DNA of 64,000 bases, taken from Antedon bifida. Taxonomy: Eukaryota; Echinodermata; Crinoidea; Comatulida; Antedonidae. This document shows positions 1 through 64,000 of this stretch, in pieces. The stretch covers positions 20,379,820 through 20,443,819 of the forward strand of contig OY727096.1 of NCBI GenBank assembly GCA_963402885.1, in the 5' to 3' direction. Positions within the stretch are counted from its first letter, which is position 1. Each line of letters begins with the position of its first letter. Made by a program: the position numbers and the translations under genes. The notes under the pieces are model-generated. The model was given only the letters and a program-made list of their open reading frames with translations, searched no databases and had not been told where the DNA came from.

Positions 1-237
1 AAAAAAATAATTTTTGAGGGTTGGAGATGGGGTTGAGGGCAGGATCATAATTGAGAAATCTCAAGCTAGTTCAGCAATCTCAAACTTGATCATTACACTC
101 AGTAATCATGTATAAAAGTTAATATTTCACTGCAGAGTATTTGTTTATGTTTTAAAACAGGATGTTACTTGATTGGATAGTAAACAAAGAACAAATACTG
201 TAGTTCACTAATCTCTAAATTTAGCATCGTTAAGCAC

Positions 238-366
238 TGTCTACACTATCAAACTACTTTGATAAAGTGTGATGTGCTCAAATATGGTAGTGATATGACA
301 TCATCATGTCCATATATGGGCACATCAAATTTTCTCACATAAAGTTTGATAGTGTAGATAGAGCTA
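238..366 (-). mobile_element. Foldback family A, copy 1
   Basis: Arms CTACACTATCAAACT and AGTTTGATAGTGTAG; middle GTGATATGACATCATCATG. Orientation is set by which end has the TTTATGTGAC arm; here it is at the right. Confidence 0.9.
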
Positions 367-534
367 TAGATTGTTAACTTACTAATTAACAAGTTACATA
401 TTGATGCTCTATTTGGTTACAAAGTTCATGCCAACAACAACGATGAGTCATCATTTCAGGATAATTTATTGAATATATTTGTTTTTATTGTAAGAAGATT
501 GGCAATTTGTGATATGTACAGTAGATGAATTAGA

Positions 535-610
535 GTTGTCGCTTGGTGGTTTATTAGATGTTTCACTGATCCATGTGGGTTCTGGGTTCAAATCCTGTCA
601 GATGTCGGTA
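535..610 (+). mobile_element. tRNA-like SINE fragment
   Basis: A-box-like TGGTGGTTTATTAGA and B-box GGTTCAAATCC at tRNA spacing; no paired acceptor stem. Confidence 0.5.
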
Positions 611-3163
611 TTTCTCACAATATGTTGAATTCCAAAAACCTTGTTTATTTTAATAGTTTGTTATTGTCTTCTGATACAGGTTTCACCTGCCAGTCCTTGG
701 CTGTGTGCCTGAAAATCTAAAGCCTGTTTTCCATTTAGCGAATATATTTGTTTGAATCAAACATTCCTGAGTTCTAATTCTCATGTCAGTAGATGAAATT
801 GTGCATAAGTCAACACTTTTGATTTGCGCGAATACATTTTCCTAGTGGAAAACCGCCTTAAATCTAAATGAAATATAGTACATGCACTACACAATATGAT
901 TACAAAAATTGTATAATGTGTTGAAAGAAAAAATGTACTGGATATTCTATTCACCTCAATTAACCTCATTCAAATATTAAAATTTCAATTGCATAAATGA
1001 TAGATGATGATAAGATCGTAGTGAAACCATACTTGAATCAGTTTTTATTAACAAAGCTACACTTTTGTAGTTGTGCAACCTGTGTGTAGCGTATACTTTT
1101 GTATGTGTGTGCACTGTGTTTGAGTGTATTTGTTGATGAAAACTGTTTAAATTGTTTTAACCATGAAGATGGGATCTCAAAAATCATGTCTAACTTTTAC
1201 AGTTATAAGCGGAGGTCTAAGAGCTTTTATCCATTCTCTCAATAATAATATTCCCTGTTAATTTTCTTTTTACATTTTTAAAAAAGGAGAGAGAAGACGT
1301 ACAAATTCCCCTAATTTGTATCTTGGAAATTATTACTGTAATTGGGCTTGCTCATGGAAGTTCACCAAATTATTGTACAGTACAGTGGATCCTCAGTATG
1401 AATAATCACATCTTCAATTATTGTTGTAATACCTGTATTTATTATATTAAAAACTGAATTACTGAATATTTAATGCTACAGTACAGTATATTTGAAGTTC
1501 GCTATGATCCATCCAGCCCTACGTAGCAATGAAAGTCAAACAATGGCGTTATTGTCTGCTAATTAACTGGTAGACAGAGCGTGAATGATATAGCGTGAAC
1601 TAACGATGCTTTTATTAAATCTAACATCTGATCAATATTAAACAGACTAGTATGAATTGCGATACACTAGCACGATGTTCGTTGATGATTGTGTGTTACT
1701 GCTATTAAATATGAAACGCTGAAGATAGAGTATTTAACTGTAGATTACAAGCAAATTCAATAATATTTAGAATCAAATTGTATTTATAAACCAAACTTGG
1801 GTTTGGGAATAATTATAACCCAATAATATTAATGCCCAATCTTTCGCATCTTCTTCAATCATCTTTATCATAAACCCTAATAAACTATTCATGGTTATTT
1901 TTATGGTGAGTGGTTCCACGATTTTAAAATCAAATGAGAACAGGGTGTGTAAAATGAAGTACTGTACTTAAAACTGTTCTTTTGATTGATTTTGTCACTG
2001 CGACTTTGTAACCATTGCTTACTGTATACTTTCAACTCTCTCTATTGATAGCCTGTCAGATTGAATCCATTTTTTAAATAGTAGGAGAGTATTTGGACAT
2101 TGTTGCAAAAATTCTGGTTTTGAACAGTAAAACATTATGAGAGAGTATTGTGTAGTTGAAGTATTACAGCATTATTATTAGAGTATTAGAACTTGATGGC
2201 GATACATTCCTGTAACTTTTTAATATGAAAATGTGTTTTTAATCAGTAAATGTTTATTGAACCACACTCAGCATTGTAAAGTAGCTTCATGTAAAGACAG
2301 TGGAACCGTAATTACGCCATAACATTGGCAAGCTCACTCTCTAGTCTTCTAGAATACGGACTATATACCGTAGATCCAGTGTACACTTTAAAGAACCTAG
2401 TACATCTTTTGAGAGAGTAGGGGGATGCACAGTCACTGTCACAGCCACTAATCATAATTAACTGGGCCCTCTGTGAGACCAGTCTTTGACTGAAGAGTAT
2501 ACTAGTATATAAATTAATTTAAAAATATATTATAAATAAAAAAATCTAGTCTTAATATATGTGCGCCATTTTTTTAAATGTTTCCAATAGCTTCATAAAG
2601 GAAACACAGACAAAGAGGTGAACAAATTCATATCTCATTATTTATCATTCGTGCTTTTATAAGGGTAGACAGTGCAAATAGAAAACTGTATAATGTAATG
2701 GTTTGTGTACATTAGGAAGTCATAAAGCAATTGTGATTACAAACATATTATTTTTATATTTTGTTTATTCATTTGGTTTGCTTTAAATGCTATGGTGCTT
2801 GTGATTTAAGTATTGGATGTTTGTTATTATTTTTATTACTTACATTGGTGTATACAGGAATAGAATGCTTATCATATGTGGAAGGCATAACTGTAATGCA
2901 TTTTAGGTCCAATATTTTATGTCCAACTGCTGTACGATACATTTTATAGAGTTACCTGTAAACTGTAAACATTATACTGTATGAGGACCATAGACATACT
3001 AATAAATAAACATACATAATATTGGAAGCAGTGCAAGGCAAATTGTTCACCGAATTTGTTAAAAAATAGTATTAGTAATATTAATAATTTAAAAAAATAA
3101 CCTGAAATATAATGAAGAATCACATAGTTAATGGCAATCATATATTCTCGCATTGATATGTTT

Positions 3164-3328
3164 AAAGCCTTGTCTACACTATCAAACTTTATGTGTCAAA
3201 AAAATGTGATGTGCCCATATATGGACATGATGATGTCATATCACTACCATATTTAAGCATAGCACTACCATATATGGGCACATCAAATTTTTTTGACACA
3301 TAAAGTTTGATAGTGTAGACAAGGCTTA
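3164..3328. mobile_element. Foldback family A, copy 2 (symmetric)
   Basis: Both arms are of the TTTATGTG type and the ends are AAGCCTTGTCTAC and GTAGACAAGGCTT, so it is nearly a full palindrome. Confidence 0.92.
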
Positions 3329-3842
3329 ACACGCTGCGATATGGTGCATGAGTGAGTTGGGGATAGTCACATTTGATAGTGATACAGTAGGCCTCTCCAT
3401 GCCTTTTTAGCTTGTGTTGGACATCTACTTATAGTTTTCTATGACATACATCGTACTAAAAGGTGAAAGTTTAAATTCTCTACTCTTAAGTGTTTAGCTT
3501 AAGCTAAGCAATATACGAACATAGATCACTGCTGTGTCAGACAATGTGACTACATTAAGTATAATAATAATAATAATATAAATGTTTATTTTGTTGGCTT
3601 TTGCTGGTTGGCAGTATTTTAATCATTTCTATCTAAACACTCAATTCAGATTAATTTATTGGTAAAGTTGACAGACAGTCTTACCTGCTGTTAAGAATCT
3701 ATCTGATTGAATCTTAATGAAATTGATATGACATTATGTAGATCTTTAATTTCATCTCATTTCTATTGGATTAAGGAGCCTGACGATGTATGTGTACGAT
3801 AATTAATACCATGATGATAATGCTATTAAATGTTCTTATTAA

Positions 3843-3983
3843 ACTCTTTCTACACTATCAAACTTTATGTGAAAAAAAAATGTGACGTGCCAAAATATGG
3901 TAGTGATATGACATCATCATGTCCATATATGGGCATATCACATTTGTTTGTCACATAAAGTTTGATAGTGTAGACAGAGCTTT
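3843..3983. mobile_element. Foldback family A, copy 3 (symmetric)
   Basis: Both arms carry TTTATGTGA; the right end is intact (GTAGACAGAGCTTT), the left end diverged (CTCTTTCTAC). Confidence 0.9.
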
Positions 3984-4214
3984 AGCAAATGTATCAGTTC
4001 ATTAACATGTTTGTGAAAAAAAAATGCATTACATTATAAAATTAAAAGCTGAATAACATGATTGTTAGAGAGCACTTGTAACATTTACAGTACAGTATGT
4101 TCAAATATATTAACAGGTTCTCGATTATGGGGATGAAATATTATTTTTTAGTAGTCTTTGGCATCATTGGTCTTTTTTTATTCAATTTTTATGCTTCAAT
4201 TTAAGGTTTTTTTA

Positions 4215-4380
4215 GCAGGCCTTGTTGCTTGAGATTCACATGCTCAATATGTTTGTAAAATGCCATTGATAAGGTGTGCCTTTTTATCATCTACACATCA
4301 AGATACAAACAGCACACCAACTGAATTTGTTGTGAAGTGCAATTTTGTAGCACACCTGCAATTTGAAGACAAGACCTGTT
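4215..4380 (-). mobile_element. Family J element, copy 1
   Basis: GCAGGCCTTGTTG ... AAGACAAGACCTGT; the inner TTTTGTAGCACACC is the reverse complement of the matching part of copy 2. Confidence 0.75.
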
Positions 4381-4613
4381 ATAGTAGCTAATGTTTTGCT
4401 ACATTTTTGTATTTAATGTGTAGGGTTATTGGAGAAATCTCTGCTTTCAATCTTTAGTATTAACATTTGTTTTTCGTTGCATTTGACTGTGATTTAATGT
4501 ATCCTCCATACAGCATTGTTTTTTTCAACATACATGTAGTAGTAAATGATTAAAATCTATGCTCATAGCGAGTACAGAACACTATGTAGTTTATAGCTGC
4601 ATTCAAATGCAAG

Positions 4614-4765
4614 TCAAATGGCCGAGCGATTAAGGTGCTGTTCACCATACCAACAATATTGGTATGGGTTCGTGTGCACTTTAAATAATCCAATTCTTAA
4701 TTCGAGTAGGGGGTAACCCCAGTGAACTGGTTCGTGAAATAGCCCCTGGATTTCCACCTGACTAC
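4614..4765 (+). mobile_element. tRNA(Leu/Ser)-like SINE fragment
   Basis: TGGCCGAGCGATTAAGG is a typical class II tRNA D-arm; GGTATGGGTTCGTG follows as a damaged B box. It ends about 90 nt before a TEX2 exon. Confidence 0.6.
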
Positions 4766-4853
4766 TTTGCTATTTGTACAGTAATCCTTGGCCACTGCCT
4801 AAATACATTTAAAAAAATAATTAATAAGTTGTGTAACATTTTGTCTTTGTTAG

Positions 4854-7800
4854 GGATGGATGAATGAGCTACCCTATGAATATGATGCTGACACCTACCA
4901 TATACAACAGACACACTCTGTTTTTCTACGTTTAGACGGTACAGTTCTACGTTTGCTTCAGCCAAAGGTCAACATTCCAAAACGAGCCATGTGGGATGAA
5001 GCTCTTCCAAAAGCTGTATTTGAACATCAACGGCATTATGATCTACGTGGAAGCAGCGTATTTTTACTCCCGGATGGACTAGTATCTAAACGGACATGGA
5101 GCAAGAAATACCCGATATGTATCAAATTCGAGAAAAAAGATTCTGATTTAAATACAGATGTTAAACCAGCTGAGGATAAAGAGGATAAAGTTGACAGTGA
5201 TTCAACGAAAGATCTACAAGGTTACGAGTTTATCAAAAAGGATGAGGTTAACACTAATGTAATTTATCTATTCGCGAGAACTGGCCGTGAGAAGGAAGAG
5301 TGGTTTTGGAAGTTTGAGACGGCCTCAAAATATAAAAAAATTCGAGGCAAAAAGCCGATACAGACACTAAACCGGCAGATTTATTTGCGTGGGAGTGAAT
5401 ACATAAAAGAGGACGGTACTAAACATCTTTCACGATTAGAACCTGAAGATTTAGCAAGTCAGAAAGGCGCCATGGATTTTTACCGGTACATTTCTAAAAT
5501 TTTACCAAAAGAGAAGGAAAGCACACCTCAATCGGTTAATGTGACATCCGGCGGCGTTACGTATGGTTCATCTTCACGCATGAATGCCTCAGCGAGTAAA
5601 GTCAGTCCTGATAGTGGTTTAACCGAGTCGCCAGTGTCGTGGGTCAATGCACTTTTAGGCCGTTTCTTCTGGGATTTTCTTCGCGAAGAATATTCCAAAG
5701 ACTGGGTGAAGAATAAACTGCAGAAAAAGCTTAGTAAAATCAGGGTAATTATTATTTTTTACTTTATTAAAAATGTATGATATATTTGTGCCTCACTTAC
5801 TCAGATAAACCGACAATAACTCTTGCTAGAGATGATGAAATTTTCTTGAACACCACCTCAACATAATGGACTAATCAAAATATTGTAATATAAATTTTGT
5901 TTATCTTATCTTTTCCAGGTTCCAAGTTTCATAGATGAACTGACCATTACAGATATTGACCTTGGGTTGAACAGCCCGCTTTTACGTCGAATGTCGCGCC
6001 CCCATATCGACGAAAAAGGGATTTGGGTGGACTTGGATATTGCATATAGTGGTTCGTGTTGTATGACACTTGAAACTAAAGTCAATCTTTGGCGACTGAA
6101 GAAAGGAGCGTCATTAGAACGAGAATTAGAAGAGATTTCGCCCGGTATGCGTAAGATGAGCCAGAAAAGAGAGCGGTGAGTGTTTTAATTACTGTGCTGT
6201 TCAATCTCTCATCACAGAGGATCTTGGGGCAAAATGTGGATGGGGTTGTAAATGTATCAACATTTTGTATTGGAATTACTAATGTTTTCAATACGATTGG
6301 CACATGTTCAAGGCTCTCCTCGACCATACTGTCCATAGTTCTGATGGTAGAACAAGAAGTCTTTGGGAGGGAAGGCTGTGGGAGGGTGTTACTACGGTGT
6401 TACTGGTTCATCTCAGTCCACTTGTTGTGGACAGGCGTGCCATTTGGTGGTAGCTATACGACATAAAGGGACCCTAAAGCTCTATCTACACTATCCAACT
6501 AGTTTGACAAAAAGTGTGATGTGCCGAAATATGGTTGTGATATTATATCATCATGTCCATATATGAGAACATCACTTTTGTTGTCACATAAAATTTGATA
6601 AGTGTAGACAGATCTTTAGAAGATGAAATTGTTTTATATGATATCTGTGTTACTGTAGTGTATAAGTACATTATAAATATACGCATCTGTAACTTGAAGA
6701 TCCTTCATTTATCCCGAGTTTATCATGGAGTTATCGTATCATGATTTCAAACGTAAATGCAATTGTAAACATAATAAAATTTAATAGTGGCTGATTATTA
6801 TCTGATGTTGTAGTTTAATACAAGTCACGATTCTACAGGATGACAGGAAACGGTTGTTTATTATGTGCAAAGCTTAAGTCACATGACCTATAGGATCCTG
6901 TATTATGAGAACTTAATTACGTTTATGATCTACATACATTTTACTTTCATTTGTGTCTTTCCTCAATCAGTTTTGATTTTCATTTGTCTTTATTTGTGTT
7001 CTCTCTAACAAATTCTGTAGAACTTCTGACAAGAAAAAAGTTAATAAGGATGATAATGACAGGTAGAACTGAAACAAATCATTGAAACATTTCACAGTGG
7101 CAAAAAAACAACAACAAACCAAAATATTACTATGTGCAATACAATCATGTGTTTTCTGTATTGCAGGTTTTCGATTATTCCATTTTGTAATGGGGTACAA
7201 GTAAACCAAATATCCCTTTAATTCAAATCATATCAAATCATTTCATGTTAAACAAAATGTACTGAAGCAGTAACACGTTTTATCCACATCATCAACGCCA
7301 GTCCCCTCCCCTTCCCTATAATATAATCTTAAATTATTTTTATTATTTATAGTAATAATATAATCAAATAATTTTTTATCATAATATAATGTACATAGTA
7401 TTATTGTTATTATTTGTACATATTCGTTGTATACCTCTTCCCTCCACCCTCTGAACCTTTTTTTAATTTTTAGGTAAGCCACTGCTTCTGCCATCCATTC
7501 ATATGTTTCCTCTAGCAGAGTATTGTATACAGTACTTTGAAAGTGAAACCATTGAGTAAAACCATCATGCCATTATCCTATTTTATTAAAGCACAATAAT
7601 TACCTTTACCATTTTCCAACAAACATATTAATATCAATTTGTTCTTTAAATAAACTTGTTATTTGATACCATTTTTATTTAAATTCTTCAGAAATGTGGA
7701 CAAGGATGATAATACCCAATATAATTTTGATGATGACAGGTATAAAAATATAAATTCATGAAATCATTCATAGGAGCGCCAACAACTACTACAGTTTCAT

Positions 7801-10800
7801 TTATTTCTCATCAATTTACACTTTACAGTGGCCATTAGTCATTCCTCCATACAGTACTTTTTCTTATACACAGTGATTTTCATTCATAAATATATTCTTT
7901 GATCTTTTTGAATGTTTCAACATGGATTATTTTTACATTCAAATATAAATTATGAAATATCAAAAAATGTGTTACGCATAATCTGGCTATTTTAATACAT
8001 ATTTCTAATTTTTACTATGATTATAAACATCTGTAGAATATGTTAATTTTTACAAACCATAAATCATAAATTGTCTTTTAGAATATTAAACATTTTTACT
8101 TTACCATTTAGGATTCATATTTTTTCCATATATTTTTCAATTAAAAACATTCTGCTGTTAAAGAAAGTTTTTGCATTCCATAAATAGCGTTAAATCGCAA
8201 TATATTTCATTATTGATCATATAAATTGTTTGGATTTCAATTAAAAGAAAGTTGTTGCATTCCATAATAGCGTTAAATCGCAATACATTTCATTATGGAT
8301 CATACAATTTTCAGTGGATATCAATTAAAAACATTCTTCTGTTGTTGTTGCATTCCATAAATAGCATTAGGTCGCAATATATTTCATTATGGATCATATA
8401 CATTTTTTGGATTTCAATTAAAAGAAAGTTGTTGCATTCCATAATAGCGTTAGGTCGCAATACATTTCATTATTTTATTCATGGTCAAACATAGTAAAAT
8501 ACAGTACATGGTTTGAAATTATTTTAGTTAAAAATCAGTTAAGTTAAAAAGTAAAAAATTCACATAAAATACAAAAATGAGATTAAAATTTAACGTGATT
8601 AAAATTTGGTAAAAATACAGATAAAATACATCGTTCTTCAAAATATAAGCAAGATTGGTGTGTGTAAAGCTCTGTCTACACTATCAAACTTTATGTGACA
8701 AAAAATGTGATGTGTCAAATATGAACACGATGATTTCATGGGCACATCACACTTTTTTGTCAAACTAGTTTGATAGTGTAGACAGAGCTTAAAGCCCCCT
8801 TCCCTACGTTTTTTAGATCTAATTTAAGATCACAAACTATATTTAATGTAAAAATAACACTATATGGTCCTATTGCGATAACTTTTTTCTTCTTTAAACG
8901 GTTAAAAATGTGAAAAATAAGTCGATTCTAATAATTATAGCGGCCCGCTATAAATCCCAAAATGCATTGCGCGCGGATTGATATTTTTGTTTTTCGCCTG
9001 TAATTCGCCAACTTTTCGATCGATCGTGAGGCCAAAACAAATGGAAGACTCCTAACTTTTCAGCGAAAATACCGGGTTTTCCCCAATTTGTATCAACGGA
9101 GTCTGGCAAAAATAGAAAGACAATTAATGCAGCAACTATACAACGTCAGGCTAGGTATATAGCTAGCGTACGATGTTCGTACGTTACCGATGTTTACCAG
9201 CTAGGCCTACAAAACTAAGCCTAACTAGGCTAGGCCTAAGACCGTCCACGAGAGGTTGATCGCCGCGAGCTACTTGGGTAGTGCATTTTTTCTCACTTTT
9301 TATCATAATTTACCATAAAACGTACATTTAAGACAAGGAATGACATGGTTTAATGTTTTTAAAGTGATATATATGTATTATTTTCCAAAAAACGTCCAAA
9401 ATTGCAGGGAAGGGGTCTTTAATAAGGTATAGCATAAAATGATCAACATTTCCATGTTCCATATAATTGCCTCATTATGTAAAGTATATCAATATTTCTT
9501 GTATTCCATCATTTGATTTCCATCATGTGATAAGTTATTATATTTAATTTGTTTTGAATTTGTGTATTTTGTAGTACCTGCTCTTCTTTATATTATTAAC
9601 TTTCTGAATTACATATAATAAGAGATATATCTATGGTGGTCTCAATTACAAACAACTAGTGCTAAGTATGATGTTGACAATCATCAGTAGTCATTGACTT
9701 ATATTACATGCTTACTTTTGTGATAAGACCTCTAATGCTTTTCTAGCTTTAAATCATGAAGAAATACATCCTTCAGGCTTAAGCATTTCAGGCTTTTTAC
9801 CATCACATGACACTGATGCTAAAATTAAATTTCCATAGCCTGCATTTTGTTCCATTTCATGTCATTGCTTCACCATATGCTACATGTTTTGGACATTATG
9901 TTTTGTTCTGGCAAATAAAATAAATCTGTTCTAATAATTACAATGATTCATGCAGAAAATCTGCCAAATAAAATTTTGGATCGTTCATGTTGCTAATTAA
10001 TTATCTGTTCTGTTGGTTAATACTTCTGTTTTTTGATATGTGGACCTTATTGTACCTTTCTTTATTTGATTATACCATTCTTAGTTTACGGATTGTAACT
10101 TGAACAAATGCCAATAATGTTTAAGGATATATATATTTTTATGTGTTTGATGCTAAGTAACTGAAGACTCAGATATGTTGTTTATCATACATCTATTTAT
10201 AGATATGATATAGAGTTGGGTTTTTTAGTTAACATGCTTGCTAAAGATGGAGATCTAAATGAATAATTTCAGAAACACAAACACATAATTGACACAAATT
10301 ACTTTGGGGACCACAAAGAGTTTTTTTTGGGGAGAAAGGGAGAGGAAGAAAAAACCTGTTATTTTGTTTATTTCAACAACTATATTTAACAAGCGTGGTC
10401 TATCCAAATTGAGCCTATTTCTAAACCTTGGTTACTTTAATATTTCATTAGGCAAAACACAGCAGCATTGAACAGTGATGAGGAGGACAGTGCAGAATCT
10501 TCAGATGATGATGAAGATGAGAATCAATCAATGGCCGATGGTGGCAGCAGCAGTCAGGAGGCGGACGGGTATAAAACAAACAAAAATATTTTTAACCTTA
10601 AAGGCCAATTTTCACAGACGAGCGGTAATGGTGATAACAATATAGAATCTATGTTATTCCTTATTACCATTTACACACAACGCCGACGGGCGGTTTCCGC
10701 TCAAGATAGATACATATTTTATGTGGGACAAGCTACACAGTTTTCTGCTTACCATTCCCACTCGTCTGTGTAAATTGGCCTTAAGTTAACAAAACATATA

Positions 10801-11838
10801 ATGAACATCAACATACTGTATATGCCACACTTGGAAAGAACCTGGTATGGCATACCCATCGGTGGTTGATGGTAATACCTTGTTTGTTTTTGTAAAAAGT
10901 TTTGTTTAAAACCCTCAACGGGTTGACCACACGCTTTTATAAATCTACCGATATGTTGTTTTTCCAAGAACTGGTAATGACATCCCATTCATTCTTCAGT
11001 CTACACTATCAAATTTGTGTGACAAAATATGTAATGTGCCCATATATGGATATGATGATGTCATATCAGTACCATATTTGGGAATATCACTACCATGTTT
11101 GAGCACATCACACTTTTTTGTCAAACTAGTTTTATAGTGTAGACAGAGCTTTAGGCTAAGGTTGTTTTTCACATTTGGCTTTTCAAGCATTGGCACATAC
11201 TAAACATACCGGTACATTATTTTACATGTATTTTCCTCTTTTATCTTTCATAGTGGAATAAAAAATTCAAGTAAAATATTAAGATTCGTGAACAAGATTG
11301 CCAGCTCTAAGTATTTTCAGAATGCTACACAGTACAAGTACGTAAAAAAAGCATTTGATGAAGTCTCCAGCACTCCTATCTTGCTCCGAGTTGAGGTGAA
11401 GAATTTACACGGAAAGTTAGCTCTTAACATACCGCCACCACCAACGAACAGACTATGGTAAGTTGATGAAAGATGATGGTGCTGAAAAAGATGATGGCGT
11501 CTGAGCAAACAATTGCATCTATTGCACTTTTAAGTGCAACGACATAGGCACAATGCAAGTGAGTTGACCAATCAGAAGCGACAGTTAAGATGATCCCTGC
11601 ATTATGATTGGTCAAATTACTCGTAGTGTTCTTACTTTCTCTCCAAGTGGGAACTAAGTTAAAAGCAAATTTATATTTGAAGAGTGAGTAGATAGGACAT
11701 TTTTCTGTTTTGGTGAGTTCTCAAACTGTGCTCAAAAGTTCTATGTACAATATGAGTAGTCACTGTCTGCAGTAGTGATCCCATTCAATAGTTTTTAGGT
11801 ACATGGGCCTAGATTAAACAAAGAAAGAAATTATTACA

Positions 11839-11875
<37 letters not shown>

Positions 11876-12219
11876 TGTAGTATATTACAAAATCTGTTAT
11901 TTTTACAGGTATGGATTTCGGGGAAAACCCAAACTATGGTTGTCTGCCAAACCAAAATTGGGAGAACGTCAAGTTACCATAACACACATTACAGAGTTTA
12001 TCGAGAAAAAGTTAGAGTTAGAATTTCAGGTCAGTAAAAGTAACATGGCATTTTTTTTATAATAATATTTATTTGGTCACCAATTCCATAATTTACTTAA
12101 AACCATTTTAATTCCACAATCAATACTCTTTATAATTTCAGAAAATATTTGTGCTTCCGAACATGGATGATCTTGTCATTCCCATCATGCAAGGCGAGAT
12201 AGAATCCAACCGGTTTTGA
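4854..12219 (+). CDS. TEX2: TEX2, SMP-domain ER lipid-transfer protein (3' part of gene)
   Basis: Exons: 4854-5744, 5919-6175, 7021-7062, 7692-7739, 10452-10568, 11254-11457, 11909-12029, 12142-12219 (stop TGA). They sum to 1,758 nt in one frame, 585 residues. The start of the gene lies outside the window. The first exon carries a PH-like region (YDLRGSSVFLLPDG ... YLFARTGREKEEWFWKF), and the SMP domain begins at WVNALLGRFFWDFL and runs to the C-terminus (NIPPPPTNRLWYGF, KPKLGERQVT, FVLPNMDDL). Acidic mini-exons fall in the loop that interrupts the SMP domain. TEX2 is the animal relative of yeast Nvj2. Known family members sit in the ER membrane and move lipid at contact sites through the SMP tube. 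The ortholog call rests on extended similarity through both domains. The gene ends 3.4 kb from the convergent RNPS1 stop codon. Confidence 0.93.
6476..6617 (-). mobile_element. Foldback family A, copy 4
   Basis: Starts AAAGCTCTATCTACACTATC, ends GTGTAGACAGATCTTT, in TEX2 intron after exon 6175. Several arm substitutions. Confidence 0.9.
7021..7062 (+). other. TEX2: TEX2 acidic mini-exon 1
   Basis: A 42-nt exon between acceptor TGTAG and donor GTAGAA. Read in the frame set by the preceding exon it gives RTSDKKKVNKDDND. It keeps phase 2 on both sides, so it could be included or skipped without a frameshift. Confidence 0.6.
7692..7739 (+). other. TEX2: TEX2 acidic mini-exon 2
   Basis: A 48-nt exon between acceptor TTCAG and donor GTATAA. 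It gives NVDKDDNTQYNFDDD in frame, resembles mini-exon 1 (shared GA-CAAG and GATGATAAT words and the same GACAG end), and has the same phase. Confidence 0.6.
8165..8475. repeat. Degenerate tandem repeat, four units of about 80-95 bp
   Basis: Units begin at the GTTGCATTCCATAA-like word near 8170, 8251, 8346 and 8430, each followed by TAGCGTTA.ATCGCAATA and TTTCATTATGGATCAT. TEX2 intron. Confidence 0.88.
8666..8790 (+). mobile_element. Foldback family A, copy 5
   Basis: Short form lacking part of the middle; intact ends AAAGCTCTGTCTAC and GTAGACAGAGCTT. Directly abuts the larger element at 8786-9424. Confidence 0.92.
8786..9424. mobile_element. Inverted-repeat element M, about 640 bp
   Basis: TTAAAGCCCCCTTCCCTACG ... 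GCAGGGAAGGGGTCTTTAA, with ACGTTTTTT/AAAAAACGT just inside. The interior is non-coding and more G+C-rich, with CTAGGCCTA words. TEX2 intron. Confidence 0.75.
10598..10783 (+). mobile_element. Family B inverted-repeat element, copy 1
   Basis: TTAAAGGCCAATTTTCACAG at the left and CTGTGTAAATTGGCCTTAA at the right, about 186 bp, in a TEX2 intron 30 nt after the donor. Confidence 0.88.
10996..11153 (+). mobile_element. Foldback family A, copy 6
   Basis: Left end truncated to CAGTCTACACTATC; right end complete. In the TEX2 intron between exons 10568 and 11254. Confidence 0.9.
11842..11871. repeat. (GT)n microsatellite
   Basis: About 15 GT units, 38 nt before a TEX2 exon acceptor. Confidence 0.95.
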
Positions 12220-12969
12220 TTGGTTAGTAAATTTAGTATTTCTGATGGGCTGCTGCAGTCATGTGATGACATTCCAGAAAGAGCAGACAATAATCTGTGT
12301 GGATCAAATTTTAATCCTTGATGTTAGCTTTTGCAAGAGAATTTTGGTTTTATAAGATAATTTTTTGACCAAAGTAATCAATTTATTGTGTGATGTACCT
12401 TTTTTTTTGACATAATCGAATATCCAATCCATAAAAGCACCCAGAAGTAGGGTGTCATTTTAATCGTTCATTTATATATTAATATTTATTTCAGTTTGTA
12501 TCACTGGGTGTTTAACATTGAGTATAGTATGCCGAGTTAGGTCATATGTATCTGTAAGGGCAGTGGTATATATTTTACAGGTTAAATTTACATGATACAT
12601 TTCATGGATTACATGGAATATTATTTATAACATTATCTATAAATTGGTAATAACTGGTTAAATTTCAACTAATTCCAATAACCAAGTAACTGGTTATTTT
12701 TATAATGAAGTATATATGTATACTGTATATCTTTATTTGAGACTAAGACTAGCTCCTTTTCTCCACCCATCTGTGTGACACGGCATCGAAAATAAAACCA
12801 TAGATTACCGCGTAAGGTTGTGTGTTCGCATAGCTGCTGTATGTATTGGCCAGAAAAAAGCTTTCGCGTAACCAGTTTACATCGTATGCAGCATTCAAAT
12901 TGTACATCACTCGCTGACCAAATTAGTATACTTATTGCGCAAATACACAGAGAATAAATAGCACATCTT

Positions 12970-13172
12970 ACAGGCCTTGTCTTTTGACAATTATTGGTGT
13001 GCTACAAATTGCACTCCTCAATACATTCAGGAATGCTGTAGGTGTGCTGTTTGTATTTTGGTGTGTAGAAGTTTACCAAATTTAAGCGTGTTGTAAATCG
13101 CACTCCTCAAGGGCAGTTTAAGAGTGTGTAAGGCGAGTGGTCGCACTCGCTCGCCTTAAAAGACAAGGCCTG
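12970..13172 (+). mobile_element. Family J element, copy 2
   Basis: CAGGCCTTGTCTTTT ... AAAAGACAAGGCCTG, 15-bp perfect ends, inner GGTGTGCTACAAATTGCAC; lies in the TEX2 3' flank. Confidence 0.85.
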
Positions 13173-14031
13173 ATCTTAGAGTTTGTTTTAGTCGGTAAAC
13201 ATATTCGTAAATAATGCGTAGTATTGGCAATAAAAATGCAATGAGTTTGCCTTTTATAGAATAATGAATATTTTGCCTTTATGCTCTGTTTTTAAAGTGC
13301 TCTCAGGACTCAGTTTTCATATAATTCCATTTATTGATGATTTTTTGACAATGTGCTTCTTTTTTTATTGTTATTATTATCTTTCACTTTATGCACCAAA
13401 CAATTTCCATCTACACATTTTAATTGTTTTTTTATGTGTGAATTTTTGCACTTTTTTTATTAAGTAAATTTATTAAATTATTTTATTCTTTCTATATTAA
13501 AACTAAAAGCATGCCCATATATGTGCAATAATCATATAATGATGATAATTATATAAAAGAAATTATATTTGAAAATCTATATTTTATTCATTATTATAAT
13601 TTTTGGCTGTTTATGTTTTTGGAAGCCTCTTTTACACATTGACTGTTTTTATTGTAGCTATTATAACTGTAAATAATTAAATAAGTTATACCAAGATCTG
13701 TGCTGTATGTATGGCATGTAATAAACTATGACTACATACCCACCTACTATTATAGAATAGCACGACTTGTATCCAATCATATAAACAGTTAAATAATACT
13801 GATAGGTGTGGGTGTGTGGTGCTCAATGCAGTCACAAATATTTCACTACCATTTATTTGATTATTTACTGGCTATGGACTAATATACTAATATCATGTCT
13901 TCTGTTTCAGTTATGTTATACCATTTCATTATGTTGTATTTTTGTACTATGTATTATCTGTAAAAGTGTTCTGTAGCCATGACAACACACCATTTTTTAG
14001 TTGTATGGATTGTAATGATGCTCTAAGTGTT

Positions 14032-14037
14032 AATAAA
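14032..14037 (+). terminator. Candidate TEX2 polyadenylation signal
   Basis: AATAAA 1.8 kb after the TEX2 stop. Two more hexamers near 14526 and 14545 are followed by a GT-rich run (TGTTGTTGTTG), which makes those downstream sites at least as likely. Confidence 0.3.
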
Positions 14038-14639
14038 TGGATTGCTTTAAACAAAAATTAATATTCTTCTCCACAACCAATCATAAAAGTGCAAAGGAAT
14101 TTGTGCAGTTATGTGCCTGTGTGAAAGGGGCTTCTAAATATTATGTCCTAGGAGAAGATGATAGCAATTTGTTAACCGCCGCTTATCAATGTCCATACCA
14201 TAGTTATTTTGTCTAAATAGTAGTAGTACAGTATATACTAAGATAAATTGATATATGACTTTATACAGCGATACCTTTGGCATATCACATGTTTATATGA
14301 TGCTAAATGATATTGTCTATGTTTTAACGTTAATATTCAGGCAATTAAATTGATTATTCTAGTATGATCATCAGAAATATATTACAGAAAATATGTTTTA
14401 TATAGATGTTTCCTTTAAACCTCTATTTGTGTTGATACTCCATATTTGTGTTGGCTGTGTTCAGCCCTTTCACCTCCACCACATCTAACCGCAAACTACC
14501 ATAATGTTCTATTTGTTGTATATGTAATAAAAGGTTGCACAAAGAATAAACAGTGTTGTTGTTGTTTTCATTTTGTACACAATTTAATTACACATTTTTA
14601 AACTAATCTAAAATGTTGTAATGCATAAAACTGGTTAAA

Positions 14640-14890
14640 TAGTCTAGGAAAAAAATCTGAAAAAATGCCTAGAAAGCAAGGAGAGTGGAACGTTAGAGGC
14701 AGTCAACATAGAGCCAGTAAGCCTAAGTAATCCCTTCTGATCACTCTAAGCCCTATTGACACTTAATGTTTTGCCTTGTATTGAAATGGTGGCCATTTTG
14801 AAAAAAGGCAGAAGGAATTAATTAGGATATCTGGCTATGTTGACTGCCTCTAACATTCCACTCCCCCTAACTTATTTTTTTCCTAGACTA
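14640..14890. mobile_element. Foldback element E with long arms
   Basis: TAGTCTAGGAAAAAAAT ... ATTTTTTTCCTAGACTA; arms continue as AGGCAGTCAACATAGAGCCA against TGGCTATGTTGACTGCCTCT. Total about 250 bp. Between TEX2 and RNPS1. Confidence 0.88.
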
Positions 14891-15289
14891 AAAGTGCATA
14901 TTTGTAAATTAATATTAGCAAACATATCAAGTCAAAAACCCATTTATTTTTCCAATAAAAAAAGTTTAATACTAAAAACGGATTAAAACACTACTTTCCA
15001 CACCATTTTTTTACTGCACATTATAAATTAACGATACGTTTGCCTTCACTTTTTAAAATCGACATATGGAGAATTAATTAATACAAATGTCTTGCTTAAA
15101 TGACTATTTTTTAGACATGTTTTAGGGAGCACATGAATTTAAATATGTTGTAATAACATTCCATTTGTGCTACTAACATCTATACATTGCCATTCAATTT
15201 TGTTTGTTGAAAACATAAAGTAATAAATCTTGGATTACATACAGCAGTAATATTTAAATACTGTACTATGCCCACATTATTTTAAACAA

Positions 15290-15295
15290 TTTATT
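15290..15295 (-). terminator. Candidate RNPS1 polyadenylation signal
   Basis: TTTATT on + (AATAAA on -) about 310 nt beyond the RNPS1 stop codon. A second one lies at 14943-14948. Confidence 0.3.
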
Positions 15296-15607
15296 TACAT
15301 ATCAGGTATCTACAATTAACATTTGACATAAAAACAACAGGTCTACATGCCTTGCTAGATGTGAAAAAAGCATTAGTATATTCTGTGTAATAGTGTCCAA
15401 GTATATTTCCCTTTTGTAGGATTTGCTTATATAGAAAGAACAGATTTAGTGATTTAGTCAATTTTTATAGCTTCATTCACTCAACCTTAGAAGTGTCTTT
15501 ATTGTTCCAAATAGACACCACTTTTTGTCCCAACATCACAAAAAAAATGACATTTAAAACTCATCTGATAGCTTGACCAATAATGATTAGAAAAAAACAT
15601 TTAAAAA

Positions 15608-17748
15608 TTAACGGGATGAACTTGAGCTAGATCTACTGTAACGCCGCCTTCGGTTTGCTGGTGACCTTGAACGTGACCTTGATCTTCTACGTGGTGATCT
15701 GCGTTTAGGTGGTGACCTATTAGATAAAAACAAAATTGATAGCATATATATATTTCTATTGATTGATCACTTTATTTCATAATAAATATTCCATATATAC
15801 AACAAAGAAAACAGAAAATCACACTAAAATAGGATAGTGAAGCGATTTGAAGATCGTAATAGTTCGTAGTACAATTTTTAATATTCAAAACTCCTTATTC
15901 TAAAACCATAGACGCACTTGCGTAGTGGAAAAGATTAGGGTTTGTTTAATATGTTGTTGTGGACATTCATTCAAGAATAATTATTTATTGTCCTACCTTC
16001 TTCTCCTTGGTGGTGACCATCTTCTTCTTGGTTGCTGGAATCGTCTTGGTGGACTCCTCCTTTGCATTGGTGGTCTTGGTCTGGGCTGCAGCACAAATGC
16101 AGCGGTTACTTCTTGTCCATCAATTTGGCCTTTAACATAAAGATTATGATTATCGTAGTAAGTCGTATTTATGTTATTCTTAAAAACATTCTATTTCATA
16201 ACTACTATAATTAATTAGTATTTTAAAGATTGGTGGTCAGTGGCATAACAGCTATGAGCACTCACTGGCTAAACCCAGGGAACACCTCAATGATTCAAAC
16301 TACCCAGCGTTATTGCTAAACCAGGGACCTTCGCCCCATGCAGTACACCAATGGTGGTTGTTCTATATCTCCATCTTTACTTTTCCATAGAGATAGTCTT
16401 GTCTTGTTTCTGTAACGTTATACACATCGTATCCTACCTCCATCCATATGTTTCATAGCTTTTTCTGCATCCTGCCCATTCTCAAAATCAACATATCCAA
16501 AACCTTTTCCAAATGTGCCATGGCGTCTGTCTGGAGGCAATTCCACGCTCTTTACGGCACCGTACATTGAGAATATTTCAAGAAGATGATCTCGGTTAAC
16601 ATTTCTAGTGAGACGGCCGACGTGGATGCGAGTCGGTTTTGGGGATGGTGTTCTTTTACGTCTTTTTGGTGACTTGGACCTTGATCTAAAACGAAATGTT
16701 TTTAATTGTTAAAAATGGATATAATTTGGTGTAATTTTACACCTTAAGCCTGGTGCATCTTCTGTCTATCATTACAGCATACTTGAACACATCATCAATG
16801 ATCCTATACTGTGCAGAACCTTGTGTATTCGGTCACCAAAAAAAAAAAATACAGGCAAGAGCACCATTACTAGATGTTCAATAATACTAACTTTGAGGCC
16901 TTTTTCTTTGTTGGATCTTTGCTATGAGAACTACTGGAACTTCCACTGGAACTAGATCTAGATGAACTGGAGGTGCTTCTGGAACGTGAACTACCAGAAC
17001 TTCTGGAGCTGCCAGAGCTGCTCGACGAACCAGAAGAGCTTGATCGACTGCTGCTTCCAGAACTAAAAGAAAATGTCAATAATGTTGTAAATTATACAAT
17101 GATTTAAGAAAATACTTCTATGCTAACAAACTTACAGAATAATCGCACTGTGTGCACACTTACCTGCTGCTGCTGGATGAGGCACTAATACTTCTACGTT
17201 TCTTGTCTCTTGCTCTTTCCTTTTTAGCTGAATCCTTCCTGCTTCGACTCCTACTACGACTTCTGCTTCCTGCCCTGTAAAATTTAGCGATAGTCAGATT
17301 AAGATTTACTGCAGTATTAAAAAGTATGAACTAGGCTATGTATGGTTAATTTTTAAAAAAAAATCTTCAATCTTGCTCAAATTCAAACAATCATTCATAA
17401 ACAAATGGGCGAAAAACTGAATAAGCTGTAGGCCTAGGAAGTTTCCGAGTAATTCTTCTATAGTATCATAGGATATACGATATTGACCTTGCTATTTAAT
17501 ACATTTTACTAGCTAGGCCTACTAGGTTGATATTTAAGGTGGGCCTAGCGTTGATTTCACCAGCTCGGAACGCCTTCGTTCGTATTACGATGCTGCCGGT
17601 AAATCAGAGTCTAAAAAACACTATGCGCAATGAAATTTTTAAACAAGTTTATATAATAAAGAAATAAAAATGTCAATTAAACTAAGTTCTAATGTAAACA
17701 TGAAAATTAATTTAATGATTTATACGATAATCAAGGATTGACTTACAT
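15608..17748 (-). CDS. RNPS1: RNPS1, RNA-binding protein with serine-rich domain
   Basis: Exons in transcript order: 17748-17747, 17274-17164, 17062-16892, 16685-16438, 16129-15997, 15716-15608 (stop TAA). They total 774 nt, 257 residues. The first two exons encode an RS/Ser-rich region (SRSRSRSRSRK, long Ser runs). The 248-nt exon encodes the RRM (TRIHVGRLTRNV as RNP2, KGFGYVDFEN as RNP1). The last two exons encode the Arg/Pro/Ser-rich tail (RRSPPRR, SSSSSSR). RNPS1 is a peripheral exon-junction-complex and ASAP/PSAP component acting in splicing and mRNA surveillance. The start codon is AT|G, split by the first intron; an in-frame TGA lies two codons upstream in the first exon, so translation cannot begin earlier. 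The protein is shorter than the human form (305 residues), with a reduced N-terminus. Confidence 0.93.
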
Positions 17749-17830
17749 GTTTCAGAAATGCTCAGCTCCGTAAAAATTGTAAACAACGCTCTTTCGGTTC
17801 TTATGACATGATCAAAGAGGGCGCTGTATC
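17747..17830 (-). other. RNPS1: RNPS1 first exon / 5' UTR with short uORF
   Basis: The first exon ends with AT before donor GTAAGT; its 5' limit is not known. Upstream, on -, there is an ATG TCA TAA, a two-codon upstream ORF if the transcript reaches it. An in-frame TGA precedes the split start codon. Confidence 0.5.
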
Positions 17831-17865
17831 AGTTGTGTTGGTGATGCTCCTTATTTTTATAGTAG

Positions 17866-17909
17866 GCTATAGCAAAGAACTTATAACACTTATAAGTTCT
17901 TTGGCTATA
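17866..17909. repeat. Hairpin in RNPS1/DNAH3 intergenic region
   Basis: AAGAACTTATAA, a 3-nt loop, then TTATAAGTTCTT; flanks CTATAGC and GGCTATAG extend the stem to about 20 bp with one bulge. It may be the remnant of a very short foldback element. Confidence 0.7.
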
Positions 17910-18198
17910 GTACATATTAATAAATACGTTACGAACACGTTAAAACTAAACTAAAAATAATTACGTAAAAACTAAGCTAGTTAGAAATAAACCTAAAATC
18001 TTAGTTAGACAATCCACTTTACTTTAGAAACAAAGACAATAAGTAAAAGCAAAATAGCAACGATTAGACACGATTTTTAAAAGACAACACATTTTTCTCC
18101 ATGGAGGTATTTAAACCTCTATGTTTTTCTTTCTCTATAAATTAATAAAATACAATTTAATAGGCCTATATTTAATGTATAAAAAACTATTAGTTAGC

Positions 18199-18514
18199 TT
18201 AAAGATGTACATTGTCCCCCAAAAACATGAACAATTAAGGTTAATTAAATCAGACTTTGAATAGGTTATTTTGTAGTTTTTATAAAATTAATGACTTTAC
18301 TTATAAAATAGCATAATAAAAGGTTAAATTCAACCAAAAATCAATTGGCTGGCAGCTGGCCAATTTGACCATTTTTTGCATTAAATTACAGTTTTCTCTT
18401 TCTTTTTTAGGTCCAATTTTTAGGCAAAGTGGATAACTATTATGTGACATTAACATGGTATATTCATCAAAACAAATTTAAAAAATATTTTCAGGGAGAC
18501 AATACATCTTTAAA
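18199..18514 (-). mobile_element. Family F element, copy 1
   Basis: TTAAAGATGTACATTGTCCC ... GGAGACAATACATCTTTAA, about 316 bp, between RNPS1 and DNAH3. Inner AAATCAGACTTTGAATAGG matches copy 2 in reverse. Confidence 0.88.
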
Positions 18515-18628
18515 TTAGTTTAAAAGTTAGCACGTACCTAGCCTAATACATGCTACGCGTTATGTAACTTTTTTTTCTGACTCTTCAATTTATCAGTCTA
18601 GCGCCCTCATTTATAATTGATTGCTTTT

Positions 18629-18641
18629 CGGACCTAGCAAC
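18629..18641 (+). promoter_or_regulatory. Possible X-box (RFX site) upstream of DNAH3
   Basis: CGGACC-T-AGCAAC. The right half matches the RFX X-box half-site RGYAAC and the left half matches four of six positions of GTNRCC. RFX factors drive ciliary genes in animals, so the position about 460 bp upstream of a dynein start codon fits, but one imperfect site is weak evidence. Confidence 0.25.
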
Positions 18642-19098
18642 CTGATGCACTTCTTGTTCGCTAGCCCCAGTTTGTAAAGTTAGTAAAGTTTACTTTTTTG
18701 CAGTACTATGATTTAAAAAGTTTGTAGATTTAACCAATTTCAACAACCGTAATTTTGTGGTGTTTGAATTACACTAATTGTAGCGTATTTACAACAACAT
18801 TTAACAGAGCTTGTCAGGTAATAAACACACTCAAAACATTTCGCTTCACGAAAATGGACGGCACAACTCACTTCGTTCTAGGAGAATAAGCTGAAATTGC
18901 CTGGACCAATTAGGGCTTGGACTGTTCCTTGACCTAGCCTACGTCAAGACTAGAATTAAATTAGGCTTAACAGTCTTTTATATAAAGCAATGTTATGGGT
19001 AACATTCTGAACAAAATCACACCATCAGACTGATAAAAACAACCACACACAGATTTCACCACACAGACAGGAGAGTTTTGAAAACAAGACAAGTCATC

Positions 19099-22000
19099 AT
19101 GGCCTTGGATCGTGCTAAGGTAAATTCTTCATTCATATTTTTTATTATTACGTAATCATTGTCTTGAACACATAGATAGCCTATAGGCCTACAGTAAAGT
19201 AAATATTGATTTAGGCCTATATATACAAAGTTGTTTTCTTTTTAAATAATCACAAAATTGGTTTCTATAGTGGTCCTTATTAATTTTAATGTAAAATTCT
19301 GGTTGACATTATTATGTTTGCTAATATAATGAATAGTTTCTTTCATTTCAGTGTTCAGAAACGCCATTACTCAGTTGTAGTAAAACGAGGGGTTTACCGG
19401 GAATCCCACCGCTGCCTCCAGAGGGCAGTGATAACCCTTCGGACTTGTATCAGGTAAGATCACCTTTCCCTCATTCCTAACCAATTTATAGTCTTTTCAA
19501 ATAAAATAACAAAGTTCTACTTACACCATGATTTAATTTCTTTTTTTAAACTATTTTGTTACTTAAATAATTGTAATGATTATAATTATCAAAGTACAGA
19601 TAGAAAAATATAGATTGTGGATCCAAGTTTTATCTTAAAATGATATAATTTTGTAGGCCTATTATTTTTATATACCGTAATTAATTAAGATTATTAAGAT
19701 TCTAAAAAATATGGTGGCTAAATGCAAGGAAAATTGTCGGATTTGATAGGTAAATAGTTGGTGGACCTGCTGGATGTTGGAAAACCAAAGATTAAGATCT
19801 GGAAGCATTGGTCTAAGTCTAGAGCAATTACATTTAAATTCAATTCATTATTTATACATCTAGTAGAGAAGATATATTTACATTAAGAACAAAGGATACT
19901 GCTCTAGCAAATGTTTGTGCTTTATTTCTTAAAGTTGACTTGCAGATACTGAGTCAATATTATAATGTAAACAACACACTTTTACAAATAGATACAGATA
20001 GTTGTATGACAACTAACCTATTGTATTCATGGTAAAGCACAAAAATACATCTGAATAAAAGAACATTCTTAATTGGTGTGATCAAATATATTACAGTTAA
20101 TTAATGGATAATGTAACGCCATTGTTACTATTCTTACAAGTAGAATTAGTGAAACTTAACAATAACATACTAAAATAAGGCCTTTTGTTATTCAATATTT
20201 CAACATTCATTATGCTATTCTTCTGACCTTAAAATTTATGTCGATACAATTACAACAATATAATAAATTCTCATTCCCTCCGTAGTAAACAGGTAAACCA
20301 TATTGTATCATGTATCCTAGCAACTGGTATTGGAACTTAAATGATGATCTATGCAATTAATAATAGTTGTATCCTTCTCGCTTTGATAGTCCAAGGTCCA
20401 AACATTAATTGTCATTTGCCAGTACTGGAATACTAATTGTTGAAACATTGTTAAAGATGTATTGTCCCCCTGAAAAAAAATATGCCATTTTAATATCATA
20501 TAATAATCCACTTATCCACGCCACAAAAATTATTTACCTGAAAAAACTGTAATTTAAAGCAAAAAATAGTCAAATTGGCTGCCAGCCAATGGATTTTGGT
20601 TGAATTTAACCATTTATTTTGTCATTTTATAAGTGAAACATAATTTTTTTCGGGGTTTTTTTCTAAGCAAGTGATTAACTTGATTAAAACTACAAAATAA
20701 CCTATTCAAAGTCTGATTTAATTAATCTTCATTTTTCATGTTTTTGGGGAACAATTCATCTTTAAATGAAAAAATATATATTTGCTTGTGTCTAACATGG
20801 CATCCTAGGTTTAATTCCAGTTATATTATTATATTATACAGTAATTATTTCATTTCACAGATTGTATTACGACACAGTGAACACCCGCCAATCATGAAGG
20901 ATCCTTCCTGGACTAAGGCATCCCCCTTCAAAGAACAAAAATACCACCGAACTCCCAGCGAATCCATAGCTAATAACTACACGCCATCTGCGAAAAATCT
21001 TAAGATACGCTCACTGCCCAAGATCATGACGCGGTCTTGTACGCAGCCATCCATGAACAGAAAACGTAGTTACTCACGTATCCTTTTACTCTTGATTATT
21101 TTGCTTTATTTTCTATCTATACGTCAATGAATAATATACTGTAGCAAGAGAGTTATAAAATTATGCCTGCTAATTTTGTGAGACTAATATTATTGTACTG
21201 TATTAAATGCAGACAAATTTGCTAAAGCCTATCTAGACTATCAAACTAGTTTAAAAAAAGAGTGTGATGTGCCCAAATATGGTAGTGATATGACATTGTG
21301 TCCATATATGGGCGCATCACATTTTTTGTCACATAATAGTGTAGACAGAGTTTAATAATGCGTTTAATACTGTTCTGCTTTATTCATGTAACAAACACTG
21401 TGTTATATCTTGATGCTTTGCAGGACCTGATATATTGTATAATTCCGCTATTATTTTTAATGAAGGTTATTATAGCCTTATGAAGAAGTAAATCACAATA
21501 ACTAATGAATTGATTTCAATGGCATTTGTTATAGGCAGGTGTCCAATGCATTCACTTGATGCATTCATACATACTGTAGGTTCATACACAGTGAATATTC
21601 AATATTTTGTTTTTGAATTATAATATAAATAACTATTATCCAAATAATTTAATTTAATATATTTCATTACTTTGAGAATTAAAAATAAATTGAAATCCAT
21701 ACAGGTCTTAGAACTCGGCTATAGAATACATGATACATACATGCATCTTGCTAGGAGAAATGATCATTAAGGCCAATTTACACAGACAAGCGGTAACGGT
21801 AATAAAAATATTTAATCTATTGTTGCAATGTATTTTTAATTTGTTAAAGAGGGCCCCTGAATATCAGTTAACCCACTGTGCTAAACTGGAAGGGTTATAC
21901 CCTCTTTAAAGATGGTTGAAATAAAAAAAAAATTCCTTATCCCCATTTGCACTAAATGCGGTTTCTGCTCAGGATAGATACAGATTCTATGTGAGACAAG

Positions 22001-25000
22001 CTATGCAGTTTTCCGCTTACTGTTATTACTCGTCTGTGTAAATTGGCCTTTACTCCAATTATTGTACAGTCATCTTGGATTTCATTTCTCACTTATGACT
22101 TCTAATGGTTATCGAGTTGGAAATTGTTTAGTTAACGTGTGTGTTATTCTATTATACATTCAATTTGTTTACTCATGGCAAGTAGATAGATAATAACTGT
22201 AACTTAACACCTAATATAATGATTTTATAATTAATAATAATATGCATTATCATCAACATTGACCTAAATTGTAAGTCCGTATTAAATACATGCTAGGTTT
22301 TCATGTATATGTCCACCGGCTAATGGCCAGTAAAAACAAGAACGGGCGTGTAACACCTCACAGAAACTGACCAGCTTTGGCCGGTCATTTTTTGGTTGAA
22401 ATTGATGGCCAGTAAAAATTTAATTCAGGTCACTGGTTTATAATCTTTAGTTAAAATTAATCTTATGGCCACCCCCTATACTTTGTGCATCTAGTCTTAA
22501 TGTGCTGTATATTAACAGTACCAATTGCATTACTCCAGTAAATTATAAAACATCTAACCATATCATTATGCATAAAACATGCTAACACAGAAATTCTCTA
22601 CAATTGATTTCTCAAGTCAATGGTTATAATGAGGATATCTACATAAATTGTTTTCAATAGCGGTTACTTCCTTTCAACTCTGTAGTCAGGTGAAAACCTA
22701 GCTTTTATTGATTAGCTATTGTCTGCCACTTAATTTCACATATCTATTACAGATAAATATGTTTCTATAAATATAATTATATTGGCTATTTTATTAACTG
22801 TTAATTTCTCTGATTTAATTGATTGTTTTATTGTTTTATAGCAGTTATATAAGGACTTCTATGATTAAATTAATTATAAATGTTTCTGCTCTACTGAAGC
22901 TCTGTCTACACTATCAAACTAGTTTATTAAAAAAAAAGTGTGATGTGCCCAAATATGGTAGTGATATGACATCATCGTGTCCATATATGGGCATATCACA
23001 TTTTGTTGTCACATAAATAAAGTTTGATAGTTTAGACAGAGCTACATACAAAACATATCAGGAGCCTAATTTTATAAAATGTTTAGATAAATATTATAAA
23101 ATGTTACTGTCATTCTCATCAAAATTTTGCATTATTTATACTCTAGTAGTAATTGATAAAATAGTAATGTATTTAGCATATTTTGTGCTTAGCTACTTGG
23201 ATAAACCAGCATTAGCCATTTCAAATAGAAGAATATTACACCCCTACCTTCAAATGGGAGCTACCTAACATACCACCGTTTTATCATTTATTTGTGCAAA
23301 TTCATCTTTATTTTACTTAACCAATTATCAGCAAAGAGATCACCAAGAAATGGGAAGACTTCACCTACAAAACTGATGCAGCTCTCACCACGTGCTAAGA
23401 CATTTGTGAGCAAGAAAAATGGTCAAAATTTACAGAGCATGGCGTAAGTTGTGTGTTTGGACGACTGTTTCAAAGCATTCATAATAGCTTATATTAATAT
23501 AATGCTTCACAACAACAACGATATTATTATTAAAGTCAAATTTCTTACAACACTCATTCAGTCAAAAGTTTTGGGTTGGAGTACAATGTACATTGCAAAC
23601 TGGACATTGTGGTCGAACCTAACACATATGACTGAATGTATAGTAACCACTTTTTTGTAGACTTGTTCCTGTGCCACCTCTTTCTCGACCGATGACCCCA
23701 ATGGAGCAAATGGACATCATTTTGGACAAAGAAAGCAGAGAAGACGAGAATGAAGGAGAACCAAGCGAAAGAGATTTAGAGGCAAGTGGTCATTTTCTGT
23801 CTTATCTATGTCAAAAAAGAAAATCTAATATAGATAAACAACTTTCTCACCAATAATTTATCCTGCTTGTCTTCTAATCCAAAGGTCCAGTGTTTAATCC
23901 TGACCTACAGTAGTGCCAGAGTTGTAACTCTTTCATCTACGCCTCCTAAGTCTCAAATGAACCTTAGTTTATAACCACGATAAATTATAAAATAGTTTAT
24001 CCATCCTATAATTGCCAAGTTGCTCGCTGTTGGGTGTGTATAAAATTACAAAAAATTATTTGTTTTTTTTTTCATCAACAGCGTTATCATTACTACATTA
24101 CTAAAGGAATACAATCGTCAATGTTGGCGTCTCCACCAGCAGGTATGATTGAGAATGTCAGAAGTCATGTGCCGAATTCTTTACTTGAAAGTGCTTCGAT
24201 GCAGAAAGCTGTTGAAATACTTGAAAATGAGATATTCTGTGACTATGATTTTAGTGCTAGAAAAGCCATTAGTAAGTACTTTACCACATATATTTATTAT
24301 TTATTTTTATAATTAATACTTTTTAAAACATGAAGTATATTGTTTTTTAGCCCATGTACAAATACTCAAAACAGGAGCATAGAAGTAAAACAGTATCCTG
24401 TTCAAATGTTTTTTAGTAGATAAATGAATAAAATAAATCACTCCACTATCGTGAGCTTGCTAAATGAAGTTTTTCCCGTCAAATATTTAATTAATTTGTT
24501 TTCTATTTTTAGTTGATTACATATTAAAAGACCCAGAAGAAAAAATTCGTCTTTACATCGACTGGATTCCTAAAGTGTTCCCACGGCGGATTGTGAGGGC
24601 GCCTGTCCCCTGGCATAATACGTACTCGGTCAACAAAGAGCACAATGAACAGCATCTGTTTACTACAAACCCTATGATGTTAGAACTACAGGATCTATGG
24701 CATGAGAGGTAGGCTTTGGTATTTAATTTTCTGTAGGCTCTTGGATACCTGAGGTCTACTTATAGGTTTGTGAATGTTCTACATCGATTATATAGAGAAA
24801 ATGCATTGTGTATAACCAGATCTATTCTACATTTGTTAAAGTTTACACAGATTCTATTGTTAATGTTTTCTGGATATGGCATATTTCTGAATTTCTTGGA
24901 CATGGTTTTAGTAGAATAATTGATAATATACCTTTGTATATTTGTAGATTCAGTCACCTACGATTCGTACGTTTGTCAGATCTACTCTCAGCAGAGTTAC

Positions 25001-28000
25001 CACTGCTTCCAGAAGAGTTTGAAGTCCTTGTCAAACAGCACTGTAAAGAGGCACATCAAATCCTTAAGACAACGTAAGTATGTGAATGAATTAGGACTTG
25101 CGACAACCCAAAGCCAATCTACACAAAGTGGCGTAAAGCAGAGTGCAAAGGTTTAGCACTCCTAAGGGCCCTCCAGCTCTAAGTAGTTGAATTGAGGCTG
25201 CTCATGCTCTGGAACCCCTTAAGCTCTGGGGCACATTGGTTTAATCAGTAAGCGCTCATAGCCATTGCGCCACTATCTACACATCTTCATTTATGTGGAT
25301 CTAAATTAAAGAGATTACTCTCTGACTATTTTTTTTCTCAGGTGGATTCCAAGCTGTGCACAAATAATATCAAACCATCGGCAGTTGTGGCTGCATCTTC
25401 ACAGCCTGGAGTCAACCCAACGTCTCCAGGAATTCTTTGCATGCATTGCTGCTCTGATGTCTATCCAACTAAGAAGCATGGTCATCAATTCATTGGCTGA
25501 CTTTTTGGAGTTCTTTGAAATTCATAATGTATGTCCTTAAGCTAGACTATCAAACTTTATGTGACAAAAAAATGTGATGTGCCCATATATGGACATGATG
25601 TCATATCTAATACCATATTTAAGCATATCACTACGATATTTGGGCACATCACACTTTTTTTGTCAAACTAGTAGTAGCATAGTATGAGCATAGTAGATTT
25701 AGGAATGCTTCACAAATACAAAAAATCTGTACAATTTCCATTTTGGTGAGCCACTTGACAGTGATTCATTTTGCTGTTTGTTTAACCAGTCTTGAATTTT
25801 GAACTCTTTTTGTTTTGTTATGTGTTGTTCTTTTCTGAGGAAATAAATGAAAAGAAATGTAGTAGGTGGTCTACAGTATAATATACATCAGTTTGTATAA
25901 CAATTATTTTGAAGGAATAGGGAACCAGGCAGTGGTGTAATGCACAGGGCAAAGGCCCCATGGTTTAGCACTCCTAAGGTTTAGCCAGTGAGCACTCATA
26001 ACCATTACTCCACAGGTACCAGGAACTGGTAATGAAATACATTTCCAACACACTTCTGAATCGTGTTGTCAGGAACATTTCTGTCTATGCCAGATTCTTT
26101 TCTCTTTCCTCTTTCCTTTTAATTGTAGTTTAATCCATTGTTTTATTCGTACTTATATATTTTATCAGGCGGGGAATGATTTTGAAGATGGGTACAAGGC
26201 ACTTGAATATGTCATGCCTCAAATCATGATCATTAAGTTGAAGGTAGATGAGCCTAAGATTTCCTTTGACCCACCATTCAGACACTGCAGAGACATCATT
26301 CTCAAGTGCTTCTCTGAAGTTATTCAGTCAGGAGAAGGCTTACAAAGGGTAGGTACTATTCTATTACCTGATCTAGCTGTTATAAAAACATCTTTTAAAT
26401 GGACCAAAATCACATAACTTTGTTTCTAACTTTTTACAATAATCACACAAGCTATTTTTTAAATGGTACATTGTACTCATTCTTTATACTCTTTGCTTCA
26501 GGTCGAGTGTGATATTTTCCCAGAGCTTAAAAGCCATCGTCTGCTACTACGAACAGTGAAACTTGAAGAACAATTAGTGACTGATTTCATAGACAAAGCC
26601 ATGGAAATCTTCAAACAAAACACAGTTGGTCCATCACGCTATCTGAACACGTATAAGAAATACCACGACCTTCTGAACAACAAGGCAGAGGCAGACGTAT
26701 CTGCATTCCTTAAAGAGCGGCACTCTTTGCAAGGATTCATTAAGAAGATTAATAGTTATGTCCAGCTGAAAGAGGAGATCTCTTCTCTCCACATCACTGT
26801 TCCTCTCAGTATGTTCTGTCTGGACTGCAGGATGCTGAACCTTGACCTTTGTAACAGAGCGCAAAAGTTGAAGGAACGTCTAGTCAAGTTTGAAGTTGAT
26901 GAAAACAGGGTATTGAACAAAAGGTACAACAAATTATAATAACTAAATAAAAAAAATTAATATAGATATTTAAAATGTAAACAAACACAAATAAGGACAC
27001 AATATTCAACACAGAACTAATGCACTATACAACCCCGGGAGAGGCGTGTATGATGCATATCGGACAAATGACGCACCTCTCTCAGGGGTTGTATAGTGGG
27101 TCATGCAATTGAAAAGTGGATCTCTGGTTGGTATACATAATCTTGACTTGACTTTAAACTGGAGGCAGCTCCTTAAAGAGTTATAACTAAAAAAAGATTA
27201 TCTACTTTCTTCAAGGTGTTATATGTAATTTATTTTCAGTATCTGCAAACGATATGATGAAATCACGGAACGTGTGAGCGAGATGCCAGATACCACATCA
27301 GGTGTTGTAGAGCTTGGTGATTACTTGCGAGTTTCTAGTGAGGTCACAGTTCACAAACTCAAGGATGAGATTGACGAGGCAGCTAGCCGCTTGATGTTTT
27401 TATTAGACTATGCAACACTTCCATGTAAGTAAGAGCTATGAAGATCAGGAATTTTGTCATATTTTCACCATTCCACAGTTAGACTTGTTTAGACACCCTA
27501 ATACAAATCTTTAATTCCTTGAATCCTGGGAATGAAAGACAAGCTATCAAAGCTATTAAAATGCTATTGAAAGCCTTGTCTGCATTCTCAAACTTTATGT
27601 GACAAAAAAATGTGATGTGCCCATATATGGATATGATGATTTCATATCACTACCGTATTTTGACATATCACTACCATTTTTGGGCTCATCACACTTTTTT
27701 TGTCAAACTAGTTAGATAGTGTAGACAGAGTGAAAGAAACTGTTTGGTATTTTCCAATTCTAAAGTATTATTTTGTTAAAGATGAGGACATAAAGGTGAA
27801 CAGTACAGTGTTCCATTGGCCAGACCACATTCAGACTGTCTTTGAGTTGTGTCGTAACCGTCTCTTGAGCAGACGAGAACAGGCAGAAGAAGAGGTGCGA
27901 AAGAAGATTCAACAATTTGATGATAAACTACAAGAGTATAACCGTGAAGTGGAACTTTTCAGGAAGAAGGAGGTATAACTAAAAATGTTACAATAATAAT

Positions 28001-31000
28001 TTATCTTGATAAAAACCTTAAAATTTACTTGTTTATCTGTTATGCTTTACAGTATATGTGTGAGTCCCAGTAAAGAGACAGTTTCTACCCATTTATGACA
28101 ATTCTAGTATTTACTTTTACTATTTAAATTTATAATTTTTTTCTCCGTAATGCTTTTGAATAGCCAAGAGGAAAGGTATAGTATCATTTAATGTTGGTGT
28201 TAATATCTTCAGTTTTACTGTTGTGTTTGCTTGTTTGTTACTACTAAAACATTCCTTTTTATTTTCACTAATACCCTTTTCACATCTGCTAAATGTAACA
28301 TCTTGTTGAAAATCTGTCGAGATTTCACAGGGGACCCCTTGTGGGGAAAAACAAAACCATGAGAGGCCTGTTTTTGTTTCAAGATGTCCCGAGTTGTTAC
28401 TGCTTTACTACTATGCTTTCTCTTGAGATTTCTCACAGTTCGGGAGATCAAACCTGGTTACAAATTGTAACAATTTATGCATGTGAAAAGGGTATTAGTG
28501 TAATTTGGTTTTTTAGAAATTTGTTAAAAGTGTTATATTGGTTTACTATGCATATGGTTTCTATAGAAATTTTGTTGGACCTAACAGGATATTACATTCA
28601 AAAATTAGCTTGGTTTAATATTTAGGGATGTAGTAAAGGGAATGAGGCCAAATGATTAAAGTTTCAAAACTGCTTAATAGTGTTTATGGTGAATACTTAA
28701 AACTGGGATTTAACAATGGGAAAACTGTATCCGCATGTGTTTATTGTTGTGCTTTAAACTACTCTGTATATAATAAGTATGCCATTCAGTTGGTGAAGTT
28801 GGTTAAAATGCTCAAGTTTATAGTCAGAACGCTTGTTTGGTGTTGCTTTAAAAGTATATACATTTGTTGTTATCTGTGTCCATGTTTGTACTTAGTTGTG
28901 TGTATACAGTAATTGGTTTGTTTAACATATAGTATGTAACACAGTATAATTATTTGTGTGTGAATACAAAATCAATGAATTATTAAAAGTAAGTCTTAAA
29001 TTAAAACTTTCCAATTTACACATTACAAATTATTTCTTTTTCTAAAGATGTTGAGTATGGACGAAATGAAGGGAAATGTGGACAAACTAAATGAGCTTCA
29101 GAGCCAAATGGAAGATGCCAGAGATAAACTTGATGGTCTGAACAAAGAAGAGGAACTACTTGAGTGGGAGGCAACTAGTTTCCCCCTACTTTCTGCCATG
29201 TTTGCAGCAAAAACTCCTTACGACAGCCTTTGGAGTACTGCACTTGATTTCCATACACAGTATGAGACATGGTTGAATGGTAAGCTATCACAGAGACTAT
29301 GTAATACATTTATTAACTGTAATTATCTTAAAACACATGAACACATATGGTTTATGTGCGCTTAGCACATCTTTCATCAGAGGTTTCTTGAGTTATTATT
29401 ATGGGCTGTTTCTATCAAGTTTCACCTGCACCCTGTATATAGTGGCTTCATTTGAGATGCAATAGATATTATCACACTAAGAATCAAGAACCCTACCCCT
29501 TAAAAAATGTATGTACAACAAAATGACTATCACTCACTGCATGCTGCCATACCATCTCTCCAGTACTCCTTAAGCTCTGTCTACATCAAACTTTATGTGA
29601 CAAAAATTTGATGTGCCCATATATGGACATAATGATGTCATATCACTACCATATTTAAGCACATCACACTTTTTTTGTCAAACTAATTTGATAGTTTAGA
29701 CAGAGCTTTAAACTTGCTTACCATATTCCTACAAACCTTTTAAACTTTCTAATATTATTTTCCATCTCAACACTAGGTCCATTCCAACAGCTTGATGCAG
29801 AGAAAGTGACAGAGACAGTGGACACAATGTACAGGACTATGTACAAATTAGCAAAGTCATTTGGTGACCAGCCAGGACCACAGAGAATTGCGAACAATGT
29901 CAAGGGGAAGATTGATAAATTCAAGCAACACTTGCCAGTTCTATCTGTTGTCTGTAATCCTGGAATTAGGGACCGTCATTGGGAAAGGGTACAAAATAAA
30001 CTTGTTTGAACTGATTGTATGTTGCCTATACTGTAGAAAATCCTTGAATAGTTGACTAATAGACTCATTTTCCATGTACAAATATGCAATTGTATCTTAA
30101 TACATACAGTATAGTTCATTGGTTCTCAACTAACAGGCAATGAGTGCATTGCCTATGGATGGTGAAAATGATTAAGTGTCCTCACTCAGAGCCACACTTA
30201 AAATAGTTTATTCACAATTTATTTATAAAATGGTCATATACAAAATGCAAGAAAGTACATACAGTATAGACCAAATATCAATCTTTAGTATCCAGAAGCC
30301 CAGAGGCTTGTATGTGAAAGTAACATTAAGCTCTGTCTGCACTATCAAACTTTATGTGAAAAAATGTGCACATATATGGACACGATGACATCATATCACT
30401 ACCATATTTGGGCATATCACATTTGTTTGTAAAACTAGTTTGACAGATAGTGTAGATACAGCTTAACATTTTAACCAGCATAAAATTTACTTTTTATTTG
30501 TTGTAGATGAGTGATGTTGTTGGATTCCAGTTGAAGCCTGATGAAGAGACATCCTTTTACCACATATTAGAATTGGGACTCAGTAAATATATGGATAAGT
30601 AAGACAACATTTGATTCATGTATCATACAGTAGAACCCTTTCATTGGACACCACTATTAAAGCTCTCTCTACAATTTGTCAAACTTTATGTGACAAAAAA
30701 ATGTGATATGCCCATATATGGACACAATGATGTTATATCACTACCATTAATCACATCACACTTTTTTGTGTCGAACTAGTTTGTTGGTGTAGACAGAGTT
30801 TAAGGGAGACTTTTCTGTGAAATGAACAAGAACCTACGTATTGGTGAACACCCCTACTGTATTTGTGCATGAAATAGGACAGATATTTATCAAGACTGTG
30901 GTCTTCAGAAAAATGTCCCACCTGGTGCTCATTCCTAATGGCTAGACATGTTAGTGGAAACTCAGCAATATTTCGTTGTTACTGCAGTAAATAATTTCAT

Positions 31001-34000
31001 ATTTGTCTTGGTTACTTAGGCTTGAAGAGGTTGGTGCTGCAGCCAGTAAAGAATACTCGCTGGAGAAAGCAATGGAGAAAATGAAAGGGGAGTGGGCAGA
31101 TGTCAGCTTTGAATTTGTGCCATATAGAGATACAGTAAGTGCAACCACCTGGTATATAGTTTGGGTGGGCGTAGCAGCAGATTAGTTTTAATATTAAGTT
31201 GATTTTGTGTACCCTTGTCATTTGATTGGTTGATTGCCAATCATGTAGTGTGTGCTGTCTGTAATGACCAACTTCTGAGCGCCATACTGTACTATATCAT
31301 ATATATATTTTTTTTTATTTCCTTAGGGCATCAATTTATAATATATGTCTATATTTTTTCAGGGTGTTTCCATTCTGTCAAGTGTAGATGAGATACAGTT
31401 AGTTCTGGATGACCATGTTGTAAAGACACAGACCATGCGAGGCTCTCCATACATTAAACCATTTGAACAGGAAGTCAAGGTATGGCTATTTTAATAGAGA
31501 AACATTGTTAGAAAACAAATATAGTATCTCTAATACCATTACCATACATTTTTGTCTAGGGCTTCCACAAAGCAGTGCCTAACAGGACCTCATTTACCTC
31601 TTACTTCACAGGAATGGGAAGAGAAACTGGTTACAATGCAAGACATTCTAGACTCATGGCTTAAATGCCAGGCCACTTGGCTCTATCTAGAACCAATCTT
31701 TAGTTCTGAAGATATTATGGCTCAAATGCCTGAAGAAGGACGCAAGTTTGGTATTGTTGATAGTTACTGGAAGGACATCATGACAGAATCCGTAAGTCTA
31801 AAGCTCTGTCTACACTATAAAAAAAAAGTGTGATGTGTCCAAATATGGTTGTAATATGACATCATTGTGTCCATAATATGGACACATCACATTGTTTTGC
31901 CACACAAAGTTTGATAGTGTAGGCAGAGCTTTATACAGAATTTAAAGTTTAAAGTACTTGTATTACAATCTCTGTTCAAGTTCTAGCCTAGCCTTTATAA
32001 TGATATTTGTATTCATTCTGTGCAGGTCAAAGACACAAAGGCACTTGTATGTACAGCACAGCCAAACATGTTGGGCAGACTGGTGGAATCAAACCAACTT
32101 CTTGAAGAGATCCAGAAAGGATTGAATGACTATCTCGAGAAGAAAAGATTATATTTTCCAAGGTAATTAGCAGTGAATTACAACTATTAGCCTTTTAAAA
32201 GAACAGATTAAGTGGTTTTGAGCTTCTTTGGCGAGTTATATCTAAATATTGTTTCTTTTCATTCATTAAGGTTCTTTTTCTTGTCCAATGATGAACTACT
32301 TGAGATCTTGTCAGAGACAAAAGATCCTCTTCGTGTACAGCCTCATTTGAAGAAGTGCTTTGAAGGAATTGCCAAGCTGGAGTTCACTGACCAGCAGGAG
32401 ATTGTTGGCATGATCAGTGCTGAGAAAGAGACTGTGCCATTGTCATCAAAGATCTACCCTGCTAAAGCTAGAGTAAGTACAAACTAATTCCCATCCAGAT
32501 AATGTATACTCCCCCATCAATGTTGTTTAAAATGAGTTTACACAATTTTTTTGTAGGGTATGGTTGAGAAATGGCTAGCCCAAGTAGAAGACATCATGAT
32601 AGCGAGTGTTCGCAAGGTCATCCAGGACGGTACAGGAGCGTATGCTAGCATACCACGTAACAAGTGGGTGCTAGAATGGCCTGGACAGGTCGTCCTCTGC
32701 TGTACCCAGATTTATTGGACAACTGAAGTTGCAGAGGCTATCACAGAAAAAGGAGGACTCAAGGTATGTAAGAACTGTTGTAACTGGAAGGTGTATTTAA
32801 ACAAATATTAATCAAATATTTGTTTGACCAGTAGAACATTAGAGTACCTCGCGATTGGTTGGCAGGTAAGCATAAAGACACAGCTACAATGCCACTACTT
32901 AAATTTATATTTTTTGATTTGTTTACTTAGAAATACCTAGAGAAGAGTAATGAGAACCTGAGTGATATCGTTGATCTTGTACGTGGCAAGTTAGAGAAGG
33001 GTGCCAGGGTCACACTGGGTGCTCTAACAGTTATGGATGTACATGGTAAGATTGATGACTTCTTCCTGCCTACTACCCCTCAAAGCCCTACCACACCATG
33101 TATACCCATGTCTTCTTTGTTACTAAACACAACAAAAGAAAACAAAAATGCATATATATATATACGATAGTGGTCTAGTGAGTTGCGGAAGTGATGTTGT
33201 TTTGAGCATCAACGTAGTGTTCGTAAGCGAAAACTGTATACAGTCAATAGCCACCATATGTCATCTAGTATTACAGTTACAAGGACCAGTACCAGTAGGT
33301 TATGTGACATGCTTCATATTCAAGATAATGTCAACCAAATTTACTTTCTTATTTCCAGGCTACTTTGAAAATAATGTGTCCTGATGCACTTTTCCATGGT
33401 ACTTGGCAATGCCTACCATTCATGACACTTCCATTGGCCTTCTCCCAATATTTCCATTAGCTAATACACTTTGTTCTTTCCATCTTCTAGCCAGAGATGT
33501 CGTTGCTCGGTTAGAAGAACTTGATGTGTCTTCAGAGGCTGACTTCAACTGGATTAGCCAACTGCGTTACTACTTCAATGGCACAGAAGTTGACGTTCAG
33601 ATGATAACTACACAGATTCGCTATGGCTATGAATACCTTGGTAATAGCGGGCGCTTGGTTATCACACCACTTACAGATAGGTGTTACAGGTAACAAAGAT
33701 TCTAGTTTTGCCTTTTATACATACATAATACACTGACCAATTCATAATGCTCCAAACCATCTATTTTCTTTACTAGGACGCTGATGGGTGCTCTGAAATT
33801 GAATCTTGGAGGTGCTCCTGAAGGCCCAGCAGGTACAGGCAAGACCGAGACCAGCAAAGATCTTGCCAAAGCAGTAGCTAAACAATGTGTTGTCTTCAAC
33901 TGCTCAGACGGCTTGGATTACAAAGCTATGGGCAAGTTCTTTAAAGGACTAGCACAAGCTGGTGCTTGGGCATGCTTTGATGAGTTTAACCGGATCGAGC

Positions 34001-37000
34001 TAGAAGTCTTGTCTGTGGTTGCTCAACAGATTCAAAGTATTCAGCATGCTATCCAGCGAAATCAGAAGAAGTTTATGTTTGAAGGGACTGAGTTGACTTT
34101 AAATCCTACGTGTACAATGTTCATCACAATGAACCCAGGCTATGCTGGCAGATCTGATCTGCCTGACAATTTAAAGGTAGGTTTTACAGATATATGTTTG
34201 ATTTACATTTATATAAAACTTTGTCAATTGATAGTAAAGAATTGTAACATACCTCCTTTAAAGCAAGTCTAATGCTTGGTTCCACTAGAGACGCAATGTA
34301 AGTACGTAAACAAAACGTAAGTGATTTGACTAATCCAATCACAAATCAATTGATAGTAAAGAATTGCAACATAGTCTCAAACACATGCCTCCTCTTGTGC
34401 AAGTCTAATGCTTGGTTCCCACTAGAGATGCAAAGCAAGTATATATGATTTGCATAATCACAAGCGATGGATTATGTAATCTGTCGCCTTTTCATTGATC
34501 AACTCGCTTGCGTCTACATCTTCGCATTGCATTTTCAAATGGAAACCAAAATTACTTACCATTACCATACCTTACCATTCCAACAATTTGTTTGCTCTCT
34601 TGGGTGACAGAAATACTTTATGATGGACATACAATGATGCAATACTGAAATCTATTTTGTATTCATAGGTTCTGTTCAGAACGGTAGCCATGATGGTACC
34701 TGACTATGGTATGATTGGTGAGATTGTTCTCTACAGTATGGGATTTGTTGATGCACGAAGTCTTGCTGGAAAAATCGTTGCCACATACCGGTTGTGTTCA
34801 GAACAGTTGTCTTCTCAGCATCACTACGATTATGGGATGCGTGCAGTAAAGTCTGTATTGACGGCCGCTGGTAATTTGAAGTTAGCTCTTCCAGATGAGA
34901 AAGAGAGTATTCTGTTATTGAGGGCTATTAAAGATGTTAATTTACCAAAGTTCTTAGCTCAGGTTTGTATAATCGTACTCTCCACACATTTATATTTTTA
35001 TACTAAGATCTTAAGCTCTGTCTACACTATCAAACTAGTTTGACAAAAAAAAAGTGTGTTGTGCCCAAATATGGCAGTGATATGCTCAATTATGGTAGTG
35101 ATATGACATCATGTCTATATATGGGCACATCTCATTTTTTTGTCACATAAAGTTTAGTACCTTACCACCCTTTAATAGTACCATAAATCTTTGTACAGTA
35201 CTGTACTTTTTTTTATCATATAATGTAATTGATAATTGTGAACGTCCTCAGTATATGTATATTTTTTATTACTAGGATGTGCCATTGTTTGAAGGAATCA
35301 TCAGTGACTTGTTTCCAGGTGTGGTCTTGCCAACACCAGACTATGTCGTCCTTCTTGAAGCTCTCAATGAGAACATCACCAAGTTGAAGTTACAAGCTGT
35401 TCCATGGTTCATTGAGAAGATTATTCAGATATATGAGATGATGCTTGTGCGTCATGGCTTCATGATCGTAGGTGACCCGATGGGAGGCAAGACATCAGCC
35501 TACAAGGTGCTGGCCAATGCTCTTGGAGATCTACACGCAGGAGGGCTAATGAATGAGTTTAAGGTTATCTTTGAAATCATAAACCCTAAGGCTATCACTA
35601 TGGGTCAGCTGTATGGATGCTTTGACCCTGTCTCACATGAATGGACAGATGGTAAGGAGATACATTTTCATTCAATTAAGCTCTGTCTACACTATCAAAC
35701 TTTATGTGACAAAAACATATCCATATATGGAAATGATGATGTCATCACTACCATATTTGGGCACATCACACTTTTTTTGTCAAACTAGTTTGATAGTGTA
35801 GACAGAGCTTTAGAACTTTTAGAGAATTACCTTAGCATCCCTATTTGACTCAGTTGTTCTATGCTTAATCTGTAATAACTTTTTAATATGTTTATTTTAA
35901 TTGAAACGTTAGAATACATATAAGGAATACAAAGATTTTTTTCAGCCTAAACAAGAAGCCATTGATTTTATGGGAAATACTGATGTATGTGCTCAATAAA
36001 AATTAAATAAAAAAGTATTGATTTGTTTTAGGTGTGCTGGCTAATACATTTCGTGAACAGGCTGCATCACAGTCTGAAGATCGAAAGTGGATATTATTTG
36101 ATGGCCCAGTGGATGCTGTCTGGATCGAAAACATGAATACAGTCTTAGATGACAATAAGAAGGTAAAGTAAAGTTTACATGCTTGATACAGAGAAACTTG
36201 TGCTTACTTAGCCTCAACTAGAAATTCAAGTTAAAACTCTATCCATCTCTTATGTGGTCCACCTTTGACCTTTTTAGTGATTGTGTTCCTCTCTAGTCTA
36301 TCAAGTGATGGACATTTCAAGCAATACCACAATTACAGTAGAACCCCTCCTTTGGGACACCCTATAAAGCGGACAATTTCCTGAACGAATAAGGGGAAAT
36401 ATATGTTTTATCACTACGGCCAATCTCTATTCAGGTGACACCCCATTTAAAGAGACAGTTTATGTTCCAAATGTTTCCCTGTAATAGAGGTTATATTATA
36501 TCAAGTCTAAAATTCAACACAATAGGAAATGATATAATCATGCTTAGCTAAAGTGTTTTTTTTTTTCTAGCTATGTTTGATGAGTGGGGAGATTATTCAA
36601 ATGAACAACAAGCAGAATTTGATCTTTGAGCCAGCAGACTTAGAGCAAGCCTCACCAGCTACTGTCAGTAGATGTGGTATGATCTACATGGAACCACACC
36701 AGCTTGGATGGCGTCCTCTTAAGACATCGTACATGGAAAACCTACCACCTGCTGTCAAAGAGGAACATAAGGAAATGATCAATGACTTGTTTGAGTGGTT
36801 GATTGATCCTTGTTGGGGTTAGTGTTTTATTTTCCTGTTTGTATTACATCTGGCAAGAGACCTACAGTATACATTGTATGCTGCCAAAAACTAATCTTGT
36901 ATACCCAGTTAAGGCCAACTCGGACAGCGTCGTATGACGAGGCCCGATGAGTCTTCTTGTCGGGAGAAAATTAAACATGTTTAAAGTTTTCATGACGACC

Positions 37001-40000
37001 TAAAAGCTATGCCCGGTGCTATCTCAAGACGACTCGTATTGTCAGGATTCGTACGATGCTGTCTGAGTTGGCCTTTACTTGTGGAAATTTCCAAGAAAGA
37101 GAGCGATTGGTCAATGCAACTTGGAGTGTATGTCTCCACTTCAGTTGTTGTCATCAGCACTTTTCTCTCTTGGAGTGTCATTCAGTTGCTATTTCACATA
37201 GTCGCAATGGCCTGCAAATATAATGTATAGTATGAATGGCTAAAAGTTTAGGCATACCATCATCATTATGTATTTGCTTTGTTTCAGATTTCATCAGACA
37301 CGAGTGTAAAGTGTTTGTCCAGACATCTGTAATTCATCTCGCCAACTCACTAATGAACCTGTACACATGCCTCATGGATGAAATTGCTGTGTCTGGACAA
37401 GAAGGCCAACCAGAAATGAGCAATCAACAGGTGAGTGAGGACAACAGACAAATCCCTAATTCATAAACACTATGAGCTCGTTCATTGCTAACTTTGATGG
37501 GTCACCAATTTTACCAGGCTAAATAACTATAGAATGAATGGGGGAATTGACCCTATATTGTCTTTGAAGATCCTAATACAATCCCATCATGCACAACCAG
37601 TTCATCTTTTATAATTACTACTACTCTATTATGGAGAATAATCTTTTTTTATTTTTCCCACTTAGATAACCCTGTGGTTGCAAGGGCTGTTCCTGTTCTC
37701 TCTTGTGTGGACAGTTGGTGGAACACTGAACAGTGACAGTTGCAAGAAGTTTGATCAATTCTTCCGTGTCTTAATTAGTGGAACCGATCCAAACCATCCA
37801 AAACCTAAAAGCATCAAAATTACAAAGGTATAAAATGAAGAAACTACACTTATGATTGTTAAACTAAAGCTCTGTCTACACTGTCAAACTAGTTTGACAA
37901 AAACAGTGTGATGTGCCCAAATATGGTAGTGATATGCCTAAATATAACTTTTTTACGTTTATTTTCAGAGCAACTCATTTCCAGAAAGGGGAACTATTTA
38001 TGATTATTTCTTTGAGAAGCAAGCAAGTGGAAAATGGACTGATTGGATTGATTACATTGATAAAGAAAAATCGGTGTTGCCAAAGGATGCAAAAGTAAGG
38101 TTACTCAGAATGGAAGTAATATTATATGCATGTTGTATCATTTGTCTGAACAGTTCTTGACGAAACTGGTGGTAGTTTATTGTTGTAGACTAGTGGTTTT
38201 CATTTTGGCTTCTCTTTCTCCCTCATCTAGCAAAATAGAAGACCCAGTGGCCGTATTCACGTTTAAGGGAAATCCTTAAATGTGTATTGACTTAAGAGAA
38301 ATTCATGCTACTTAACCCTTTGAAGACGTGGCCTAAACCTATTAAAAATACTTATTTAGCCTCAGTCACTTGGGGTAGAAAGTCTTCAAAGGGTTAAGGG
38401 AAATATTTCACTTAAGTGTGATTGAAGAATATGATCACTGATTCCTGCTGACATAAAGATCTGTAAATATATTCCAACATTTATCTTTTTAGGTTAGTGA
38501 CTTGATCATCCAAACCAACGACACAGCTAAACAAGTGTTTTTTCTGGACACATACCTTAGCCATGGCACACCATTAATGTTCATAGGACCAACTGGTACT
38601 GGGAAGTCTGCCATTACCAATGACTACCTAGTTGGATTGCCAAAAGAACAGTAAGTGTTTTTGAAAACTGTTTTTATTTCCAAGCATGCCATGCAAACTA
38701 AGTCCAGTTGTTTAACGTAAATTTGTTTCTTTTTCAATACAGATTCTTACCAAATAACATCAATTTTTCTGCTCGTACATCAGCCAATCAGACGCAAGAT
38801 ATTATCATGTCTAAATTGGATAGGTGTGTATTAATTTAATATGCGAATGTATTACAGTTTTTCTTCAGCTAAAGTAACACATTATTACGAGAATCATTTT
38901 ATACTTTCCTTTTTAGGCGAAGAAAGGGTGTGTATGGGCCGCCAATGAACAAGAAATGTGTGTTATTTGTAGATGATCTGAACATGCCAGCTAAGGAGGT
39001 GTATGGAGCGCAACCTCCGATTGAATTGCTTAGGCAGTGGATTGATCACAAGCATTGGTTTGATAAGAAAGATACTTCCAAACTTGAACTTATTGATACA
39101 GTGAGTTGCTCTACTTTTTAAAACAACCAATGACACCAGTGTGGCTTCAACTACTACTGCCACTGGCTGCAAATTCCATCGACTCTCTGCCATTACAACT
39201 ATCAACAACCCCCACTCCACTGCTACTAAAAACCACCATAGTTATTCCAACTCTTGCCAAGAAATGTATTTATTCTTTGTGCATAGAAAACAGACTCTCT
39301 TATATAAGATCTTTTAATCCATTTTGTATTTTAAAAATAGATTATAGTGACAGCCATGGGACCACCAGGTGGTGGACGCAACGACATTACCGGTCGTTTC
39401 ACACGCCATTTCAACATAATATCTATTGACTCTTTTGACGATGCTACTATGACACAGATTTTCACAAACATCACTGATTGGCATTTCGCCAAGGGTTATG
39501 ATGGTGCTTTTGTACGACTAGGAAAGGTGAGATTTTGAAATTGTTAAAAAAAGATAATCTACCATGTTGGTAATGATTCAGCTGATAGGTTATTTTATAG
39601 TTAAGTTTAGTCTGATTAAGGCTTTTGGGCCATCTGGTATATCAAGTTGATTGGATCAGCACCCAAATGAATGTTTTTCAGTATATTTAACTTTAGGTAT
39701 TTTCTTACAGATAATGGTCCAAGCAACGATGGGTGTCTACAAGGCTGCTATAACCAACTTCTTGCCCACACCATCTAAATCACATTACGTTTTCAACTTG
39801 CGTGATTTTGCTCGTGTCATACGAGGTGTTTTATTGGCACCAAAGACACATCTTGTTGAAGATGACAAAGATAAGTTAATACGTCTTTGGATCCATGAAG
39901 TGTATCGTGTGTTTTATGATCGTCTTATTGATGAAAATGACAGGTAGGATTTTTCATTTGTCACAGCAATATTGATCACCAATTACATGAGAAATTAATT

Positions 40001-43000
40001 CCATAGCCAGTCCTAAGCCAGTCTAAAGTTTAGGTTATATTACTGTTTATGATAGGAAAAATATATTTGTGAATTTGTACCCAGGTTTCTAGGGCACTAC
40101 TGCACTTTCCCAACTACTGAGATTATCTTTGTGTTAGGTTTATGGCAGTGAAAGTGGCTGAAACTCAACCTAGTTTGACCTTGGTGTAGAAGTGTAGCGC
40201 GCCAATTTTAGGATTTGTAAGGAAGCATGTAGTAGAAAGTAGTACAAATTAAAAGTTTCCATAATTTCTTTATCAGGCAAACATTTTTTGGTATTGTAAA
40301 AGAGATGACACAGAGCTCATTCAAGCAGAGCCTAGACAAAGTTCTAAGCCACCTGTCGCCGAGCGGTAAGCTCATCGACGATAACATCCGCTCCTTGTTC
40401 TTTTGTGACTTCATCAACCCAGACTCGGATGTGAAAGCCTATGATGAAGTAGCAGACTTGAAGCAGCTCACATCCGTTATGGAGGGTTACTTAGCTGAGT
40501 ATAATCAGATAAGCAAAGCTCCAATGAGCCTAGTCATGTTTAAGTTTGCAATTGAACATATCTCACGTGTGTGTCGTGTGCTGAAACAAGACAATGGACA
40601 TGCATTGCTGATAGGTAAGGCATTTTTGTTACAAATAGAACAGTCAATATTGAAGTCAATATACAGTCAACTCATGAAATATTCTCACCATTCAGCCCAT
40701 AAACATTATACACACATTAAACTATGTACTATATATCAAATCAAGTCAGACTACTAAATAAACATGTTCCATTGGACTTCAAAATTTGTAAAAGAGGTAA
40801 GAAAATTTTAGTATCAAATGCTAAATAAAACTGAACATTTTTATTATTAATTTTGTTAGGTATTGGTGGAAGTGGTCGTCAAAGTGCTACCAAACTGGCA
40901 ACATTCATGGCTGACTATGAACTCTTCCAGATTGAAATCACTAAGAACTACACATCGAATGAATGGAGAGAAGATTTGAAAAAGGTATAGTATTTCACAC
41001 TCTGGAAGAATCTTACTAAACAATCATGTTGAAAGACAAAAAGTTGTGATTGAGCTTGGTTTCCTGTCATGTCTTGCAAAATCTATTAAAGCAATAAACA
41101 ACCTATGACCAGTATATTTCAATGCCTTTATTCTTTACAGCTCTTGTTGAAAGCTGGTGCAGAAGGCAAGCAAACCGTCTTTCTCTTTGGAGATAACCAG
41201 ATAAAAGATGAATCCTTCGTTGAGGACATCAACATGATCCTAAACACTGGAGATGTTCCCAATCTATACCCAGCTGATGAGAAAGCAGAAATTATTGAAA
41301 AAATGCAACAAGCTGCCAGAGTAGAGGTAAGAAACAAAATACCTACAACATACCTCATAATAAATTACATTTTGTACTTGGAGTACAAACTTTGATAAAA
41401 ACTATATTATGTTTTTCTATTGGAACACCCCTCAATTAAAAATGGAATTGTCTTAATTTCTAAAATTGAAGGCCTTTCTCCATTATCATATTATTGAAAT
41501 GATTTTGCTTATTACAAATAATTATTACTCTTATAAACAGCAAGAGCACAAGGACCGTATGGAAGGGCGTTCTAGGAACAAGGTTGTATCTATGCCATTG
41601 AAAACCGTATTCATCCTCATGTCATCTTTCTTAGCCTTCATAATGAATTATTAGCATCATAATAATAATTGATATAGTTTCCACAAATACACATGTAAAT
41701 CAATCATGTTGTAATTTTCAATCCAGGCCCTATTTATATTCCTAGATGATAGCATGGATAAATTCATCTTCAAACATTGCTTTTTTATTTAATTGTCTTT
41801 ATTTTTAATATCAGTAGTACCCAATCATAACATGTTTAGAATGTATAAGGATAACTAGTTAACTGCATGTTAGAATTACAATTGATAGAGACAGAATGTG
41901 TAATCTTTGCAAGATGCAAGACACTAGTAAAAACAACTATTAAAGGGTTTAAAGGAAACTGTAGTATATACTGCATGTTAGTCAAATAAATACATCTTCA
42001 ATATCATACCTACCAGACCCATATTTATTATCAAATCATAAACCCCATATATATTATCAAATCATTATTACCTTAATGTCTGTCTACACTATCAAATTTT
42101 ATGTGACAAAATAAAGTGATGTGCCCATACGTGGACCCTACAGTATGACATCATATCACTACCATATTTGGACACTTTTATTGTCAAAATAGTTTGATAG
42201 TGTAGACAGAGCATTATTCTACTTGTAAACAGTTAATTATTCAAATATATAGTCATTACATCTTGAACATATATAAAGCAAGCAAGTGTGCCATTTGTCA
42301 GGTATTTACAGAGAATGATTCAACAGGCTGCAGATTAAGTTGAATTTAATTCAATTGTGCCTGGATGAATGCAAAGAAGCAATTTCAACCAACACTCACC
42401 TTTATTCCTGCCATTACCAGTACCACTAATCCTTGTATTTTGTGATTTTTAGGGAAGAAAAATTGAAGCTACTCCGCTGTCAATGTATAACTTCTTCATT
42501 GAACGTGTCCGTCGTAATCTCCATGTGGTGCTAGCTATGAGTCCTATTGGAGATGCCTTCAGGAATAGGCTTAGAATGTTTCCATCACTAATCAACTGCT
42601 GTACGATTGATTGGTTCCAGGTGAGTGTAAACACAATGGGTCTTTCACACCTGCTCTCCGGTCCTGCTCTGGTTCTGGTTCACACCTGATTGTGTTTACA
42701 AGACTTTTCGTTTTCATGATGCAACACGCGGCTACGCTCACATCAAGAAAAATGGTTGGTGCATAGTGGCATGGATTGTCGTGAAAACGAAACATTGAAA
42801 TGTAATTTTATTTGCTGGACGGAAAGACACTTTAAAATGGTTGCATTAAAATGCCAGAATGATGAACGTAGTATTGTGTACAAAATTATACAATATCTGT
42901 ACTGTACATTAGAGAATATTTGAGTACTGTTTGATGGCAGTATAGTGATTATGTATGTCTTTTCGTCTTGCAGGCATGGCCTCCAGATGCATTGCAGATG

Positions 43001-46000
43001 GTTGCTAACAGGTTCTTGGAGGATATGGAACTGGAAGACGAAATCCGAGATTCTTGTGTCTGGATGTGTCAGCATTTTCATGAGAGTGTCCGACTGATGT
43101 CAGAAACGTAAGCACACATGTCATTGTATATTTTTATTTTGAAACTGAATTTAAGTCTCATGACACTGTTTCGGCTATGGATCATCATGTACTGAATTGA
43201 AATAGAAGCTATCAAACTTTATGTGACAAAAATGTGATGTGCCCATATATGGAGACGATAACATCATATCAGTACCATATTTTGGCTCATCACACTTTTT
43301 TGTCAAGCTAGTTTTATAGTTTAGACGAAGCTTCTGTATGTAGTGATAAAACAGTTATTGTTTGTTGATTGTTTATTGATAACTTGAAATAAAATATTGC
43401 AACAGGTTTTTGGACACCCTTCGACGCCATAACTATGTCACACCAACCTCTTACTTGGAATTAATAATGACTTTCAAGAAGCTTCTGCACCTAAAGAGAA
43501 CAGAGATCATGAACTTGAAGAACCGATATCTGATTGGTCTGGAGAAATTAGACTTTGCTGCATCTCAGGTGTCGGTGATGCAACAGGAACTGACGGACCT
43601 TCAACCAGAGCTGATCAAGACATCGGAGGAGACTGATAAACTTATGATAAAGATTGAACAGGATACAGTAGAAGTAGAAGCTAAGAAAGAAGTAAGTTTG
43701 CTTTTAGCTCAGAGAGCTTTTCTTGTTAATAAGCTCTCTTTTCGTATATTGTATAAAAGGTAAAGTTAAAGTCGAAAGGATTCCAATTGGGATAGCTATT
43801 TGCACTTCTTACTCGTCATTTGCTGTATACATAAAGGCCAATTTAAACAGACGAGCGGTAACAGTAAGCGAAAAACTGCATAGCTTGTCCCACATAGAAT
43901 CTGTATCTATCCTGAGCGGAAACCGTCCGTCCACTCCACTTTGTATAAATGGTCGTAACGAATAATGTAGATTCTATATTTTTATAACCTTTACCGTTCG
44001 TCTGTGTAATTTAGCCTTACGAAAAAAAAAATTGCATAATAAAAGCTGTCATATGTGGTGTTTTATTTGTGTTGTAGCTTGTAGGAGCAGATGAAGCAGT
44101 TGCCAATGAAGCAGCAGCCGCAGCCAAGTCCATCAAAGACGAGTGTGAAAGCGATCTTGCTGAAGCTATACCAGCACTGGAGTCTTCCATACAAGCCCTC
44201 AACACACTGAAACCAAGTGACATCTCAATGGTCAAATCCATGAAGGTAGGGATAGGGTATTTATAAGAGATACACTTTTGCCTTGTTTTTATTTTAATCA
44301 TTATAGTCGCTGCATAAAAACAATTATCTTATTCCATAGAACCCTCCACATGGTGTGAAACTCGTGATGGAATCTATCTGTATTATGAAGGGAATCAAAC
44401 CAGAGAGAAAACCTGATCCATCTGGCAGTGGCAAGATGGTGGAAGACTACTGGGGACCATCTCAAAAAGTTCTTAGTGATATGAAATTCTTGGAGTCTTT
44501 GAAGACATACAATAAGGATGCTATTCCACCAGCAGTTATTAAGAAAATTCGAGCCACGTAAGATTTCTTGGTTTTTAAAAAATCAAAATGTCTCTATTTT
44601 TAATATTCTGTAATAATACTAGTACTAGACATTCTATAATAATCTTATTCTGAAACTCCAATGACCTCCATTCCTTCTGATTCATCCGTATTTCTCTATT
44701 TTCTGTTCTGTGACTATATAATGACTTTACTATCATTTTTAACTTATTATTTTAGGTACATTCCAAATCCAGATTTTGATCCAGCTGTGATTAAAAACAT
44801 TTCTGCTGCCTGTGAAGGCTTGTGTAAATGGGTTAGGGCTATGGATATATATGACAAAGTTGCAAAGGTAAGTCACACTAGGAGTGACCATTAGGGGATT
44901 CTACTTCTGTGATATTGAGACTGATAACCTAAGCATATGCAAGGTAGTAATGGATGTATGACATTTGTTTTTTTAGGTTGTTGGGCCAAAGCAAGAGAAA
45001 TTGAAATCTGCTGAAGAAGAACTTGCCATTCAGATGGAGAAGCTCAATGCCAAACGTGCCGAACTGAAAGAAGTCTCGGACAAATTACAAGCACTTAATG
45101 ATGAATTTGAAGCAATGATCAAGAAGAAGAAAGAACTAGAGTACAACATTGAACTCTGTTCACAGAAGCTTGTCCGTGCTGAGAAACTCATCGGAGGTCT
45201 AGGTGGGGAAAAAGATCGGTGGAGTGAAGCGGCAAGGGATCTGGGTGAGAAGTATATCAACATTACAGGAGATGTGCTGATCTCTTCTGGTGTGATTGCG
45301 TACCTTGGTGCTTTCACTGTGGACTTTAGACAAGTAAGTAATTCAGTTAATTAATGTACAGTACACTGACAATATGTTTAGTATCTTCATCTACCGTAAA
45401 TAGATAGAACTTGCCTTTCAAATGGAGAAGCTCAACGCCAAACATTCCAAACTGAAAGAAGTCTTGATGATTTTTTTTTTGCAGAAAGCGACAGAAGAAT
45501 GGTTGACTAGGAGTAAGCAAAAGAACATTCCATGTTCTGCCAGCTTTTCTTTGAATGCTACTCTTGGAGAACCTGTCAAAATAAGAGACTGGCAGATTGC
45601 TGGCTTACCTGTAGATTCATTCTCTATTGATAATGGTATCATGGTGTCAAACTCAAGAAGATGGCCGCTTATGATTGACCCACAAGGTAACAAAACTACT
45701 TCTATTGAACTTTACAGTAGAACCCCTCTTTTGGGACACCCTTATTCAGGTTACACTTTTCCATGAAACAAACAAGGTGCAGTTATGTTTTAACATTATG
45801 GCCCACCCCTATTCAGGGGACACCATTATAGGGTCCTAAAGGCTGTCTGTGTCCCTTAATAGAGGTTCTAATCCTAATCAATATGTTAATCTCAGATTTG
45901 AAGTTTCAATTAGTTATTTTGTCCAATTTCATGTAATTAAAAATTTAAATATCTCTAATATGCCATACCAGTAACCTGGCAACACATTATTCCTTTGTCT

Positions 46001-49000
46001 TTCAGGTCAAGCAAACAAATGGGTGAAGAATATGGAAAGAGCCAATCAACTGTCTGCTATTAAACTGTCGGATCCAAACTATGTACGTATTCTGGAGAAT
46101 GCAATCCAGTTTGGCAAACCTGTGCTATTGGAGAACATAGGAGAAGAACTGGATCCAATCTTAGAACCTATCCTTTTAAAACAGACATTCAAATCCCAGG
46201 GAGTTGAGGTAAAGATTTTAATCAATGTTTTGTTTTGACCAATAATTTACTCTGATTTCCAACATTGACAAAAGACTAGATTTAAGAAGTAGTACTGTAC
46301 AGTATAACAAATTTGATTGTTTTTCTTTTAGTATTTACGACTTGGTGAAAATGTGATTGAGTACTCACACGATTTCAGATTCTATATCACTACAAGTTTA
46401 CGAAATCCACACTACCTTCCTGAGATATCTGTCAAGGTAAGTGGATTGAGATTGTATGGCAACCATCTGGTTGTAAAAGTTTCTATAGAGAATGGCTTAC
46501 TAGCTATGCCAATATAATCGTAAATTAATTTGAACAAACTATTTTTTGCAGGTTGTTCTTGTAAACTTTATGATCACCCCACTTGGATTACAAGACCAAC
46601 TCCTTGGCATCGTGGCAGCCAAAGAAAAACCTGAACTTGAAGAGAAAAAGAACCAATTAATCCTAGAAAGTGCAGAAAATAAACGACAACTGAAAGAGAT
46701 CGAAGATAAGATATTGAAAGTTTTGTCGAGCTCAGAAGGCAACATCTTAGAGGATGAAACTGCTATTAAGATTTTATCATCTTCAAAGACACTATCAGAA
46801 GAAATCCAAGCTAAACAGGTGTGTATAGTCTAGTATAGATTAAGAACCCAAAGGATTGTAGAGGAAAAGATTGAATTTGTCGGTATATTTAGTTAGCTTA
46901 TACTTTGTCTTTTTTTATAGGAAATTGCTTCAGCCACTGAAAAAGAGATTGATGAGACAAGGAACGGTTACAAGCCAGTGGCAGTCCATTCAGCAACTTT
47001 GTTCTTCTGCATCTCGGAGCTTGCCAACATCGAACCAATGTACCAGTACTCACTGACATGGTTCATTAACCTCTACTTGCAATCAATTCAGAACAGCAAG
47101 AAGTCAACATCTCTGGAGGAAAGAATTGAGAACCTGAATGATCACTTTACAGATAGTATCTATAGAAATGTCTGCAGGTCCTTGTTTGAGAAGGATAAAC
47201 TGCTTTTCTCTGTGGTTCTATGTGTTGGAATATTACAAGGAAGGTGAGTATAAATTGTAGGGAAACTAAAATACCCTGATTAAATAATGGAATCATTCAC
47301 ATGCTGTAGTACCTCATAGTTCATGTTCTATTGTTTTAGTGTGTGTTTTTTTTGTGTCAGGGAATATTGAATATTGAATATTTTACAGTATAAAACACAA
47401 CAAATGGGAAAGTTACTCTTTCTTTGTTTATTAGGGGAAAGGTTGACGACAGCGAGTGGCGGTTCTTGCTGACTGGTGGTGTAGCATTGGAAAACCCACA
47501 TCCTAATCCTGCACCTGAATGGCTGTCAGAAAAATCATGGTCTGAAATTGTAAGAGCAAGTAATCTGGAGAACCTTAAAGGTTTTCGCGAAGGTAAGATG
47601 TATCCAATTTCTTGTCAATGTTGTTTCATGTATGTCTATATAGTATCTAAAGAGGGAGTAACTTACATTGAAAAATGATCACACATTAAACATTTTTTAT
47701 TGCAGAGGTTCAGAAAAACATAAAAGAATGGAAGAAAATCTATGATTCAGCTACTCCCAACAAAGAGAAATATCCAGGCACTTGCGACCGATTTTCTGGG
47801 ATGTCACGTATGATAGTACTTAGATGTTTCCGTCCTGACAAGATCGTACCTGCTGTTCAAGACTTCATCATCAATAACATTGGACGTTCATACATAGAGC
47901 CACCTACGTTTGACCTAGCAGGAAGTTTTGCTGATTCACACTGCTGTGCACCGTTGATTTTTGTCTTATCTCCTGGTGCTGACCCTATGGCTGGATTGAT
48001 GAAGTTTGCAGAGGACAAAGGGTACATTGGAAACCATGTCCAAGCGATTTCTCTTGGGCAGGGTCAGGGGCCGATTGCAGAAAAGATGATCGAAGATGGA
48101 CTGAAAACCGGTAATTGGGTTATACTGCAGAATTGCCATTTAGCAACAAGTTGGATGCCAAAGCTAGAGAAGATTTGTGAAGAGGTTCTTGTTCCTGAGA
48201 ACACTAATAACTCATTCCGACTTTGGTTGACAAGTTATCCATCAGAGAGCTTTCCTGTGTCAATCCTACAAAATGGTTAGTTATTTTTATTAACTTATGC
48301 TTACTCATGCCCTGTTTAATCTGTACAAATTGTACACTGTAAAAAACATTATAAATCAGCAAAGATTTTCAGAGCAATTTGCATATTAATTGTTTTTCTT
48401 CCAGGTGTAAAGATGACGAATGAGCCACCTAAGGGTCTTAGAGCCAACTTGCTACGATCATATCTAAATGATCCTATCTCTGATCCTAGTTTCTTTCAAG
48501 GCTGCAACAAAGTAAGAAAAGGATAAATTTTAAATGATAGATATACTTTGATGATATGTCAAAGGCATGTGTTTGAAAAACAAACCAACATATCTAATGC
48601 TCTGTCTACATTATCAAACTTCATGTGACAAAACAATGTGCCCATATATGGTCAATGTCATATCACTACCATATTTGGCCACATCACACTTTTTTGTCAC
48701 ATATAGTTTGATAGTGTAGACAGAGCTTTAGTAACAATACCATATTTCATAAAACAAACAAATTATTTTACCTTTTGCAGCCCGAGAATTGGCAGAAGTT
48801 GCTATTTGGATTATGTTTCTTCCATGCTTTGGTGCAAGAGAGGCGTAAGTTTGGCCCTCTTGGTTGGAACATCCCATATGAGTTCAACGAATCAGATCTA
48901 AGGATCAGTATGACGCAAATTCAGGTGAGAGTTTAAGAAGTCATTAAAATATTTGAAGAGCCTACACCAGTTTCTAAATACTAAAAATGGCGAGTGGACT

Positions 49001-51982
49001 TTTAATAACAGAGTACCTACAAATGTAGTGATTGACTTATATCCACATACGTTATTATGTATATTCCAAATTCGGGTGATACTAATATACCATAGGGTAT
49101 GTTTAAACCAGTGCTAATACAATGATTGCTATTCTTTATCCAATCAGATGTTTCTAAATGACTATGAAGTAACCCCATTTGACGCCTTGTTGTACTTGAC
49201 TGGCGAGTGTAATTACGGAGGCCGTGTCACTGATGACAAAGATCGACGACTCTTGATTGCTCTCTTAAGTAAATTTTATAACCATGAAATTCTGGATCAG
49301 TCAAAATATCCGTAAGAGCATGTTATTTTGATCATTTTATTAAAAAAAATTAAACATCGTTCCTCTATCATAACAATGTGTTTGAGTTTTCATTGAGTAC
49401 AGGCCTGAATTGGCAAATGATATTTATATAAAATCTAATTGACAGGTTCTCGGATAGTGGTGATTATTATGCCCCAGATCATGGTGATTACACCAGTTAT
49501 CTGGACTACATCAGAAGCCTGCCATTGATTCCTCATCCAGAAGTATTTGGTCTCCATGAAAATGCAGACATCACTAAAGACAACCAGGAAACTCAACAGG
49601 TACTTAATAATACTATTAGACATGTATCTGGTCAATGACTCAAAGAATTCAATATTCTGTCCACACACACATTGGTACAAAGACACTGTGGCCGTATTCA
49701 CCAATCACACTTAAGTGAAATATTTCCTTTACATATTAAGTATTTCCCTTAAATTGTATTCACTTAGATAGGAGATTCCATTAGCCTAAGTGTGAATGGT
49801 TTTTTAAGATATGATAGGGAGAATATACATCCTCGGGAAGTTATCCAATTTTTGAATAACTTTAATTCTTTCATTTTTGCATTAAGCTTTTTGAAGGCAT
49901 TCTCTTGACACTTCCCCGTCAAACTGGTGGCAGTGGGAAGTCACCGCAAGAAGTAATCCAAGATCTTGCCAGCGATATCCTCTCCAAGTTGCCAGCAGAC
50001 TTCAACATTGAGGAAGTAAGTGTAAACTTTTGTAAATATCAATTGTAAATGGATCCACATTAAATCTCATCTAAATGAAAAAACAATGTATTGTTTGCTT
50101 TTAAAGGTGATTGAGAAGTACCCTGTAATGTATAACGAATCAATGAACACAGTCTTGCGTCAAGAGCTTATCAGATTCAATCGGCTAACAGCTGTTGTTC
50201 GTGTCAGTCTCCAGAACATCATCAAAGCCATCAAAGGACTGGTGGTGATGTCTGCAGAGTTGGAAGATGTCTTCAACAGTATGCTTGTGGGGAAGGTGCC
50301 AGCAATGTGGGCAGCCAAGTCTTATCCCTCACTTAAGCCCATGGGGAGTTATGTTACAGACTTACTGCAGAGGTATGTTTTCTTTGATACTGTACTTAGC
50401 CGATTCTCAGTACTGAACAGTATTTATAATTTGTCCAGTATCATAGGCGAATTCTGTAATAAAGTGTCCCATATGTATCACATACAATGCTAGTGTATCA
50501 TAGGCTATGAGCCTGACATAACATAATACAGGCATCATATGTGATACATTTGTGACACTGTATTACAGAATTTGCCAATAATACTGGACAGATGAATGCC
50601 ATATGTTGAGATGCAGTACAGGGAATCTGTCTTAGGTATTTATATAATATAGAAATTTACACAGCAAATACAATTAATATTATCTTTATTTTGTATATTA
50701 GATTGAAGTTTTTACAAGACTGGATCGATAATGGTACTCCAGAAGTATTTTGGTTGTCTGGATTTTACTTCACGCAATCTTTCCTAACGGGTAAACAAAG
50801 CTTAAACAATTATCAATTATTTCTAGAATAGACTACCAACTTCTTAGAGGCTTCCTGCTGATCACATCATGTTCACCACTGGTGGATGCTTGCTGAATAA
50901 GATTTTTCTTATTGTAAGTTACAAATATGTTGAAGTTGATATATTATTTTTGTTTCTAGGTGTAAGTCAAAACTTCGCAAGAAAGTACACAATCCCAATT
51001 GACCATTTAGGATTTCAGTTTGAGGTTACCAGCTATGAGGAAGACAGTGAGCCAAACAGACCAGAAGATGGTGCTTATGTAAAGGTTAGTGTTAACGCTA
51101 CACTTACTTTTGGTGGTTGGTTCTGGTTATTTTTACTTTACACATATTGCACATTTCTAATGCTCTGTGTATCAAACTAGTTTGACAAAAAAGGGTGTGA
51201 TGTGCCCAAATATGGTAGTAATATGCTTAAATATGGTAGTGATATGACATCATCATGTCCATATATGGGCACATCATATTTTTTTGTCATAAAGTTTGAT
51301 AGTGTAGAGCTTTATACTATAGTATCATCGCATCTTCTTGATTAGACCCTGCTCTGAGGTCCAAATTAGTTGTTCCAGTTTGTCTGTACTTTCCCACTGC
51401 TTTTGAGTGGAAATGAAGAGTTTCTCAATACCTTTAATTCTCTATGGCTAATTGTTTATATCTCATTTACATAATTATGAATAGACTGTACAGTTGTTAT
51501 AATTGTCTGCCTTTGGAATTATTGTTCATTCCTAATGATGATGATGATCAAATAAAGGTCGAAACGTTGAATCATGGCTTGCCTCTCGTTATTTGGAGTC
51601 AGTTTTATACTATGTATTATCTGCTTCTGTTTTTTTTGTTAGTTTGTTTTTGAAAATTCGTCATCTCTTTAAATTTATTTGTTAGGGTTTGTTTCTCGAA
51701 GGAGCTCGTTGGGACCGTGAACTCAAATACATCAATGAATCTTACCCCAAGCTGCTTTTTGATACGTTGCCCATCATTTGGCTAAAACCTGGTGAAAAGA
51801 GTAAATTCAGCGAAGAGGCCATTTACAGATGTCCAGTTTATAAAACAAGTGCTCGTCGGGGAACACTCTCAACAACTGGTCACTCGACAAACTTTGTCAT
51901 GATACTAGACTTGAGTTCTAACAAACCAGAGACGTACTGGATCAACCGTGGAGTGGCTAGTCTTTGTCAGCTTGATGATTAA
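19099..51982 (+). CDS. DNAH3: DNAH3, axonemal inner-arm dynein heavy chain (complete, 63 exons)
   Basis: A complete gene: ATG at 19099, TAA at 51980-51982, 63 coding exons totalling 12,174 nt (4,057 residues; human DNAH3 is about 4,100). All junctions keep phase, and all introns are GT-AG except intron 5 (GC-AG). The product is a single-headed inner-arm dynein motor of cilia and flagella. Order: tail and linker (1-1352), AAA1 with P-loop GPAGTGKT (1369-1376), AAA2 GDPMGGKT (1650-1657), AAA3 GPTGTGKS (2011-2018), AAA4 GIGGSGRQS (2373-2381), stalk with microtubule-binding tip (about 2533-2890), AAA5, AAA6 and C-terminal region ending SLCQLDD. DNAH3, rather than DNAH7 or DNAH12, is favoured by the N-terminal segment (PLPPEG...[20 protein letters not shown]) and the C-terminus. 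Exon coordinates are given in the part entries below. Introns hold most of the transposons in the window. Confidence 0.97.
20451..20766 (+). mobile_element. Family F element, copy 2
   Basis: TTAAAGATGTATTGTCCCC ... GGGGAACAATTCATCTTTAA, 316 bp, DNAH3 intron 2, reversed relative to copy 1. Confidence 0.88.
21225..21353 (-). mobile_element. Foldback family A, copy 7
   Basis: Left AAGCCTATCTAGACTATC; the right arm has a deletion (CACATAATAGTGTAGACAG). DNAH3 intron 3. Confidence 0.88.
21768..22052 (+). mobile_element. Family B element, copy 2, with nested insertion
   Basis: Same ends (AAGGCCAATTTACACAGAC ... GTCTGTGTAAATTGGCCTTT) but about 100 bp longer because another element lies inside (21844-21910). 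DNAH3 intron 3. Confidence 0.85.
21844..21910. mobile_element. Small TTAA-flanked element nested in family B
   Basis: TTAAAGAGGG ... CCCTCTTTAA, about 67 bp, bounded by TTAA. Confidence 0.6.
22897..23043 (-). mobile_element. Foldback family A, copy 8
   Basis: Well preserved: GAAGCTCTGTCTACACTATC to AGTTTAGACAGAGCTAC. DNAH3 intron 3. Confidence 0.92.
23782..24081 (+). other. DNAH3: GC-AG intron 5 of DNAH3
   Basis: Exon 5 ends ...TTAGAG and is followed by GCAAGT, the classic strong GC donor context; the acceptor is CAACAG before CGTTAT. This joins DLE to RYHYY in frame, as in the conserved protein. No usable GT donor sits at the required position. Confidence 0.8.
25116..25275 (+). repeat. Dispersed repeat (SINE-like), copy 1
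   Basis: Shares GGTTTAGCACTCCTAAGG and the block AGTAAGCGCTCATAGCCATT with 25925-26013. DNAH3 intron 8. Confidence 0.6.
25540..25678 (+). mobile_element. Foldback family A, copy 9 (decayed right end)
   Basis: Left end has lost CTGTCTAC; the right end breaks into AGTAGTAGCATAGTATG. DNAH3 intron 9. Confidence 0.85.
25925..26013 (+). repeat. Dispersed repeat (SINE-like), copy 2
   Basis: GGTTTAGCACTCCTAAGG then AGTGAGCACTCATAACCATT; shorter than copy 1. DNAH3 intron 9. Confidence 0.6.
27021..27106. mobile_element. Tiny foldback element K
   Basis: GCACTATACAACCCC ... GGGGTTGTATAGTGGGTC with GAGAGGCG/CACCTCTC continuing the stem; about 86 bp, DNAH3 intron 11. Confidence 0.8.
27570..27730 (+). 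mobile_element. Foldback family A, copy 10
   Basis: Ends AAAGCCTTGTCTGCATTC and TAGTGTAGACAGAGTG; an extra middle repeat (TATCACTACC twice). It ends 51 nt before exon 13. Confidence 0.9.
28264..28502. mobile_element. Inverted-repeat element G
   Basis: CACTAATACCCTTTTCACAT (28266-28285) and its perfect complement at 28481-28500, 20/20 bp; about 235 bp in DNAH3 intron 13. Confidence 0.88.
29571..29710 (+). mobile_element. Foldback family A, copy 11
   Basis: TTAAGCTCTGTCTACATC to TTTAGACAGAGCTTTA in DNAH3 intron 14, only about 66 nt before exon 15. Confidence 0.92.
30327..30465 (+). mobile_element. Foldback family A, copy 12
   Basis: TTAAGCTCTGTCTGCACTATC to TAGTGTAGATACAGCTTAA in DNAH3 intron 15. 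Confidence 0.92.
30628..30860. mobile_element. Family D (pogo-like) element split by foldback copy 13
   Basis: CAGTAGAACCCTTTCATTGG starts at 30628; after the family A insertion at 30659-30803 the sequence continues GGGAGACTTTTCTGTGAAAT..., as in the other family D copies. The right terminal repeat is eroded. Confidence 0.65.
30659..30803 (+). mobile_element. Foldback family A, copy 13
   Basis: AAAGCTCTCTCTACAATTTG to GGTGTAGACAGAGTTTA; inserted into an older family D element. DNAH3 intron 16. Confidence 0.9.
31799..31934 (-). mobile_element. Foldback family A, copy 14
   Basis: TAAAGCTCTGTCTACACTAT to GTGTAGGCAGAGCTTTA in DNAH3 intron 19, starting 8 nt after the donor of exon 19. Confidence 0.9.
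33777..34962 (+). other. DNAH3: DNAH3 AAA1 motor module, exons 25-26
   Basis: Exons 33777-34176 and 34669-34962, residues 1353-1584. Walker A GPAGTGKT is at 33823-33846; Walker B ACFDEFNR starts at 33970; sensor-I-like region [11 protein letters not shown] follows. AAA1 is the main ATPase site of dyneins, and every expected catalytic residue is present. Confidence 0.93.
34225..34470. repeat. Tandem duplication of about 120-135 bp in DNAH3 intron 25
   Basis: CAATTGATAGTAAAGAATTG occurs at about 34225 and 34347, and GCAAGTCTAATGCTTGGTTC at about 34264 and 34399, in the same order. Confidence 0.8.
35012..35158 (-). mobile_element. Foldback family A, copy 15 (right end lost)
   Basis: Left end complete; the right side stops at CACATAAAGTTTAGTACC. 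The middle has the GTAGTGATATG unit repeated. DNAH3 intron 26. Confidence 0.88.
35678..35812 (+). mobile_element. Foldback family A, copy 16
   Basis: TTAAGCTCTGTCTACACTATC to GTGTAGACAGAGCTTTA, about 26 nt after the donor of DNAH3 exon 27. Confidence 0.93.
36336..36493. mobile_element. Family D element (pogo/Tigger-like MITE), copy 1
   Basis: CAGTAGAACCCCTCCTTTGG at the left and TAATAGAGGTTATA at the right. CAGTAGAACC ends recall pogo/Tigger transposons. DNAH3 intron 28. Confidence 0.7.
36909..37077. mobile_element. Inverted-repeat element H
   Basis: TTAAGGCCAACTCGGACAGC ... GCTGTCTGAGTTGGCCTTTA, about 169 bp, DNAH3 intron 29. Confidence 0.88.
37865..37950 (-). mobile_element. Foldback family A, copy 17 (half element)
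   Basis: Only the left half remains, ending at GGTAGTGATATGCC; 18 nt later comes the acceptor of DNAH3 exon 32. Confidence 0.85.
38246..38440. mobile_element. Family C element, copy 1, interrupted
   Basis: AGTGGCCGTATTCACG ... GAATATGATCACTG with TTAAGGGAAAT/ATTTCACTTAAG inner repeats; split by the TTAA element at 38312-38397. DNAH3 intron 32. Confidence 0.75.
38312..38397. mobile_element. Nested piggyBac-like MITE
   Basis: Bounded by TTAA on both sides, with inverted ends ACCCTTTGAAGAC and GTCTTCAAAGGGT, 86 bp in total. The TTAA boundary and CCCTTT ends are typical of piggyBac-derived MITEs. Confidence 0.75.
41541..41582 (+). other. DNAH3: Possible 42-nt cassette exon in DNAH3 intron 40
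   Basis: Acceptor ATAAACAG and donor GTTGTA bound 42 nt that read [14 protein letters not shown] in phase 0, the phase of the surrounding junction (...AARVE | GRKIEATP). Inclusion would add 14 charged residues just before the stalk side of AAA4. The main model omits it because the human protein has no clear counterpart. Confidence 0.3.
42077..42213 (+). mobile_element. Foldback family A, copy 18
   Basis: TGTCTGTCTACACTATC to GTGTAGACAGAGCATTA; part of the middle deleted. DNAH3 intron 40. Confidence 0.9.
43206..43333 (+). mobile_element. Foldback family A, copy 19
   Basis: The left end is shortened to GAAGCTATC, the right end GTTTAGACGAAGCTTC. DNAH3 intron 42. Confidence 0.88.
43832..44019 (-). 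mobile_element. Family B element, copy 3 (opposite orientation)
   Basis: AAAGGCCAATTTAAACAG ... CTGTGTAATTTAGCCTTA. The internal GTAGATTCTATATTTTTATA block is in the opposite order to copies 1 and 2. DNAH3 intron 43. Confidence 0.85.
44340..44867 (+). other. DNAH3: DNAH3 microtubule-binding domain, exons 45-46
   Basis: Exons 44340-44557 and 44756-44867, residues 2729-2838. Contains [47 protein letters not shown]. This is the stalk tip that contacts tubulin. Confidence 0.88.
45407..45470 (+). repeat. Degenerate duplicate of a DNAH3 stalk-exon segment in intron 47
   Basis: 64 nt that match 45019-45082 of exon 47 at roughly 85% by eye. They still read [19 protein letters not shown] against [19 protein letters not shown]. 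The copy lies immediately before the poly-T tract and acceptor of exon 48 and is in frame with it, but no acceptor precedes it, so it is treated as non-coding. Confidence 0.85.
45715..45870. mobile_element. Family D element, copy 2
   Basis: CAGTAGAACCCCTCTTTTGG ... GTCCCTTAATAGAGGTTCTA; terminal repeats about 18 bp. DNAH3 intron 48. Confidence 0.75.
48597..48731. mobile_element. Foldback family A, copy 20 (symmetric)
   Basis: Both arms resemble CTTCATGTGAC/GTCACATATAG; ends TGCTCTGTCTACATTATC and GTGTAGACAGAGCTTTA. DNAH3 intron 55. Confidence 0.9.
49686..49806. mobile_element. Family C element, copy 2 (right end eroded)
   Basis: CTGTGGCCGTATTCACCAAT ... CCTAAGTGTGAATGG; same AAATATTTCC and TAGATAGGAG inner words as copy 3. 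DNAH3 intron 58. Confidence 0.75.
50431..50592. mobile_element. Long-arm foldback element L
   Basis: TTGTCCAGTATCATAGGCGA ... AATAATACTGGACAG; arms run about 65-70 nt each with few mismatches (ATTCTGTAATA, GTATCACATA). DNAH3 intron 60. Confidence 0.85.
51160..51313 (-). mobile_element. Foldback family A, copy 21
   Basis: Both ends have short matching deletions (CTCTGTGTATC; TAGTGTAGAGCTTTA). The middle repeat unit is doubled. DNAH3 intron 62. Confidence 0.9.
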
Positions 51983-52799
51983 ATGAATACTTAACTGGAT
52001 AAAGCTAAAAATGCCATTCACCAATGTAAATAACATCCCTTTGGAGATATTAGAACAGTCCTATTGTAATAAATGCACTTTCTATTTGATTATAGATTAC
52101 TTGTACTCTGCAGTATGACTTGTGATTTTTGATTGAATGGATAATACTGTATATAACATATATTTTGTTAGTGGCTAACAATAATATTACAAACTGTGTA
52201 GCTGTTTCTTAATCTATTTAATTTTCCATTTGTTTGAATTGCAGTAATACCTATTAATTGATATGTATAAGCTACATTGTTTTTAATTGTATATGCTTGA
52301 AACTAATTTATGTATTATATTTTGATTGAAAAAATATCAAATATGTTAGGCCAATCTTCATTGTACTGTAGGCTTACTTACATTACAAAATTCAAATTTG
52401 TATATATTTATAAATAAATTAAATATTTTATTTCTGGATTTTGTTTCTAAAAAAGTTTATTAATATGATTGTTACACCTTGAGGTTTCAACATTCCATAA
52501 AATATGCATCTACTGTATATAAATATATTACAGTAGTAAAGTAGACTTAATCCTACAGTTGGAAAGACATGTATTTGAAAGCAATGCATTTAATTTTAAA
52601 ACTTAAAATATTATTGTGTGATTGTGTTTGAATAAAGAAAATTAAAATGAATCTAAACAAAAATCTATCGTTGCCCTTTATTAATTTGTTTCAGATTACA
52701 GTTATAAAAGCCAATTGAAATCAATCTGTTATCATTATAGAATTTGCAGATACATCTTGCCATTTAATAGGCTATGGTCTGCTGCTTTCATAGTGGCGT
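51983..52799 (+). other. DNAH3 3' UTR and downstream sequence
   Basis: A+T-rich. AATAAA hexamers at 52068-52073, 86 nt after the stop, and at 52631-52636. No coding exon was seen before the LINE fragment that follows. Confidence 0.5.
52068..52073 (+). terminator. Candidate DNAH3 polyadenylation signal
   Basis: AATAAA 86 nt after the stop codon; a second candidate is at 52631. Confidence 0.4.
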
Positions 52800-54065
52800 A
52801 AACATTTTATTTTTTATTTCAACAATATTTTATGAGGGTGGTCCATCCAGCATCAGCTGATCATTAGGGACCCTCAAACAAACAGTAAATACAAAATAAA
52901 CTATAAAAACACAAAATTAACAAAGATATAAAAAATAAATATAAATATATATATAAAAAAAAACAGTAAGCCCACAATGAAAGAAGGAAAAAAAGAAATA
53001 AAATCAGAGAGAGAGAAACAGGTGTTTTTTCAAAAGAGATTTAAAGGAGGAGAAATTGTAAGAATTACGAATGCTTAAAGGTAGAGAATTAAAGAAAGAA
53101 GGAGCATTGAAACTAAAAGAAAGTTTAAAGATTTCAAGGTAAGGACGAGGAATAAGAAGATCTCCTTTAGTAATTTGCCTAGTGTTCATACGGCCGTTGG
53201 AAGTTACTTTAGTTAAAAGCTGACAGATAGTAAGAGGAGCAGAGTGATGTAGAGCTTTGAAAGATAGACAAGCAAGCTGAAAGAGGTATCGTTCATGGAA
53301 GGGGAGAGTCTTAGCACAGGAAAAGTGATGAGGAGAGAGATGTGTAGTGGGTGATAGATCGAGTAGTAGACGGATAGCTTTATTCTGAATTTTTTGAAGT
53401 TTAGTGGTAGAAGAAGGTTTAGAACCCCAGACAGAGCAGCAGTAGTCAAGTCTAGAAAGGAAAAGTGAATTGTACAGAAGATGAAGAGAAGATTTGTTAG
53501 TAAATTTAGAGGTACGTTTGAGTAAGTAGATAATAGAATTGAGTTTTTTACAGAGGGAAGATATGTGAGATTTCCAGGTTAGAGTATTGTCAATTATGAT
53601 TCCAAGGTGTTTATGAGAAGTAACAGATTGAATTGGAGAATCATTAAGAGTGAGGGAGATAGAGTTAGATTTAAGTTTTTGAGAAGAGCCAATGAGCATA
53701 GATTTAGTTTTTGAGATATTGAGAGTTAGTCTGTTAGATTTTAGCCAGGTAGAGAGATGAATTAGAGCATTATTAAGATTCTGTTCAATAAGTTTAGAAG
53801 AGGAGTTAGAATAGTAGATGATGGTATCGTCAGCATACATGTCAACATGTAGATTAGAGTTATGAGAGATTAGAGAAGATGAAAGGTCGTTAATGTAGAT
53901 GGAAAAGAGAAGAGGACCAAGAGTGGAGCCTTGAGGAACACCAGTAGAAAGAAAACCAGAGGAAGAACGAGTTTTTTCAAAAAGAACTTGTTGAGAGCGA
54001 TTAGAAAGATAAGATCGGAGCCAAGACAACATTGAAATGGTTGCGTTACAAAATATATAAAACAA
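52800..54065 (-). mobile_element. 5'-truncated non-LTR retrotransposon (LINE, CR1/L2/Jockey-like)
   Basis: The ORF 54065-53004 on - has 353 residues and holds the second half of a reverse transcriptase: [19 protein letters not shown] at residues 42-60, the catalytic YADD at 77-80, then the thumb and C-terminal zone ([50 protein letters not shown]). Endonuclease and N-terminal RT motifs are missing, as in the usual 5' truncation during target-primed insertion. The 3' tail near 52800-52870 contains AATAAA-type A-rich repeats. The ORF is still open over about 1 kb, so the copy is young. The clade is assigned from motif style only. Confidence 0.88.
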
Positions 54066-54361
54066 AAAATAAAATAAAACGGGGAATTGTTACTTAATTA
54101 ACAAATTAACAACTCCCTGGTATAAACACAGTAGATCCATGCATGGTATTAAACAACCCTTTTTCTGTTTGATCATAAAATAAACACTTACGAATCTAAA
54201 AATAGGCCTAACTACTGTCAGCGGACAACAACGTCACCTGCAACGCAAAATATGCAAAGTTTTACTGCTACCACGTGGGGCCGGGAAGAGTTTCAGACTG
54301 AACTTTGGTATGACGTAATCATTACCAGTGATGTTGCTGAATGTTGATCTAGGCCTAAACA
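54066..54361 (+). promoter_or_regulatory. Upstream region of the methyltransferase gene
   Basis: About 300 nt between the LINE and the ATG at 54362. Local G+C rises around 54220-54300 (CAACGTCACC, CCACGTGGGG). No TATA box stands out. Confidence 0.3.
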
Positions 54362-57300
54362 ATGCGTCTTTACCTGGGGAAATTGTTTCGAAAAGTGACG
54401 AATAAGCATCTTTTTGCAAACCAAGGGCATGCTGAGCTTTATCTTAAATATCGACCGACTTACCCAGACAGTTTAGTATCACGTATTATTGAATATTTGC
54501 ATCAGGGCAGAGTTGATAATGTGAGCAATAGTTGCTAACTTACTAGCTTAGCTAGAGGGGAGGTAGTGTATAGGCTATATACCGGTTATGTTGCATTTAG
54601 CCCGCGAACTGTGCTTTGGACGTTTGCCTTTGTCATTGTCACATACAGAGCACATCGCCGGCTGGATATGGAACGCCCAAATTCATAATACGCCACCACT
54701 GACAAATATTTATTGTGTTCAAACCGAAATAATAATAAAATTACATTAATTCAGTTGGCCTAAACTAAACCACTGACTGACCAAGGCCATGTGAAAATGC
54801 AGTAATTTTGTTGTATTTTTACTGCTGTTAATTTAGAAACCTGATGGACTGGCAGTTGATGTAGGTTGTGGGTCAGGTCAATTCACTAGGTCCCTAGGTC
54901 AACATTTTGACCGTGTCGTCGGAGTGGATGTCAGTGAATCACAACTAGCGTCAGCAAGATTGGTGCCACGTTCAAATATAGAATATCTGTAAGTGAAATA
55001 AGTAATAATAGAAATTCTCGCTCTTGAAATTAAAGAGGAGTTCAGAGGGCAAGTCTTGCTCTGAAATGTTTATTTGAATACAGTATGCCTTTATTTGAAT
55101 ACAGTATGCCTTTATTTGAATACAGTATGCCTTTATTTGAATACAGTATGCCTTTATTTGAATACAGTAGTATGGTGTTTTGACCTTTACATCCTCGCCA
55201 TTCATTTTGAATTAGAATGGATTGGTTTTTTTTTCTTTTTGTAGAAGTGGAAGCGGAGAAAGTATCCCAGTTTCGAATGGATCAACGGATTTGATAACCT
55301 GTGCCATGTGTATTCATTGGCTGGATTTTCCCAAGTTCTGTGACGAGGTTCAAAGGGTATTGAAGCCAAATGGATGCATTGCTGCTTTTGGATATGAAAT
55401 GCAATGTTGTCGAGTTAATGGAAAGAAAGTTGAGAAGATAGAAGAAGCGTACAATAAGGTAATTACAGTATATAATTGATTATTTCATTTAATGTTATTT
55501 TTATATTAATATGTTCAGGAAAATTTAAGGACAATCATTCATTATCCTTTTTGAAGGTAGCAAACCAGTTCTCAGACAATTGGATGCTATACATCGACGT
55601 TCTACAAACCATGGGCTGCGGTTCAAATTAGGGCAACCCCAAATTAGGGCAACCCCAAATTAGGGCAACCCCAAATTAGGGCAACCCCAAATTAGGGCAA
55701 CCCCAAATTAGGGCAACCCCAAATTAGGGCAACTAAACACTATATGGGTTATCCTTGGCATCGCCAATGTTTTAAATAAGTTGTTGATGTTTTGATCTTT
55801 GTTTCCTGTATATAGTCATTGTATTTTATCTGTAATTGTGTTTTATGATGCTGAAATAAATCAAACCATTCATGATTTTGAAAGTTAATTCAAGAGAAGA
55901 CAAAGCCATATTGGACACCAAATAGAAAGCATGTATTCAATGGATATGCAGATATTCATTTACCATTTGAAAATAATGAACGGTTAGTTACTTTGTCTTT
56001 TTAATTTGGGAGGGCTAACTTAAGCTATAATTATTAAATAAAAATCTTGGATTCTACACTAGTAGTCAGGCATCTAAAGCCTGGCGCACACTGTAGCTAT
56101 CAGCTGAGCCAACTGGCATAACACTTTGCTCACTAAAAAATTTGCCGCAAACTGTGATCGTGTTCTGTCAGACGCATACTAAATGTTTCTGATTGGATAA
56201 TTACTTTCTACGCTATACGGCCGCGCTGACATATTATAATAAATTAGAACATGTCATGCGCAGTGGAATTTATTAGTGAGCTGTTAGCTCACATTCGGCT
56301 CACACTTGAGGAAAATGAAAAGCATGACAAACAATATTAAACACGATAGATATTTTCCTCAGCTGCATGCATGGCCGACTCCTCATGAATTTTCCGGCGC
56401 ACACTGTGAGAAAAGTGTTATTCGTGCAGGTTGGCTCAGCCGATAGCTATAGTGTGCACCGGGCTTAAAGTAACTTAGTAAGTAGACTGTCTGACGTCTT
56501 TATAGGTGTGTACTGAATACCACCATGTCTCAACAAACTTAGCAATGATTGTGTAGAAGGTGCCTTACCTTGAAAACCTATTTTTTACATTAAACTTTTT
56601 GAGCCATTGACACACCTATTAATTGAGAGATCCTTCCAAAATACATTCAATAGTTTTTTAAAAAGTAGTATTTTTCCCAGGATAAAGTTAAATGTTAAAT
56701 GGTGATCGAGCTTTCGCAGTTGCAGCTCCAAAACTGTGGAACAATCTTCCTGATCCTATTAAAAATGCATCCTCTATCATAGTTTTCAAAACACCCTTAA
56801 AACCCATCTTTTTTCTTTGTAATTTCTTTCTGTTTTTTCTCAGCGTTTTGGGACAATCTTTTGATTGTATAAAAGCGCTATATAAATCGAACAACATTAC
56901 ATTACATTATATTGAATGCTTATTTTAGGGATAATTCTCATGTGATTAACCAGGAGATAATGTTGTCTGATTTTATCGGATGCATTCAGTCGTTGTCATT
57001 CTACCAAAGTTACATCAAAGACAACCCAGAAAAACAAGAGGCTGCTATTCTGTTCCAACAAAGGTAAAGTTTATTAATTTGTCCATAGCCAGGGAAGGGG
57101 ATTTGAGGTGTCGAACAAACTGAAAACAAGCTTATAATATATTGACATGTTTTGTGTGCCGGTCAGTTACGTTCAGTTGCTCGGAGCCTTAACCACCATA
57201 AATTTCAAATCAGTGTAAAACAATATCCTGGATATATATAGCGCCTAATGTTGTGAAACCTTTAAGCGCTGAAATATTATTACCCCAGTCATTTTTTTGG

Positions 57301-57707
57301 ATCAAACACATATGGAAACATACTCCCATAATGCAGCTAGTAATCAGTGCAAAGTTGTGTCTTGATCTAACCGGGTTCCCATTTATACACCTGGGTGGAG
57401 AGAGGCAAACGCAAGTAAAGTATCAATTGCCTAAGGATACAAGAAATGCGACGAGAGTTGGATTCGAACCTCGATCTAACGATCAGTAGTCCAACACACT
57501 GCGCCACATGCCCTTACTTAAACCTTGGTATGCACAATTCCTTTGTGTTTGTACCATAACATCTTTATGATTTTGATAAATTGTATTCTTTTTTTTTCTT
57601 TCAGAGTCTTAGAGATACTTGGAGTTGATACTCCACCACATCTGACACCTGTCACTATGTATTTACCAGTATTTATGATTATGGCACAAAAGCCTGCGTC
57701 AATATAA
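54362..57707 (+). CDS. Class I SAM-dependent methyltransferase, 286 residues
   Basis: Exons: 54362-54520, 54837-54988, 55245-55458, 55885-55982, 56929-57063, 57605-57707 (stop TAA); 861 nt, all junctions in phase. Motif I VDVGCGSGQF lies at about residue 60, the motif II acidic region GVDVSESQ follows, then DLITCAMCIHWLDFPKF and VLKPNGCIAAFGYE; this is the Methyltransf_11/UbiE-like fold. The N-terminus (ANQGHAELYLKYRPTYPDSLV) and the middle (TKPYWTPNRKHV ... LPF) match a eukaryotic family of uncharacterised methyltransferases; the substrate is not known. Exon 4 was found by looking for the expected PYW-containing segment. Introns contain two tandem repeats, a foldback element and a LINE tail. 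The start ATG is the first in the ORF; the MRLYLGKLFRKV leader could be a mitochondrial presequence, but this is a guess. Confidence 0.87.
55070..55169. repeat. 21-bp tandem repeat, about 5 copies
   Basis: Unit TTTATTTGAATACAGTATGC plus C, nearly perfect, in intron 2 of the methyltransferase gene. It creates a repeated YCIQIKA peptide in an ORF on -, which is not real coding sequence. Confidence 0.95.
55624..55735. repeat. 16-bp tandem repeat, about 7 copies
   Basis: Unit AAATTAGGGCAACCCC repeated head to tail without spacers, essentially identical, in intron 3 of the methyltransferase gene. Such uniformity suggests recent expansion. Confidence 0.95.
56075..56467. mobile_element. Inverted-repeat element, about 390 bp (family I)
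   Basis: Terminal inverted repeats of about 35 bp with few mismatches: TAAAGCCTGGCGCACACTGT at the left and the complement of CAGTGTGCACCGGGCTTAA-like sequence at the right (TATAGTGTGCACCGGGCTTA). The interior is non-coding. A non-autonomous DNA transposon inside intron 4 of the methyltransferase gene. Confidence 0.85.
56690..56920 (+). mobile_element. LINE 3' end fragment (L2-like)
   Basis: Reads GDRAFAVAAPKLWNNLPDPI followed by KNASSIIVFKTPLK, the typical C-terminus of L2/CR1-group reverse transcriptase ORFs, then TATAAAAGCGCTATATAAAT and a short ACATT tail repeat. Everything upstream is lost. Confidence 0.8.
57395..57515 (-). mobile_element. tRNA-derived SINE
   Basis: On -, an A-box-like TGGCGCAGTGTGTTGG is followed by B-box GGTTCGAATCC with tRNA spacing; a body with an AAGGATACAAG-like word follows. 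No complete acceptor stem pairs, so it is a SINE head rather than a gene. Confidence 0.7.
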
Positions 57708-58638
57708 CAAACTCTTTATTGATGTAACTAATTTTCTTTTTACTATGCAAGGCACAAACAATTATGGCACGCCACACTATGGAACGCAATTGGTGTATTT
57801 GCAAATATATTTTTACTGAATTTATTAAAAGTTGAAACTCTTATGAAATTAATTTTCACGCTGCTGCTCTAGCCAGCTACGTCCCATGAGGACTACTCAT
57901 TCAGATATAAAGCAAGCAGCAGTTGTAATATCTAAGGCCGACAGTTTTGCGACTTTGTAAACTCGACTATAATTTATAGATCCCAGCTGCTGGACCCAAA
58001 AAACGTCTGGGAAAAGAGAGTCTATGAGGGCTCACGGTTGAACGATTTTGGATTCTCGCCCTTTGATTGGTTGACGCGAATCAACGGTTGTCACGTTGTC
58101 TCTAGAGGGTATTCAATTGCATGCCTTGAGGTCACACACACACAGCACATAAAGTTCAAAATTGACCATTTTTAAATGGGCATGTGATTCATAATTAAAA
58201 AACTATCTTTGATTTGTATGTATTTTTGGGATAAAAGGACATCTTTTTAATAATTAATCATAAATATATCTGAAGAAAGAACAATGATTAATTTTTAAAT
58301 GTCGAGCAGCGTTGTGTGTAAGAAATATTTCTTGTTATACTATGCATTGCAATACACAAAAGGTATGGCACGCCACACTATAAAACGCAATTGATGCATT
58401 TTAAAATTTTAAGCTATACACAAGTGGAGTTAGGTATTATTTATTGAGTAATATATTTTATGTAATTAGGTTTGTCCACAGTATTATTATAATTACACCA
58501 CTCTTTATATACATATTATAGAAACCGCTTTTATATACAGTAGGCTTACAACATTGTGTAACATAGGCAGACAATAATTATATATATATAGTTATCTTAT
58601 ATCATCTTTTTAGTTTTATAAGTAAAATATCTGAAAAC
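57708..58638. other. Intergenic region between two convergent genes
   Basis: Holds the two 3' UTRs. Candidate signals: ATTAAA at 57824-57829 (+) and TTTATT at 58440-58445 (AATAAA on -). A direct repeat, GGCACGCCACACTAT with flanking similarity, occurs near 57770 and 58370. No exon was seen. Confidence 0.5.
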
Positions 58639-60028
58639 CTATTCAATAATATTTCTAAAACCTATAATTCCGCTGTATATATTTTCTGAAGCGTGAATGC
58701 CATACTCTGCCATTTTCATTGACCCACCGCCTACGTAACGCTTTGCTTTGTTTAAACTAAACGTTTTTATTGACTTAATCGATGCCACCGAACCACGGTG
58801 CTGGTTATCATAATCATGCGGCCACTGGTCAACAACAGGTTCGGGCTGTGCGTCCTCGTTATACGAGATGACGCAATATATTTCGTTGCTCACATCTGGG
58901 TACTTGCACATAGATAAATGCGTCCGAGTTAGAATGCAAATACCCTGATCGCTTATGTCGTGGTATTCATCTTCCTGTAGGTCAAAGGTCGTTTCTTGAT
59001 CTTCAGCTATAGATTGAAATGACGCATCTGATTGCGTTTCTAAGTATCCATCTAGTGAACTTCCCAACAAACTAGACCCGTCTACTGATATAACACACAT
59101 TTCTTCTTGTGAATCTTCCCGAGAAGAATTAACAGTTGTCAGTGCTTCTGATCGTTCTTCTGATCGTTCCTTGTGGCTTATTGCAGTTCTTGAAGTCTTC
59201 TGACCGATCGTGTTCACAAAATACATACTATACCCAGCGGCGTTTGCTGATATGACTTTGCGTTCTGTAGACTCAATTGATATACTGTCCGTTTTCTCAT
59301 GTTCATCATCCGCGCAGAAACCATGATTTTGTAAAGTACCTGTTTCACCTTGTTTTTCTGTGTCGAGTATTCTGCCATTCCTGCATGAGATTGCGAAATG
59401 TTGGTCGCAGAAAAAATAAAATAAACTAAATTAATGGATTTTAAAAGGAAGTTTTATACATTAATTTTTGGTCAATGAAATTAGACTACAGTATCGGGTT
59501 TCTGAAGTAACACATCCATATAAAAATAAATTAAACAAATAGAATGTAAAGCTAGCTCTGTCTACACTATCAAACTTTATGTGACAAAAAATGCGACGTG
59601 TCCATATATGGACATGATCTCATATCACTACTATAATAGGCATATCACTACCGTATTTCATGGGCACATCACACTTTTTTTGTCCAACTAGTTTGATAGT
59701 GTAGACAGAGCTTTAGGAAAGTCCAACACTTCAATGTTTAGGCGATGGCTCCACCCACCTTCTTCTATTCCTGGATCCGCCTTTGTAATAAACATTCTCA
59801 GAAAAAATACCAATCAAAATAAACATTTATTTCTCTTTCTTTTCAAATACAAGAACAAATTTATAAATTATATTAAACGAAAGAACGGGCAAATAAGTCC
59901 TTTAATGAAATTAATATTAAAACGTTTGTTTCTTACCAGCGGTGGAAAAAGCACAGAATAATCTTGACAACAACGACGACCAATATGGAGCTGACTATTC
60001 CTATGACAATAGTTGAAACTCGTCCCAT
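58639..60028 (-). CDS. Unrecognised single-pass membrane protein, 277 residues
   Basis: Two exons: 60028-59937 and 59380-58639 (stop TAG); 834 nt. Donor GTAAGA and acceptor ATGCAG join CTG|G as Trp in frame. An in-frame TAA lies three codons before the ATG. Residues 5-28 form one strong hydrophobic helix (STIVIGIVSSILVVVVVKII...), preceded by only MGRV and followed by basic HRW, which suggests a signal anchor with most of the protein on one side. The rest is acidic and Ser-rich without clear domains, with short tyrosine motifs IYCVISY (about 197-204) and IYSGII (about 265-270) that could act as YxxI sorting or SH2-type sites. No family was recognised. The coding evidence is frame continuity across a good splice and sustained non-repetitive ORF length. 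Confidence 0.72.
59552..59715 (+). mobile_element. Foldback family A, copy 22
   Basis: AGCTCTGTCTACACTATC to GTGTAGACAGAGCTTTA inside the single intron of the membrane-protein gene. Confidence 0.93.
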
Positions 60029-61835
60029 GCTGAATTAGCTCATCTGTTATGATAATAAAGATGTAACGTATGTGACGTATTTTATGGTAAGGCAACTCTA
60101 GCGAACTTTATCATTCCCGTTATTTAAGACAATTAAGTTGGGTATTTTATTAATAGTAGCTTCAAAGATTTATTTTAAATACTAGACTTATTTTGAAACC
60201 CATGGCCGAATTCACCAATCACACTTTCCCTAGAAATATTTCCCTTAAATTTTAAGTAATTCATTTAAATTGTATTCACCTAGATAGGAGGATTTTTAAG
60301 TGTTTCCCTTAGCCTAAGCGTGATTGGTGAATATGGCCACTGACCTACCCTTTTAAGTGTGTAGTATTTACAATCGCTCGCAATACTGTATAAATAACAA
60401 CAAGGATTAACTGGCGGTTCCATTTTTTCCAAAAACGAATCCATTTAGGCTATTATCTGAGTGCTAATCTCCGATGACAATAAATAAGTTTTATTATGAT
60501 GCTCCTTTATCTATGGTCAGCAATAGCCCAAGGGTAACCAATATACCTTTAGAATAGCCTATTGCACCCACCTGTTAAGTGTAGGCCTACTTTAAAAACA
60601 CATATTTTGTTAATCCCGTTCCATTTTTGTCGACGATCAGAATATTTTGTGAATACCTACATATCTTGGAACTCATTTATATTATGGATGAACTGGACCG
60701 TATAAATGAACTATGTTTCAATAGATAAGCCATAAAAAGAATTGCGAAGCAACAAAAAAAAAAAGTACGAGATATAGGTCTAGTTGTACAAAATAATAAT
60801 GGTATGAGCATAACAGTTTAGCTAATTATTATTAGCTAACTATATAGCTAAATTCACACTATTACGGTGTTTTAGATCACACGTATACGTTTTGTGAATC
60901 CGAACGCTGTAAACGGTTTTGTATCCTTAATTTATCCGGCCGGATCTCAACGTAACTTAGCGGAGTCTTATCTGTATAGTTCTTAAAGCATGGACCTATA
61001 GGTTAACAAGCCAAAACTGATTTGTGAAAATTAACTTTACAAACCGTAGTCACAGCAAATAAACAGGTCACTGATACATACTACTACATGAGGTAAATGT
61101 CCAATCCAGCTGGGCTATAGAAGTGAATACACATTAACAAACAAACAGGAACATTGCTTCCTACAGCAATTAAAACGTTCAAGTACAGTATTAACATTTA
61201 AACTCCAACCCCGTTGTTAATTATTCTTGATATGAATAGAAGAAGTCAACTCTTTAATTCAAGGTTGGAGTTTTTTTTATGCGTAAAAAGATTAGGAAGA
61301 ACGAAATATTTTCTCTTGTTCGGATACACAATAGTTTGTTATTAAAATTAAAATCAGGTCAAGCATGAAGGTATAAAAATAGTTAATGTGAAAAAAAATT
61401 GCGATAGGCCCTGATTTTGCCGCTTAAAGTTGTTTAATAGGCCATGATAATTGTTTTATTTAAATATTTATTTATTTTAAAACCTTTTATTACCAATGAG
61501 CGTGTAGAATCGGTCTGACGACGACCAATAGTAATTATCTAATAATGTTTTATCTTGTCATTTTGAAGATGTCAAATAAAATATTAAGTAGTAACATTAG
61601 ACGAGGTGACTGTTTGTTGCTCTTTAATTTCAATATTTGGCCATTGGTAGCGTTTAGACATCATCTTATTGCACGTGAAAAAATGAAGCATCCATATGAG
61701 AAGAGAAGAGAAGAGAGAGAAGATGATGATTCTGGTTGGTGGCGCTATATAATAGAAAGTAAAAATTGTGCACAAGGAATTTTTAGGAAACAAAATTCTA
61801 AGTTTTGCTTAAATCCTGCACATGATACGTTCAGT
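60029..61835. other. Intergenic region between divergent membrane-protein gene and NDUFB10
   Basis: Contains one inverted-repeat element (60202-60342) and a short 11-bp inverted repeat AAACTCCAACC ... GGTTGGAGTTT (61200-61274). It must also include both promoters and possibly a missing first exon of NDUFB10. No other coding sequence was recognised. Confidence 0.5.
60202..60342. mobile_element. Family C element, copy 3
   Basis: ATGGCCGAATTCACCAATCA ... TGATTGGTGAATATGGCCAC, about 140 bp, the best preserved copy. Confidence 0.85.
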
Positions 61836-63868
61836 ATGGGCATTATTGATGACTTTATATTGTCTACATTATATTATACAGTAGAGGCACCCGTAACGTT
61901 TGCAAGAGGTAAGATAATATTGCTAGGCCTATGGTAGGCCAGCTAATCAAAATAAAATGGTGGTGGGCCGCGGGGATTAGGCGAGCTGACCCGCTACAGG
62001 AACTGTTGTGGTGATTCAAGTGTTTCGGCCTAGCGGCGACCAACACTGGTTCTGTCTTTTGTTTGCATATGCAAAATGTCACTTAGCCTGCGTAATTGTT
62101 TGTGTGTGTGTGTTATAATATTAAATTATGGATCTAATCTTATTATTCATTTGTTTACTGTTATAATAATTTTATTATATTCATGTTAGGCCTATATTCA
62201 TTTAAATTTATTGTTTAAAATTGCAGATTTTATTGAAAGACAACATGCGAAAAACCCCACAAAGTACTATCATCGCAGATATCCTAGGGTAACAGACATT
62301 TGGGACTGTAATGAAGAAGATATAGTTTGTATGTTTGAGGCTGACTCACAGTATAAAAGAGACAGGTATGCTGGCCACTATCTTAAAACAGTAAACTGTT
62401 ACTATAGTTTAGTAGCTTATGGGATTGGGTCTACACTATTTTAGAAAGTGTTATGTGCCCAAATATGGTAGTGATATGCCCAAATATGGTAGTGATATGA
62501 CCAAATATGGTAGTGATATGACATCATCATGTCCATATATGGGCACATCACATTTTTTTGTCACAAAGTTTGACAGTGTAGATGGCATAGAATGTCTAAA
62601 AAAACTATAACAGTATCACGCCCACCCATTGCCATACCTCAGTGTGATTTTAAATGTTTCTATTTTTTTTCAACACAGAATGGTTGATCAGGAGATACTG
62701 TCCTTGTTGAAGAAGGCAATGGGTAAGTGTGTGGCTGAACAAGGTAACAGTGCTAAGGTGACCTGCAAAGCATATTTAGATGAATATGAAGAGGCAGCTG
62801 ACAATTTCTACACTAAATGTAAGTCTTGGAAAAAAGTATAAGAATAATTTGTTATTAGGTATGAAGTGCTCTATTTTGTACAGGCATATTAAAAACACTG
62901 TGGTTAGGAACTCAACTGCCCATTGTAACAGATTCCGACAGAAACTATTACTGTACACTGGGACCTAAAACGTCCCTCTAGGCAATGGTGGGTAAAGACG
63001 ATGATGGATAAAGACGATGATGAATAAAAGACAATTTTTTTAATTTAAAAAAAATGTAAAAAATTGATCGAGAATTGAACCTACAAAACCACTAGTCCCC
63101 TAGCCGCAGTACCACACCACTAAGTCAGCCAACCAGTCGCAAAAATTGGTGTTAACCTTTGTACATGAGGTTATAAAAATGTGCATGCATGGGCGATTTT
63201 CAATTGACCAATCAATTGCATTGATTCTGCCGAAATCCTAACCACTTTGTATAAAAAAAATGTCTTTATTGCTGGTGGACTAGTGCAAGATTATTGCAAT
63301 CAATATATAAAAAATATATAATTCATTTTACAAAAAATACTGAATAAAAAGTAAAAAAACAGAAAAAAAAAGACAGGGTACCCAACCGTGCAAGAAAAAA
63401 GCAACTACCCACGATTAAAGATACCAGTGTTGATAATAAAGTTCTTTGATCTATTGGTTTTGAACTTTGGTAAAGGAAATTCAGTGACAATTGTTATGAA
63501 AAGAGGTGGAAGTAGGTTGTGGAGGATATGACTAGGGGTTTTCAGTTTTCGGAAATAATCTTTGCACAGTCGGGTACGACAGTCTTCAAGCAATGGAATA
63601 AAAAAGAAAGTGCCTCATCGTACATAACCCAAGGAAGTATAATTCTAGACGCCCTCTTCTGAATTTGTTCCATTTGTTTTAACAATCTGAACCTTTGGTT
63701 AGCGAAATGGCATGTGGGCTAACAACATAATTCTAAAATTAATTATGTCGATTTTCTTCTATAGACTCAGAATTAGGCTTCCATGGAAATGCAAGAAGGT
63801 GCTACGCTAAACAACAACATAGGATGGTAGATGAACGAAGGAAAGCAGAACAAGAACAAGAAAGCTAG
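61836..63868 (+). CDS. NDUFB10: NDUFB10, mitochondrial complex I subunit (N-terminus uncertain)
   Basis: Exons 61836-61908 (start uncertain), 62227-62365, 62679-62818, 63765-63868 (stop TAG). From ATG 61836 this gives 151 residues; the human protein has 172. [22 protein letters not shown], split here as [10 protein letters not shown] and YYHRRYPRV, plus [20 protein letters not shown], the Cys pair KCVAEQ...[10 protein letters not shown] and [11 protein letters not shown] match the NDUFB10 family, including its conserved cysteines. It is an accessory subunit of the membrane arm of NADH dehydrogenase, oxidised and imported through the intermembrane space. About 20 N-terminal residues are missing. 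They may sit in an unrecognised upstream exon (an AG lies just before TATGGGC at 61833-61834), or the frame may start farther up in the ORF open from 61545 (for example ATG 61683). Intron 3 holds a SINE and a LINE remnant. Confidence 0.9.
62428..62585 (-). mobile_element. Foldback family A, copy 23
   Basis: Middle unit CCAAATATGGTAGTGATATG is present three times in tandem; the right end is TTTGACAGTGTAGATGG. NDUFB10 intron 2. Confidence 0.9.
63060..63140 (-). mobile_element. tRNA-derived SINE fragment
   Basis: On -, A-box TGACTTAGTGGTGTGG and B-box-like GGTTCAATTCTC. NDUFB10 intron 3. Confidence 0.55.
63401..63700 (-). pseudogene. Decayed LINE reverse-transcriptase C-terminus
   Basis: On - it reads [19 protein letters not shown], then after a one-nucleotide shift [17 protein letters not shown] and [10 protein letters not shown], the usual tail of a non-LTR RT ORF. 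The frameshift and missing upstream RT mark it as dead. NDUFB10 intron 3. Confidence 0.75.
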
Positions 63869-63919
63869 TAATATTGTTAGTATGTTCACTGCCTTAATCT
63901 TTCTAACTTTTAAATTTCC

Positions 63920-63951
63920 CATGATTCTCTTACTCTTAGAAGAGAATCATG
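63920..63951 (+). repeat. Perfect 12-bp-stem hairpin in NDUFB10 3' UTR region
   Basis: CATGATTCTCTT, an 8-nt loop, then AAGAGAATCATG, 52 nt after the stop codon. Confidence 0.85.
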
Positions 63952-64000
63952 AATGGCAGTGAAGAAAGTGAAATGGACTATTCCATTTTTTTGAAAGGTG

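Follow-up and report, generated by a model that had tools for sequence, protein, structure and literature searches.

The DNA analyzed here, a 64,000-nucleotide stretch of Antedon bifida (the window), carries numerous copies of a short, nearly palindromic element, family A. The family is new, though of a kind already known among MITEs, and is strikingly abundant. It most probably represents a non-autonomous MITE of the PIF/Harbinger type. An nhmmer profile built from 17 hand-picked copies identified 23 separate loci spanning 232 to 62591, while 20 dinucleotide-shuffled versions of the window gave no family A match at E ≤ 1e-3. The earlier note had counted 23 copies between 238 and 62585, and this count stands. 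Twenty-two copies are near full length (124–168 bp) and one is an 88-bp remnant, together amounting to 3,286 bp (about 3.3 kb). The copies are as follows, with the strand given from the L arm to the R arm:

232..366, minus strand, family A copy
3165..3327, plus strand, family A copy; the R arm is an L-type copy and the arms differ at 1/58 positions
3841..3982, minus strand, family A copy; outer R arm with L-type sequence, flanks TTA/TTA
6477..6616, minus strand, family A copy; flanks TAA/TTA
8667..8790, plus strand, family A copy with two exact ends, flanked by TAA/TAA
10992..11151, plus strand, family A copy; left end degraded
21225..21353, minus strand, family A copy; flanks TAA/TAA
22897..23044, minus strand, family A copy
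25531..25694, plus strand, family A copy; ends degraded
27571..27733, plus strand, family A copy; one extra 21-bp unit
29572..29708, plus strand, family A copy; flanks TTA/TTA
30328..30464, plus strand, family A copy flanked by TTA/TAA; precedes the exon at about 30507–30597
30660..30801, plus strand, family A copy flanked by TAA/TAA; follows the exon at about 30507–30597 and interrupts another repeat, starting at 30626
31801..31931, minus strand, family A copy; starts 3 bases past the GTAAGT donor (31792–31797) of a DNAH3 exon
35013..35176, minus strand, family A copy that has lost one end and holds two 21-bp units
35678..35810, plus strand, family A copy with two exact ends, flanked by TTA/TTA; 22 nt beyond the point where the alignment of a DNAH3 exon stops
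37867..37954, minus strand, family A half copy of 88 bp; its end is separated by about 12 nt from the codon at which a DNAH3 exon starts to align
42075..42214, plus strand, family A copy; flanks TTA/TTA
43202..43333, plus strand, family A copy; left end degraded
48597..48728, plus strand, family A copy; R arm with L-type spacer, flanks TAA/TTA
51160..51312, minus strand, family A copy; precedes the last DNAH3 exon (51686–51979)
59553..59713, plus strand, family A copy; downstream of DNAH3
62424..62591, minus strand, family A copy holding several 21-bp units, its ends degraded

An end is degraded or lost in several of the near-full copies (e.g., 25531, 35013, 43202, and 62424). The family A end given in the earlier note is found exactly at nine places in the window (four on the plus and five on the minus strand) and at 34 places with up to four mismatches. 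Local duplication as the origin of the copies was rejected, since the 100-bp flanks of different window copies are unrelated at E ≤ 1e-3. A known RNA family was likewise rejected, as searching the window with Rfam at gathering thresholds gave no match.

The reading of these copies as a MITE family, already proposed in the earlier note, is supported by a genome-wide excess of copies and by signs of transposition, so that it largely survives the refutation test set in that note. The exact 19-base ends occur 14,473 times in the same 315.6-Mb genome, compared to none for the backwards control. Ten sampled 10-kb stretches of this genome contain 13 copies, and by extrapolation there are tens of thousands of copies genome-wide. 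The family profile matches all 97 exact-end loci examined; the match covers 115 or more positions in one stretch at 39 of them and is shorter at 58 (with locus L102 matching barely). Thus, no other interior was found, and different elements sharing the family A ends were rejected. Exact family A strings of 19 and 20 bases gave no stretches in viral contigs, a 20-base string was absent from prokaryote genome contigs, and four 17-base strings of the end had no occurrence in the literature texts searched.

The element proper runs AGCTCTGTCTACACTATC...GATAGTGTAGACAGAGCT. Its flanks were analyzed in a larger set of 76 full copies with 152 ends (65 copies outside and 11 inside the window), with T at position -2 in 133 ends, A or T at -1 in 144 and C at -3 in 64. 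In the TWA register the element begins with AGCTC, and of the 29 intact window ends 15 have a C before TWA, versus 14% at other TWA sites of the window (p = 2e-6). The copies lie at TWA, frequently within C-TWA-G; under the PIF/Harbinger reading, which we consider likely as a whole, the element prefers this target and duplicates three bases. Equal TWA triplets on both sides, one of the signs of transposition, are found in 37/76 copies against about 24.6–24.7 expected (p = 0.0003, z 3.8), and outside the window in 32/65 copies against 20.8 expected (p = 0.0006). Smaller sets are nonsignificant alone (8/18; Fisher p = 0.24; 15/36, p = 0.076; window 5/11, p = 0.30). For the 76 copies, the 3-bp register ranks first among those with more than a few matches, whereas the 2-bp TA register falls below the top 15. 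Intact TW and WA flanks are present in 56 copies; 38 of these pairs are equal TWA and 18 are unequal at the middle base, 15 of the latter being TAA/TTA. These unequal pairs exceed what point mutation should give, which counts against the PIF/Harbinger reading.

The other sign of transposition is copy 30660, which interrupts another repeat with uninterrupted relatives nearby, an interruption that does not itself reveal the exact duplication. Its joined flanks align across the junction, with gaps, with repeats at 45713–45776 (49/64) and 36334–36383 (41/51); a third match at 45849–45866 (16/18, E 0.42) is nonsignificant alone. When the joined flanks of 16 copies were compared with the window, only those of copy 30660 matched elsewhere.

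PIF/Harbinger elements are described with a TWA target and terminal inverted repeats with A or G as first base (PMC4482050), and with a target preference extending past the TSD (PMC2836001). Family A shares the 3-bp TWA duplication (18/56 pairs being unequal at the middle), the first base A and the preference past the TSD. A close likeness in target choice is to the Tourist-like mPing, which is also non-autonomous, has a TTA/TAA target with duplication and shows a preference past three bases; the mobilizing proteins of mPing are known whereas none is linked to family A, in which unequal TAA/TTA flanks are moreover common (PMC4561436, PMC2836001). An element of 94–186 bp without coding capacity would be moved in trans, here by a Harbinger-type transposase. 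An autonomous partner would be expected to share its ends and to encode a DDE_Tnp_4 transposase together with a Myb-like protein. The same genome has at least 150 matches to DDE_Tnp_4 (Harbinger-type transposase), and none of the ten such loci inspected has a family A end within four mismatches. No DNA transposase was found among 17 window ORFs (14 of the 34 ORFs of at least 100 aa, and three shorter ones), one of which encodes a reverse transcriptase.

The flanks also bear on other assignments. It is rather unlikely that family A is a MITE of the NuwaII group (PHIS superfamily) instead of PIF/Harbinger proper. NuwaII is described with the target C/TNA/G (PMC4482050), and family A shares with it C and G around a T.A core (C at -3 in 64/152 ends), but NuwaII takes any middle base while that of family A is A or T at 144/152 ends, as in TWA, and PIF/Harbinger elements likewise prefer bases past the TSD (PMC2836001). 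Even less probable, indeed very improbable, is a TA-targeting (Tc1/mariner, Stowaway-like) or other transposase with a merely apparent TWA duplication. If the element extended one base further at each end, the 15/56 TAA/TTA flanks would be a 2-bp TA duplication; however, such a duplication would not yield the equal TWA flanks of 38/56 intact copies, and the register comparison favors 3 bp. A Stowaway/Tc1-mariner MITE, with its 2-bp TA duplication, does not fit, as TAA/TTA is the sole flank class compatible with it and the 2-bp register falls outside the top 15. ISL2EU, with a 5'-AT-3' duplication in A/AT/T (PMC4482050), does not fit either, the flanks here having T at -2 (133/152 ends) and W at -1.

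Returning to family A as a PIF/Harbinger-type MITE, each copy consists of a single long, imperfect inverted repeat, its L and R arms differing slightly and its loop carrying 0–4 tandem 21-bp units. Foldback (FB) elements in the strict sense have long inverted repeats that are themselves made of tandem subrepeats; in family A the unit counted is the one in the loop. A tandem unit inside a MITE is also known from Xmix/Xstir, miDNA4, and Pearl; that of family A differs in its size and in its position and copy number in the loop (PMC9659126). Forty-nine of the 76 copies have LR arms, six LL and two RR, with 19 unclear, and three window copies (3165, 3841, and 48597) have L-type sequence in the right arm. 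Arms within a window copy are marginally more similar than re-paired arms (p = 0.051), and copies with unequal middle bases in the flanks have arms no more similar than others (p = 0.14). Because of these two tests, homogenization rests on few copies (the three in the window and the six LL and two RR), and we rejected it as a general process. The variant AAGCCTTG is present in both arms of copy 3165 and also at one end of 27571, L044, L075, and L085, and is therefore not private to 3165. In the tree of the window copies, which are diverged and star-like, 3165, 3841, and 48597 group together (support 0.95), so that one event with later spread fits equally well. It is possible, though improbable, that family A keeps itself palindromic, one arm being rewritten from the other with the hairpin as template and the rewriting sometimes overrunning the outermost flank base. 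This would unite the L-type right arms, the homotypic copies, the 21-bp loop expansions, and the TAA/TTA excess. Whether sequence change can be templated by a hairpin could be tested on these flanks and arms; if true, intronic double-stranded RNA would have a genome-wide source in a DNA transposon family that maintains itself.

The near self-complementarity claimed in the earlier note is supported for all 22 near-full copies, whose folding surpasses that of shuffled versions of the same copies (z -2.7 to -26.5); this is not so for the remnant 37867 (z -0.9). Given its long imperfect inverted repeat around a loop, a single copy can form a hairpin of about 50–60 base pairs. Pairing between copies, likewise suggested before, is predicted by folding: the duplex is stabler than two hairpins in 172/231 copy pairs, and in the three neighboring pairs folded, most pairing at minimum energy is between the two copies. 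Opposite orientation favors the predicted duplex (mean -155 versus -115 kcal/mol) but is not required. Family A RNA probably folds into double strands according to these models, so that pre-mRNAs with many intronic copies would carry local hairpins, and close copies would form copy-to-copy duplexes. Effects on RNA editing, small RNA, and splicing are predictions from folding. A palindromic Harbinger repeat of about 200 bp is the most edited repeat of the frog Xenopus tropicalis and is abundant in transcripts; it is a direct precedent for family A by analogy, being short, near-palindromic, of the Harbinger class, and self-folding, although the likeness is one of description, family A is 94–186 bp long with a variable 21-bp loop unit, and its editing is only predicted (PMC5625713). 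By this precedent, A-to-I editing of the intronic hairpins would be the likeliest consequence, with little effect on the mRNA.

Copies 30328 and 30660 could be more than passengers if their pairing looped out the exon at about 30507–30597 and promoted its skipping or circular RNA. The minimum-energy fold of both copies has 87 pairs between them and six within each, at -157.3 versus -121.2 kcal/mol if pairing is kept within 170 nt, and reverse-complementary matches flanking exons promote skipping and circular RNA in C. elegans (PMC8330042). However, hairpins may close during transcription, ahead of the partner copy, the diverged and star-like copies are as expected of passengers, and the exon itself resembles DNAH3 weakly (nothing at E ≤ 0.001; match at E 0.4). 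We consider this role improbable.

Should hairpins form in RNA, DNAH3 would be a natural place to measure how animals tolerate or edit abundant nuclear double-stranded RNA, and would let the effect of exon-flanking copies on splicing be measured; if neither RNA hairpins nor templated change holds, family A is an ordinary, very abundant MITE. Nine of the 23 copies sit between supported DNAH3 exons (30507–51979, with weak support at one exon), i.e., one copy about every 2.4 kb of this confirmed stretch, and six further copies (21225 to 30328) are read as lying in putative upstream DNAH3. Since only these nine lie between supported exons and TEX2 has sub-threshold Pfam support only (PH_SMPa, MMM1), the previous figure of sixteen or so copies in DNAH3 and TEX2 introns is plausible but not fully established. 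The statement that no copy lies in an exon holds at the four exons adjoining copies: protein homology ends ahead of the adjoining copy for the exons at 31534, 34669, and 35276, and begins past it for the exon at 37966.

The observation in the earlier note holds: family A is genuine, very abundant and in part recent. It is of a known kind and shows a few irregularities of interest. A search profile built from 17 copies recovers 23 loci in the window, the same number as in the earlier note, and has no matches in 20 dinucleotide shuffles of the window. Twenty-two of these copies are 124-168 bp long, some with an end degraded or lost, and the remaining one is an 88-bp half; together they occupy 3,286 bp (5% of the window). 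Divergence of 22 window copies from their own consensus averages 9.2% (range 3-18%), and the tree of the window copies is star-like. Comparing 100-bp flanks between copies gives no similarity at E<=1e-3, so the copies are separate insertions.

The assembly containing the window (G000:C9:20379820-20443819) comprises 315.6 Mb in 27 contigs. The genome-wide search proposed in the earlier note did reveal an excess: the exact 19-base family A end occurs 14,473 times (7,290 + 7,183), versus 0 for the same letters backwards. Ten 10-kb stretches, sampled at round coordinates, contain 13 copies (1,814 bp). Scaling from this density (130 copies per Mb) or from the window (23 copies per 9 exact ends) gives about 37,000-41,000 copies, with an error of nearly twofold given the 13 counted. 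Density is higher in the window than in the sample (p=0.003), a comparison affected by selection bias as the window was noticed for its copies.

The consensus, L arm first, starts with AAGCTCTGTCTACACTATCAAACTTTATGTGACA and ends with TGTCAAACTAGTTTGATAGTGTAGACAGAGCTT. The two arms agree over their outer 24 bases, differ over the dozen that follow (L and R spacers) and agree once more further in, which makes every copy a single long, imperfect hairpin. A larger set of 76 full copies, having both ends with <=3 mismatches, was drawn from the window (11), the random stretches (7) and 97 stretches selected for carrying an exact end (58); this last selection biases the set to young copies, the least diverged being 0.8% from the consensus. 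Near the loop sits a 21-bp unit, ATATCACTACCATATTTGGGC, found zero, one, two, three or four times in 3, 31, 35, 6 and 1 of the 76 copies, respectively, with a spacing of 21 in 45/50 steps. The arms are LR in 49 copies, LL in six, RR in two and unclear in 19. In window copies 3165, 3841 and 48597 (named by start coordinate) the R arm contains L-type sequence. Copy 3165 has arms that mismatch at 1/58 positions and share their departures from the consensus; one of these departures is also found at a single end of other copies.

Among the 152 ends of this set, 133 have T at position -2, 144 have A or T at -1 and 64 have C at -3, so family A reads TWA/AGC...GCT/TWA (slashes mark element boundaries). 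The left triplet equals the right one in 37/76 copies versus 24.6 expected by re-pairing right sides (p=0.0003), and in 32/65 outside the window versus 20.8 expected (p=0.0006). Smaller sets alone are not significant: 8/18 in the window, a Fisher test with p=0.24, 15/36 among the first 60 loci examined (p=0.076) and, for the 11 strict window copies, p=0.30. An excerpt of PMC4482050 gives the PIF/Harbinger duplication as TWA. Copy 30660 interrupts another dispersed repeat, which begins with TACAGTAGAACCCC (locus 30626); no such interruption is present in its relatives at 36334 and 45713.

Where TW and WA are both intact on either side of the element (56 copies), the flanks are equal in 38, TAA/TTA in 15 and TTA/TAA in three. 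Point mutation is a poor account of this inequality, since A/T swaps alone should be rare, and copies with two exact ends are also unequal (8 of the 18 having A or T on both sides). TAA/TTA flanks could arise if the hairpin served as template for changing the flank base, or if there were a second insertion mode of 2 bp; arm similarity is no higher in unequal-flank copies than in others (p=0.14). For mPing, passages of PMC4561436 describe less transposition with non-matching TTA/TAA flanks than with matched ones.

From the duplication and target we infer that family A is mobilised in trans. At least 150 matches to DDE_Tnp_4, the Harbinger-type transposase domain, occur in the genome; many of these lie in open reading frames, and several recur with the same score at numerous sites. 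None of ten loci inspected has a family A end (<=4 mismatches); one transposase locus (L125) has a single 5-mismatch site lacking a partner end. At about 21.5-22.2 Mb of contig G000:C8, DDE_Tnp_4 matches that are nearly identical and each contain a single TAA stop recur at tens-of-kb intervals, perhaps forming a large tandem or segmental array.

All 22 near-full window copies are predicted to fold better than shuffles (z -2.7 to -26.5); half copy 37867 folds no better than shuffles. A predicted copy-copy duplex is more stable than two hairpins in 172/231 pairs, with energies of -155 kcal/mol in opposite (117 pairs) versus -115 in the same orientation (114 pairs). Around the exon at ~30507-30597, copies 30328 and 30660 pair mutually in the minimum-energy fold (predicted -157.3 versus -121.2 with pairing restricted to 170 nt); this exon matches DNAH3 weakly (E 0.4, nothing at E<=0.001), in order with its neighbours. 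Self-folding would be the safer expectation, because hairpins can form first during transcription. By analogy with a frog precedent in part of PMC5625713, A-to-I editing would be the likeliest outcome; a regulatory role is hypothetical.

Support for DNAH3 comes from exons that match PDB chain 8j07_g3 (labelled dynein axonemal heavy chain 3), which ranks first in three exon searches and second in two others, behind a dynein-length chain labelled otherwise. Copy 31801 starts three bases after a GTAAGT donor (31792-31797). Half copy 37867-37954 lies upstream of an exon and stops some 12 nt before its first aligned codon, so the branch point of that intron may lie in MITE-derived DNA. Another half copy (L111:42-110, elsewhere in the genome) lies just upstream of what appears by eye to be a kinesin-like exon. 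Further features of the window are:

51686-51979, Dynein_C exon
53004-54089, minus strand, reverse transcriptase open frame (361 aa, RVT_1, E 6e-19)
10597-10782, 21765-22050, 43830-43888 and perhaps 36907-37079, second inverted-repeat family with ends AAGGCCAATTTACACAGACGAG
55608-55751, tandem array of a 16-bp unit, CAAATTAGGGCAACCC
8167-8296 and 8344-8473, direct duplication of 130 bp, 93% identical
56077-56466, 42-nt inverted repeat, AAGCCTGGCGCACACTG, arms 306 nt apart

The open frame is a retroelement fragment. The exact 21-base end string of the second inverted-repeat family is absent from the viral contigs searched. The 42-nt inverted repeat is possibly another transposon family. A 59-base duplication (45018-45076 and 45406-45464, 90% identical) reads as DNAH3 coiled-coil coding and is an apparent partial exon duplication.
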